In this document: positions 1 to 35,527 of the stretch, piece after piece
How positions within the stretch are numbered: the first letter of the stretch is position 1
Layout of the letters: the number at the start of each line of letters is the position of its first letter
Assembly: GCA_027007005.1 (NCBI GenBank)
Contig: JALTFO010000009.1
Coordinates: forward strand, 1-35,527
DNA length: 35,527 nt
Source of the DNA: Candidatus Bipolaricaulota bacterium
GTDB lineage: Bacteria; Bipolaricaulota; Bipolaricaulia; UBA7950; UBA9294
Reading direction: 5' to 3'
Notes under the pieces: generated by a model
Databases searched by the model: none
What the model was told of the DNA's origin: nothing
Seen by the model: the letters and a program-made list of their open reading frames with translations, nothing else
Made by a program: the position numbers and the translations under genes

Positions 1-110
1 CAAGTCTATGCTTCATCTCCCCCTACACCAACAAGCCTTAGCTTGCAGATGGACTTCGAGCCCATCCGCAAGCTCACGAATTCATCCCCGCCTACAAGGC
101 GGGGCACTCT
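1..110 (+). mobile_element. Probable right end of an IS200/IS605-type element
   Basis: A perfect 8-bp stem with a 3-nt loop (CCCCGCCT at 86-93, ACA, AGGCGGGG at 97-104) is preceded by GAATTCAT and followed by CACTCTT. This resembles the subterminal hairpin at the right end of many IS200/IS605 (TnpB) elements, and that resemblance is from memory, not from a search. No tnpB frame can be read in the first 80 bases, so either only the end is in the window or the element has decayed. The boundary near 110 is where similarity to the downstream nucleotidyltransferase begins. Alternative: an isolated repeat-type hairpin. Confidence 0.4.
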
Positions 111-751
111 TCCTGGTTCTCGTAGATCATCGCGCTATCACGGAGGCCGGTTATCAAACGATCCGACAGCTACTTCTTGTTAGAGGATACGAACAGGATG
201 GAGAGCAGCCATTCATCTTCCGAAGAAAGGTCAACTCGATCACTGTGGAGGTTGATCTCTTGGCGGGAGAGTATGGTGGAACCGGCAAGAGCAGAAGGCA
301 CCAGAGAGTTCTAGACACTCATCTTAGAAAGGCTCGCTGATGCGACGTTGCTTTCGACAACCCGGAGACCATCCAGATTGAGGGAACGCTTCCTGGCGGA
401 GGAATTGATACAGTGAGCATCAAGGTCGCATCAATCGACACGTTTCTCTGTATGAAGAGGATGGCGCTTGATGACCGGCTCAAAGAAAAGGATGCATGGG
501 ATATCTACTACTGCATACGAGAGTTCCCGGGAGGGATGGACGCGTTGGTCGAGCGCTTGAGACCGAGAATAAAGCATGGCTTGGTGAGAGAGACGCTAGA
601 GAAGATCGCCGTGCACTTTGCCTCGCCAGAGCATCGTGGCCCTCGGCATGTAGCCGATTTTGAGGAAATCACTGATCCCGAAGATCGTGAAGCAGTTAAG
701 CGAGACGCGTACAAGCGCGTAAATTACGTACTCCAACAGCTCGGAATCTGA
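111..751 (+). pseudogene. Broken AbiEii/AbiGii-like nucleotidyltransferase gene
   Basis: One reading frame runs through 111-751 and is interrupted only by an in-frame TGA at 338-340. The upstream part contains RRKVNSITVEVDLLAGEYGG. The downstream part contains ASIDTFLCMKRMALDDRLKE, KDAWDIYYC and ADFEEITDPEDREAVKRDAY, and ends KRVNYVLQQLGI. These blocks fit the nucleotidyltransferase AbiEii/AbiGii family as I remember it, whose members are often the toxin half of type IV toxin-antitoxin or abortive-infection pairs. The N-terminus with the first nucleotidyltransferase motif is missing where the IS-like end abuts, and no antitoxin gene is next to it. The fragment after the TGA could start at GTG 413. 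TGA is a normal stop elsewhere in the window, so this is decay and not recoding. Confidence 0.55.
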
Positions 752-1126
752 GATATATCGGCCGATTCCCAATAGAGCAGAACAAGCTTTCTATTCACAG
801 CGAGTGCCTGTTTCACCCGCGCAGTTCGAATGCCTCTTTCTGACCCTCTTTCAGCTTTCGCGATTCGCCAAGTTATTCAGCTATGCAGCGGATCCTTTCA
901 CATTATGGTTAGTAGTTTATAACTTTACACATTCCCGTACAAGCACGATGGATGCGCTCAGCGCACGCCTGAAGGCAATCCGGTTATTTATAGCGCTTGT
1001 TTTGACCTTGCGAAGAGGTTCACTTTATCGAGGGCAAAGTTGGTAATGCCCTTGCCGTCGCTGATCGATAGAAGATAGCAGGATTTCGGGGTATAATGCT
1101 TTCTTACATCTGGAAGTGGAGAAGGT
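752..1126. other. Intergenic region upstream of metG
   Basis: No convincing gene is seen. A frame of 80 codons at 804-1046 has no ribosome binding site and no recognisable motif. A short perfect hairpin (TGCGC at 953-957, GCGCA at 961-965) lacks a T-tract. The only supported element is the metG -10 box near the right end. Confidence 0.5.
1092..1097 (+). promoter_or_regulatory. -10 box of the metG promoter
   Basis: A perfect TATAAT lies 30 nt before the metG ATG, which predicts a transcript start near 1104 and a short leader carrying the GGAG ribosome binding site at 1117-1120. No good -35 box is seen 16-18 nt upstream, so the promoter may be weak or activator-dependent. Confidence 0.5.
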
Positions 1127-3073
1127 ATGGATAAGAAACGAGTGCTTGTGTGCAGCGCGTGGCCGTATGCGTCGGGGGTCCCTCATCTTGGGAACCTCGT
1201 CTCATCGCTCCTTTCCGGCGACGTGTTCACCCGCTACTACCGCCTGCGCGGACACGATGTCCTCTATGTTTCGGGAAGCGATGCTCACGGTACGCGCATC
1301 GAGTACGAGGCAAAGCAGCTCGGGATCACCCCAGCGCAGCTTGCGCAGCGCAACCACGAGAAGATACGCGCGGTGATCGATGGTTTCGGGATCAAGTTCG
1401 ACAATTACACAACGACCGAATCGCCGGTGCACAAGGAATTCATCCAGCACATCTATCTGGATATGGAGAAGAACGGGTTCATAACGACTAAGGATGAGGA
1501 TCGCGCTTACTGTCGCAACTGCAAGGTCTTCCTCGCCGATCGGTTCATCTCCGGAACGTGCCCGCGCTGTGGCTATGAGCATGCTTTGGGGAATCAGTGT
1601 GATAACTGCGGTGCGATCCTTGAGCCGGAGGAGCTGATCGACCCGGTCTGCAGCTTCTGCGGCAAAGGAGACATAGAGTTTCGTTCCACCAAGCATTGGT
1701 ACCTCGATTTAGATAAGCTATCACCGCAGTTGCAAGAATACGTTGCATCGCGAAACTTCCAAGGCAATGTCCATCAGTTTACGCAGCAGATGATCTCGGA
1801 CGGATTGCGGCCACGGGCGATGACCCGCGACATTGAATGGGGAATCCCAGCCCCGTTTGAGGGAGCTGAGGGCAAGGTAATCTACGTCTGGGGCGAGGCG
1901 GCTCTTGGCTACGTCTCTGCTGCGATTGAATACTTCCACGGAGATGACGGCTGGAAGGAGTTCTGGTTCGGTGATGATGTGCATCAGATCTACGCCATCG
2001 GCAAAGATAACATCCCATTCCACACACTGATCTTCCCCGGGCAGCTTATTGCCTCAGGGCGCGGGTATCATTTACCCGATCAGATCGCCGCTACGGAGTA
2101 CTTGAACTGGATCGGCGGTGATAGCTTCTCCAAGAGCCGCGGGGTGGGGCTGTACTGCGATGATGCGCTCAGAGTGATGGACGCCGAGCTGTGGCGGTTC
2201 TATCTTCTGTACAACCGACCAGAGGGGCGTGATGTGAACTTCTCGTGGGAGGAGTTGGCAAAGGCAGTTAACGGAGTCTTCATCTCTAATGTATCGAACC
2301 TGGTCAACCGTGTCCTGTCATTCGTCCAGGATCGCTACGGTCGCGTAGTTCCGGATGTCGACGTTGATAGCGAGGTCACCGACCGAGTACGCAAGACGGT
2401 CGTTTCCTACGAGAAAGCAGTCGAGCGAGCAAGCTTGAGTCACGCCCTGCGCGAGGTCTGTTCGCTAGCGGTATTTGGAAACGAGTATTTCCAACATAAG
2501 GCTCCGTGGGCGAGCGGGGATGATGTGGCCGTCGCGAGCGCGTTTCATCTGGTGAAGGCGATGACAATTATGCTCTCGCCGTTTGTCCCCAATTATTCCG
2601 CAAGGGTGCTAGAGATAATGGGCGTAGGAGCGTCACGTTGGGAGGAGATCGATCCCGTCGCTAAGGGGGTAACGATAGGTGCAGATCGTGTTCTCATTGA
2701 GAGAATCGATGTGAAGAAGATCGAAGCCGAAGTTGAGAGTCTCCACCAAGAGCGGGTATCATTCGATGACTTCTCTCGCTTGGACATGCAGGTGGGAAAG
2801 GTAGTTTCTGTTGAGAGCATTCCCGGGACTGACCGTCTGTACCGCTTGCAGATTGATGTTGGGGCGCGTACCTTGACCAGTGTTGCTGGGCTCAAGTGGC
2901 GCTATTCAGCCGAGGATCTCATCGGTCGACAGGTAGTCGTTGTGGTGAACCTGGAACCGACTGTGATCCGCGGGGTAAGATCAGAAGCGATGCTCCTTGC
3001 CGCGGGAAAAGGGAAGAAGGTCTCACTTCTTACCCCAGATCATAATGTTGCGCCTGGAAGCAAGATTGGCTAA
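1127..3073 (+). CDS. metG: Methionyl-tRNA synthetase
   Basis: Charges tRNA-Met in the cytoplasm. The 648-residue protein has the class I HIGH-type motif near residue 20 (PHLGN) and a KMSKS-type loop that reads SFSKSRG in the GGDSFSKSRG context. The connective peptide carries four CxxC pairs (CRNC, CPRC, CDNC, CSFC), so it is the double zinc-knuckle type shared by archaea and E. coli, not the single-knuckle type. A C-terminal tRNA-binding (Trbp111/EMAP-like) domain starts near residue 540 (FDDFSRLDMQVGKV) and promotes dimerisation in the family. The start at ATG 1127 has GGAG about 6 nt upstream. A separate promoter follows the gene, so it is probably its own transcription unit. Confidence 0.96.
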   Translation: MDKKRVLVCSAWPYASGVPHLGNLVSSLLSGDVFTRYYRLRGHDVLYVSGSDAHGTRIEYEAKQLGITPAQLAQRNHEKIRAVIDGFGIKFDNYTTTESPVHKEFIQHIYLDMEKNGFITTKDEDRAYCRNCKVFLADRFISGTCPRCGYEHALGNQCDNCGAILEPEELIDPVCSFCGKGDIEFRSTKHWYLDLDKLSPQLQEYVASRNFQGNVHQFTQQMISDGLRPRAMTRDIEWGIPAPFEGAEGKVIYVWGEAALGYVSAAIEYFHGDDGWKEFWFGDDVHQIYAIGKDNIPFHTLIFPGQLIASGRGYHLPDQIAATEYLNWIGGDSFSKSRGVGLYCDDALRVMDAELWRFYLLYNRPEGRDVNFSWEELAKAVNGVFISNVSNLVNRVLSFVQDRYGRVVPDVDVDSEVTDRVRKTVVSYEKAVERASLSHALREVCSLAVFGNEYFQHKAPWASGDDVAVASAFHLVKAMTIMLSPFVPNYSARVLEIMGVGASRWEEIDPVAKGVTIGADRVLIERIDVKKIEAEVESLHQERVSFDDFSRLDMQVGKVVSVESIPGTDRLYRLQIDVGARTLTSVAGLKWRYSAEDLIGRQVVVVVNLEPTVIRGVRSEAMLLAAGKGKKVSLLTPDHNVAPGSKIG

Positions 3074-3077
3074 GGCG

Positions 3078-3106
3078 TTGAAAAGGGCGGTGGCGGCCGC
3101 TAAAAT
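3078..3106 (+). promoter_or_regulatory. Promoter of the rplU operon
   Basis: TTGAAA at 3078-3083, a 17-nt spacer and TAAAAT at 3101-3106 form a near-consensus sigma70-type promoter. The predicted start is near 3113, leaving an approximately 18-nt leader with GAGGTG (3117-3122) before the rplU ATG at 3131. Confidence 0.75.
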
Positions 3107-3130
3107 GAGTACGACTGAGGTGTAAATTCT

Positions 3131-3445
3131 ATGTATGCAGTGATCGAAACGGGTGGTAAACAGTACTTGCTGGAGAGCGGAGATCTGTTCGACCACGAGT
3201 TAATAGACGGTATTGAGGAAGGCGAGACGGTCTCCTTTGACAAGGTCCTCCTTCTTGTTGATGATGGCGAGGTCCGTGTGGGAACACCGTACCTGGACGG
3301 AGTGAAGGTGACAGGAGAGGTTCGCGAGCAAGGACGAGGCGACAAGATTATTGTCTATAAGTACAAGAGCAAGAAGGGGTACCGGCGCAAGCAGGGGCAC
3401 CGACAGCCGTACATGAAGACGAGGATTACGACGATCGAGGCCTAG
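3131..3445 (+). CDS. rplU: 50S ribosomal protein L21
   Basis: Large-subunit protein bound to 23S rRNA. The 104 residues begin MYAVIETGGKQY, the standard L21 N-terminus, and contain the basic segment VYKYKSKKGYRRKQGHRQPY near residues 74-93 that contacts RNA. Length is normal for the family (about 103). It leads the order L21, Prp-like protein, L27, Obg, NadD, a common bacterial arrangement. The start is supported by GAGGTG 8 nt upstream. Confidence 0.97.
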   Translation: MYAVIETGGKQYLLESGDLFDHELIDGIEEGETVSFDKVLLLVDDGEVRVGTPYLDGVKVTGEVREQGRGDKIIVYKYKSKKGYRRKQGHRQPYMKTRITTIEA

Positions 3446-3456
3446 AGGAGAAGCAC

Positions 3457-3780
3457 GTGGGAGAGATTATAATTTCGCGCGATGAGCACAATCGTATCCT
3501 CGGGTTAACCGGGCAAGGGATCGATGCACAGACCCCTGCGGGTGGAGCTGCACTGCGGTTCTTGCAGGCAAGCGTCTCGTCGATGACGGATTACCTCCAT
3601 CTTGCACCGGATTATTCTCTGGGAAGCAGGGTGCAACTATCGATCGATCGCAGTGCTCCTCACCTCAATCGTGAAATTGATGCGATCATGGAGACACTTG
3701 TTATCGGATTGAGGCAGCTTGAGGCTGAGTATGCACAAGACCTTGTCGTGCATGAAGCTACAGTAGGGATACAGGTTTAG
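3457..3780 (+). CDS. prp: Prp-like protein, catalytic residues absent
   Basis: The position between rplU and rpmA, the 107-residue size and the pattern (beta strand, GxG loop, xASVSSM helix, C-terminal GLRQLEAEYAQ helix) identify a homologue of Prp, the cysteine protease that trims the N-terminal extension of L27 in Firmicutes and relatives. In active Prp a GHA motif supplies the catalytic His and a VCAAVS-like motif the catalytic Cys. Here the equivalent stretches read GQG (Gln20) and LQASVS (Gln37), and the protein has no Cys at all. Protease activity is therefore not expected; a binding or assembly role is possible. The GTG start at 3457 follows GAGGAG. The family assignment rests on context and pattern, not on a database match. 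Confidence 0.75.
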   Translation: MGEIIISRDEHNRILGLTGQGIDAQTPAGGAALRFLQASVSSMTDYLHLAPDYSLGSRVQLSIDRSAPHLNREIDAIMETLVIGLRQLEAEYAQDLVVHEATVGIQV

Positions 3781-3792
3781 CAAGGAGTAAGA

Positions 3793-4065
3793 ATGGCACA
3801 TAAAACGAGCACTGGCTCGACGAACAATCTGCACGATAGTCCAGGCCAGCGCCGGGGAGTGAAGCGCTTTGGCGGAGAATGGGTGAACCCAGGAGCGATC
3901 ATCGTCCGGCAGTGCGGGACGAAGTTCGCAGTGGGGAAGAACGTCGGTTTGGGACGTGATTACACCATCTACGCCACCGTGGCCGGACACGTGCAGTTCA
4001 CCGGAGATAAGAAGAAGTACGTGAACGTCCTCCCCTCCCTGCAGGGTTCCGCCCAGGAGGGTTAG
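3793..4065 (+). CDS. rpmA: 50S ribosomal protein L27
   Basis: L27 lies close to the peptidyl transferase centre. The 90-residue protein starts [12 protein letters not shown] and contains the family signature [19 protein letters not shown] and [15 protein letters not shown]. It begins directly at the mature-type MAHK N-terminus, without the phenylalanine-rich extension (ending near FFA) that Prp removes in Firmicutes, which matches the inactive Prp-like protein upstream. The usual NGRDS motif reads NLHDS, so this is a somewhat divergent L27. The start is preceded by AAGGAG. Confidence 0.96.
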
Positions 4066-4109
4066 TTCTCCCGTGTATACCCGCCTTGTAAGTTTCCAAG
4101 CGATCACCT

Positions 4110-5384
4110 ATGTTTATTGATGAGGCAATGATCCGCGTCGTAGGTGGACGCGGCGGAAACGGCGTGATTCGCTTCATATCCAACAAGCATAACTGGAAGG
4201 GAGGCCCGGACGGTGGAAGCGGCGGAGATGGCGGGGATGTAGTCATCCGCAGCTCGCTCAGCATATCCACGCTCTACCAGTTCCGCAATCGGCCGAAGTT
4301 CACCGGTGAACAGGGAGGAGACGGCGGGAGCAACAACAAGCAGGGTGCGCGTGGGAAAACTTCAGTGATTCTTGTCCCGGTCGGTACGATAGTGCGTGAA
4401 GCGCGTACCGGAGACGTATTGGCTGACCTAGCGGCTCCTGACAAAGAAGTAGTTGTCGCTCACGGTGGAGAAGGTGGACGGGGAAACAACAGCTTCGTCA
4501 CCTCGTCGAGGCAGGCACCGCGAATTTGCGAGCGGGGTCTGGCAGGAGAAGCTCGTACGCTGCGCATGGAGTTGCGACTCATCGCTGATGTGGGGATCAT
4601 TGGATACCCGAACGTCGGGAAGTCGAGCCTGATCTCCCGTGTCTCCGGAGTGCGGGCGAAGGTTGCCGACTATCCATTCACGACAATCACTCCCAATCTC
4701 GGTGTCGTCGATGTCGACGGACTGCGCCAGTTTGTCGCCGTGGACATTCCCGGACTGATCGAAGGGGCGCACACTGGCAAAGGGCTCGGCGATAGATTCT
4801 TGCGGCATGTGAAGCGCACCAGGGTGTTGATTCACATGATCGATCTGGCTAAGCTGGAGGGGCGAGATCCGTTGGAGGATTATCGCCGCATCAATGAAGA
4901 GCTGCGATCGTCGAGCGACGAGCTGGGAAGCAAGCCTCAGATCGTAGTGGGAAACAAGGTTGATCTGCTGGACGATGGCGAGATTAAACGGGAGAAGGAG
5001 AGGTTCGCTGCGATTGGGGTGGATATTATTCCGATCTCTGTGGCGACTGGAGTCGGGTTGCGCGCACTGGTAAACCTGGCCTACAACAGGTTGGAGTCGA
5101 TTGGTGTTGCTGTCCTCGATAGAAAGAGCGCGCTAAAGCGCCGCGTTTATCGCTTCCATGATGAGGAAGGATTCCGCGTTGAGCAGGATGGTGAAGCGTT
5201 CGTCGTTAGAGGGCAGACCGTGGAACGCCTGGTGGCGAAGCTCGTTCTCGACAGTCGTGATGCGCAGGAGTACCTGAGTGATCGACTGCATAGGATGGGA
5301 GTGTTCCAGGAACTTGGGCGGCAAGGGTTCACGCCGGGAGACCCGTTGCGGATTGGAGAGGTGAAACTTGAACTTGACCGGTAG
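4110..5384 (+). CDS. obgE: GTPase Obg
   Basis: Obg is a GTPase for late 50S assembly and stress control. The 424 residues show the three family domains: a glycine-rich Obg fold (1-158, with GGRGGNGVIRF and GGPDGGSGGDGGDV), a G domain with GYPNVGKSS (G1), DIPGLIEGAHTGKGLG (G3) and NKVDL (G4), and a C-terminal OCT domain (about 350-424). It follows L21-Prp-L27 as in many bacteria, with a 44-nt gap after rpmA and a 17-nt overlap with nadD. No strong Shine-Dalgarno is visible before ATG 4110, but the MFIDEAMIRVVGGRGGNG start matches the family well. Confidence 0.96.
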   Translation: MFIDEAMIRVVGGRGGNGVIRFISNKHNWKGGPDGGSGGDGGDVVIRSSLSISTLYQFRNRPKFTGEQGGDGGSNNKQGARGKTSVILVPVGTIVREARTGDVLADLAAPDKEVVVAHGGEGGRGNNSFVTSSRQAPRICERGLAGEARTLRMELRLIADVGIIGYPNVGKSSLISRVSGVRAKVADYPFTTITPNLGVVDVDGLRQFVAVDIPGLIEGAHTGKGLGDRFLRHVKRTRVLIHMIDLAKLEGRDPLEDYRRINEELRSSSDELGSKPQIVVGNKVDLLDDGEIKREKERFAAIGVDIIPISVATGVGLRALVNLAYNRLESIGVAVLDRKSALKRRVYRFHDEEGFRVEQDGEAFVVRGQTVERLVAKLVLDSRDAQEYLSDRLHRMGVFQELGRQGFTPGDPLRIGEVKLELDR

Positions 5385-5985
5385 TATTGGTCTGTTTGGC
5401 GGGACGTTCAACCCACTGCACAGCGCGCACCTGCTTGTGGCAAAAGCTGCCTACGAGCAGTTCGAGCTATCGCGAGTGGTGTTCATCCCCAGCGGGATTC
5501 CACCTCATAAGGAGATCCTGGCCAACGTGACCAAGGAGGATCGCTACGCGATGGTAAAGAGGGCAATCGCTCCGTTCCCGCACTTCTCCGTGTCGCGTAT
5601 CGAGATTGATCGCGATGGACCTTCTTACACCATTGATACGATTCGGTCCCTGCAGGGTGATTACCCGCAGGGGTTGTGCTTCATTGTTGGGGCAGATCTT
5701 CTGTCGCAGATTGAAACGTGGAAGGAACCCTATAAGCTCCTTGAGAGTGTCCCGTTTCTCATTGCACCGAGGAACAGGGTTCCAAGGGAGCTGTTTGCGG
5801 CTCCACCGTTTGATAGGGCGAGGATTTCATTCCTGGATATGGAAGAGGTCGATCTCTCCTCAACGTGGGTGCGCAATCAGATTAGGCGTGGAGAGGGAAT
5901 CCCCGACTGCGTGCCAGAGCCAGTAGCGGACTATATCGAGGAGCACGGCTTGTATCAATATCGAGAGCCGGTGCAAGCGAAGTAA
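5368..5985 (+). CDS. nadD: Nicotinate-nucleotide adenylyltransferase
   Basis: Converts nicotinate mononucleotide to deamido-NAD with ATP. The 205 residues start at TTG 5368 inside the end of obgE and contain the nucleotidyltransferase motif GLFGGTFNPLHSAH, the IPPHKE loop and the C-terminal SSTWVR motif (ISSTxxR type). Length is normal. The ribosome binding site GGAGAGGTGA (5355-5364) precedes the start; a second TTG at 5374 is possible. The obg-nadD-infC coupling puts NAD synthesis in a ribosome biogenesis operon. Confidence 0.94.
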   Translation: MNLTGSIGLFGGTFNPLHSAHLLVAKAAYEQFELSRVVFIPSGIPPHKEILANVTKEDRYAMVKRAIAPFPHFSVSRIEIDRDGPSYTIDTIRSLQGDYPQGLCFIVGADLLSQIETWKEPYKLLESVPFLIAPRNRVPRELFAAPPFDRARISFLDMEEVDLSSTWVRNQIRRGEGIPDCVPEPVADYIEEHGLYQYREPVQAK

Positions 5986-5986
5986 T

Positions 5987-6000
5987 AGGAGGTAGGTATC
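5987..6000 (+). promoter_or_regulatory. Ribosome binding site and ATC start of infC
   Basis: A full AGGAGGT (5987-5993) is placed 4 nt before ATC (5998-6000). The in-frame TAG at 5986-5988 bounds the frame upstream, and no ATG, GTG or TTG occurs between it and GTG 6043, which lies inside conserved IF3 sequence. ATC is therefore the start codon. Confidence 0.85.
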
Positions 6001-6510
6001 AAAAGAAGTTTACGCGTTAATGAGCGGATTCGTGAGCCGAAAGTGTTAGTGATAGATGATAAGGGTGATAACCTGGGGATAATGGCTACACCGGATGCGG
6101 TGGCGTTGGCAAAGGAGCGTGGGCTCGATCTGGTAGAAGTTGCATCGCAGTCCGAGCCGCGAGTGTGTAAAATAGTTGACTACGGGAAGTATCACTACCA
6201 GCAGGCAAAACGCGACCGCAAGCAGAAACATCGCTCTCGTCTGAAGGAAATGAAGTTTACGATCAAGATCGGTGAGCACGACTTTCAGACGAAGATGAAA
6301 CGTGTGCGCAAGTTCCTGACTGACGGAGATATGGTACGCGTGTCGATCTTCTTCCGTGGGCGCGAGATCGTGCACGCTTCACGCGGGCGGGACCTATTGA
6401 AGCGAGTGGCGGACGAACTGAGCGATATCGCCCGTATTGACGAACAGCCAAAGGCGAGAGGAAAGATACTGCAGATGCTGCTGGTTCCAAACCAGAACCA
6501 GAAAACCTGA
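5998..6510 (+). CDS. infC: Translation initiation factor IF-3, ATC start
   Basis: IF3 binds the 30S subunit, prevents premature 50S joining and rejects non-canonical start codons. Read from ATC 5998 the protein has 170 residues and begins (M)KRSLRVNERIREPKVLVIDD, which aligns with the standard IF3 N-terminus. It continues with the signature VCKIVDYGKYHYQQAKR and a C-terminal domain carrying EMKFTIKIGEHDF and GRE-type motifs. Starting at GTG 6043 would remove 15 conserved residues. A rare AUU/AUC-class start is the known basis of IF3 autoregulation in E. coli, and the same control is inferred here. It lies 12 nt after nadD and 13 nt before rpmI. Confidence 0.95.
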   Translation: MKRSLRVNERIREPKVLVIDDKGDNLGIMATPDAVALAKERGLDLVEVASQSEPRVCKIVDYGKYHYQQAKRDRKQKHRSRLKEMKFTIKIGEHDFQTKMKRVRKFLTDGDMVRVSIFFRGREIVHASRGRDLLKRVADELSDIARIDEQPKARGKILQMLLVPNQNQKT

Positions 6511-6523
6511 TAAGGAGGAGAAG

Positions 6524-6718
6524 ATGCCTAAGCAGAAGACACATCGAGCGGCCAGCAAGCGCTTCCGGCGCTCGAAGAGTGGGAAGCTCTTCCATCACAT
6601 GTCTAACTATTTTCACAAGAATGTGAAGAAGCGTTCTAAGTCGGTGCGCCAAGCCCGCCGGGACCAAGCGATTTCCGGTGGACAAGCAAAGAATATCAAA
6701 CGAATGATTGGTAGTTAA
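6524..6718 (+). CDS. rpmI: 50S ribosomal protein L35
   Basis: The 64-residue basic protein MPKQKTHRAASKRFRRSKSG matches L35 in start and length. The start at ATG 6524 is preceded by AAGGAGGAG. It sits in the conserved order infC-rpmI-rplT. Confidence 0.97.
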   Translation: MPKQKTHRAASKRFRRSKSGKLFHHMSNYFHKNVKKRSKSVRQARRDQAISGGQAKNIKRMIGS

Positions 6719-6733
6719 GCTAGGAGGAAGAAG

Positions 6734-7096
6734 ATGCCACGAGCACGTGGGGGAAACAAGAGATTACAGAGTCGCAAGAAGATCATGCGGCTGGCAAAGG
6801 GATTTAAGGGTAAGCGTGGGACATCGCACCGCATTGCAAAGCAAGCGGTCATGAAGGCACTACGCAACAGCTACATCGACCGGCGTCGTCGTAAGCGCGA
6901 CTTCCGTCGTCTGTGGATAATGAGGATCGGTGCTGCAGCAAAGCAGAACGGTCTATCATACTCTGCATTCATCGGTGGACTGCAGCGCCGCGAGATCGGG
7001 CTGAATCGCAAGATGCTCTCCGAAATCGCCGTGCATGATGCTGAGACATTCTCCGCATTGGCGACGATGGCCAAGGAGGAAGCGGTCAAGGGGTAG
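6734..7096 (+). CDS. rplT: 50S ribosomal protein L20
   Basis: L20 is an early assembly protein of the 50S subunit and in several bacteria represses its own operon. The 120 residues begin MPRARGGNKRLQSRKKIMRL and contain RDFRRLWIMRIGAAAKQNG and SYSAFIGGL, typical of L20 (usual length 117-120). The ribosome binding site is AGGAGG. No separate L20 leader structure is obvious, and infC follows nadD by only 12 nt. Confidence 0.97.
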   Translation: MPRARGGNKRLQSRKKIMRLAKGFKGKRGTSHRIAKQAVMKALRNSYIDRRRRKRDFRRLWIMRIGAAAKQNGLSYSAFIGGLQRREIGLNRKMLSEIAVHDAETFSALATMAKEEAVKG

Positions 7097-7097
7097 G

Positions 7098-7898
7098 ATG
7101 GGTTCTCAAGAGATTACCCTTCGCCTGCAGGAATTCTGGGAGGCTGAAGGGTGTCCGACCATCTCCCCGTATGGAGCGATCCCGGTTGGTGGATTAGCGC
7201 CGGATGTCTTCTTTGGCGCTCTTGCCCACAAACCACGGCGTACCTACCAAACCTTGACTGTTATCGATCCATCACGGGCTCCGTATGGCGACGATCCCTT
7301 ATATCCAATAGTTGATCAACGCCTGCAGGTAACGCTACAGGCAGCATCGAGCAAATTACGAGAGGACTTCATCGGTAGCCTGCAGATGTTGGGGATGGAC
7401 CTGCGCGCTAGGGACGTTCGTTTCGTCGCTTGCAGCTGGAATCTCTCCTATCTGGCGGGGCGGGCTGTGGGCTGGCGTGTATTGATCGATCACATCGAGG
7501 TCGGCAGCTTGTCGTATCTGGAGCGGTTGGGTGAAATTGAGCTTGATCCCGCACCAGCGTTGGTCGAGTATTCTCTTGGGCGTCTCGCGATCTCTGTGGG
7601 GGTTGTGGATGAAGCTGCACCAACAGAGCGTGGGCGTCAGATTGGTGAGTACGTTTTGGAGCACACCAATCGTGAAGCGATTGACTCATTGTTGTCCCTA
7701 CACGCTGATGAGTGCGAACAAGCATTGATTGCAGGGCTTTACTACCCAGCATACGATCACGTTCTCGCCTCTATCTACCTGTTGTCAGTTCTTACAGCAC
7801 GAGATGGTTTGGGCGCAAAGGGGCATGCTGGATGCTCGCGCGTAGCGGGCCTTGCCCGAGGTTGCGCGAAGGCTTACGCGGAGGTGAGCGATGCCTGA
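7098..7898 (+). CDS. glyQ: Divergent glycyl-tRNA synthetase alpha-like protein
   Basis: In the family, GlyQ is the catalytic chain of heterotetrameric glycyl-tRNA synthetase. These 266 residues (family about 290-300) follow the GlyQ backbone: EITLRLQEFWEAEGCPTISPY at the N-terminus, then PSRAPYG, a VRFV strand, VGWRVLIDHIEVGSLSYLE, and EYSLGRLAISVG in the motif 3 position. Signatures are changed. The usual PSRRP-DGRYGENPNR run reads PSRAPYGDDPLYP, the acidic pair before W (EDNWE) reads ACSWN, and YGLERLAMY reads YSLGRLAIS. The catalytic status is therefore uncertain. ATG 7098 is 1 nt after the rplT stop, and the end overlaps glyS by 8 nt. The pair sits where many bacteria have pheST. It may be the only GlyRS of a fast-evolving lineage, or a paralogue with a new role. 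Confidence 0.75.
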   Translation: MGSQEITLRLQEFWEAEGCPTISPYGAIPVGGLAPDVFFGALAHKPRRTYQTLTVIDPSRAPYGDDPLYPIVDQRLQVTLQAASSKLREDFIGSLQMLGMDLRARDVRFVACSWNLSYLAGRAVGWRVLIDHIEVGSLSYLERLGEIELDPAPALVEYSLGRLAISVGVVDEAAPTERGRQIGEYVLEHTNREAIDSLLSLHADECEQALIAGLYYPAYDHVLASIYLLSVLTARDGLGAKGHAGCSRVAGLARGCAKAYAEVSDA

Positions 7899-9801
7899 TC
7901 TCCTGCTTGAAATTGGGACTGACGGGATGCCGATCGACGAGGTCTCATCGCGTGCAGTGGAGCTTTCCCTGCGTGTTTATAAGGAAATGTCGGAGAATGG
8001 GCTACAGGAAGAGGGGATCCGCGTCATCTATACGCTTTGCCGAGTGGCACTGATCGTGCAAGAGGTGACGTGCCAAGATTCGAGCGTCGAAGAGGTACTG
8101 GAAAGTATCTCTCGGATTCTGGGGGGAATCATGACGACACTGACACGTCAAGGAGTGATGCGCAGTGATTCATCGCCCGCCACGTCCATCCGCCCGATCC
8201 AACACCTTGTTTGCCTGTATGGAGAGCAAGTCGTCCCGCTTCGTGTAGGAAACGTGATTGCAGATCGTGTAACACGCGGCCACTGGCGGACCAATCAGGA
8301 AGAAGAGATTACACTTTCGTCTGCTACCGATTACGAACAGGCACTTGCCAGGGGCGGGGTTATCGTTGACCAGGAGAGGCGCAAGAAAATGGTGAGGGAC
8401 GCCGTCGCCGTTGCTGCGAGTGAGGCGAGCGCATCCGTAAGGATTGATGAGCCACTCCTTGAGAAGATTGTTGATGGTAGGGAATACCCACAGCCAGTGA
8501 CTGGCAGAGTAAACCTGCCTTTTGATCTCCAGGTGCCGTTTGTGAATGCTGCACTACGTAAGGCGGGCTTCGTTTCTCTTGCCACGGGCCAGGAAAGCGT
8601 TGCTCGATTCATCGGATTTGCCGATGGCTCGGTCGATCGAGATGTCGTCCGTGGCGGCTACGAACGCGTGGCGCGAAGTGCATTGCGAGGCTGCAAGGCC
8701 CTGTTCTCGCGCGATCGGAAGGCGTCTTTAGCAGATCACGTTCGCAATCTGCGTGGGATTAGTGACGAATCGGGCTTGGGATCGTTGTGGGAGAAGACCG
8801 AGCGCCTACGCGCGCTCTCAGCGCAGATTGCACAAGCAATCGATGCCTCACAAGAAGCAGTCGATCGAGCAGCGTTCCTTTCGCAAGCAGACCTGGCGAC
8901 GTGGAGTGTGCGTGAGTTTCCATCACTGCATGGTCTTGCCGCTGCAATATACGCCAAGCTCGATGGTGAAGAGCTGGCAGTCTGTGATATGCTCGAAGAG
9001 GCAGCAGTTTTCACCTTGGAAACGGGTCAAGTTCCCACCCACAAGGAGGGCTTTGCTATCGCCATTGCGCAGAGGTACGACGATCTTTGTAGCTCGCTCT
9101 TGGCAGGAAGCGACATGCATGATGCGCAGGTGAACAGCGCAGCGGACGATCTGATCGGCTTAATGATCGCTGGAAGGGTAGACCTTGACCTTAACCTACT
9201 GCTTGATCTGGTGAGTGAGCAGTACCAAGTCCTCGTTCCCACGATGAAGCTAAGAGACCTAGAGGGTGCCCTTAGCATGTGCCTCGAAGATCACCTAGTT
9301 AAGTATCTTGAGACAAGTGAACAGATCACACTGCAAATCTCTTCGGCGATTCCACAGGAAGTGAGAGCTAACCCCTACCGCAGTAGCGTCTGTGCACAAG
9401 CGCTACAGGAGGCAAGCAGGCGGCAAGGGTTCTTATCATTACTCAATTCGTTTAGGAGTCTGGGAGCGCTCTTCCACGCCGAAACTAGGACTACGTTCGA
9501 CCCTGCCCTCTTTCAAGGGGAGAATGAGAGGGGCTTGTGGCGCGAATACCTGAAGGCAGAGGGAAAGCTCGAAAGCCTCCTAGCAGTGCTTGACTATAAA
9601 CAGGCGTTGGACCAGCTCGTAACTTTCACAAGAGCGATCGATCGCTACACGAAAGGTGTGGATTCACATACAGGATCAGTTGAAGTGAGAAATAATCGCC
9701 AGGGACTAATCGCCTCCGTTGTTAATCTGTTTACGCGCGTTGGCAACTTCGATGCGCTGTTGGCAATGGACGATCATGTACTAAGCGAAGATAAAAGATG
9801 A
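7891..9801 (+). CDS. glyS: Divergent glycyl-tRNA synthetase beta-like protein
   Basis: Family role: tRNA binding and recognition in alpha2-beta2 GlyRS. The 636 residues (family about 690) start MPDLLLEIGTDGMP, where LVEIGTEELP is usual. They retain SIRPIQHLVCLYGEQVVPLRVGN and a VTRGH motif near residue 131, a KTERL stretch near residue 302, and an HD-like region (HGLAAAIYAKLDGEE, later AIAIAQRYDDL) that matches the MGxxYAxxxGE and ADKxD blocks of GlyS. The DPFALRRAA motif is not found. Sequence drift parallels that of the alpha chain, which suggests the two co-evolve as a complex. The start overlaps glyQ by 8 nt and the end overlaps folB (ATGA). Confidence 0.72.
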   Translation: MPDLLLEIGTDGMPIDEVSSRAVELSLRVYKEMSENGLQEEGIRVIYTLCRVALIVQEVTCQDSSVEEVLESISRILGGIMTTLTRQGVMRSDSSPATSIRPIQHLVCLYGEQVVPLRVGNVIADRVTRGHWRTNQEEEITLSSATDYEQALARGGVIVDQERRKKMVRDAVAVAASEASASVRIDEPLLEKIVDGREYPQPVTGRVNLPFDLQVPFVNAALRKAGFVSLATGQESVARFIGFADGSVDRDVVRGGYERVARSALRGCKALFSRDRKASLADHVRNLRGISDESGLGSLWEKTERLRALSAQIAQAIDASQEAVDRAAFLSQADLATWSVREFPSLHGLAAAIYAKLDGEELAVCDMLEEAAVFTLETGQVPTHKEGFAIAIAQRYDDLCSSLLAGSDMHDAQVNSAADDLIGLMIAGRVDLDLNLLLDLVSEQYQVLVPTMKLRDLEGALSMCLEDHLVKYLETSEQITLQISSAIPQEVRANPYRSSVCAQALQEASRRQGFLSLLNSFRSLGALFHAETRTTFDPALFQGENERGLWREYLKAEGKLESLLAVLDYKQALDQLVTFTRAIDRYTKGVDSHTGSVEVRNNRQGLIASVVNLFTRVGNFDALLAMDDHVLSEDKR

Positions 9802-10181
9802 AATATAGGCTTACAAGCGCGCGCATCGAGGTCTGTGGAATCGAAGTCATCGGTTTCCACGGTTACTACGATGTAGAACGGACGAAAGGGAATCACTTCT
9901 TGATCGATCTGAGGGCAGAGGGTGACTTTCACTCTTGCCTTGAAAGCGATCGATTAAAGGAGTCCATCGACTATTCGAAGATGGTGCAGGTCGTTCGCGA
10001 TGTCAATCGGGCAAAAGACAATCTTCTCATCGAGTCCTTCGCCGATCGGATCGCAAACGCATTGCTCGATGGGTTCCCGCGCATGCAAAAGATTGCCGTA
10101 CGGGTGGAGAAGCTTCACCCAATGGGTCTGGGAAGAGTGAGATGTGCAGCGATAGAGCTGGAGAAAGAGAGGGAGAACTAG
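9798..10181 (+). CDS. folB: Dihydroneopterin aldolase
   Basis: Makes 6-hydroxymethyl-7,8-dihydropterin in folate synthesis. The 127 residues contain the FolB pattern IEVCGIEVIGFHGYYDVERTKG with the expected HG and Glu, then SIDYSKMVQVVRDV and LLIESFADRIANALL, and a C-terminal VRVEKLHP. Length is normal (about 120). It begins inside the last codons of glyS (ATGA overlap) and overlaps folK by 40 nt. No folP is nearby. Confidence 0.93.
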   Translation: MKYRLTSARIEVCGIEVIGFHGYYDVERTKGNHFLIDLRAEGDFHSCLESDRLKESIDYSKMVQVVRDVNRAKDNLLIESFADRIANALLDGFPRMQKIAVRVEKLHPMGLGRVRCAAIELEKEREN

Positions 10182-10675
10182 ACGACCTTGTCTACCTTGG
10201 ACTGGGGTCCAACGTGGGGAGCCGCCGCGAGCAGATAGATGCTGCTCTTGGATTCCTCGTGGAGAGTGGCGTGCACATTGTGCGACGCTCCTCCTTCTAT
10301 GAGACGGAGCCGGTCGGGTACACCGATCAGCCGTGGTTTCTAAACGCGGTTGTCGCGGTTAAGACTGATCTTTCTCCCTTGAAACTCCTTGTTCTGTGCA
10401 AAGAGGCCGAGCGTCGAGGAAACAGAGTACACTCCATCCGCTTTGGCCCACGCACGATAGACGTCGATATCCTGCTCTACAAGGGGCAGGCCTATCATGA
10501 CGACACCCTTCAGATTCCTCACCCTCGCATGCACGAGCGCCGATTCGTTCTTGTTCCGCTTGCCGAGATCGCCCCAGGGATTCATGTCCCGGGAGAGCAG
10601 ATGCAATACGCCGACATACTGGCGGGGCTCGATGAGAGAAAGAAGGTGGCAAAATCAAAGGAACACGCATTCTGA
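10142..10675 (+). CDS. folK: HPPK, hydroxymethyldihydropterin pyrophosphokinase
   Basis: Transfers pyrophosphate from ATP to the FolB product. The 177 residues contain YLGLGSNVGSR, ETEPVGYTDQPWFLNAVV, FGPRTIDVDILLY (the Mg and ATP binding DVDIL motif) and IPHPRMHERRFVLVPLAEIAP, all standard HPPK motifs. The only usual start codon is ATG 10142, 40 nt inside folB, which adds about 15 charged residues before the conserved domain. Its 3' end overlaps the proposed start of rng. Confidence 0.94.
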   Translation: MCSDRAGEREGELDDLVYLGLGSNVGSRREQIDAALGFLVESGVHIVRRSSFYETEPVGYTDQPWFLNAVVAVKTDLSPLKLLVLCKEAERRGNRVHSIRFGPRTIDVDILLYKGQAYHDDTLQIPHPRMHERRFVLVPLAEIAPGIHVPGEQMQYADILAGLDERKKVAKSKEHAF

Positions 10676-11898
10676 TAACGGTCGATACGACCGAGAAGCA
10701 CGTGAAGCGGACGCGCGTAGCGATCGTCGAAGACGACAAGTTGATGGAGATCTACTACGCACATCCGACGCAAGAGAACATTGTTGGCAACATCTACAAA
10801 GGAAAAGTGGAGGACGTCCTCCCCGGGTTAGGTTCGGCTTTCGTCAATGTGGGAGAGAAGAAGAGCCTCTTTCTTTCGAAGGGCGAAATAAACGATCAGA
10901 TAATGATCGAGAAGGGGTTCAAGCCGTGGCACGGTGCCGCTCCAATCAACAAACTTCTGCATGCTGGCCAGACGCTTACCCTGCAGGTGAGACGTGGGGG
11001 GATTGGATCGAAGAACCCGCAGGGGACGACGAAAATCAGCCTTCCCGGCCGGTTCTGGGTCTTCCTTCCCACGGAGGATCGCCTGGGGGTCTCCCGTCGT
11101 GTGGACAGCGTGCGCACACAGCGCCGTCTACGTCGCATCGCGCGTGACCTGAAGAAAGAAGGACAAGGGATGATCGCGCGTACGGCCGCCCAAACGGCGA
11201 GTAAGGAGGAGCTAACGCGCGACTATGAGCTGTTGGCACAAACCTGGGAGAGCATCGAATCAGCGGCGAAGTCGTCATCCGCGCCACAGCTTCTGTATAA
11301 GGGGATGGGACTTGTGCAGACGATCCTCCGCGATCGCCTCCTTCCTGACGTGGCAGAGGTGATCGTCGATTCAGAGTTCTTCTACGAGAAGATACAGTAC
11401 TTCCTGGACTACATGCACATGGAAGACTACAAGGAGCGCATCAGTCTGTATGAAGGGAAGGATCCACTCTTTCAACACCATCATCTAGAGGAACAGATTC
11501 AGCAGACGCAATCGCGGCGAGTCCCCCTGGACGACGGTGGTTCGATCGTGATCGACGAGACAGAGGCGCTGATCGCCATCGATGTTAACACCGGTGGTGA
11601 CGTACAGCACCGCAATCAGCGCACTGCGATCCTTAACACAAACCTGGAGGCCGCGTGCGAGATCGCGCGTCAGCTGCGCCTTCGTCAGATGAGCGGGATC
11701 GTTGTGGTCGACTTTGTGGATATGGACGACGCTAAAGACGAGCAAGCGCTGATCGACAAGGTGAAAGAGGAGCTGAAGAAGGACAGGATTTCCGCAGACT
11801 TCGTTGACTTAACGGGATTGGGGCTGGTGGAGATTACGCGTAAACGCGCTGGAGAGAGCCTCGCTGACATGCTGGAGAGCGCGCAGTTTGAGGCTTGA
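10654..11898 (+). CDS. rng: Ribonuclease G/E family, short form, possible ATC start
   Basis: Endoribonuclease for rRNA maturation and mRNA turnover. The S1-like start of the catalytic half is clear (NIVGNIYKGKVEDVLPGLGSAFVNVGEKKSLFL). The DNase I-like site has both acidic segments (VIDETEALIAIDVNTGG and VVVDFVDMDD) and NTNLEAACEIARQLRLR. The protein ends just after ITRKRAGESLADML, before the CPxC zinc-link and C-terminal domain of E. coli RNase G/E, so the shared tetramer interface element is missing. Start: GTG 10702 gives 398 residues but loses the first strand (RILITVD). The frame is open from 10636, and ATC 10654, 4 nt after AAGGTGG (10643-10649), gives 414 residues beginning (M)KGTRILITVD, as in homologues. 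GTG 10702 stays an alternative. Confidence 0.9.
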   Translation: MKGTRILITVDTTEKHVKRTRVAIVEDDKLMEIYYAHPTQENIVGNIYKGKVEDVLPGLGSAFVNVGEKKSLFLSKGEINDQIMIEKGFKPWHGAAPINKLLHAGQTLTLQVRRGGIGSKNPQGTTKISLPGRFWVFLPTEDRLGVSRRVDSVRTQRRLRRIARDLKKEGQGMIARTAAQTASKEELTRDYELLAQTWESIESAAKSSSAPQLLYKGMGLVQTILRDRLLPDVAEVIVDSEFFYEKIQYFLDYMHMEDYKERISLYEGKDPLFQHHHLEEQIQQTQSRRVPLDDGGSIVIDETEALIAIDVNTGGDVQHRNQRTAILNTNLEAACEIARQLRLRQMSGIVVVDFVDMDDAKDEQALIDKVKEELKKDRISADFVDLTGLGLVEITRKRAGESLADMLESAQFEA

Positions 11899-11923
11899 TC
11901 GGACGAGAATGAGCCGCTAGAAT
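11895..11923 (+). promoter_or_regulatory. Promoter of tRNA-Val
   Basis: TTGATC at 11895-11900, a 17-nt spacer and TAGAAT at 11918-11923 predict a transcript start near 11930, ten nt before the mature tRNA. The -35 box overlaps the rng stop codon. Confidence 0.65.
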
Positions 11924-11939
11924 AGAGGGGCTTAAAGTT

Positions 11940-12012
11940 GGGCGAATAGCTCAGTTGGGAGAGCGTTCGGGTCACATCCGAAAGGTCGCAGGTTCGAGCC
12001 CTGCTTCGCCCA
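11940..12012 (+). tRNA. tRNA-Val (anticodon CAC)
   Basis: A complete 73-nt cloverleaf. The acceptor stem is GGGCGAA with TTCGCCC; the D arm is GCTC...GAGC; the anticodon stem TTCGG/CCGAA has loop GTCACAT, giving anticodon CAC, which reads GUG. The variable loop is AGGTC, and the T arm is GCAGG-TTCGAGC-CCTGC. The discriminator is A and the 3' CCA is not encoded. No clear terminator follows, so it may be co-transcribed with the epimerase gene. Confidence 0.96.
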
Positions 12013-12108
12013 TGTTCCCGTTCTCGTCTCCAGCATGGCATTAACTGATACTCTATTTCAACATGATCTAGGTAGTGGTAGTTGCTGTTTCATCAGGGGG
12101 AAGAACGA

Positions 12109-13092
12109 ATGCGGGCACTGGTAACTGGAGGAACGGGGTTCATCGGTTCGAGTATCGTGCGCGCGCTTCTGGGTGAGGGATACGAAGTGCGTGCTCTTGT
12201 TCGCAGCGGGTCTCATACGGCGAACATCGACGGGCTGGATGTTGAGCGTGTCACCGGTGACATCACCGATTACTCATCTTTGAAGCGGGCCATGCGCGGT
12301 TGCACACAGGTCTTCCATGCTGCTGCCCTCTACTCGTTTTGGGTGACAACCCCCGGCCTCATCGAACACGTAAACGTTGATGGAACGAGGAATGTGTTGC
12401 AAGCGGCGCTGGAATCAGGAGCAAAGCGCGTCGTCTACACGAGCTCCGTCGCAGCGCTCGCCGTTCCACAGAGAGGGATCCCAGTCGATGAATCGACACC
12501 AGTCGACCCGAGGCAAATTATCGGAGCGTACAAGAAGAGCAAGTATGCAGCCGAGCAGGTAGTACTTGAGTATGCGAAGAAGCGACTACCTGTGGTAATC
12601 GTCAACCCGTCCTTCCCCGTTGGCCCGCGGGACATAAAACCGACACCGACCGGGCAGACGATCCTGGACTTTCTCAACCATCGCCTCCCGGCATATGTCG
12701 ATACCGGGATCAATGTCGTCGATGTGGAGGACGTAGCGCGTGGCCATCTCCTAGCGGCGGAGAAGGGGAGAACTGGAGAGCGTTACATCCTCGGGGGAAC
12801 GAACATGCCGATGAAGGAATTTCTCGGGATTTTGGAGGCGATAACAGGAATTAGCGCGCCGCGCGTGCAATTGCCGTATGCACCTCTCCTCGCGCTGTCG
12901 TACCTGAACGCAGGTTGGTGCAGGATGACGAAGACCACTCCCCGCATGACACCGGACACAATACGCATGTCGCGTCACTACATGTACTACGATCCAAGTA
13001 AGGCGATAAATGAGTTAGGGATGCCGCAGACTCCGCCCGAGGTGGCGTTGAAGAAGGCGGTCGAGTGGTTCACCGAACACCGGAAGAGTTGA
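12109..13092 (+). CDS. hpnA: HpnA-like NAD-dependent sugar epimerase/reductase
   Basis: Extended short-chain dehydrogenase of 327 residues, with the Rossmann motif VTGGTGFIGSSIVRAL at the start, YTSSVAAL, and the catalytic YKKSK (Tyr-x-x-x-Lys). The stretch VNPSFPVGPRDIKPTPTGQ and FLNHRLPAYVDTGINVVDVEDV closely matches HpnA, the hopanoid-associated epimerase. No other hopanoid gene (squalene-hopene cyclase, hpnCDE) is in the window, so the substrate is unknown; a dihydroflavonol-reductase-like role is an alternative. The start at ATG 12109 is chosen over TTG 12082 because it has AGGGGGAAG upstream and begins with the Rossmann strand. Confidence 0.8.
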   Translation: MRALVTGGTGFIGSSIVRALLGEGYEVRALVRSGSHTANIDGLDVERVTGDITDYSSLKRAMRGCTQVFHAAALYSFWVTTPGLIEHVNVDGTRNVLQAALESGAKRVVYTSSVAALAVPQRGIPVDESTPVDPRQIIGAYKKSKYAAEQVVLEYAKKRLPVVIVNPSFPVGPRDIKPTPTGQTILDFLNHRLPAYVDTGINVVDVEDVARGHLLAAEKGRTGERYILGGTNMPMKEFLGILEAITGISAPRVQLPYAPLLALSYLNAGWCRMTKTTPRMTPDTIRMSRHYMYYDPSKAINELGMPQTPPEVALKKAVEWFTEHRKS

Positions 13093-13274
13093 CCTGCATC
13101 ATATGAATTATTCACCACGAAGGGCACGAAGAACATGAATGGGGAAGAGTGGAGTGATCCTCTCGTTTTTCTTCTCCGAATCCCGAGTTCCGATTTCCCC
13201 GTTTCCCGCCTGCTTGATTTATGCTGTCGATTTACCTACTGTCTTGCGCTGCGATCAATCTATGAGGAGGAAGC
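13093..13274 (+). promoter_or_regulatory. Intergenic region and weak promoter candidate before sucC
   Basis: This 182-nt gap has no credible gene. It carries a short repeated ACGAAG unit (about 13116-13131). A possible promoter is TTGATT at 13214-13219, 17 nt, TACTGT at 13237-13242, which matches the consensus only moderately. The sucC ribosome binding site AGGAGG is at 13264-13269. Confidence 0.3.
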
Positions 13275-14444
13275 ATGAAGGTTCACGAATATCAGGCCAA
13301 GGAGTTGTTCTCTTCCTTTTCGATACCCGTTCCCGCAGGTCAGGTAGCCTCCACGCCACGCGAGGCAAGTGACGCCGCCGCCACGTTCTCCGGGCCGGTG
13401 GTGGTAAAGGCACAGATCTACGCTGGGGGGAGAGGGAAGGCTGGCGGGGTGAAGCTTGTTGATTCACCGAAGGCGGCGGAGGATGTGGCAAGAAAGATCC
13501 TCAATCATCCGCTTGTCACGCACCAGACAGGACCGGAGGGGCGGATGGTCAATCGCGTCCTTGTCGAGGAAGCAACGGATGTCAAGACGGAGATCTATCT
13601 TGGGATAACGATCGATAGATCTCACAGGCTTCCCGTGATCATGGCGAGCCCTGCCGGAGGGATGGAGATCGAGCAAATTGCCATGGATTCTCCGGAAAAG
13701 ATATTTAAGGAGTGGATCTCTCCAGAGATTGGCTTGCGCCCGTTTCAATCCTACCGACTTGCTCTTAAGCTTGGATTGAGTGCGCCGGAGACCAAACAGG
13801 TGGCCTTGATCATCGGGAATCTGTACCGCCTGTTTGTGGAGAAGGATTGCTCTCTGGTGGAGATCAACCCACTGGTCATAAGTAGCGATGGTGTGGCGAT
13901 CGCTCTTGATGCGAAGATCAACTTTGACGATAACGGTCTCTTCCGCCACCCGGAGATCGAGAAACTGCGCGACCCTAGCGAGGAGAATCAGCTAGAGCTA
14001 GAAGCAAAGAAGAACAACCTAAATTACATCAAGCTCGATGGTAATGTCGGTTGCCTGGTAAACGGCGCGGGCCTGGCGATGGCCACGATGGACTTGATCA
14101 AGCTTGCTGGAGCTGCTCCTGCCAACTTTCTCGATGTGGGAGGAAGCGCGAATGAGGAGATGATCCAGAAGGGTTTTTCGCTCCTATTATCAGATGCCGA
14201 TGTGAGAGCGGTGTTCATAAATATATTCGGTGGGATCCTACGCTGTGACATCCTTGCCCGTGGCATTGTTGCCGCTGTCAAACATCTTGAGGTAAACATC
14301 CCGGTGATCGTGCGTTTGGAGGGGACGAATGTTGAGGAAGGAAGAGAGATACTCGCTCAATCGGGGTTAGAGTTTCTTCGGGCGAAGGATCTCAACGAGG
14401 CCGCGACACTCATCGCTCAGGCGCTGCGGGGAGGAGAAGAATGA
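13275..14444 (+). CDS. sucC: Succinyl-CoA synthetase beta subunit
   Basis: With SucD it interconverts succinyl-CoA and succinate with nucleoside di/triphosphate. The 389 residues have the ATP-grasp N-terminus [20 protein letters not shown], the nucleotide-binding [19 protein letters not shown] segment ([12 protein letters not shown] type), LVEINPLVI with the metal-binding Glu/Asn, and the C-terminal CoA-ligase domain [18 protein letters not shown] and [12 protein letters not shown]. Length is normal (about 388). It overlaps sucD by 4 nt. In this cluster it links the 2-oxoglutarate oxidoreductase product to the fumarate reductase substrate and is the substrate-level phosphorylation step in the oxidative direction. 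Confidence 0.97.
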
Positions 14445-15307
14445 GCATTCTAGTTGACAAAGAGACACGTGTTTTGGTGCAGGGGATTACCGGCAGGGAA
14501 GGGAGCTTCCACACCCAGCAGATGCTCGCCTATGGGACGAACGTTGTAGCCGGAGTTACGCCGGGAAAGGGTGGACAGAGCGTACACGCTGTCCCAGTCT
14601 TCAACACCGTGGTCCAAGCGATGGTAGAAACCAAGCCGAACGCAGCGATGATCTTTGTACCTCCCAGGTTCGCTGCCGATGCCATTCTAGAAGCAGCAGA
14701 AGGTGGAATTGAGCTTGTCATCTGCCTTACTGAAGGTATCCCGGTGAACGACATGGTGCGTGTGCGCCGGTATCTTGATATTCGCGGCACAAAGCTCATT
14801 GGACCGAACACACCGGGGGTCATCTCGCCGGGCAAGTCGAAACTGGGGCTGATGGCCGGCTACATCCATCGCCAAGGTGGCGTAGGGGTGATGTCGCGCA
14901 GCGGCACGCTTACCTACGAAGCCGTGAATCAGCTATCGCAGCGGGGGATCGGGCAGTCGACGTGTGTGGGGATCGGGGGGGATCCGATCGTTGGTCTGTC
15001 ATTCACCGACCTGCTTGCTATGTTCGAGGACGATCCGCAGACAGAGGCAGTCGTGCTTATTGGCGAGATCGGCGGCAACGCGGAGGAGCAAGCGTCTCGT
15101 TACATCGCCGACAAATTCACCAAACCGGTCGTTTCGTTCATCGCCGGACGCACGGCGCCTCCCGGACGTCGCATGGGGCACGCAGGAGCGATTGTTACCG
15201 GCGGCACGGGTACGGCGACGGCGAAGATTGCCGCCTTAAGCGAGGCGGGAGTAACAGTTGTTGAGAGTCCAGCCCAGATAGGATCTGCAATAGCCGCTGT
15301 CATCTGA
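14441..15307 (+). CDS. sucD: Succinyl-CoA synthetase alpha subunit
   Basis: CoA-binding and phosphohistidine subunit. The 288 residues show [18 protein letters not shown] at the N-terminus, a Rossmann CoA-binding domain, [33 protein letters not shown], and the active-site [14 protein letters not shown] with the phosphorylated His. Length is normal. It ends 12 nt before the -35 box of the korC promoter, and no terminator lies between, so read-through into the next operon is likely. Confidence 0.97.
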
Positions 15308-15318
15308 AGGAACCCACC

Positions 15319-15347
15319 TTGACACGTGAGAAGAAAAGTGTTATACA
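15319..15347 (+). promoter_or_regulatory. Consensus promoter of the korC-malic enzyme operon
   Basis: TTGACA at 15319-15324, 17 nt, TATACA at 15342-15347 (TACAAT at 15344-15349 overlaps it). The perfect -35 box and ideal spacing make this the strongest promoter seen in the window. The predicted start is near 15354, giving a leader of about 85 nt before korC. Confidence 0.8.
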
Positions 15348-15360
15348 ATTTTCCTGCTGG

Positions 15361-15390
15361 TGTTTGTGAACGTGAGCACAAGCACAAACA
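15361..15390 (+). promoter_or_regulatory. Rex-like operator within an inverted repeat
   Basis: The 18-bp site TTGTGAACGTGAGCACAA at 15364-15381 matches the Rex consensus TTGTGAA-N4-TTCACAA at 12 of 14 defined positions, with the left half perfect. It starts just downstream of the -10 box, where a bound repressor would block transcription. A second, overlapping repeat pairs TGTTTGTG (15361-15368) with CACAAACA (15383-15390) and could form an 8-bp hairpin in the leader RNA. Rex senses the NADH/NAD ratio and commonly controls fermentation genes. No rex gene is in the window. Confidence 0.45.
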
Positions 15391-15439
15391 GCCTGCAATA
15401 CAAATACACAAGTTGTCTGCGACAATGAGGAGCGAATCG

Positions 15440-15982
15440 ATGCGAATGGAGATTCGGTTTGCAGGTTTCGGCGGCCAGGGAGTGATTTCTGCCGCCAAAA
15501 TCTCTGGACGGGCCGCTGCAATCAACGATAACCTAAACGCTGTTCTAACCCAATCGTACGGCCCAGAAGCACGCGGCGGTGCGTGTAACGCTAATGTAGT
15601 TATCTCGCAAGAGAGGATTGCCTATCCAGAAGTAACACTTCCTAATCTTTTGGTAATTCTATCTCAGGAAGCGTACACCACCTTTGGTTCAACCATCGCC
15701 CCGGGAGGAACGTTGATCGTTGATGAGAACTTGGTCGACGTGGGCAAGGTTCCAACTGGCGTTCACCTGTACAAGGTGCCGGCAACGAAACTGGCGGAAG
15801 AGTTAGGAAACAGGATCGTCGCCAATGTGGTCATGCTAGGAGCGGTCGTAGCTATGACCGGTATGGTGAGCAAGAATGCGATGCTGGATTCGGTGCGCGC
15901 CTCGGTTCCTGCTCGCTTCCTCGAATTGAACGAGCGCGCATTTGAAACCGGCTACAACTACGGGAGGAAGCTGAAATCATGA
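15440..15982 (+). CDS. korC: 2-oxoglutarate:ferredoxin oxidoreductase gamma subunit
   Basis: Gamma chain of the four-part 2-oxoacid:ferredoxin oxidoreductase. The 180 residues begin MRMEIRFAGFGGQGVISAAK, the family hallmark (GxGGQG), and contain TQSYGPEARGGACNANVVIS. ATG 15440 is chosen because GAGGAG lies 7 nt upstream and the length then matches the family; the longer frame from 15326 runs through the promoter and operator. It overlaps hdrA by 4 nt. Its partners korD, korA and korB lie 8 kb downstream in the same operon, separated by the Hdr/Mvh/Frd genes. Specificity for 2-oxoglutarate is inferred from the sucCD, fumarase and Frd neighbours. Confidence 0.9.
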   Translation: MRMEIRFAGFGGQGVISAAKISGRAAAINDNLNAVLTQSYGPEARGGACNANVVISQERIAYPEVTLPNLLVILSQEAYTTFGSTIAPGGTLIVDENLVDVGKVPTGVHLYKVPATKLAEELGNRIVANVVMLGAVVAMTGMVSKNAMLDSVRASVPARFLELNERAFETGYNYGRKLKS

Positions 15983-17934
15983 GCCGAATCGGCGTCTTTG
16001 TCTGTCACTGTGGGATGAACATCGAGGAGACGGTCGACACACATCGGGTGGCGGATACGCTGAAGCTGTACCCCGGTGTCGTGCATGCGGAGGACTATGA
16101 TTACATGTGCTCCGAGATCGGGCAACAGAAGATCCGTGACGCGATCGTGGAACACAACCTGGATGGAGTGGTCGTCGCTTCCTGTACCCCGGCGATGCAC
16201 CAGGAGACGTTCCGCAATGCCGCCGAAGAAGTGGGGTTAAACCGTTATCGCTTAGAAGTGGCTAACATCCGCGAGCAGGTCAGTTGGGTCCATTCTGACC
16301 GGGAAGTGGCAACACAGAAGGCGATTCGCATGGCGCGAGCCGCGGTGGAAAAGGTCCGCGGGGATGATGATCTGGAGCCGATTGCTGTAGAGCACGAGAC
16401 TAAGTGTCTTGTCATCGGCGGCGGGATCAGCGGGATTCAGGCAGCAATCGATGTCGCCAACAGCGGCCATAAGGTAATCCTAGTGGAGAAGGATCCGAGC
16501 ATCGGTGGCCATATGGCACAACTGTCGGTCACATTCCCCACCCTTGATTGTGCTCAGTGCATCCTCACCCCGCGCATGGTGGAAGCATCGCGTCACCCGA
16601 ACATCGAGCTTCTCACCTACAGCGAAGTGGTAAAAGTCGCTGGCTTCATGGGAAACTATGAAGTAACGATTCGCAAGAACCCGACCTACGTAGACGCGGA
16701 CAAGTGCAACCTGTGCGATAAGTGCTCTGAGGTTTGTCCGGTAAGTGTGAAGGAGGAATTCAACGAGGGGCTCTCCGAACGCAAGGCGATCTACATGCCA
16801 TTCGAGCAGGCAATCCCCTCATCCTACGTGCTGGATGAGAATGCCTGCCTGGGGGTGAAACCGATCCGTTGCGGCCTCTGTCAGGATGTGTGCGATGTTG
16901 GGGCAATCAACTACGACATGGCCCCCGAAATGATTACCGAGAAGGTGGGGACGATCATCGTCGCCACCGGCTACGACGTGTACGATCCCAGCCACCTCAC
17001 CGAGTACGGCGGAGGGAAGTATCCCGACGTTGTAACCTCTCTTCAGTTTGAGCGGATGGTCCACCCCTCTGGCCCGATGAAGGGGCAACTGCGTCGGCCC
17101 TCCGATGGCAGGCCGGTGAAGAGCATTGCCTTCGTCCACTGTGCTGGCTCGCGTGATCCCGAAAGGCATAAACCTTATTGCTCGCGCATCTGTTGCACGT
17201 ACACTGCCAAACAGGCGCTCCTGTTCAAGAAAGGAGTACCTGATGGGGTGGCGAACGTGTTCTACATCGACATTCGCACCGACGGGAAGGGATATGAAGA
17301 GTTCGCGCAGGGGATCATCTCCGATAAGCGCCCTCGTTACATCAGGGGGAAGGTCGCCAAGGTCGTCGATGAGGGAGATCACCTCACCGTGTGGGGAGCG
17401 GATACCCTGAGTGGGAAACGGATGGAGATCGATGTCGACCTGGTTGTGCTAGCGATGGCCATGGTTCCCAGTGAAGGGACTGCTGAGTTGGCCAAGACGC
17501 TCCACATCAATGTCGACGAGAACGGTTTTCTCAAGGAAGCCCACCTCAAGCTGCGCCCGGTGGAGACAACGACCGCAGGAGTGTTCATTGCCGGCACGGC
17601 GCAAGGACCGAAGGATATCCCCGACTCGGTGGCGCAGGGAAGCGCGGCGGCAGCGAAGGCAATTGCCATCCTCTCCGCAGACGAGCTCAGCCACTCTCCC
17701 GAAGTGGCAGCGGTCGATGAACAGCTCTGCTCGGGGTGCGGGATCTGCGCGAGCGTCTGTCCGTACGATGCCATCAAGGTTGAGCGGTCAGGGATCGCAG
17801 TGGTGAATGAGATCCTCTGTTCGGGGTGTGGTGTCTGTGCCGCATCCTGCCCAGCAGGGGCGATCGAGGTCAAGAACGAGCGGCACGCGCAGATCGAAGA
17901 GATGATCGGCGTCGCGTTGGGAAGTGAGAAATGA
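15979..17934 (+). CDS. hdrA: HdrA, flavin-based electron-bifurcating subunit
   Basis: HdrA carries the FAD that splits electron pairs between a high-potential acceptor (via HdrBC) and ferredoxin. The 651 residues show an N-terminal domain with IGVFVCHCGMNIEETVD (Cys9, Cys11, plus Cys44 and Cys69), the FAD-binding LVIGGGISGIQAAID near 144-158, and a CAQC pair at 191-194. Inserted ferredoxin clusters are at Cys243/246/249/253 and Cys290/298/301/305. Two C-terminal [4Fe-4S] motifs are at Cys584/587/590/594 and Cys614/617/620/624. All cluster ligands appear intact and no Sec codon is needed. It is the standard single-copy form. 4-nt overlaps with korC and mvhD tie it to both. Confidence 0.95.
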   Translation: MSRIGVFVCHCGMNIEETVDTHRVADTLKLYPGVVHAEDYDYMCSEIGQQKIRDAIVEHNLDGVVVASCTPAMHQETFRNAAEEVGLNRYRLEVANIREQVSWVHSDREVATQKAIRMARAAVEKVRGDDDLEPIAVEHETKCLVIGGGISGIQAAIDVANSGHKVILVEKDPSIGGHMAQLSVTFPTLDCAQCILTPRMVEASRHPNIELLTYSEVVKVAGFMGNYEVTIRKNPTYVDADKCNLCDKCSEVCPVSVKEEFNEGLSERKAIYMPFEQAIPSSYVLDENACLGVKPIRCGLCQDVCDVGAINYDMAPEMITEKVGTIIVATGYDVYDPSHLTEYGGGKYPDVVTSLQFERMVHPSGPMKGQLRRPSDGRPVKSIAFVHCAGSRDPERHKPYCSRICCTYTAKQALLFKKGVPDGVANVFYIDIRTDGKGYEEFAQGIISDKRPRYIRGKVAKVVDEGDHLTVWGADTLSGKRMEIDVDLVVLAMAMVPSEGTAELAKTLHINVDENGFLKEAHLKLRPVETTTAGVFIAGTAQGPKDIPDSVAQGSAAAAKAIAILSADELSHSPEVAAVDEQLCSGCGICASVCPYDAIKVERSGIAVVNEILCSGCGVCAASCPAGAIEVKNERHAQIEEMIGVALGSEK

Positions 17935-18356
17935 GTGACGATACGGGATTTGAGCCGAAAATAATAGCATTTCTGTGTAAGTGGACGACCTATGCTGCTG
18001 CCGATCTGTGCGGAGTCAGCCGGATGCCGTATCCATCGAACATCTCCATCATCCGCGTCAACTGCACGGGTGAGGTGACAGCGGACATGATCCTATCCTC
18101 TTTTGCAAAGGGGGCTGATGGCATCCTCATCGGTGGTTGCCGGCCTGGACACTGTCGTTACGAGGATGGAAACCTCAAGGGATCAAACGGGGTCTACCTG
18201 CTGAAGCGAGCTCTGAAGGAATTCGGTGTCAACCCGGATCGAATTCGCGAGGTCGGCATTGCCGGTGCGCAGGGGTTGATCTTCCAACGGGCGGTGGAGA
18301 AGTTCACTGCCGATATTCGCGCCATGGGGCCGTGCCCGGTGATGTCCAATGCCTAA
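17931..18356 (+). CDS. mvhD: MvhD-like [2Fe-2S] subunit, one Cys changed
   Basis: MvhD passes electrons from the hydrogenase part (MvhAG) to HdrA. The 141 residues follow the family: FLCKWTTYAAADLCGVSR, MPYPSNISIIRVNCTGEV, GADGILIGGCRPGHCRYEDGN. The usual CNWCSY reads CKWTTY, so the second Cys of the first pair is Thr19. Cys16, Cys45, Cys70 and Cys75 remain, and an extra Cys27 stands where Ala is usual. Four ligands for one [2Fe-2S] cluster could still be supplied. It overlaps hdrA by 4 nt and mvhG by 8 nt. Confidence 0.88.
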   Translation: MSDDTGFEPKIIAFLCKWTTYAAADLCGVSRMPYPSNISIIRVNCTGEVTADMILSSFAKGADGILIGGCRPGHCRYEDGNLKGSNGVYLLKRALKEFGVNPDRIREVGIAGAQGLIFQRAVEKFTADIRAMGPCPVMSNA

Positions 18357-19242
18357 CAAGAAGACGTTGGCAATCTACACGGCCGGTGGGTGTGGTGGAT
18401 GTGGACAGTCGTTGCTATTGAGCCCTAATTTTGCCTCGTTGCTGGACAGGGTTGACCTTCTCTTCTGGGCGAGCTCCGCTTCCGACCTGACAGATGAGGA
18501 GATCTCGACTTACGATGACCGTGGGATAGATCTTCTCATCTATGCAGGCACCGTTCGCGGGAACGAAAGCATCGCTACGGCCAATCTCCTGCGCGCCAAG
18601 GCAAAGCGGGTCGTCGCTTACGGAGCGTGCGCGCACCTCGGCGGGCTGTGCGGACTAGCAAATGTCTATCCAGGAGCGCAGTTACGTGCTCTTCCTAGTG
18701 CCGACGGACAGTTTGTTCAGCCGCTCTCCTCAGTGATCGATGTTGACTACATCCTCCCGGGGTGCCCTCCGCCGCAGGAAATGGTGACAAGGATGGTGGA
18801 GGAGCTGTTCATATCCGATGTGCTCCCCAAAGAAGGGACAGTCTTTGCCTCGGATAAGGCGGTTTGCGCGCAATGCGATCGCAAACACGTGCATAAACCT
18901 CTCACCAGTATCAGAAGGTTTCATGCCGAACCGCCCGATCCGGAGATCTGCCTCATCGACCAGGGCTACATCTGCCTGGGGCCGGTGACGCGTGGTGGGT
19001 GCGGCGCCGTTTGCCTGAAGTCAAACCGCCCGTGCACTGGGTGTGCCGGGCCGGTAGCCGGAGTGCGGGATCAGGGAGGGGCAATACTGCACGCCCTTGC
19101 CTCCCTCGTCTCCTTCCCCGGTACCGATACAGGAAGAAAGGAGCATCAGGTGCTTGATTCGATACCGGATGTCATCGGCACAACGTACAAGTACTCCGCG
19201 GCCTCCTCGATCCTTAAAAGGAGGGTAAGCGATGGTAAGTAG
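18349..19242 (+). CDS. mvhG: MvhG-like NiFe-hydrogenase small subunit
   Basis: Electron-transfer subunit of F420-non-reducing hydrogenase. In 297 residues the proximal cluster ligands are all present (Cys15 and Cys18 in GGCGGCG, Cys94 in YGACAHLGG, Cys139 in PGCPPP). The C-terminal half has the Cys sets for two more [4Fe-4S] clusters: CAQC, then the stretch from EICL to PCTGCAGP with YICLGPVTRGGCGAVC. The Fe-S wire is therefore intact although the catalytic partner downstream is not. An electron donor must enter at or near this subunit. It overlaps mvhD by 8 nt and the mvhA-like gene by 11 nt. Confidence 0.9.
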   Translation: MPNKKTLAIYTAGGCGGCGQSLLLSPNFASLLDRVDLLFWASSASDLTDEEISTYDDRGIDLLIYAGTVRGNESIATANLLRAKAKRVVAYGACAHLGGLCGLANVYPGAQLRALPSADGQFVQPLSSVIDVDYILPGCPPPQEMVTRMVEELFISDVLPKEGTVFASDKAVCAQCDRKHVHKPLTSIRRFHAEPPDPEICLIDQGYICLGPVTRGGCGAVCLKSNRPCTGCAGPVAGVRDQGGAILHALASLVSFPGTDTGRKEHQVLDSIPDVIGTTYKYSAASSILKRRVSDGK

Positions 19243-20530
19243 AGTAATCAACCTTATCCCTGCGTTCGGCGAGGTCGTGCTGTGGAAGAAGGCGGGCCTT
19301 AGGGCGCGGGTTTCGGTGCCGGAAGGAGCCGCTGGCTTCTCATCGTTTATGCGCGGTCGGCTGGCCGAGGATGTTCCCCTTTACGTGCAGCGGATCGATG
19401 CCCATTGCGCTGTGCCGCAGCATTTGGCGGCGGTGAGTGCGCTCGATCGCTGCTATCACGTGGCGCCCCCGAAGAAGGCGATGGCCATGCGCCGAGCACT
19501 TGCTTATGCTGGTTTCTACTTCCATCACTTAGAGGAGCTGTTCTTGAGCCGCGTAGGTGGAAGCGACGGTATCTCGGGGTTGATCAGCACAGACGAATCG
19601 CTCTCAGCGGAGGATGTCTTCTCTGCCCTAAGCCTTTCACAGGGGTTGATCACGCTCCTTGGTGGGCGAGCGATCACCCCCGAGCGAGGGATCCCCGGTG
19701 GGCTGACATCTGGAATCAGCGGTGAGGCGATCGCTCAGGCGAAACGGGACGCTTCGAAGCTTCTCAGCTTTGCCCTGCAGGCAGAAGAGACCTTCCGCGC
19801 CTCCGGTGCAGCGTGGGTGAAGGCGCAGGAGCTCATCGTCCCAGCCTATTCCCTGGCCACGGTCGATGAGGAGGGAGCGATCAGCCTGTACGATGGCGAT
19901 CTGCGTATCGTCGATGAGCGTGGTAAGGAACTGGCAAAGGGCGAGGCAAATGGCATTCTGACCAAGCTCTTGGCCTGGAAGGAGGAGCTGCCACTTCGTG
20001 TTGGGCCTCTCGCCCGATTGAACGTCGGCAAGATCTCGACACCGCAGGCAAGATCACTCCAGGAAGAGATGTTAAGCGCGTTGGGGGAACCGCCGCTTCA
20101 CCTGCTCAGTGCAGGTCATTGGCAGACGGTGATCGAGCTCGTGCAGTCCTGCGAACTCCTTGCGCAGGCGCTAAACGACCTTGAGAGTGGAAACTCGGGT
20201 ATCACCTCTCCGCTTGGCGAGCCCGATGAGGGGACCGCAGCGATCGAGGGAGGAAACGGGACGACCGTCCATCGCTACGTGCTCGATGAACAGGGGATCG
20301 TTCAGGAGGCACAGGTCTTCCTCCCGCGGCGTGCGCAGGCTGAGAGCATCAATGCGTCCTTGGCATCTGTCATCGGAAGCGACGGTGAAGTCAGCGAGGC
20401 GACGATAGAAAGAATCGCTGACGTGATCCGCGCCCACCGTCCGGCGTTTGTTCCCACTGCTCCGCTCCCGCTACGAGTTACTCTGCGCGATGAGGCGGGG
20501 AACGCATCCCAGGAATGGAGGAGACCATGA
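19232..20530 (+). CDS. Degenerate NiFe-hydrogenase large subunit (MvhA-like)
   Basis: The 432 residues keep the large-subunit layout, but the metal site is lost. At the L1 motif the family reads RICGLCxVxHxLAAxxAxD. Here residues 54-72 read RIDAHCAVPQHLAAVSALD, so the first Cys is Asp56 and the conserved His is Gln63; only Cys59 remains. The C-terminal L2 motif DPCxxCxxH is missing: the protein ends LRDEAGNASQEWRRP with no Cys in the last 100 residues. There is thus no C-terminal maturation site and no NiFe cofactor, and no hydrogenase maturation gene is in the window. Infer a structural core for MvhG or a docking site for another donor, similar to the 49-kDa subunit of complex I. It overlaps hdrC by 4 nt. 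Confidence 0.82.
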   Translation: MVSRVINLIPAFGEVVLWKKAGLRARVSVPEGAAGFSSFMRGRLAEDVPLYVQRIDAHCAVPQHLAAVSALDRCYHVAPPKKAMAMRRALAYAGFYFHHLEELFLSRVGGSDGISGLISTDESLSAEDVFSALSLSQGLITLLGGRAITPERGIPGGLTSGISGEAIAQAKRDASKLLSFALQAEETFRASGAAWVKAQELIVPAYSLATVDEEGAISLYDGDLRIVDERGKELAKGEANGILTKLLAWKEELPLRVGPLARLNVGKISTPQARSLQEEMLSALGEPPLHLLSAGHWQTVIELVQSCELLAQALNDLESGNSGITSPLGEPDEGTAAIEGGNGTTVHRYVLDEQGIVQEAQVFLPRRAQAESINASLASVIGSDGEVSEATIERIADVIRAHRPAFVPTAPLPLRVTLRDEAGNASQEWRRP

Positions 20531-20958
20531 CCAAAAAGAAGCAGGCAACGGGCGAGGAACAACTCGCTCTCCTTGAGCTATCGATGGACGAGATCGTTGA
20601 TAAGATCGAGGAGCTCTCGGGTGAGAACGTATTTGACTGCTACCAGTGTGGAATGTGCTCAGCGGGCTGCCCGATGGCAGACGAGATGGATCTCCTCCCC
20701 AATCAGGTGCTACACGCGCTGCAGGTGAAGGATCCAGAGGTGATGAGCGCTAACTCGATGTGGATCTGCGCTAGCTGTTACACGTGCCAGGTGCGCTGCC
20801 CGAAGGGAGTGGATCTAGCCAAGGTGATGGAGGCGATGCGCCAGATCTACCTGCGCAAGCAGCTTGATAATGTCCCACTCGACGACCTTAGCCACCGTGA
20901 GATTCGCCACCTGCCGCAGATCGCGGTTGTCGCATCATTCAGAAAGAAGACCGGGTGA
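20527..20958 (+). CDS. hdrC: HdrC, iron-sulfur electron transfer subunit
   Basis: Carries electrons from HdrA to HdrB. From ATG 20527 the protein has 143 residues, with two complete [4Fe-4S] motifs: Cys38/41/44/48 (CYQCGMCSAGCPM) and Cys81/84/87/91 (CASCYTCQVRCP). ATG 20527 is preferred to ATG 20515 because GGAGGAG sits just before it and it makes the usual ATGA overlap with the preceding stop. There is no membrane anchor (it is not the HdrE/DsrM type), so the complex is cytoplasmic. It overlaps hdrB by 4 nt (GTGA). Confidence 0.93.
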   Translation: MTKKKQATGEEQLALLELSMDEIVDKIEELSGENVFDCYQCGMCSAGCPMADEMDLLPNQVLHALQVKDPEVMSANSMWICASCYTCQVRCPKGVDLAKVMEAMRQIYLRKQLDNVPLDDLSHREIRHLPQIAVVASFRKKTG

Positions 20959-21839
20959 AAGAATTGGAGAAATTAACGTATTTTCCTGGCTGTACATTGA
21001 AGGACACCGCGCGGGATTTCGAGATCTCGGGGATGGCGGTGATGGAGGCGCTTGGTTATGAACTGGAGGAGCTGGAGCGGTGGAACTGCTGCGGAACGGT
21101 CTTCTCCCTCACTGAGGATGATCTGATGCACCAGGTGGCCCCGGTGCGCGACCTGCTGCGAGCACAGGAGGCGGGATCAGAGGAGATCATCACCCTCTGC
21201 TCCATGTGCTACGCCACGCTCAAGCGGACGAGCCTGTTCGTGAACGGGAATCAAGAGCGGTTGGACAAGCTGAACGCGTTCATGAATAAAGAGGTCGATT
21301 ACGAGGGGAAGGTGAGCGTACACCATCTGCTCGAGGTTCTGCGTGACCGCATCGGATGGGAGAAGATCGAGGAGCGGATCACAAACCCCTTGGAGGGGCT
21401 GAACGTAGCTCCGTTCTACGGGTGCACCCTCCTGCGTCCTAAGGAGATCGCGATCGACGATACCGATGCCCCGACTGTGCTGCAGGACCTAACAACAGCG
21501 CTGTGGGCGACCCCGGTCGACTACCCCTACGCAGTGGAGTGCTGCGGGGCGTACCAGGTGGTCGATCATCGTGAGGTCGTTGTCGAGAGGACACACCGCA
21601 TTCTTAGCGCGGCGCGGCGGGCGGGAGCAGATGTGGTGATCGCCAGTTGTCCATTATGTCATCATAATTTGAGCGATACACAGAAGGAACTTATCCGGAC
21701 AATCCCCGATTACGAGGAGATGCCGATTATCTATTTCACCCAGCTGATGGCGCTGGCGTACGGCGTTGAGGCGGGGAAGATACCCGCCTCACTCAAGGCC
21801 AAAATAAAGCACCTTCAGACGGTCAAGGGGGAGGGATGA
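20955..21839 (+). CDS. hdrB: HdrB, CCG-domain subunit with noncubane Fe-S sites
   Basis: In methanogens HdrB holds the two noncubane [4Fe-4S] clusters that reduce the heterodisulfide. The 294 residues have both CCG domains intact: YFPGCTL, WNCCGTVFSL and LCSMCYATL; then FYGCTLLRP, VECCGAYQ and SCPLCHHNL. All Cys expected for two noncubane clusters are present. This bacterium is not expected to make CoM-S-S-CoB, so another disulfide, or direct transfer to FrdB encoded 1 nt downstream, is likely. Methanogen TfrB carries an HdrB-like domain fused to the iron-sulfur subunit of fumarate reductase, and the hdrC-hdrB-frdB order here resembles that fusion in split form. Confidence 0.93.
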   Translation: MKELEKLTYFPGCTLKDTARDFEISGMAVMEALGYELEELERWNCCGTVFSLTEDDLMHQVAPVRDLLRAQEAGSEEIITLCSMCYATLKRTSLFVNGNQERLDKLNAFMNKEVDYEGKVSVHHLLEVLRDRIGWEKIEERITNPLEGLNVAPFYGCTLLRPKEIAIDDTDAPTVLQDLTTALWATPVDYPYAVECCGAYQVVDHREVVVERTHRILSAARRAGADVVIASCPLCHHNLSDTQKELIRTIPDYEEMPIIYFTQLMALAYGVEAGKIPASLKAKIKHLQTVKGEG

Positions 21840-21840
21840 G

Positions 21841-22560
21841 ATGGCGAGTAAGAAACCAGAAAGAGAAATGATCCGCATTCATGTGATGGGGAAGACCTAC
21901 GAGGTTCCTGCTGGTCTGACGATCATGGATGCGATGGAGTATGCGGGCTACCGGTTCACGCGTGGGGCCGGTTGTCGATCGGGTTTTTGCGGTGCGTGTT
22001 CCACCGTCTATCGGCACGAGGGGGACTACCGGCTGCAGTTTGCCCTGGCTTGTCAGGAGACGGCGCAGGATGGGATGTACCTGGTACAGCTCCCGTTCAC
22101 CCCTGCTCCGCGGGTCAATTACGACATCGAAAAGATCAATCCCAAGGAGAATGTGCTCCTGCAGTACTACCCGGAGATAGCACGGTGCGTCTCTTGTAAC
22201 ACGTGTACCAAGGCCTGCCCGCAGGACATCCAGGTGATGGACTACATTCAGGCGGCGCTTAGAGGCGACATCGCGAAGACGGCGGAGCTATCGTTTGACT
22301 GCATCCAGTGTGGCCTGTGCAGCATGCGCTGTCCAGCCGACATCAAGCACTACCACATGGCGCAGATGGCGCGGCGCGTCTACGGGCGGTACATGTCACC
22401 GGTGCCACAACACCTTGAGGATCGCCTGCAGGAGATTGCGGAGGGAAAATTCGACGCTGAACTAGACCGGCTGGTCGGTATGAGTCGGGAGGAACTCGAG
22501 GCTGCGTATGCGGCCCGAGTGCGAGAGGAAGCACCAGCGGGGAGTGAGAGAAGTGAGTAA
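21841..22560 (+). CDS. frdB: Fumarate reductase-type iron-sulfur subunit
   Basis: The 239 residues contain a plant-type [2Fe-2S] domain (Cys45, Cys50, Cys53, Cys71 in GAGCRSGFCGAC...ACQE). Two full ferredoxin motifs follow, at Cys116/119/122/126 (CVSCNTCTKACP) and Cys154/157/160/164 (CIQCGLCSMRCP). Quinone-linked SdhB/FrdB has a [3Fe-4S] cluster because the second motif lacks one Cys; here that Cys is present, so two [4Fe-4S] clusters are predicted. With no SdhC/D-type membrane subunit in the operon, the protein should be soluble and linked to HdrBC, not to quinone. The C-terminal 70 residues are charged and helical. It overlaps frdA by 8 nt. Confidence 0.88.
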   Translation: MASKKPEREMIRIHVMGKTYEVPAGLTIMDAMEYAGYRFTRGAGCRSGFCGACSTVYRHEGDYRLQFALACQETAQDGMYLVQLPFTPAPRVNYDIEKINPKENVLLQYYPEIARCVSCNTCTKACPQDIQVMDYIQAALRGDIAKTAELSFDCIQCGLCSMRCPADIKHYHMAQMARRVYGRYMSPVPQHLEDRLQEIAEGKFDAELDRLVGMSREELEAAYAARVREEAPAGSERSE

Positions 22561-24214
22561 GAAGGGATTTGTCGGCGGTTACCCGGCGTACATGCGCGAG
22601 TCGATCGAAAAGGTAGAGGCGACAAGGAGCAAGCGGCTGAAGGAAGGGCCACTTCCCCCGATGAGCCCGGAGGAGAGGGAAGCGATCCTGGAACGCAACC
22701 ACCCCGACTACAAGCCGAGCGGGAAGCGAAAGCTGGCCCTAGGTCCTTCCGCTGGAGAGATGGTCCCACACGAGGTGGCGGATATCATCGAGTCGCACCC
22801 GGTGATCGATCCGCGCAGCGTTGATCTATCCAAGGTAGACTACGACGTTGATGTACTGGTTATCGGTGGCGGAGGAGCAGGGACAGTGGCGGCGATCTTC
22901 GCCCACGAGCAGGGAATACCTGTAGATCGGATACTGATCGTCACCAAGCTGCGGCACGGGGACTGCAACTCGATTATGGCGCAGGGCGGAATTCAGGCGG
23001 CGGATCGGCCACAGGACTCGCCCGCGATCCATTACTTGGACGTGATGGGGGGCGGGCATTATGCCAACAAGCCGGAACTGGTGCGAGCGCTCGTCAGCGA
23101 TGCTCCGGGGATCATCCGCTGGCACGAGGATATGGGCGTGATGTACGACAAGATCGATGGCGAGTACATGGAGGCGCACGGCGGTGGGACATCGCGCATG
23201 CGCATGCACTCGGCGAAGGACTACACGGGCAAGGAGACGTTCAACGCCATTCGCGATCAAGCACGCAACCTGAACATTCCTGTTCTCGAGTTCTTCCCAG
23301 CGGTGGAGTTGCTCCTCGACAAGCACGGGCACGCAGCGGGCGCGGTCGTTTACAACATTGAGACGGAGGAGTACCGGATCATCCGCGCCAAAGCGACCGT
23401 ATTGGCGACCGGCGGGTTCGGTCGTATCCACATACAGGGCTTCCCGACGACCAACCACTACGGAGCGACGGCGGACGGGCTGGTGATGGCCTACCGTGCT
23501 GGAGCGAACATCATCGACATGGATTCAGTGCAGTATCATCCGACGGGTGTCGCCTTCCCCGCGGCGATCCTTGGCCAATTGGCGACGGAGAAGCTGAGAA
23601 ACCAGGGAGCGATGCCGGTGAACAAGGACGGTGAAGCGTTCGTCTTCCCGCTCGAACCGCGCGATGTGGAATCTGCGGCATTCATCGAGGAGTGCTGGGT
23701 GAAGAACAAGGGGATCGAGACGCCGAGTGGGATCCGTGGCGTATGGCTCGACACCCCGATGATCGATGCGATTCACGGGAAGGGGACGATTAAGCAGGCT
23801 CTTGCAGCGATGTGGACGATGTGGCATCGGCATGATATCGACATCACGGTCGATCCGGCGCTGGTCTACCCCACGCTCCACTATCAGAACGGAGGGGTGG
23901 AGATCGATGCCAACGGTTACACCCGCGTTCCCGGCCTGTTCGCTGGTGGTGAGTGCGAGGGAGGAGTGCACGGGAAGAACCGGCTGATGGGAAACTCGCA
24001 GCTTGACTACAACGTGTTCGGTCGTCGGGCTGGTATCTCTGCTGGCAAGTGGGCAAAGGAGGCTAAAGTGGACGAATTGTCCCTGCAGCACGTGATTGAC
24101 TACGAGCAGGCGCTGGAGAAGGCCGGGATAGATACCGACCGCAAGGCGCCGATCATCCTCCCCGACTACCGACCGGAGAGCGTGCGTGAGCGGACACTCG
24201 GGCATCTGCTATGA
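22553..24214 (+). CDS. frdA: Fumarate reductase/succinate dehydrogenase-like flavoprotein
   Basis: Proposed to interconvert fumarate and succinate. From GTG 22553 it has 553 residues. About 98 charged N-terminal residues precede the FAD-binding DVLVIGGGGAG (from residue 100), which is unusual for FrdA. Active-site residues in place are Arg349 (TEKLR), His443 (PTLHYQNGG) and Arg477 (KNRLMGNS), with VQYHPTG at 326-332. The covalent-FAD His of SdhA/FrdA is replaced by Asn139 (DCNSIMAQGG), so FAD is predicted to be non-covalent. The TGxH-type His is absent (TGKET). The C-terminal helical domain is short. Related families (L-aspartate oxidase, AprA, TfrA) share these traits; the role is assigned from the sucCD and fumarase neighbours. 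GTG 22553 is chosen over the longer frame because it follows a purine-rich site and overlaps frdB by 8 nt. Confidence 0.82.
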   Translation: MSKKGFVGGYPAYMRESIEKVEATRSKRLKEGPLPPMSPEEREAILERNHPDYKPSGKRKLALGPSAGEMVPHEVADIIESHPVIDPRSVDLSKVDYDVDVLVIGGGGAGTVAAIFAHEQGIPVDRILIVTKLRHGDCNSIMAQGGIQAADRPQDSPAIHYLDVMGGGHYANKPELVRALVSDAPGIIRWHEDMGVMYDKIDGEYMEAHGGGTSRMRMHSAKDYTGKETFNAIRDQARNLNIPVLEFFPAVELLLDKHGHAAGAVVYNIETEEYRIIRAKATVLATGGFGRIHIQGFPTTNHYGATADGLVMAYRAGANIIDMDSVQYHPTGVAFPAAILGQLATEKLRNQGAMPVNKDGEAFVFPLEPRDVESAAFIEECWVKNKGIETPSGIRGVWLDTPMIDAIHGKGTIKQALAAMWTMWHRHDIDITVDPALVYPTLHYQNGGVEIDANGYTRVPGLFAGGECEGGVHGKNRLMGNSQLDYNVFGRRAGISAGKWAKEAKVDELSLQHVIDYEQALEKAGIDTDRKAPIILPDYRPESVRERTLGHLL

Positions 24215-24498
24215 AAGGTGAGACAGTGGACAAAGCAAACACGGGCAGTCGCTGGAACACAGCGAATGGGACGATCACCATCGTCGATGATCTGTGCAAG
24301 GGGTGCGGTCTGTGCATCGAGTTCTGTCCGATACAGGTTTTAGGGAAATCAGAGCACTTCAATGAGAAGGGGTATCATTATCCGGAGATGCTTGAGCCGG
24401 AGAAGTGTGTAAACTGTGGTTACTGCCAGCTCCTCTGCCCCGATTTTGCCATCTGGAGCGAGCGTGACGATAAACAAGAAGGTGAGAGGGATGAGTAA
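24211..24498 (+). CDS. korD: 2-oxoglutarate:ferredoxin oxidoreductase delta (ferredoxin) subunit
   Basis: Ferredoxin-like chain of 95 residues with two [4Fe-4S] motifs, Cys29/32/35/39 (CKGCGLCIEFCP) and Cys66/69/72/76 (CVNCGYCQLLCP), spaced as in KorD/PorD. It carries electrons from the thiamine diphosphate site to free ferredoxin. The 4-nt overlap with frdA and 8-nt overlap with korA place it between the fumarate reductase and KOR genes. An internal ATG-like alternative start is GTG 24226. Confidence 0.92.
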   Translation: MKGETVDKANTGSRWNTANGTITIVDDLCKGCGLCIEFCPIQVLGKSEHFNEKGYHYPEMLEPEKCVNCGYCQLLCPDFAIWSERDDKQEGERDE

Positions 24499-25636
24499 CA
24501 AGGATATCCTGGCTGGGGAGTACTTCCTAAACGGAGACGTTGCCTGCGCCGAGGGGGCGATAGCCGCTGGTTGTCGGCTGTTCGCCGGCTACCCGATCAC
24601 CCCGCAATCGGAGATCACCGAAAGGATGGCGCTCCGGCTACCCATAATCGGTGGCTATTTCCTCCAGATGGAGGATGAGCTGGCATCGATCGCTGCCATC
24701 CTTGGCGGAGCATGGGGAGGGATGAAGGCGATGACAGCTACCTCCGGCCCTGGATTCTCTCTGATGATGGAGAACCTCGGTCTGGGGATCATGACCGAGA
24801 CCCCATGCGTAGTCGTAGATGTACAGCGCGGTGGGCCAAGCACCGGCCTTCCGACCGCCACCTCGCAGGGAGACATGATGCAGGCGCGCTGGGGGACGCA
24901 CGGTGACCACGAGATCATCGCCTTTGCGCCCGCCTCGCCGCAGGAGATGTTCGACCAGACAGTGAAGGCGTTCAATCTGTCGGAGCACTTCCGACAACCA
25001 GTGCTGATCATGGCCGACGAGGTGGTGGGGCACATGATGGAGCGGGTGACTATCGACCCAGACAAGATCGAGATCTACCCGCGGCGCAAGCCGAGTGTTC
25101 CCTATGACAGGTTCTTACCGTATAAGGGTGGCGCCGACCTCGTCCCGGAGATGGCCTGCGCTGGAGATGGATATCGGATACATGTGACTGGCCTGACCCA
25201 CGACGAGCACGGCTATCCGGACCTGACGGTGGAGAGCCAGAAGAAGCTGATGGAGCGATTGATGAACAAGATCCGGTTGAACGCTGATGAGATAATCGAG
25301 GTAGAGGAAGAGAACACACGCGGTGCGGATGTCGTCCTCGTCACGTACGGGATCGCTGCACGCACATCGCTGCGGGCGATAGAACTGGCGGCGGAGAAAG
25401 GGATCAAGGTGGGGATGCTGCGGTTGATCACGGTGTGGCCGTTCCCAGCAAAGGAGGTGCGCGCGATCGCCGGTGAGGTGAAGGGGATCATCGTCCCGGA
25501 ACTGAACTTGGGCCAGATGGTGCGCGAAGTGGAGCGAGCTGTCGCTGGAAAGTGCCCGGTGCGCCTTGTTCCCCACGCTGGCGGCGGCTTACACCGGCCG
25601 GAAGACATCCTCGCAGCAATCGAGGAGGTGGCATAG
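24491..25636 (+). CDS. korA: 2-oxoglutarate:ferredoxin oxidoreductase alpha subunit
   Basis: The 381 residues contain the 2-oxoacid oxidoreductase signature GDVACAEGAIAAGCRLFAGY with YPITPQSEI, then MEDELASIAAILGGAWGGMK, TATSGPGFSLM and QRGGPSTGLPT. They match the KorA arrangement in which the gamma domain is separate (korC). The C-terminal transketolase-like domain (VVLVTYGIAARTSLRA) follows near residue 270. The start at ATG 24491 has GGTGAGAGG upstream and overlaps korD by 8 nt. korB starts on the next base after the stop. Confidence 0.94.
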   Translation: MSNKDILAGEYFLNGDVACAEGAIAAGCRLFAGYPITPQSEITERMALRLPIIGGYFLQMEDELASIAAILGGAWGGMKAMTATSGPGFSLMMENLGLGIMTETPCVVVDVQRGGPSTGLPTATSQGDMMQARWGTHGDHEIIAFAPASPQEMFDQTVKAFNLSEHFRQPVLIMADEVVGHMMERVTIDPDKIEIYPRRKPSVPYDRFLPYKGGADLVPEMACAGDGYRIHVTGLTHDEHGYPDLTVESQKKLMERLMNKIRLNADEIIEVEEENTRGADVVLVTYGIAARTSLRAIELAAEKGIKVGMLRLITVWPFPAKEVRAIAGEVKGIIVPELNLGQMVREVERAVAGKCPVRLVPHAGGGLHRPEDILAAIEEVA

Positions 25637-26521
25637 ATGAGACACGTTATGACCAAGCCCGTACCAGAGATGGTACAGGATGCCCATCATCCGCTGGAGC
25701 ACTACTTCAGAAGCGAGCGTCTACCGCACATCTGGTGCCCGGGATGCGGCCTGGGGACGTCTATGTCCTGCTTGGCAGCGGCGTTTGGCCACCTCAAGCT
25801 TGATGTAGATGATGTTTCCGTCGTCTCGGGGATCGGTTGTTCTGGCCGGCTCGCCGGTTACATGCGCCCCGATTCCTACCACACCACGCATGGGCGAGCC
25901 CTCCCGTTTGCCACGGGCTTGCGAGTAGCACTGGAGAAGACCAAGCCCGGCCACAAGGTGGTCGTGTTCAGCGGAGACGGAGACTTGTTCTCCATCGGAG
26001 GGAACCACTTCATCCATGCCGCGCGCCGAAACATCGACCTAAGTGTGTTCTGCGTCAACAATTTCAACTACGGGATGACCGGTGGACAGGTTGGACCGAC
26101 AACGCCTCTCGGATCAAAGGGGACGACGGCCCCCTACGGGATGTTCGAGCACCCGTTCAACCTCCCCTACCTTGCTGCCTCGTCCGGCGCCCCCTACGTT
26201 GCGCGGTGGACGACGCTGCACGTGCATCGTCTCCAGCAGGCGATGGAAGAGGCAATCCAGAAGCGTGGGTTCACCTTTGTGGAGATTATCGCTCCATGTC
26301 CGACTAACTACGGTCGCAAGAATGGGCTCCCTACCGGCCTCGACGAGATGCGCTACTACAGCGAGAAGGCAGTGATCGAGAACTTCGCCGATCCGAAGGA
26401 CGCAGACATCATCCCGGGCAAGGAATTCATCGTTGGTACGTTCGTAAACGAGGACAAGCCCGACTACCTGGAGATCTACGATAAATTCGTACGTGATCAC
26501 TTTGGAGGCAAAGAGAAGTGA
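25637..26521 (+). CDS. korB: 2-oxoglutarate:ferredoxin oxidoreductase beta subunit
   Basis: Thiamine diphosphate-binding chain of 294 residues. WCPGCGLGTSMSC carries cluster/TPP-side Cys residues. The TPP-Mg motif runs GDGDLFSIGGNHF to NNFNYGMTGGQ (GDG...N type), and TTPLGSKGTTAPYG is typical of KorB. It decarboxylates 2-oxoglutarate to succinyl-CoA with reduction of ferredoxin, or carboxylates succinyl-CoA in the reverse direction. Start and stop abut korA and overlap fumA by 4 nt. Confidence 0.94.
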   Translation: MRHVMTKPVPEMVQDAHHPLEHYFRSERLPHIWCPGCGLGTSMSCLAAAFGHLKLDVDDVSVVSGIGCSGRLAGYMRPDSYHTTHGRALPFATGLRVALEKTKPGHKVVVFSGDGDLFSIGGNHFIHAARRNIDLSVFCVNNFNYGMTGGQVGPTTPLGSKGTTAPYGMFEHPFNLPYLAASSGAPYVARWTTLHVHRLQQAMEEAIQKRGFTFVEIIAPCPTNYGRKNGLPTGLDEMRYYSEKAVIENFADPKDADIIPGKEFIVGTFVNEDKPDYLEIYDKFVRDHFGGKEK

Positions 26522-27378
26522 GCAGCGATGAGGTGATCGAGCACCTAGTCTCCGCGATCCGTCAGGCGGAGACGGTCCTTCCCCAGGACGTGGTCAGCGC
26601 CCTGAAACAGGCAAAGGAAGTGGAGAGCGGTGCTGCGCGTGTGCAGCTTGAGGCGATGTTGAAGAACGCCGATGCAGCGCGCGATGGGTCGATACCGATG
26701 TGCCAAGACACGGGTATTCAGAGCTTCATAGTGCGTGCCGGTGCCAAATTCCCGGGCCTCTCTGCACTGCGTTCACAGATCATCGCTGCCGTGCGGCGCG
26801 CTACATCCGAGGTGCCCCTGCGGCCGAACACGGTCCATCCGTTCACCGGGGACAATCCCGGCGACAACGTTGGCGAGCACATTCCCTATATCAGTTGGGA
26901 GATCGTTGATGGCGATAGCTGTGCGATCGACCTTTTGCCCAAAGGCGGTGGGAGCGAGAACTGCGCTGCACTGGGGATGCTCCCGCCCGGAGTGGGGATC
27001 AATGGAGTCAAGCGGTTCATCGTCGATCATGTGGTCGGCTGCGGTGGGAAACCGTGCCCGCCGGGGATCGTGGGCGTGGGGATCGGTGGAGGTGCCGATC
27101 TATCACTCAAGCTCGGCAAGCTGTCGCTGTTGCGCCCGGTCGGCTCCCGCCATCCTGAGGGGAAGATTGCGGCTTTAGAAGAGGAGCTGCGCGATCTGAT
27201 CAACGCTAGCGGGATCGGGCCGATGGGTTTGGGAGGAAGAACGACCTGCCTTGATGTGCACATTGAGTACGCGCATAGACACCCCGCCTCCCTTCCTGTG
27301 GGGATCGTCTATCAGTGTTGGAGCGATCGGCGAGCGCGGGTGACGATCGATGCTAGTGGAAAGATCGAGGTGACCTAG
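26518..27378 (+). CDS. fumA: Class I fumarase alpha subunit (split form)
   Basis: Oxygen-sensitive [4Fe-4S] fumarate hydratase, N-terminal (TtdA-like) chain of 286 residues. Three cluster Cys are seen in PMCQDTG, GSENCAAL and VVGCGGKPCPPGIVGVG; RPNTVHPFTGDNPGDNVG is also typical. The GTG start at 26518 overlaps korB (GTGA). It converts fumarate to malate together with the beta chain; L-tartrate dehydratase is the usual alternative for this family, but the neighbours favour fumarase. Confidence 0.92.
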   Translation: MSSDEVIEHLVSAIRQAETVLPQDVVSALKQAKEVESGAARVQLEAMLKNADAARDGSIPMCQDTGIQSFIVRAGAKFPGLSALRSQIIAAVRRATSEVPLRPNTVHPFTGDNPGDNVGEHIPYISWEIVDGDSCAIDLLPKGGGSENCAALGMLPPGVGINGVKRFIVDHVVGCGGKPCPPGIVGVGIGGGADLSLKLGKLSLLRPVGSRHPEGKIAALEEELRDLINASGIGPMGLGGRTTCLDVHIEYAHRHPASLPVGIVYQCWSDRRARVTIDASGKIEVT

Positions 27379-27969
27379 ATGGAACGTATACTCACTACAC
27401 CGATCTCGGAATCAGAGGCGCGTGACCTGCATGTGGGGGATGTGATATACATTACCGGCACGATCTTCACCGCGCGCGATGAAGCTCACCTGATGATGCT
27501 GGAAAAGGGAGAACCGTTTCCCGTAGATGGCCTAGCCGTTTACCACTGTGGCCCAGTCGTGCAAAAAAAGGATGGAAGGTGGAGGATCGTCTCTGCAGGG
27601 CCGACGACGTCGGCGCGGATGGAGATCTTCGAGGATCGCTTCCTGGAGAAGTTCCCGGTGAGGGTTATCATCGGCAAGGGGGGGATGGGCGAGAAGACAC
27701 TTGCTGCCCTCCACAAGGTAGGCGCGGTCTACACCCACTACACCGGCGGAGCGGGGGCACTCGCCGCGCGGGCGATCAGTGAGGTCAGCGATGTCCATTG
27801 GCTCGACAAGCTGGGGATGCCCGAGGCAGTGTGGGTCCTCTCCGTTGAAAAGTTCGGCCCGCTCACAGTGGCGATGGACTCTCACAGCGAGAGCCTGTAT
27901 AACACTGTAGGCAAGACGGTGAGCGAGAACATGAAAACGATCCATGACAGAATTGAAAGGAGCAAATGA
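27379..27969 (+). CDS. fumB: Class I fumarase beta subunit (split form)
   Basis: C-terminal (TtdB-like) chain of 196 residues, beginning directly after the alpha stop. It has LHVGDVIYITGTIFTARDEAH, VYHCGPVV, AGPTTSARM, IIGKGGMG and GAVYTHYTGGAGALAARAI, all standard for the beta domain. It overlaps the malic enzyme gene by 4 nt, consistent with malate being handed to that enzyme. Confidence 0.93.
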   Translation: MERILTTPISESEARDLHVGDVIYITGTIFTARDEAHLMMLEKGEPFPVDGLAVYHCGPVVQKKDGRWRIVSAGPTTSARMEIFEDRFLEKFPVRVIIGKGGMGEKTLAALHKVGAVYTHYTGGAGALAARAISEVSDVHWLDKLGMPEAVWVLSVEKFGPLTVAMDSHSESLYNTVGKTVSENMKTIHDRIERSK

Positions 27970-29327
27970 TGGGCGAGGAGAAACTGAGCGTAGAAGAGAT
28001 GAAGCGGCGGGCGGAGATCCCCGCCAAGAAGGCACCAGGGTGGCATGCGTTCTACCGTGGGAAGATAGAGACGACGCTCAAGTGTGCCGTCACTGATGTG
28101 AGCGACTTCGGGATCTGGTACACCCCAGGCGTGGCTGCCCCGTGCAGGGAGATCGAGGCCGATCAGAGCAAGGTGTTCGACTACACGAACAAGGCAAATA
28201 CAGTTGCCGTTGTCTCAGACGGGTCGCGCGTCCTCGGGTTGGGGAACATTGGGCCGCACGCTGGCCTTCCGGTGATGGAGGGGAAGGCACTCCTGTTCAA
28301 GTACCTTGGCGGAGTGGGGGCGTTCCCGATCATGCTCGATACTCAGGACCCAGAGGAGATCATCCAGGCGGTGAAGTGGATTGCCCCCGCATTCGGTGGG
28401 GTGAACCTAGAGGACTTTGCCAATCCGAAGTGCTTCTACATCCTCGATCGCCTGAGGGAGGAGCTCGACATCCCTGTCTGGCACGACGATCAGCAGGGGA
28501 CAGCGTCGATCACCCTTGCTGGGTTGATCAACGCCCTCAAGGTTGTCGGAAAGGACATAAACAAGATCACCTACTGCGTCATCGGGACCGGTTCGGCGAA
28601 CGTCGCCTTCGTGCGCATCCTCCTCTCCGCCGGTGTCCCTGCCGGTAACGTGATCATGGTCGATAGCAAAGGAATCTTACATCCTGGTCGCGAGGACCTG
28701 GAGAAGAATCAGGACAAGAACCCCTACAAGTGGCACTACGCCCAGGTGACGAACGCCGAGCATCGTACCGGTGACATGGCAGATGCCATAGCGGGAAGCG
28801 ACGTACTGATCGCTGCCTCTAAGCCTGGCCCAGGGACAATTAAGCAAGAATGGCTACAGGCGATGAACAAGGACGCCATTGCGTTCATTATGGCTAATCC
28901 AACACCGGAGATCTGGCCGTGGGAGGCAAAGGAGGCCGGGGTGCGCATCGTCGGCACGGGAAGGTCCGACTTCCCAAACCAGGTCAACAACTCGATCGGC
29001 TTTCCCGGGATCTTCCGCGGTACGCTTGACGTCTTTGCCAAGACGATCACCGACGAGATGGCAATCGCCGCCGCGCACGCTATAGCGGAGACGGCGGAGA
29101 AGAAGGGAATAAACGACAATTACATCGTCCCTACGATGATGGAAACTGAAGTGTTCGTAAACGAGGCGGTCGCCGTGGGTCTGAAGGCGATCGAACAGGG
29201 GATCGCGCGGCGTATCCTTACCGAAGACGAACTGCGCAACGAAGCCGAGACGAAGATCCGCCACGCACAAGCCGAGACGAAGATCTTAATGGACGCAGGA
29301 CACATCCCTCCTCCACCGAGCGATTGA
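27966..29327 (+). CDS. maeB: Malic enzyme (NAD(P)-dependent, decarboxylating)
   Basis: Interconverts malate and pyruvate plus CO2. The 453 residues show [38 protein letters not shown] split over two blocks (substrate and nucleotide binding), [17 protein letters not shown] with the metal-binding Asp pair, and a Rossmann motif [15 protein letters not shown]. The size fits the short bacterial type without the phosphotransacetylase-like tail. Cofactor choice cannot be read with certainty. It ends the operon and, with fumarase, closes the route between succinate and pyruvate. Starts at ATG 27966 or 27969 are both served by AAGGAG. Confidence 0.93.
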
Positions 29328-29352
29328 GGCAAAGAGGAAACATACAAACATG

Positions 29353-29388
29353 AAAGCCGGCCCATTTGTGAGCCGGCTTTTGTTTTTT
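29353..29388 (+). terminator. Rho-independent terminator of the kor-hdr-frd operon
   Basis: A 9-bp stem (AAAGCCGGC 29353-29361 with GCCGGCTTT 29372-29380) with a 10-nt loop is followed by TTTTGTTTTTT. It lies 26 nt after the malic enzyme stop. Confidence 0.92.
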
Positions 29389-29589
29389 CGCAAAGCCTCT
29401 CATGTAGATATCACCAGCTCTATGAGGCTACAAAGACATATATCGGTGGAAGATGGCGCGTTGTGAAAACATATGTATTCGCGGTCACTTTGTTCCATTG
29501 TCCTCATAGAAATCCTAGAATCTCAGGTATTCTTTTTACATAAGAACTTTCTTAATCGTTAAGCATTGCTTATAACATGTGTTGCAGGG
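29389..29589. other. AT-rich gap between converging operons
   Basis: No gene is seen. Two short inverted repeats, CTTAATCGTTAAG and AAGCATTGCTT (about 29550-29572), overlap; neither has the GC-rich stem of a terminator, so the end of the minus-strand helicase transcript is not defined. Confidence 0.4.
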
Positions 29590-31629
29590 TTACTTCTCCC
29601 ACATGCCTCTGATTCTGTTTGCGATGTCCGTGCTAGCATCAATACCCATTGACACATCATCTCCTGGTTCGTACTCCAGGTGAACCTCATCGATACTCGC
29701 CATTACATCGTCTGTAAAGAAGCGACAGCGCTGGGCATAGGTGTGGCCGTCGGTGAGCGCGTACCACTTGAAGTAGTAGCGCAGCGGCCAAGTGATGTAC
29801 AGGAAGTCACGCGCCCTCGTGAGGGCGACGTAGGTCAATCGCAGTTCCTCTTCGATCTCATCCTGCGAGCCGGTGGACATGTCTGATGGAAGGAACCCAT
29901 CGGCGGCGTGGGTGAGGTAGACTACGTCCCATTCACAGCCCTTGGCAGAATGAATCGTCGATAGCACCAGCCAGTCTTCATCTCGGCGTGGCGTGCCGGC
30001 TAGATCACTCGTTGATGTAGGAGGGTCGAGTTGCAGGTCGGCGAGGAAATCCTGCCTCGACTTGTACCCTGCTGCGATCTGCTCCAGGCTGATCAGATCT
30101 CGCGTGCGCGCTGTCGGATTCTCGTAGAGTTCGTTTAGCAGCGGATCGTAGAACTTTCTGATTCGCTCAATCTGCAACGCCGGGTTGAGATCCCCATCCA
30201 CAATATCGTCCATGACGCTGGCAAGCGCAGCTAGCGCTTCTCTCGCTGCCGGCCTGACGTGAAACGACCGTATCGCTCTGGGATCGTTTCCCTCTTTGGC
30301 GATGTGCTTCACGGCACGCGCCGCGGTTCCAGGACCGATTCCAGCGATTAGTTGCAGCGCTCGAAACCAAGCCATCTCATCGCGTGGGTTCTCCACGATG
30401 CGCAGGAAAGAGACGAGGTCTTTCACGTGTGATGCTTCGAGAAACCTCAAACCACCGTACTTGTGATACGGGATGTTCCTGCGGGTAAGCTCGATCTCCA
30501 GGGAATCTGAGAGGTGCCCCGCGCGAAAGAGGACTGCTTGCTTTCGTAACGGGATCCCTTGCTCATAGTGGCTGAGAACTCGATCGATCACGTATTCATC
30601 CTGCTGCGTCTCATCCTTGCACGTGACGAGCTTCGGACGCTCGCCATCTTTACGCTGCGACCAGAGATTCTTGGTGTGCCGCTGCCTTGCTGCTGCGATG
30701 ACGAGGTTCGTTGTTTCTAGGATCGGGGAGACGGAACGGTAGTTCTGTTCAAGCTTGATGATGGTTGCACCATCAAACTGAGTTGGAAAGTCAAGGATGT
30801 TTCTCACCGTTGCCCCGCGGAAGGCGTAGATGCTCTGGGCGTCATCCCCCACCACCATGATGTTATCGTTTCCATGGCGCATCCCACGAAGAATACGTGC
30901 CTGGATCGGGTTTGTGTCCTGATACTCATCGACCAGTATGTGATCGAAGCGGGATGAGAGTTCTGAGGCTAAGCGATCGCTAGAGAGGATCTCCGCCCAG
31001 TAGAGGAGAAGATCGTCATAGTCGAGCACGTTGCGCTCCTGCTTGCGGGCCACATACTGGCTGAATATGCTGCGCAGCTCCTTCTCCCACATATCGCACC
31101 AGGGAAAGTACTTCTCCAGCACGTCATGAAGTGGCATCGATCCGTTGACGGTGCGCGAGTAGATGGCAAGGCATGTTCGCTTCCGAGGGAATCTCATCTC
31201 TTGGCTGTGCAGCCCCATCTCGTGGCGGATCATCCCGATCAGATCCTCCGCATCTCCCTGATCGAGGATGGTGAAGTCCTTGCTGATCCCGGCGGCGGTT
31301 GCGTAGATGCGCAGGAGCCTGTTTGCAGTGGCGTGAAACGTCCCGCCCCAGACACGCCCTGTAACAGGAGTGCCACGTTCCGCGATTCGCGAAGCGCGGT
31401 GCAACATCTCTTGAGCCGCGCGGCGGGTGAAAGTGAGGAGGAGTATCCTCCCCGGATTGACCCCGCGTGAGATAAGATAGGCGACACGGTAGGCGAGCGT
31501 CTTCGTCTTTCCCGTACCCGCACCGGCGACGACCAGCAGCGGGCCATCACTGTGTGTCACAGCGGCGCGTTGCTGCGGGTTCAACTCGTCAAGCCAGGAC
31601 GGTTCATTTGCGCTCTTGTTCATGCTCAT
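29590..31629 (-). CDS. uvrD: UvrD/Rep/PcrA family DNA helicase
   Basis: ATP-dependent 3'-5' helicase, 679 residues, likely in DNA repair or replication restart. All superfamily 1A motifs are seen: Q motif LNPQQRAAV, motif I GAGTGKT at residues 36-42, motif Ia LLTFTRRAAQEM, II ILVDEYQDTN, III VVGDDAQSIYAFRGA, IV NYRS, V STIHSAKGCEWDVV, and VI RLTYVALTRARDFLYI. It lacks the C-terminal extension of PcrA/UvrD that binds RNA polymerase or MutL. The first ATG (31629) and an ATG two codons later (31623) are both possible; no strong ribosome binding site is seen. It is transcribed divergently from the STAS/ATPase gene with 75 nt between. Confidence 0.93.
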   Translation of the reverse strand: MSMNKSANEPSWLDELNPQQRAAVTHSDGPLLVVAGAGTGKTKTLAYRVAYLISRGVNPGRILLLTFTRRAAQEMLHRASRIAERGTPVTGRVWGGTFHATANRLLRIYATAAGISKDFTILDQGDAEDLIGMIRHEMGLHSQEMRFPRKRTCLAIYSRTVNGSMPLHDVLEKYFPWCDMWEKELRSIFSQYVARKQERNVLDYDDLLLYWAEILSSDRLASELSSRFDHILVDEYQDTNPIQARILRGMRHGNDNIMVVGDDAQSIYAFRGATVRNILDFPTQFDGATIIKLEQNYRSVSPILETTNLVIAAARQRHTKNLWSQRKDGERPKLVTCKDETQQDEYVIDRVLSHYEQGIPLRKQAVLFRAGHLSDSLEIELTRRNIPYHKYGGLRFLEASHVKDLVSFLRIVENPRDEMAWFRALQLIAGIGPGTAARAVKHIAKEGNDPRAIRSFHVRPAAREALAALASVMDDIVDGDLNPALQIERIRKFYDPLLNELYENPTARTRDLISLEQIAAGYKSRQDFLADLQLDPPTSTSDLAGTPRRDEDWLVLSTIHSAKGCEWDVVYLTHAADGFLPSDMSTGSQDEIEEELRLTYVALTRARDFLYITWPLRYYFKWYALTDGHTYAQRCRFFTDDVMASIDEVHLEYEPGDDVSMGIDASTDIANRIRGMWEK

Positions 31630-31704
31630 AACATTAGTCGATTCTCAGTATGGAAGCCAGTAGCGGGTGGCGGTAAGCTCTGTGCGATTCAAGGAGGATG
31701 CTGT

Positions 31705-32553
31705 ATGACGAAGCTAACGGTGGACACGATCGATCAGGTGATCGAGGTGATCACATCAAAGGAATCGACGCGTCTTGATCTCGCGGGAGTCGACTTCATC
31801 GATCCCTACAGCCTTCTCCTCCTTGCTCTTTCACTTCGTCACAGGGAGAACCTCGAAAGGCCGCTTCATGTCAGATGGCCAATCAGGAAAGACGTGCAAG
31901 GTTGGATGCGTGCGATGGGGTTCTTCGCTGAGATCGATGATCAAAAACCCACGTTGCTCAGTACTTCATCCAGGTCACCGGCTCTGCAACCGATCACTCA
32001 CATCACTGGAGAAGATAGTGTATCACGTTTGGTGAATGCCTTCAACAGGCGCCTCCATGAACGCTATCCGCTCACCGATGAAGCGCGCAATGCCCTGGTG
32101 AAGATCATGTTTGAGCTGTTTCAGAACATTCCCCAACACAGCAATGCTACCGGAGAAGTCGCTGATCCGTACGGCCTGGCTGCGATGCAGGACTACTCTG
32201 GTTCCATCTTCCTCGCCGTAGCGGACGCCGGGATTGGCCTTGCTAGGAGCCTTTCTACGCGGGAGGGATTCGTCGATCCAAGCGATGCCAGTGCTCTTAA
32301 CCACATTGTCTACGATGGGATGAGTCGATTCTCTGATCCTGGACGCGGAGGCGAGCTGCGGAGGATCGCGCAACTGGTGCGCAAATGGGACGGGTTCCTC
32401 GCCATTCGCAGCGGAGAGGCTCTCCTGTATATGGACGCGGAGCGGGGTGATATCTACGATGCACCGTATTTCCCCGGTGTGCAGATTGGCCTACGCCTTC
32501 CCCAGCGAGTCTTTGGGATTGGGGCCGCGGTTGACAACGGGGCGTTTCTGTAG
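31705..32553 (+). CDS. STAS-like and GHKL ATPase fusion protein
   Basis: The 282 residues have two parts. Residues 1-90 resemble a STAS-like fold (STRLDLAGVDFIDPYSLLLL). Residues 120-250 are a histidine kinase-like ATPase domain, with the N box FELFQNIPQHSN, the G1 box VADAGIGLARSL and a G2-like GRGGELRRI. There is no sensor or phosphoacceptor domain, so it resembles anti-sigma-type or partner-switching ATPases. It is followed 4 nt later by a DUF4325-like protein; such pairs are known as conserved neighbours of undefined function. The start at ATG 31705 has a full AAGGAGG. The target is unknown. Confidence 0.75.
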   Translation: MTKLTVDTIDQVIEVITSKESTRLDLAGVDFIDPYSLLLLALSLRHRENLERPLHVRWPIRKDVQGWMRAMGFFAEIDDQKPTLLSTSSRSPALQPITHITGEDSVSRLVNAFNRRLHERYPLTDEARNALVKIMFELFQNIPQHSNATGEVADPYGLAAMQDYSGSIFLAVADAGIGLARSLSTREGFVDPSDASALNHIVYDGMSRFSDPGRGGELRRIAQLVRKWDGFLAIRSGEALLYMDAERGDIYDAPYFPGVQIGLRLPQRVFGIGAAVDNGAFL

Positions 32554-32559
32554 TTCAAT
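32531..32559 (+). promoter_or_regulatory. Possible internal promoter before the DUF4325-like gene
   Basis: TTGACA at 32531-32536, 17 nt, TTCAAT at 32554-32559. The predicted start falls at about 32566-32567, the second candidate ATG of the next gene, which would give a leaderless mRNA. No Shine-Dalgarno precedes either ATG. The -10 match is only partial. Confidence 0.3.
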
Positions 32560-33118
32560 GAACATAATGAATGAACAAACGTTTCCAATTGCTCCATTCG
32601 GCGTGCGCCTCGGGACGCGGTTAGAGGGAAAGGGGGCACGCGAGAAGCTCCTTGCAACGCTTTCATCGATCCCGGAGCCAGGGCGGCTTATCGTCTCGCT
32701 CGATGAGGTGGAGGTATTGAGCGGATCCTTTGCCGATGAGACGATTGCCCTCTCCTGTGCTCGCCTCGCCACGGGAGAGTATGGCGATCGTTACCTCATC
32801 GTGCGCTCACCGAGCCTAGAGATCGTCGAGGACCTTTCGCACAAACTCGAACGCCGACGCCTGGCGATGCTTTGTCTTATCGATGATCGGTGGGATGTGC
32901 TTGGCCAGCTCGCTGCGCCAATGCGGGAGACATTGGCATTGGTCATTAAGCACAAAGAGACGACAGCGAAGGAACTTGCGGGGATGCTCGGCATTCGTCA
33001 CAACGCCTGCCTGCACCGCGTGGGACGACTCGCAGATCTTCGTCTCATTCGGCGAGAAAAAATCGGTTTAGCCGGTCCATATCCGACTTATCGCTTATCT
33101 TCCATCATAAATCCTTGA
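32558..33118 (+). CDS. DUF4325-like (STAS-like) protein with C-terminal winged helix
   Basis: The 186-residue protein has an N-terminal segment RLIVSLDEVEVLSGSFADET, similar to the STAS-like DUF4325 core (SxSFADE). The C-terminal region from about residue 130 has the look of a winged helix (ETTAKELAGMLGIRHNACLH, then RVGRLADLRLIRREK). It could be a transcriptional regulator controlled by the ATPase encoded upstream. ATG 32558 and ATG 32567 are both possible starts. The end lies among the promoter bases of the next operon (TGA within TTGACG). Function is not established. Confidence 0.65.
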   Translation: MNIMNEQTFPIAPFGVRLGTRLEGKGAREKLLATLSSIPEPGRLIVSLDEVEVLSGSFADETIALSCARLATGEYGDRYLIVRSPSLEIVEDLSHKLERRRLAMLCLIDDRWDVLGQLAAPMRETLALVIKHKETTAKELAGMLGIRHNACLHRVGRLADLRLIRREKIGLAGPYPTYRLSSIINP

Positions 33119-33148
33119 CGATCCTGTGTTCAGTTAGTACACTGAACA
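33115..33148 (+). promoter_or_regulatory. Promoter with 22-bp inverted-repeat operator before dinB operon
   Basis: TTGACG (33115-33120), 17 nt, TACACT (33138-33143) form a good sigma70-type promoter. A perfect inverted repeat, TGTTCAGT (33127-33134) and ACTGAACA (33141-33148) with a 6-nt spacer, covers the spacer and the -10 box, the ideal place for a repressor. Because the operon encodes the SOS-type polymerase DinB, a LexA-type repressor is the first candidate. The adjacent winged-helix protein is the second. The ribosome binding site GGTGA is at 33150-33154. Confidence 0.6.
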
Positions 33149-33160
33149 TGGTGAACAATT

Positions 33161-33415
33161 ATGTACCAACCAGTATCAGAGCCGATCGATGCCTACGTCA
33201 TCTACAAGCGTGGTGCGCCACATCCCATATTGCGTTCCTTCCGCTGGGGGAAGCGGCGCTTTGACATCACATCGACGAACCTCGTCTACCCGGAAAGAGA
33301 AGGGGAGACACTCTTCCTCTGCTATGCAGTGAACTCCGGGAAAAATCAGTTTCAGCTCCGCCTCAATACCAATCGTAGCCTGTGGACCCTAGAAGCTATC
33401 GATGTGGAGGGATAA
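33161..33415 (+). CDS. Small DUF6504-like protein preceding dinB
   Basis: The 84 residues contain ILRSFRWGKRRFDITS and a C-terminal RLNTNRSLWTLEAIDVEG, an all-beta pattern like that of small proteins often encoded beside Y-family polymerases (DUF6504, from memory). No catalytic residues are seen. The stop overlaps the dinB start by one base (TAATG), so the two are translationally coupled and share the palindrome-covered promoter. The biochemical role is unknown; an accessory to DinB is an inference from position. Confidence 0.6.
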   Translation: MYQPVSEPIDAYVIYKRGAPHPILRSFRWGKRRFDITSTNLVYPEREGETLFLCYAVNSGKNQFQLRLNTNRSLWTLEAIDVEG

Positions 33416-34644
33416 TGGCGCGCATCATCATGCACCTCGATATGGATTCCTACTTCGCCTCGGTCGAGCAACAGGCGAACCCGACGCTTCGGGGGATACC
33501 GATTGCCGTTACGGGCAGGCCCCATGAAAGTTCGATCATCGTTGCAGCATCCCGTGAGGCGAAACGCTGCGGGGTGAAATCGGCAATGCCCAACTGGGAA
33601 GCGCTAAAGCTGTGTCCATCCCTAAAACTCGTTTCTGGAAAGGCTGAACGCTACATCGCGACGACGAAGCGTTTTTTGTCGATCCTCAAGCGCTACACGC
33701 CGCTACTTGAGGTGTTCAGTATCGATGAGGTGTTCATGGATATCACGCAGGAGTCACGGCGCTACGGCGGACCGCTTGGGATGGCCCGCTTGATCAAGGA
33801 TGAATTTCGGGAAGCGCTGGGTGAGTACATCACCGCCACGGTGGGGATCGCTCCCAACAAAGCGTTCGCTAAACTGATCGCCAATCGCAACAAGCCAAAT
33901 GGGATCGGACAACTGCGCGATGAGGAGATTTCATCCCTCTTAGCGGAAATTCTAATTGGTGATATCTGCGGGATCGGTAGAAGGATTGAAGGTCGACTCA
34001 ATCGCGTAGGGATTCATACCCTGGCTGATCTCGGGCACACGTCTGAGCGGTACTTGAAGCAGGAATTCGGTGTGTACGGCCTGTTCCTAAAGGAGATTGG
34101 GCAGGGGCGCGACCCAACGCCGGTGATCCCCTACACCACCGCCGCTCCGGTGAAGTCGGTGGGACACTCCAAGTCTCTTCCCCCGCAACTGCGAGCGTTC
34201 AACCTTGCCCTTCTCGTTCTACGCGGGCTGTGCGACAAGGTGGGCCGGCGGATGCGCAAACTTGGCTACGTCGGGCGGACGGTCTACTTTCACTTTCGGC
34301 TGGGATCGATGGGCCCACACCACGGAAAGCAGATCACTCTTCCTTTCTCTACCGACGATGGAGAGACGATCTACAACGCCTGCCTTGCCATCTATCGAAA
34401 GATTCCCGTTCATCCGGATAGCGTCTCCCAGGTTGGTGTCTCCGTAAGCAACCTCACCGAAAAACGGGGACGTTCCGGGTATTTACTTACCAAGGATCAG
34501 CAGCGCGAGCGATTGAACAGTGCGGTTGATCGCATCCGTGATCGCTTCGGCGAGCGAGCGATCGTCACCGGTGAGACGTTGCTTTTTGACGTGATCCCGG
34601 AGCACGTCGGTGGATTCTCGCAAGGGAAGGAGTGGGAGTTCTGA
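33415..34644 (+). CDS. dinB: DNA polymerase IV (Y-family)
   Basis: Error-prone lesion-bypass polymerase, 409 residues. Catalytic carboxylates are in HLDMDSYFASVE (residues 7-18) and SIDEVFMD (about 102-109). The finger segment GRPHESSIIVAASREAKRCGV and the SVGIAPNKAFAKL-type palm motif (here TVGIAPNKAFAKLIANRNKPNG) are present. Helix-hairpin-helix (ICGIGRRIEGRLNRVGI) and little-finger domains follow. The extreme C-terminus (VGGFSQGKEWEF) has no canonical QLxLF clamp-binding motif; TLLFDVIPEH may serve. ATG 33415 is chosen because it starts MARIIMHLDMDSY. Confidence 0.94.
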   Translation: MARIIMHLDMDSYFASVEQQANPTLRGIPIAVTGRPHESSIIVAASREAKRCGVKSAMPNWEALKLCPSLKLVSGKAERYIATTKRFLSILKRYTPLLEVFSIDEVFMDITQESRRYGGPLGMARLIKDEFREALGEYITATVGIAPNKAFAKLIANRNKPNGIGQLRDEEISSLLAEILIGDICGIGRRIEGRLNRVGIHTLADLGHTSERYLKQEFGVYGLFLKEIGQGRDPTPVIPYTTAAPVKSVGHSKSLPPQLRAFNLALLVLRGLCDKVGRRMRKLGYVGRTVYFHFRLGSMGPHHGKQITLPFSTDDGETIYNACLAIYRKIPVHPDSVSQVGVSVSNLTEKRGRSGYLLTKDQQRERLNSAVDRIRDRFGERAIVTGETLLFDVIPEHVGGFSQGKEWEF

Positions 34645-34724
34645 TATGATACTCACTCGTTGCCTTGAATGACGCCCATGAGATGAAGTGTCAGGGTTCA
34701 GGCTACATAAGGCCTTTCACCGCC

Positions 34725-35527
34725 GAGTAGAGAGGAGGCGCGCATTATTTAGGACAGTGACTTCCGCTGTATCGGCCGTTTCCAGCTGCGTGGCAAATAG
34801 CACCAGTCCATGTAACACGATTCCTCCTCCCTCTCTAAAACTCCGTACGTCGGGTTTTCCTCAATACGGCTTCAAACTGGAATTTGACCACGACTTTCAC
34901 CAGTGAGTGCGGGGTTAAGCACAAGGTCTGCGTTCACCCGTCCAACACCAACTTATACGTGGCCTAAGCTCTTGGTTCAGGCAAGAGCGTTTCCCCAGCT
35001 TTCGCTGGTTCTCCCGTAGTCGAGATCTAAGCTCAAGCGGTACTCCCTTCAATATTGCCAACAGCACTCCAGTCCAGAGGCCCTTGGCTCGCCAATGGGT
35101 TATGTTGTCCCATCAGGTCATCGCTTACTACGGCCTCATCCGAAACTCTCGCCCCTCCCATCGACTTATCTATTACTACGATGGGTCTTCGCCCTACGAC
35201 CTTGTATGGGCTGGTAGCGAGAGGCTCCCCAATTTGCTCCGCCTGTCTTTCCCTTCCGTGCCGCCTTCCGTACCCCGGTGGACCAAACGGTTGCACATGG
35301 CTGTTCCTTCACCGTTCGTACTAGCCTTCACCTTCTTCGCACAGGCTCGGCATCCACAACCCACACCGCCGGTTCTCGCATGGGACGTGTAACGAGGCTG
35401 CAAAGTTCGCTTTATGCTACGGCCCGGAAAGTTTGCTAGTCCTGCACCGGCAAGGACATCTACTTCCAAGCTTTCATCCCCTAAAGTCACCTCCAAGAGA
35501 CGTCGGATATACTATGCGGGTATACAG
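34725..35527 (-). ncRNA. Probable ORF-less group II intron RNA
   Basis: The region lacks coding signal but on the minus strand looks like a structured ribozyme. At the 3' end a domain V-like hairpin lies at 34873-34838 (GAAGCCGTATTGAGG, AAAA, CCGACGTACGGAG). A domain VI-like stem follows, pairing AGAGAGGGAGG (34836-34826) with CCTCCTCTCT (34738-34729) and ending CTCTACTC near a possible 3' splice site. A GTGTTGGACGGGTGAACGCAG-like segment (about 34958-34937) resembles group II domain I sequence. No reverse transcriptase frame is seen in about 600 nt upstream of domain V, so the intron is ORF-less or deleted. The 5' boundary is not found and may be outside the window. Identification is from remembered motifs, without covariance modelling. 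Confidence 0.5.
34838..34873 (-). ncRNA. Group II intron domain V-like hairpin
   Basis: A 36-nt stem-loop: GCCGTA pairs with TACGG(A), a bulge follows, then an upper stem with AAAA loop. It is close to the 34-nt domain V consensus GAGCCGUA...UACGGUUC but is two bases longer, with extra bases next to the AGC-triad position. This may mean a divergent class or a degenerate, inactive intron. Confidence 0.5.

Follow-up and report, generated by a model that had tools for sequence, protein, structure and literature searches.

Among the closest described systems is a single gene cluster of Ca. Celaenobacter (Cloacimonadota) that brings together TFR, OGOR, fumarase, SucCD, Mvh and Hdr, and for which an H2-driven reductive TCA flux via CoM-S-S-CoB has been proposed (Williams et al., 2021, PMC8542988). 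In methanogens, the Elp-Hdr complex of M. marburgensis (PDB 8rvu; PMC12350162) keeps ElpA, a donor subunit without the catalytic cofactor domain, and its Hdr is hydrogenase- and nickel-independent. Within Bipolaricaulota, the first genome to be closed was reported to lack an annotated SDH/FRD step (PMC6092417).

The window, 35,527 nucleotides of DNA from the genome of an uncultured anaerobic Candidatus Bipolaricaulota bacterium (92% complete with 6.6% contamination, so that absences in it are not absolute), carries a cluster that as a kind is not new: the 2021 paper described it in Cloacimonadota with an active Mvh hydrogenase, and an earlier sequence-only reading of the window, which held that no enzyme of this composition had been described, has to be corrected to that extent. 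What is new, judging from the sequences, is the loss of the [NiFe] site from MvhA, in this and one sister genus, in a protein that nonetheless stays under purifying selection. On balance, we consider it probable that the operon specifies a soluble fumarate reductase/succinate dehydrogenase, flavin-based and bifurcating (reversibly confurcating), whose ferredoxin is common with KOR; the physical complex, the electron path from HdrB to FrdB, the donor and the direction are what we infer.

Operon architecture and regulatory signals

Fifteen genes lie in frame on the plus strand in the order korC-hdrA-mvhD-mvhG-mvhA*-hdrC-hdrB-frdB-frdA-korDAB-fumAB-mae, an arrangement already proposed and now confirmed by open reading frames and family assignments. 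Neighbouring genes overlap or abut, as noted before; the longest overlap is 53 nt and the widest gap 1 nt. The operon is bounded by a promoter-like site and a terminator, and a gene pair lies directly upstream:

13275-14444, + strand: sucC, succinyl-CoA synthetase beta (NF001913, 6e-164)
14441-15307, + strand: sucD, succinyl-CoA synthetase alpha (NF004230, 3e-132)
15319-15347, + strand: promoter-like site TTGACA-17-TATACA, from the sequence
15361-15390, + strand: perfect 8-bp inverted repeat TGTTTGTG-N14-CACAAACA, just 3' of the -10 element
29353-29380, + strand: intrinsic terminator hairpin, 12-bp stem, with a T-run on both strands (bidirectional)

The promoter had been called a consensus one. 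Its -35 element (15319-15324) is perfect and the spacer measures 17 nt, but the -10 element matches at only 4/6 positions, which is why a consensus scanner missed the site; G003, a genome of the same genus, has an almost identical sequence over the entire stretch. The inverted repeat, also present in G003, has no mismatches, against 0.07 expected matches with up to 3 mismatches, and is a candidate operator or 5'UTR hairpin. The single terminator noted earlier is real, and in G003 a hairpin of different sequence stands at the equivalent position. The sucC-sucD pair, which the earlier operon omitted, ends 11 bases before the promoter and keeps its place and order in G003, G004, G005, G016, G022 and G029.

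Genes of the 2-oxoglutarate to pyruvate segment

15440-15982, + strand: korC, 2-oxoacid:ferredoxin oxidoreductase gamma (PF01558, 1e-36; NF006323, 1.6e-59 from residue 39)
24211-24498, + strand: korD, 2x[4Fe-4S] delta subunit (NF042987 OGOR_delta, 1.6e-22)
24491-25636, + strand: korA, alpha subunit, start ATG 24491 (NF006412, 1.2e-170, over cut-off)
25637-26521, + strand: korB, TPP-binding beta subunit (NF007207, 2-oxoglutarate ferredoxin oxidoreductase beta, 1.8e-67)
26518-27378, + strand: fumA, class I fumarase alpha (NF004885, 2e-96, over cut-off)
27379-27969, + strand: fumB, class I fumarase beta (NF004708, 9e-68; TIGR00723 over cut-off)
27966-29327, + strand: mae, malic enzyme (NF009501, 6e-97; 95% identical in G003)

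All four subunits of the 2-oxoglutarate:ferredoxin oxidoreductase are encoded, with the cluster ligands of KorD complete; the OGOR-type delta and beta matches, together with the context, point to 2-oxoglutarate as the putative substrate. The start codon of korC is very probably ATG 15440, near which lies an upstream SD sequence (AGGAG), and not GTG 15326, where the reading frame opens and which falls at the promoter. With sucCD directly upstream, no step between 2-oxoglutarate and pyruvate lacks a gene.

Hdr and Frd subunits

15979-17934, + strand: hdrA, bifurcating FAD subunit (NF040770, HdrA2, 5.8e-237; PDB 5odc_A, 3.8e-197)
17931-18356, + strand: mvhD, [2Fe-2S] connector of the FlpD/MvhD family (PF02662, 1.7e-40)
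20515-20958, + strand: hdrC, two [4Fe-4S] motifs with complete ligands (NF041890, 2e-19)
20955-21839, + strand: hdrB, two complete CCG (non-cubane cluster) motifs (TIGR03288, 3e-48; PDB 8rvv_B, 5e-38)
21841-22560, + strand: frdB, iron-sulfur subunit, 2Fe-2S and two [4Fe-4S] (family profiles, motifs)
22508-24214, + strand: frdA, fumarate reductase/succinate dehydrogenase flavoprotein (PF00890, 3e-67; TfrA, 1.5e-86)

HdrA contains the FAD domain and the C-terminal ferredoxin clusters, and its alignment to 5odc_A places K411 and a Glu at K409 and E356 of M. thermolithotrophicus HdrA, the residues named for bifurcation (PMC12054007). For HdrA and MvhD alike, HdrA2 gives the best family match.

FrdB carries two four-Cys [4Fe-4S] motifs without the 3Fe-4S pattern of classical SdhB, and all 12 of its Cys are invariant in an alignment of 45 homologues. 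Structures were predicted as single chains only; for FrdB the best match is E. coli FrdB (6awf_F) at a low TM of 0.26, and, although per-residue confidence is good, pTM (0.52) and query-normalised TM to known structures (at most 0.34) are so low that the fold tells nothing beyond the domains. FrdA shows the FAD_binding_2 fold with its catalytic His/Arg motifs, and HPTG, PRD, HYxxGG and NRL are kept when aligned with E. coli FrdA. It lacks the C-terminal Succ_DH_flav_C domain and has a 110-aa N-terminal extension; its start may lie downstream of the listed ATG 22508. FrdA is the sole match to an SDH/FRD-like flavoprotein in the window genome and in two closed genomes of its class, G036 and G038 (the latter of 1.32 Mb). 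A membrane-anchored SDH was rejected, given that no Sdh_cyt anchor (PF01127) was found in the window genome and six relatives while the control was positive.

These assignments bear on a thiol:fumarate reductase cycle, in which Hdr would reduce some disulfide by bifurcation and a separate TFR-like FrdAB would oxidise a diffusible dithiol, with no direct transfer from Hdr to Frd. The description of the Cloacimonadota cluster reads it in this way (PMC8542988). Both HdrB CCG motifs are kept, which leaves room for a disulfide/dithiol substrate, the CoB-CoM HdrB model matches at 3e-48, and TfrA gives the best NCBIfam score of FrdA. Nevertheless, CCG subunits occur as well in SdhE-type enzymes, which use quinone, and HdrB also matches an SdhE-type model (NF042965, 6e-42). 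Furthermore, TfrB fuses an HdrB-like thiol-oxidising part to FrdB, whereas here a single HdrB beside frdBA would have to both reduce the disulfide and oxidise the thiol. In addition, ComA, an enzyme of coenzyme M biosynthesis, was found in none of 7 Bipolaricaulota genomes, which speaks against CoM-S-S-CoB as the substrate. We regard the thiol cycle as rather unlikely.

Conservation of the Hdr-Frd adjacency

All 17 genes occur in the same order in G003, with 81-95% identity except for MvhG and MvhA*, and near-complete sets with the same core order are found across Bipolaricaulota, including the closed genomes; chance is thereby excluded. Searching for co-occurrence of this gene order had been suggested as a check, and the linkage of frdB to hdr genes extends beyond the phylum. 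Upstream context was available for 70 relatives of FrdB: 46 have hdrB as their immediate upstream neighbour and 22 have hdr genes elsewhere in the locus, so that 68 of the 70, from many bacterial and archaeal phyla, have linked hdr genes; relatives with frdAB beside a membrane anchor and away from hdr, which would have spoken against the proposal, did not appear in these sets. The phyla include Thermoplasmatota, Bathyarchaeota, Thermoproteota, Cloacimonadota, WOR-3, Fermentibacterota and Planctomycetota. Where at least 8 kb was available on both sides (33 loci), hdrA was present in 30, hdrB in 31 and korA in 23, with about 1% expected for any one gene.

Alternatively, the operon could group co-regulated but separate enzymes of central anaerobic metabolism, HdrABC-Mvh bifurcating for other purposes and FrdAB being an ordinary soluble fumarate reductase with another donor. 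Clear non-subunits (fumarase, malic enzyme, SucCD) are indeed among the genes, kor genes part frdBA from hdrCB in some archaea, and in some Thermoplasmatota frdBA is several genes away from hdrCB. Fusions between Hdr and Frd were absent from 80 loci, in which only HdrA-MvhD fusions were found. Against separate enzymes, no other adjacency is conserved across phyla as well as hdrC-hdrB-frdB-frdA, which holds even where kor, fum and mae are missing or in another arrangement, and FrdB comes without a membrane partner or an alternative donor subunit. This alternative is in our view unlikely.

Loss of the [NiFe] site in MvhA*

18349-19242, + strand: mvhG, hydrogenase small-subunit homologue (NF045875, VhuG, 2.7e-40; alignment; tree)
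19232-20530, + strand: mvhA*, [NiFe] large-subunit homologue without the [NiFe] site (weak match to the VhuA NCBIfam, 1.4e-27)

In the alignment, MvhG keeps the Cys positions of canonical MvhG. MvhA* scores below the Pfam hydrogenase cut-off, and the L1 RxCGxC and L2 DPCxxC ligands of the [NiFe] site are absent: RICGVC reads RIDAHC, DPCLACATH reads RPAFVPT, and neither CxxC of the pair remains. The ligands are gone in all four MvhA* members (two genera); in the 31 full-length canonical homologues found, by comparison, the CxxC pair is present at both ends without exception, 30 having the usual motifs and L149 a variant. The predicted fold still resembles MvhA (5odc_F; TM 0.77, 22% identity).

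The frame is intact in 4 genomes of two genera, with dN/dS of 0.24-0.29 (0.03-0.10 for most neighbours), values that indicate purifying selection at the sequence level and led us to reject a pseudogene. The mvhG and hdrA genes associated with MvhA* form one well-supported clade on a long branch. Another genome, G029, was rejected as a natural loss of mvhGA, since its contig bears, further upstream, an mvhA homologue of canonical length together with hyp genes, indicating rearrangement. Being hydrogenase-less is a derived state of this lineage and not a trait of the module as such, most relatives carrying an intact Mvh.

It could be argued that Hdr is still linked to H2 through a hydrogenase in trans, with MvhA* a non-essential relic. 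In this regard, the sister genome G017 has an intact hdrA'-mvhD'G'A' block directly upstream of its MvhA* block, and G001 and G003 have another [NiFe] hydrogenase together with HypD. In the window genome, by contrast, at 92% completeness, neither a [NiFe] hydrogenase above cut-off nor an [FeFe] hydrogenase nor HypD was detected, and selection on MvhA* does not fit a relic; we consider this very improbable. An [FeFe] hydrogenase as donor was rejected, none being present in 5 genomes, and so was an F420/FrhB-type donor as in Elp, with no PF04432 (FrhB/FdhB) match in the same number of genomes and a positive control in methanogens. The operon contains no NAD-dependent electron-input subunit of the NuoF type. 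Hydrogen is probably not involved when the cell generates and consumes low-potential electrons by this system.

Tentatively, MvhA* and all MvhG clusters might give Hdr a new electron port that does without nickel, as a bacterial counterpart to Elp and not a bare scaffold, following the route from hydrogenase large subunit to NuoD of complex I; NAD(P)H, electrons from formate or another carrier would drive the bifurcating fumarate reductase.

Discussion

The findings presented here allow a model of the bifurcating fumarate reductase in which HdrA would carry the bifurcating FAD. One branch would run through HdrC, HdrB, FrdB and FrdA to fumarate/succinate, and the other would end at ferredoxin, common to the 2-oxoglutarate:ferredoxin oxidoreductase of the operon, while SucCD, fumarase and malic enzyme would complete a reversible segment from pyruvate through malate, fumarate, succinate and succinyl-CoA to 2-oxoglutarate. 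Transfer from HdrBC to FrdBA with fumarate as acceptor had been put forward before; the conserved Hdr/Frd module, the sole FrdA, the lack of an anchor and the HdrA residues agree with it, and the direct transfer itself is still conjectural.

The third, mid-potential port would take H2 via MvhDGA in most relatives, and in this lineage MvhA* would survive as a scaffold devoid of the [NiFe] site. Since that site is lost, some other carrier must use this port, in analogy to ElpA of the methanogen Elp-Hdr. Net fumarate reduction with ferredoxin feeding KOR would be the thermodynamically easier direction; the reverse could serve amino-acid fermentation if the mid-potential carrier were kept oxidised. 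With assumed values, bifurcation is exergonic by 7-85 kJ per 4 electrons at H2 of at least 1e-4 atm or with NADH at -280 mV, and these energetics favour the fumarate-driven ferredoxin reduction that was originally suggested.

If the model is true, flavin-based bifurcation in many uncultured bacteria and archaea would have fumarate/succinate directly as its high-potential partner, a quinone-free succinate step and a low-cost supply of ferredoxin to KOR would be explained, and the module would supply the SDH/FRD step that was not annotated when a Bipolaricaulota genome was first closed. To judge from its hydrogenase-dead version, the module can become independent of H2 and nickel, as experiments have recently demonstrated in methanogens. 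One family contains MvhGA in intact, dead and displaced form, a natural comparison for identifying the electron donors that Hdr accepts.

Comparison with known systems

Ca. Celaenobacter shares the clustering of TFR, OGOR, fumarase, SucCD, Mvh and Hdr with the window, but its group 3c [NiFe] hydrogenase is active, whereas here the [NiFe] site is lost, and its cluster was interpreted with CoM-S-S-CoB as high-potential acceptor. The accessible portion of its description gives no analysis of gene order, active site or selection. All six subunits of the methanogen HdrABC-MvhAGD (PDB 5odc) are recognisable, with K409 and E356 conserved; the differences are the missing [NiFe] site and a high-potential end that is apparently FrdBA instead of CoM-S-S-CoB.

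The TfrAB of methanogens resembles the window in its TfrA, to which FrdA is alike, and in TfrB, whose FrdB-, HdrC- and HdrB-like regions find partial matches here; in the window, however, FrdB, HdrC and HdrB are three separate genes joined to HdrA-MvhD, and FrdB has two [4Fe-4S] sites of its own. As in SdhABE/MfrABE (type E, CCG-containing), an HdrB-like CCG subunit adjoins FrdAB, but those enzymes are quinone-linked, in contrast to HdrA, ferredoxin and no anchor here. Classical complex II (SdhABCD/FrdABCD) differs in its anchor subunits and in the 2Fe-2S, 4Fe-4S, 3Fe-4S pattern of SdhB. HdrA2B2C2 of Methanosarcina acetivorans is likewise a hydrogenase-free Hdr with an MvhD part, yet it is F420H2-dependent and heterodisulfide-reducing, with HdrA and MvhD fused and no Frd.

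By analogy, the hydrogenase-dead variant of the window genome resembles the nickel-free Elp-Hdr switch of methanogens. ElpA derives from FdhA rather than MvhA and is paired with the F420-binding ElpB, a FrhB/FdhB homologue not being found here; what the two systems have in common is a donor subunit that is kept despite the loss of its catalytic cofactor domain, and an Hdr that needs neither hydrogenase nor nickel.

Operon organization and conservation

All 15 genes named in the sequence-only reading were found on the + strand of the window (15326-29327), with neighbours that abut or overlap and family matches that agree with the claim. The source genome (G000) is an assembly of 307 contigs and 2.67 Mb, with a completeness of 92% and a contamination of 6.6%; the named relatives whose loci are most similar put it in Bipolaricaulota (Acetothermia). 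sucC and sucD end 11 bases upstream of the promoter, a position that is kept in the same-genus genome G003 and in other family members. Given this conserved placement, sucCD belong to the functional unit, a cluster of 17 genes that covers all the steps from 2-oxoglutarate to pyruvate. Two elements precede korC, whose start should be the ATG at 15440:

15319-15347, + strand: promoter-like element TTGACA-17-TATACA, read from the sequence
15361-15390, immediately past the promoter's -10: inverted repeat TGTTTGTG-N14-CACAAACA with perfect 8-bp arms, also in G003

The consensus promoter proposed earlier holds in part: the element is present and is kept in G003, but its -10 matches at four of six positions and a consensus scan did not list it. 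The element and the sequence that follows it, inverted repeat included, are nearly identical in G003, which supports a regulatory role for this stretch. The repeat looks like a candidate regulator site or a 5'UTR hairpin.

G003 carries 17/17 genes in the same order, with protein identities of 81-95% except for MvhG (74%) and MvhA* (59%), the MvhA homologue that has lost its [NiFe] site. The core order is shared by members of other genera and families in the class, two closed genomes among them, and sucCD lie directly upstream in several genera. A profile search of public genomes with the window FrdB recovered more than 400 relatives, with hosts in Thermoplasmatota, Bathyarchaeota, Thermoproteota, Theionarchaea, Cloacimonadota, WOR-3, Fermentibacterota and Planctomycetota. 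Among the best 80 loci, frdA follows frdB in 74 of the 75 with context, hdrB immediately precedes frdB in 46/70 (22 more have hdr genes elsewhere in the locus), and kor genes lie within 10 kb in 23 of the 33 with full context. This linkage of hdr to frdB across many phyla is far from chance and marks a widespread Hdr-linked fumarate reductase/succinate dehydrogenase.

In six Thermoplasmatota loci (L093, L111, L121, L125, L138 and L146), frdBA-korDABC is accompanied by two to three HdrA-like stretches in succession. These are probably multi-domain HdrA, and the arrangement is another architecture with the same linkage. Locus L072, a short contig in a MAG titled Lentisphaeria, encodes FrdB and FrdA 94-95% identical to those of the window; it probably belongs to Bipolaricaulota and was misbinned or mistitled.

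The only SDH/FRD-like enzyme found

Genome-wide searches found no second FrdA match in G000 or in the closed same-class genomes G036 and G038, and the Sdh_cyt anchor family was absent from the seven genomes searched, with control genomes positive. In the paper on the first closed genome of the phylum, Hdr-Mvh was annotated and an SDH/FRD complex was not (PMC6092417). These findings suggest that the enzyme was overlooked, perhaps on account of an atypical FrdB and an FrdA lacking the C-terminal domain. In G036 and G038, the genome's only FrdA sits in a cluster with intact MvhA (L184, L185).

Loss of the hydrogenase site

The reading of MvhA* as hydrogenase-less is confirmed: it has 0/2 CxxC pairs, as do all four MvhA* (G000, G003 and the related genomes G001 and G017), whereas canonical full-length homologues from related clusters have a pair at each end in 31/31 cases, with RICGVC/KICGVC and DPCLAC motifs in 30 and a variant in L149. 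The predicted fold (pTM 0.89) is nevertheless that of a hydrogenase large subunit, with MvhA 5odc_F as best PDB match (TM 0.77). MvhA* is under relaxed yet clearly purifying selection: its dN/dS of 0.24-0.29 exceeds the 0.03-0.10 of most neighbours and, within the genus, the 0.11-0.14 of MvhG. By alignment, MvhG retains the canonical cysteine positions, and in trees the MvhA*-associated mvhG and hdrA fall into a single clade (support 100/100).

In the sister genome G017 (L041, C5, 1-10604), an intact hdrA'-mvhD'-mvhG'-mvhA'([NiFe]) block lies directly upstream of hdrA-mvhD-mvhG-mvhA*-hdrC-hdrB-frdB-frdA. Such a tandem might yield an Hdr dimer that is asymmetric, its hydrogenase live in one half and dead in the other. 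Most simply, the dead block is read as an old paralogue, and as the one block that the window's genus retained. In G000, which is 92% complete, no [NiFe] hydrogenase above the cut-off, no [FeFe] hydrogenase and no HypD were found; HypD is present in G001, G003, G017 and the related genome G029.

Redox subunits, proposed mechanism and energetics

HdrA is an estimated 40% identical to methanogen HdrA in the alignment, where window K411 and the Glu of LQFERM correspond to K409 and E356 of M. thermolithotrophicus HdrA, both conserved and both proposed as marks of bifurcating HdrA (PMC12054007). Both CCG motifs of HdrB are complete, HdrC and KorD have two [4Fe-4S] clusters each, and FrdB has one [2Fe-2S] and two [4Fe-4S], with 12/12 cysteines invariant across 46 aligned sequences. 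The HPTG, PRD, HYxxGG and NRL motifs of FrdA align with E. coli FrdA; its FAD is probably bound non-covalently, since the FAD-linking His is replaced (DCNSIMAQGG).

In the proposed mechanism, HdrA would have three ports: one for a ferredoxin shared with the 2-oxoglutarate:ferredoxin oxidoreductase (KOR), one that leads by way of HdrC-HdrB-FrdB-FrdA to fumarate/succinate, and one of mid-potential that formerly took H2 and would now use another carrier. Calculated with textbook potentials, ferredoxin reduction driven by fumarate is exergonic when the donor is H2 of at least 1e-4 atm (-13 to -85 kJ per 4 electrons) or NADH at -280 mV (-7 to -33 kJ). The reverse reaction, succinate oxidation, comes near equilibrium only when H2 is at about 1e-5 atm and the succinate:fumarate ratio is high. 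The forward direction of the sequence-only reading is therefore the easier one. NADH and formate are candidate carriers in G000, and an Elp-type F420 module is unlikely. A candidate source of mid-potential electrons is the FocA-FdhA-NuoF-NuoE-NuoF operon of contig C102, which has no physical link to Hdr. This locus (L174, 1-12000) carries, in one operon, the gene for the FocA formate transporter, one for an 897-aa formate dehydrogenase of the NAD type, and two each for NuoF and NuoE/HoxE.

Comparison with known systems

Together, our findings indicate that the operon is real and widespread and that it probably works as a bifurcating fumarate reductase, a kind known or already proposed. The earlier statement that no enzyme of this composition had been described is not supported: the paper of Williams et al. 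(2021, PMC8542988) reports the same gene set in Ca. Celaenobacter and infers H2-driven reductive TCA flux via thiol:fumarate reductase and CoM-S-S-CoB. There, however, Mvh is active, whereas the window's MvhA* has lost the [NiFe] site. In Culexarchaeia, SdhA is reported to adjoin HdrBC, together with a membrane hydrogenase (PMC9723716). The new part is the hydrogenase-dead branch; among the open-licence papers found, none describes an Hdr-Frd operon whose MvhA lacks the [NiFe] site, which leaves its novelty unproven. An experimental precedent for Hdr with a catalytically dead donor subunit is the methanogen Elp-Hdr complex (PMC12350162), in which that subunit, ElpA, is an FdhA homologue, whereas in the window it is the MvhA homologue MvhA*.

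Follow-up and report, generated by a model that had tools for sequence, protein, structure and literature searches.

A homologue of the [NiFe]-hydrogenase large subunit MvhA that has lost its metal site in an HdrABC–fumarate reductase operon of Bipolaricaulota

Described systems that come close to the locus reported here include the MvhAGD-HdrABC [NiFe]-hydrogenase (group 3c), the thiol:fumarate reductase TfrAB, the NuoD/49-kDa subunit of complex I, and the Elp-Hdr complex (ElpABC). In NuoD, the first Cys of the L1 motif is replaced by Asp, and to our knowledge it is mainly in the complex I lineage that a subunit has been retained after losing its NiFe site. ElpA of methanogens derives from FdhA by loss of the molybdopterin domain; it has a structural role in an Elp-Hdr complex that is active with F420H2 as its electron source (PMC12350162). 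A search of the open-access literature returned no description of a metal-free MvhA in an Hdr complex. Here we analyze an MvhA/VhuA-type large subunit lacking metal-site motifs, MvhA', which is encoded in a window of 35,527 nucleotides (the whole stretch of DNA that was analyzed) from a Candidatus Bipolaricaulota bacterium.

The mvhA' gene (19232..20530, 432 aa) lies on the forward strand, as do all of the neighbors described here, in an operon with the order sucCD-OGOR gamma-hdrA-mvhD-mvhG-mvhA'-hdrC-hdrB-tfrB-tfrA-OGOR delta-alpha-beta-fumarase. At the upstream end, sucC and sucD (13275..15307) were assigned by gene order and orthology to relatives, with names given by sequence recognition and not by family search; the gamma subunit of 2-oxoglutarate:ferredoxin oxidoreductase (OGOR; 15434..15982) was assigned by orthology and likewise named by recognition. 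These genes are followed by hdrA (15979..17934), identified by profile matches as the electron-bifurcating FAD subunit, mvhD (17931..18356), which encodes the [2Fe-2S] connector, and mvhG (18349..19242), which encodes the small subunit. Downstream of mvhA', family matches identify hdrC (20515..20958), hdrB with two CCG domains (20955..21839), a tfrB/frdB-like Fe-S subunit of a soluble fumarate reductase (21841..22560), and a tfrA-like flavoprotein of the fumarate reductase/succinate dehydrogenase type (22508..24214). OGOR delta, alpha, and beta (24211..26521; a match to the OGOR_delta family, with alpha and beta named by recognition) and the fumarase alpha and beta subunits (26518..27969; by orthology, with Fumerase_C for beta) complete the operon. 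As expected of HdrABC, HdrA has its FAD domain together with Fe-S ligands, CCG domains occur in HdrB, and HdrC is of the ferredoxin type. The adjoining MvhG, MvhD, and HdrABC give mvhA' the operon setting of group 3c. Relatives have the same operon, but with an intact MvhA and a maturation protease gene.

The tfrA frame begins 53 bases within tfrB (window positions 22508-22570). Because the tfrA N-terminus that overlaps tfrB holds a stop in the orthologues from G003 and G017, two of three other metagenome-assembled genomes (MAGs) that encode mvhA' (the third is G001), translation of tfrA probably begins later than the annotated frame, close to where tfrB ends.

Sequence and fold together make it certain that MvhA' is a homologue of MvhA. 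The protein matches PF00374 with an E-value of 1.5e-5 and 24.6 bits, slightly short of the 25.8-bit cut-off, the NCBIfam VhuA model with an E-value of 1.4e-27 and 96 bits (cut-off 800 bits), and the PDB MvhA sequence of 5odc with an E-value of 1.4e-24. It reaches neither curated family cut-off, and a profile search gave no match to PF00346 (NuoD/Complex1_49kDa). The top fold match was 5odc_F, obtained with an AlphaFold2 model of low confidence (five alignment rows only, pLDDT 58.6) that was used for the fold match alone and is too weak for pocket mapping.

We compared the metal-site motifs of 22 intact Mvh large subunits of Bipolaricaulota with those of the four metal-free orthologues, with HoxH-type enzymes alongside. 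The N-terminal RxxEGH motif (TRLEGHG) is absent from all four metal-free orthologues, and its position reads NLIPAFG in MvhA' (19250..19270). At the L1 position (19391..19426), intact relatives have RICGVCPEAHHF and the window has RIDAHCAVPQHL; the motif reads RIDAHCAVPQH, with the canonical RICGxC gone, and the other three MAGs have RLDTHC, RIDAHC, and RTGTD-P. The second L1 cysteine (C59) is present in three of the four orthologues; the G017 protein has neither L1 Cys (RTGTD-PVAAH). Within the GGRxxHPxxGxPGG motif (19661..19702), the His, which has a role near the proximal cluster, is a Thr (T149) in every metal-free orthologue, and the ExxRGxxxH loop reads EGGNGTTVH (20246..20272), the ExxRG arginine being gone in three of four. 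The ligands of the C-terminal DPCxxCxxH motif are deleted (20438..20464, here RPAFVPTAP), with RPAFVPT standing where intact relatives have DPCLACATH, and the segment EPWTYVKIPYLK, which is well conserved among those relatives, is also deleted. A C-terminal tail homologous to the extension that is normally cleaved by the maturation protease is still encoded (20465..20527).

Alignment with intact Mvh proteins, and the agreement of the orthologues from three MAGs, thus bear out the changed L1 motif and missing DPCxxCxxH described in an earlier note on this DNA, and confirm at the sequence level that MvhA' is without the NiFe metal site, four defining motifs being lost. By the same alignments, the ligand set is lost throughout the metal-free clade, though one L1 cysteine persists in three of its four members. 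Members of this clade keep 6-11 of 30 invariant metal-motif positions, compared with 23-24 of 30 in the HoxH-type enzymes, which are likewise distant from Mvh. Metal-motif positions were lost significantly faster than other invariant positions in only one of the four sequences; this test is weak because the entire MvhA' protein has diverged, and it is the loss of the ligands that carries the argument. Conservation within the clade extends to 10 of 35 former metal-site columns versus 127 of 397 in the rest of the protein. The lack of any special conservation in the pocket columns speaks against a new site for a small molecule; the earlier suggestion that the empty site might bind a different electron carrier is not borne out on this count, nor was a menaquinone pathway detected by the MqnA/MqnD and MenD profiles.

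Loss of the metal site is accompanied by loss of its maturation gene. In the intact operons of G004, G022, G005, and G016, a maturation protease gene lies between mvhA and hdrC (above the TIGR00072 cut-off in G004 and G022); it is absent from all four metal-free operons, and where these belong to the genus of the window, the mvhA' and hdrC frames overlap. The window's genome yielded no second match to PF00374, no HypD, and no HypF above cut-off, the answer to a check on hyp genes that had been proposed earlier, although at 92% completeness and 6.6% contamination missing genes could reflect assembly gaps and single absences are weak. MvhA' descends from MvhA yet has neither the metal ligands nor the maturation features of a hydrogenase, and it should not be annotated as one; annotation by the gene name MvhA would falsely predict H2 metabolism in the metal-free clade.

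We consider it likely, with a probability of roughly two in three, that MvhA' is a metal-free, maturation-independent protein that caps MvhG or serves as its scaffold in a complex of HdrABC, MvhDG, and the soluble fumarate reductase TfrAB. The metal ligands and processing site have disappeared, as has the neighboring protease gene, purifying selection still acts on the frame, the operon otherwise equals that of relatives with intact Mvh, every Fe-S ligand of MvhG is kept, the old metal pocket is not specially conserved, and neither a further hydrogenase nor HypD or HypF above cut-off turned up in the window's genome, to the extent that its assembly allows. ElpA, in a working Elp-Hdr complex, provides a precedent (PMC12350162). 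Retention of the MvhG ligands would be equally expected if the clusters serve folding alone. Genome G029 also weighs against a scaffold, since the same Hdr-Tfr operon occurs there without mvhG and mvhA (L082 1127-9865 and 11382-19895), so that the subunit is not structurally indispensable everywhere; an intact mvhGA pair with protease- and hyp-like genes lies about 8 kb upstream on the same contig.

The ancestral complex would have oxidized H2 at MvhA and passed the electrons first to MvhG, then to MvhD, and on to the flavin of HdrA, which would have split them between ferredoxin (for 2-oxoglutarate synthase) and, via HdrBC-TfrAB, fumarate; this scheme draws on the known Mvh-Hdr complex and on gene order. 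In the metal-free clade, H2 chemistry would have been abandoned, as H2 could not react at MvhA', and the complex would still act on ferredoxin at its HdrA end and on fumarate/succinate at its TfrA end. The MvhD-MvhG arm might then merely support the mobile arm of HdrA, or it might exchange electrons with a putative cytosolic protein docked at the old hydrogenase position.

All 12 conserved Fe-S cysteines of MvhG are present in each of the four copies from metal-free operons, so that an observation made earlier for the window alone holds for all of its orthologues, and a new cysteine, Cys101, is fixed in the clade. MvhD carries C19T and A27C in all four copies, the new Cys standing eight residues after Thr19. 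Cys19 is the second Cys of a CxxC; every intact relative that was examined has it, as do the five listed MvhD sequences of solved structure, and the second MvhD of G003 is canonical. No ligand loss of this kind is seen in HdrA, HdrB, HdrC, or TfrB. The best reading of these sequences is that the MvhD-MvhG Fe-S wire has been kept and remodelled in the metal-free clade.

A wire that is both altered and conserved leaves room for a new protein partner. MvhA' could be a new substrate or docking site at which a mid-potential donor or acceptor (a flavoprotein, a ferredoxin-like protein, or a small molecule) exchanges electrons with the proximal cluster of MvhG, a proposal that overlaps the second role of the arm given above and to which, as that role, we assign a possible but lesser chance. 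Retention of the 12 MvhG ligands in four divergent copies, the clade-fixed cysteine changes in MvhD and MvhG, and invariant clade-specific stretches of MvhA' such as RGRLAEDxPLYVQR and TPE are in keeping with it, and exchange of Hdr input modules is known, with F420H2 via ElpB and formate via FdhAB as analogues. A candidate donor gene is, however, absent from the operon, and the old pocket is conserved no more than the remaining protein. The complex might, with a similar chance, be an H2-independent bifurcating (or confurcating) ferredoxin/fumarate enzyme in which the dead NiFe subunit docks a new redox partner and the MvhD-MvhG arm is rewired. If true, this would be an independent conversion of a NiFe hydrogenase to a non-hydrogenase module, in a soluble flavin-bifurcating complex.

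Orthologues of mvhA' with the same loss are present in independent MAGs (G003, 59% identity; G001, 56%; G017, 48%). The metal-free clade is monophyletic in both the MvhA and MvhG trees (support 100/100), which is consistent with a single origin of the loss. Within the window's genus, MvhA' proteins are 56-66% identical and their neighbors except MvhG 83-95%; the MvhA of intact operons is conserved like its neighbors (81%, G004 vs G022). With one mis-registered tfrA comparison left out, dN/dS is 0.23-0.29 for mvhA', 0.03-0.11 for its operon neighbors, and 0.08-0.14 for MvhG, and synonymous divergence among mvhA' orthologues is approximately 1 or above. Judged by these ratios, selection on mvhA' is relaxed yet still purifying. 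The same loss in independent MAGs, four including the window's, together with dN/dS of 0.23-0.29, rules out both a sequencing error, which the earlier note had named as a possible refutation, and a pseudogene. Its view that the frame is maintained and not decaying is upheld by these ratios; the frame has no stop across 432 codons and overlaps mvhG (end 19242) and hdrC (start 20515). It is accordingly improbable that mvhA' is a decaying remnant, held only by translational coupling or because the loss is too recent for the gene to have been removed: dN/dS is approximately 2-7 times that of the neighbors and both overlaps could protect the frame, but the ratio is far under 1 at this synonymous divergence, the protein is full length in four genomes from two genera, and clade-specific blocks are conserved.

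Intact large subunits do occur beside the metal-free ones in other genomes. G001 and G003 retain Hyp proteins and an NAD-linked HoxH-type hydrogenase with its own HoxY, which is their only intact large subunit. Because an intact HdrA-MvhD-MvhG-MvhA set lies directly upstream of the metal-free set in G017 (L034/L050 1-10604), duplication is suggested as one route to metal-site loss. G003 holds another Hdr set (HdrA-like pieces, HdrB, and HdrC) plus MvhD, cut by a contig end (L095 1832-9389, G003:C2); its MvhG/MvhA partners, if any, are outside the assembly. No [FeFe] hydrogenase was found as an H2 route in six genomes, including the window's. These findings bear on a second possible refutation raised earlier, an intact MvhA elsewhere that pairs with this MvhG: no such partner was found in the window's genome, and the two other sets qualify that answer for G017 and G003. 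More doubtful than decay, then, is a pairing of intact MvhA with the MvhG of metal-free operons in which MvhA' acts as a regulatory or competing decoy; the adjoining set of G017 and the truncated set of G003 would allow it, but the intact G017 copy possesses its own MvhG and the window's genome is without another large subunit, HypD, or HypF above cut-off.

A NuoD-like quinone site within the soluble complex is scarcely credible: the first L1 Cys is Asp as in NuoD, the C-terminus is unprocessed, and the protease gene is lost, and in these points the parallel to NuoD drawn earlier reaches further than first described, but the Asp is missing in G017, the PF00346 match and a membrane subunit are absent, and MqnA/MqnD and MenD exceeded cut-off in none of four genomes in profile searches.

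As a separate observation, a complex-I-like cluster on contig C69 of G000 (L062, L087), and at L058 and L061, encodes a NuoB-type subunit (CTGCG replaces the tandem Cys), NuoC, and a NuoD-like subunit without cysteines (RxNVMD); after these comes a fusion of a dicluster ferredoxin with a GltD-like NAD(P) domain, and two profiles detected no menaquinone pathway alongside it.

Metal-free mvhA' is present in 4 of 100 Bipolaricaulota genomes. A contig scan with two conserved peptides found none outside this phylum, a search that distant cases would escape. G013 contains the tfrA-OGOR end of the operon and is uninformative on the input module, the stretch before it being partly masked (N; L081 upstream of 12876). 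The loss is recent and traceable, close relatives still having an intact MvhA in this operon, and it shows which parts changed: the ligands of the metal were lost along with the cleavage site and the gene for the protease, and the Fe-S wire was kept with its cysteines altered. It thereby becomes possible to test how a hydrogenase turns into a redox module without hydrogenase function, in a bacterial Hdr-fumarate reductase complex that should run with H2 in the relatives and without it in the metal-free clade.

Among known systems, MvhAGD-HdrABC shares its subunits and Fe-S wiring with this complex, MvhA' is homologous to its large subunit by sequence and fold, and intact versions occupy the same operon of relatives. 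It differs in that MvhA' has neither metal ligands nor a cleavage site, its operon lacks the protease gene, HypD/HypF were not found in the window's genome, and the metal-free complex would be partnered with a soluble fumarate reductase. TfrAB resembles the TfrA/TfrB-like proteins that adjoin HdrB/HdrC, but these score far under the equivalog cut-offs and their setting is a bacterial HdrABC-Mvh operon. NuoD has a homologous fold without NiFe site, an unprocessed C-terminus, a small Fe-S subunit as partner, and the same Asp in place of the first L1 Cys; unlike NuoD, MvhA' arose by an independent loss within group 3c in a soluble Hdr setting, and its operon has no NuoC or membrane arm, nor was a quinone pathway found with the MqnA/MqnD and MenD profiles. 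Elp-Hdr likewise retains a catalytic input subunit without its cofactor domain after a switch from the ancestral substrate, although ElpA derives from FdhA, a family unrelated to MvhA, and electrons enter at the FAD of ElpB (PMC12350162). ElpA in Elp-Hdr offers the closest known principle for MvhA'.
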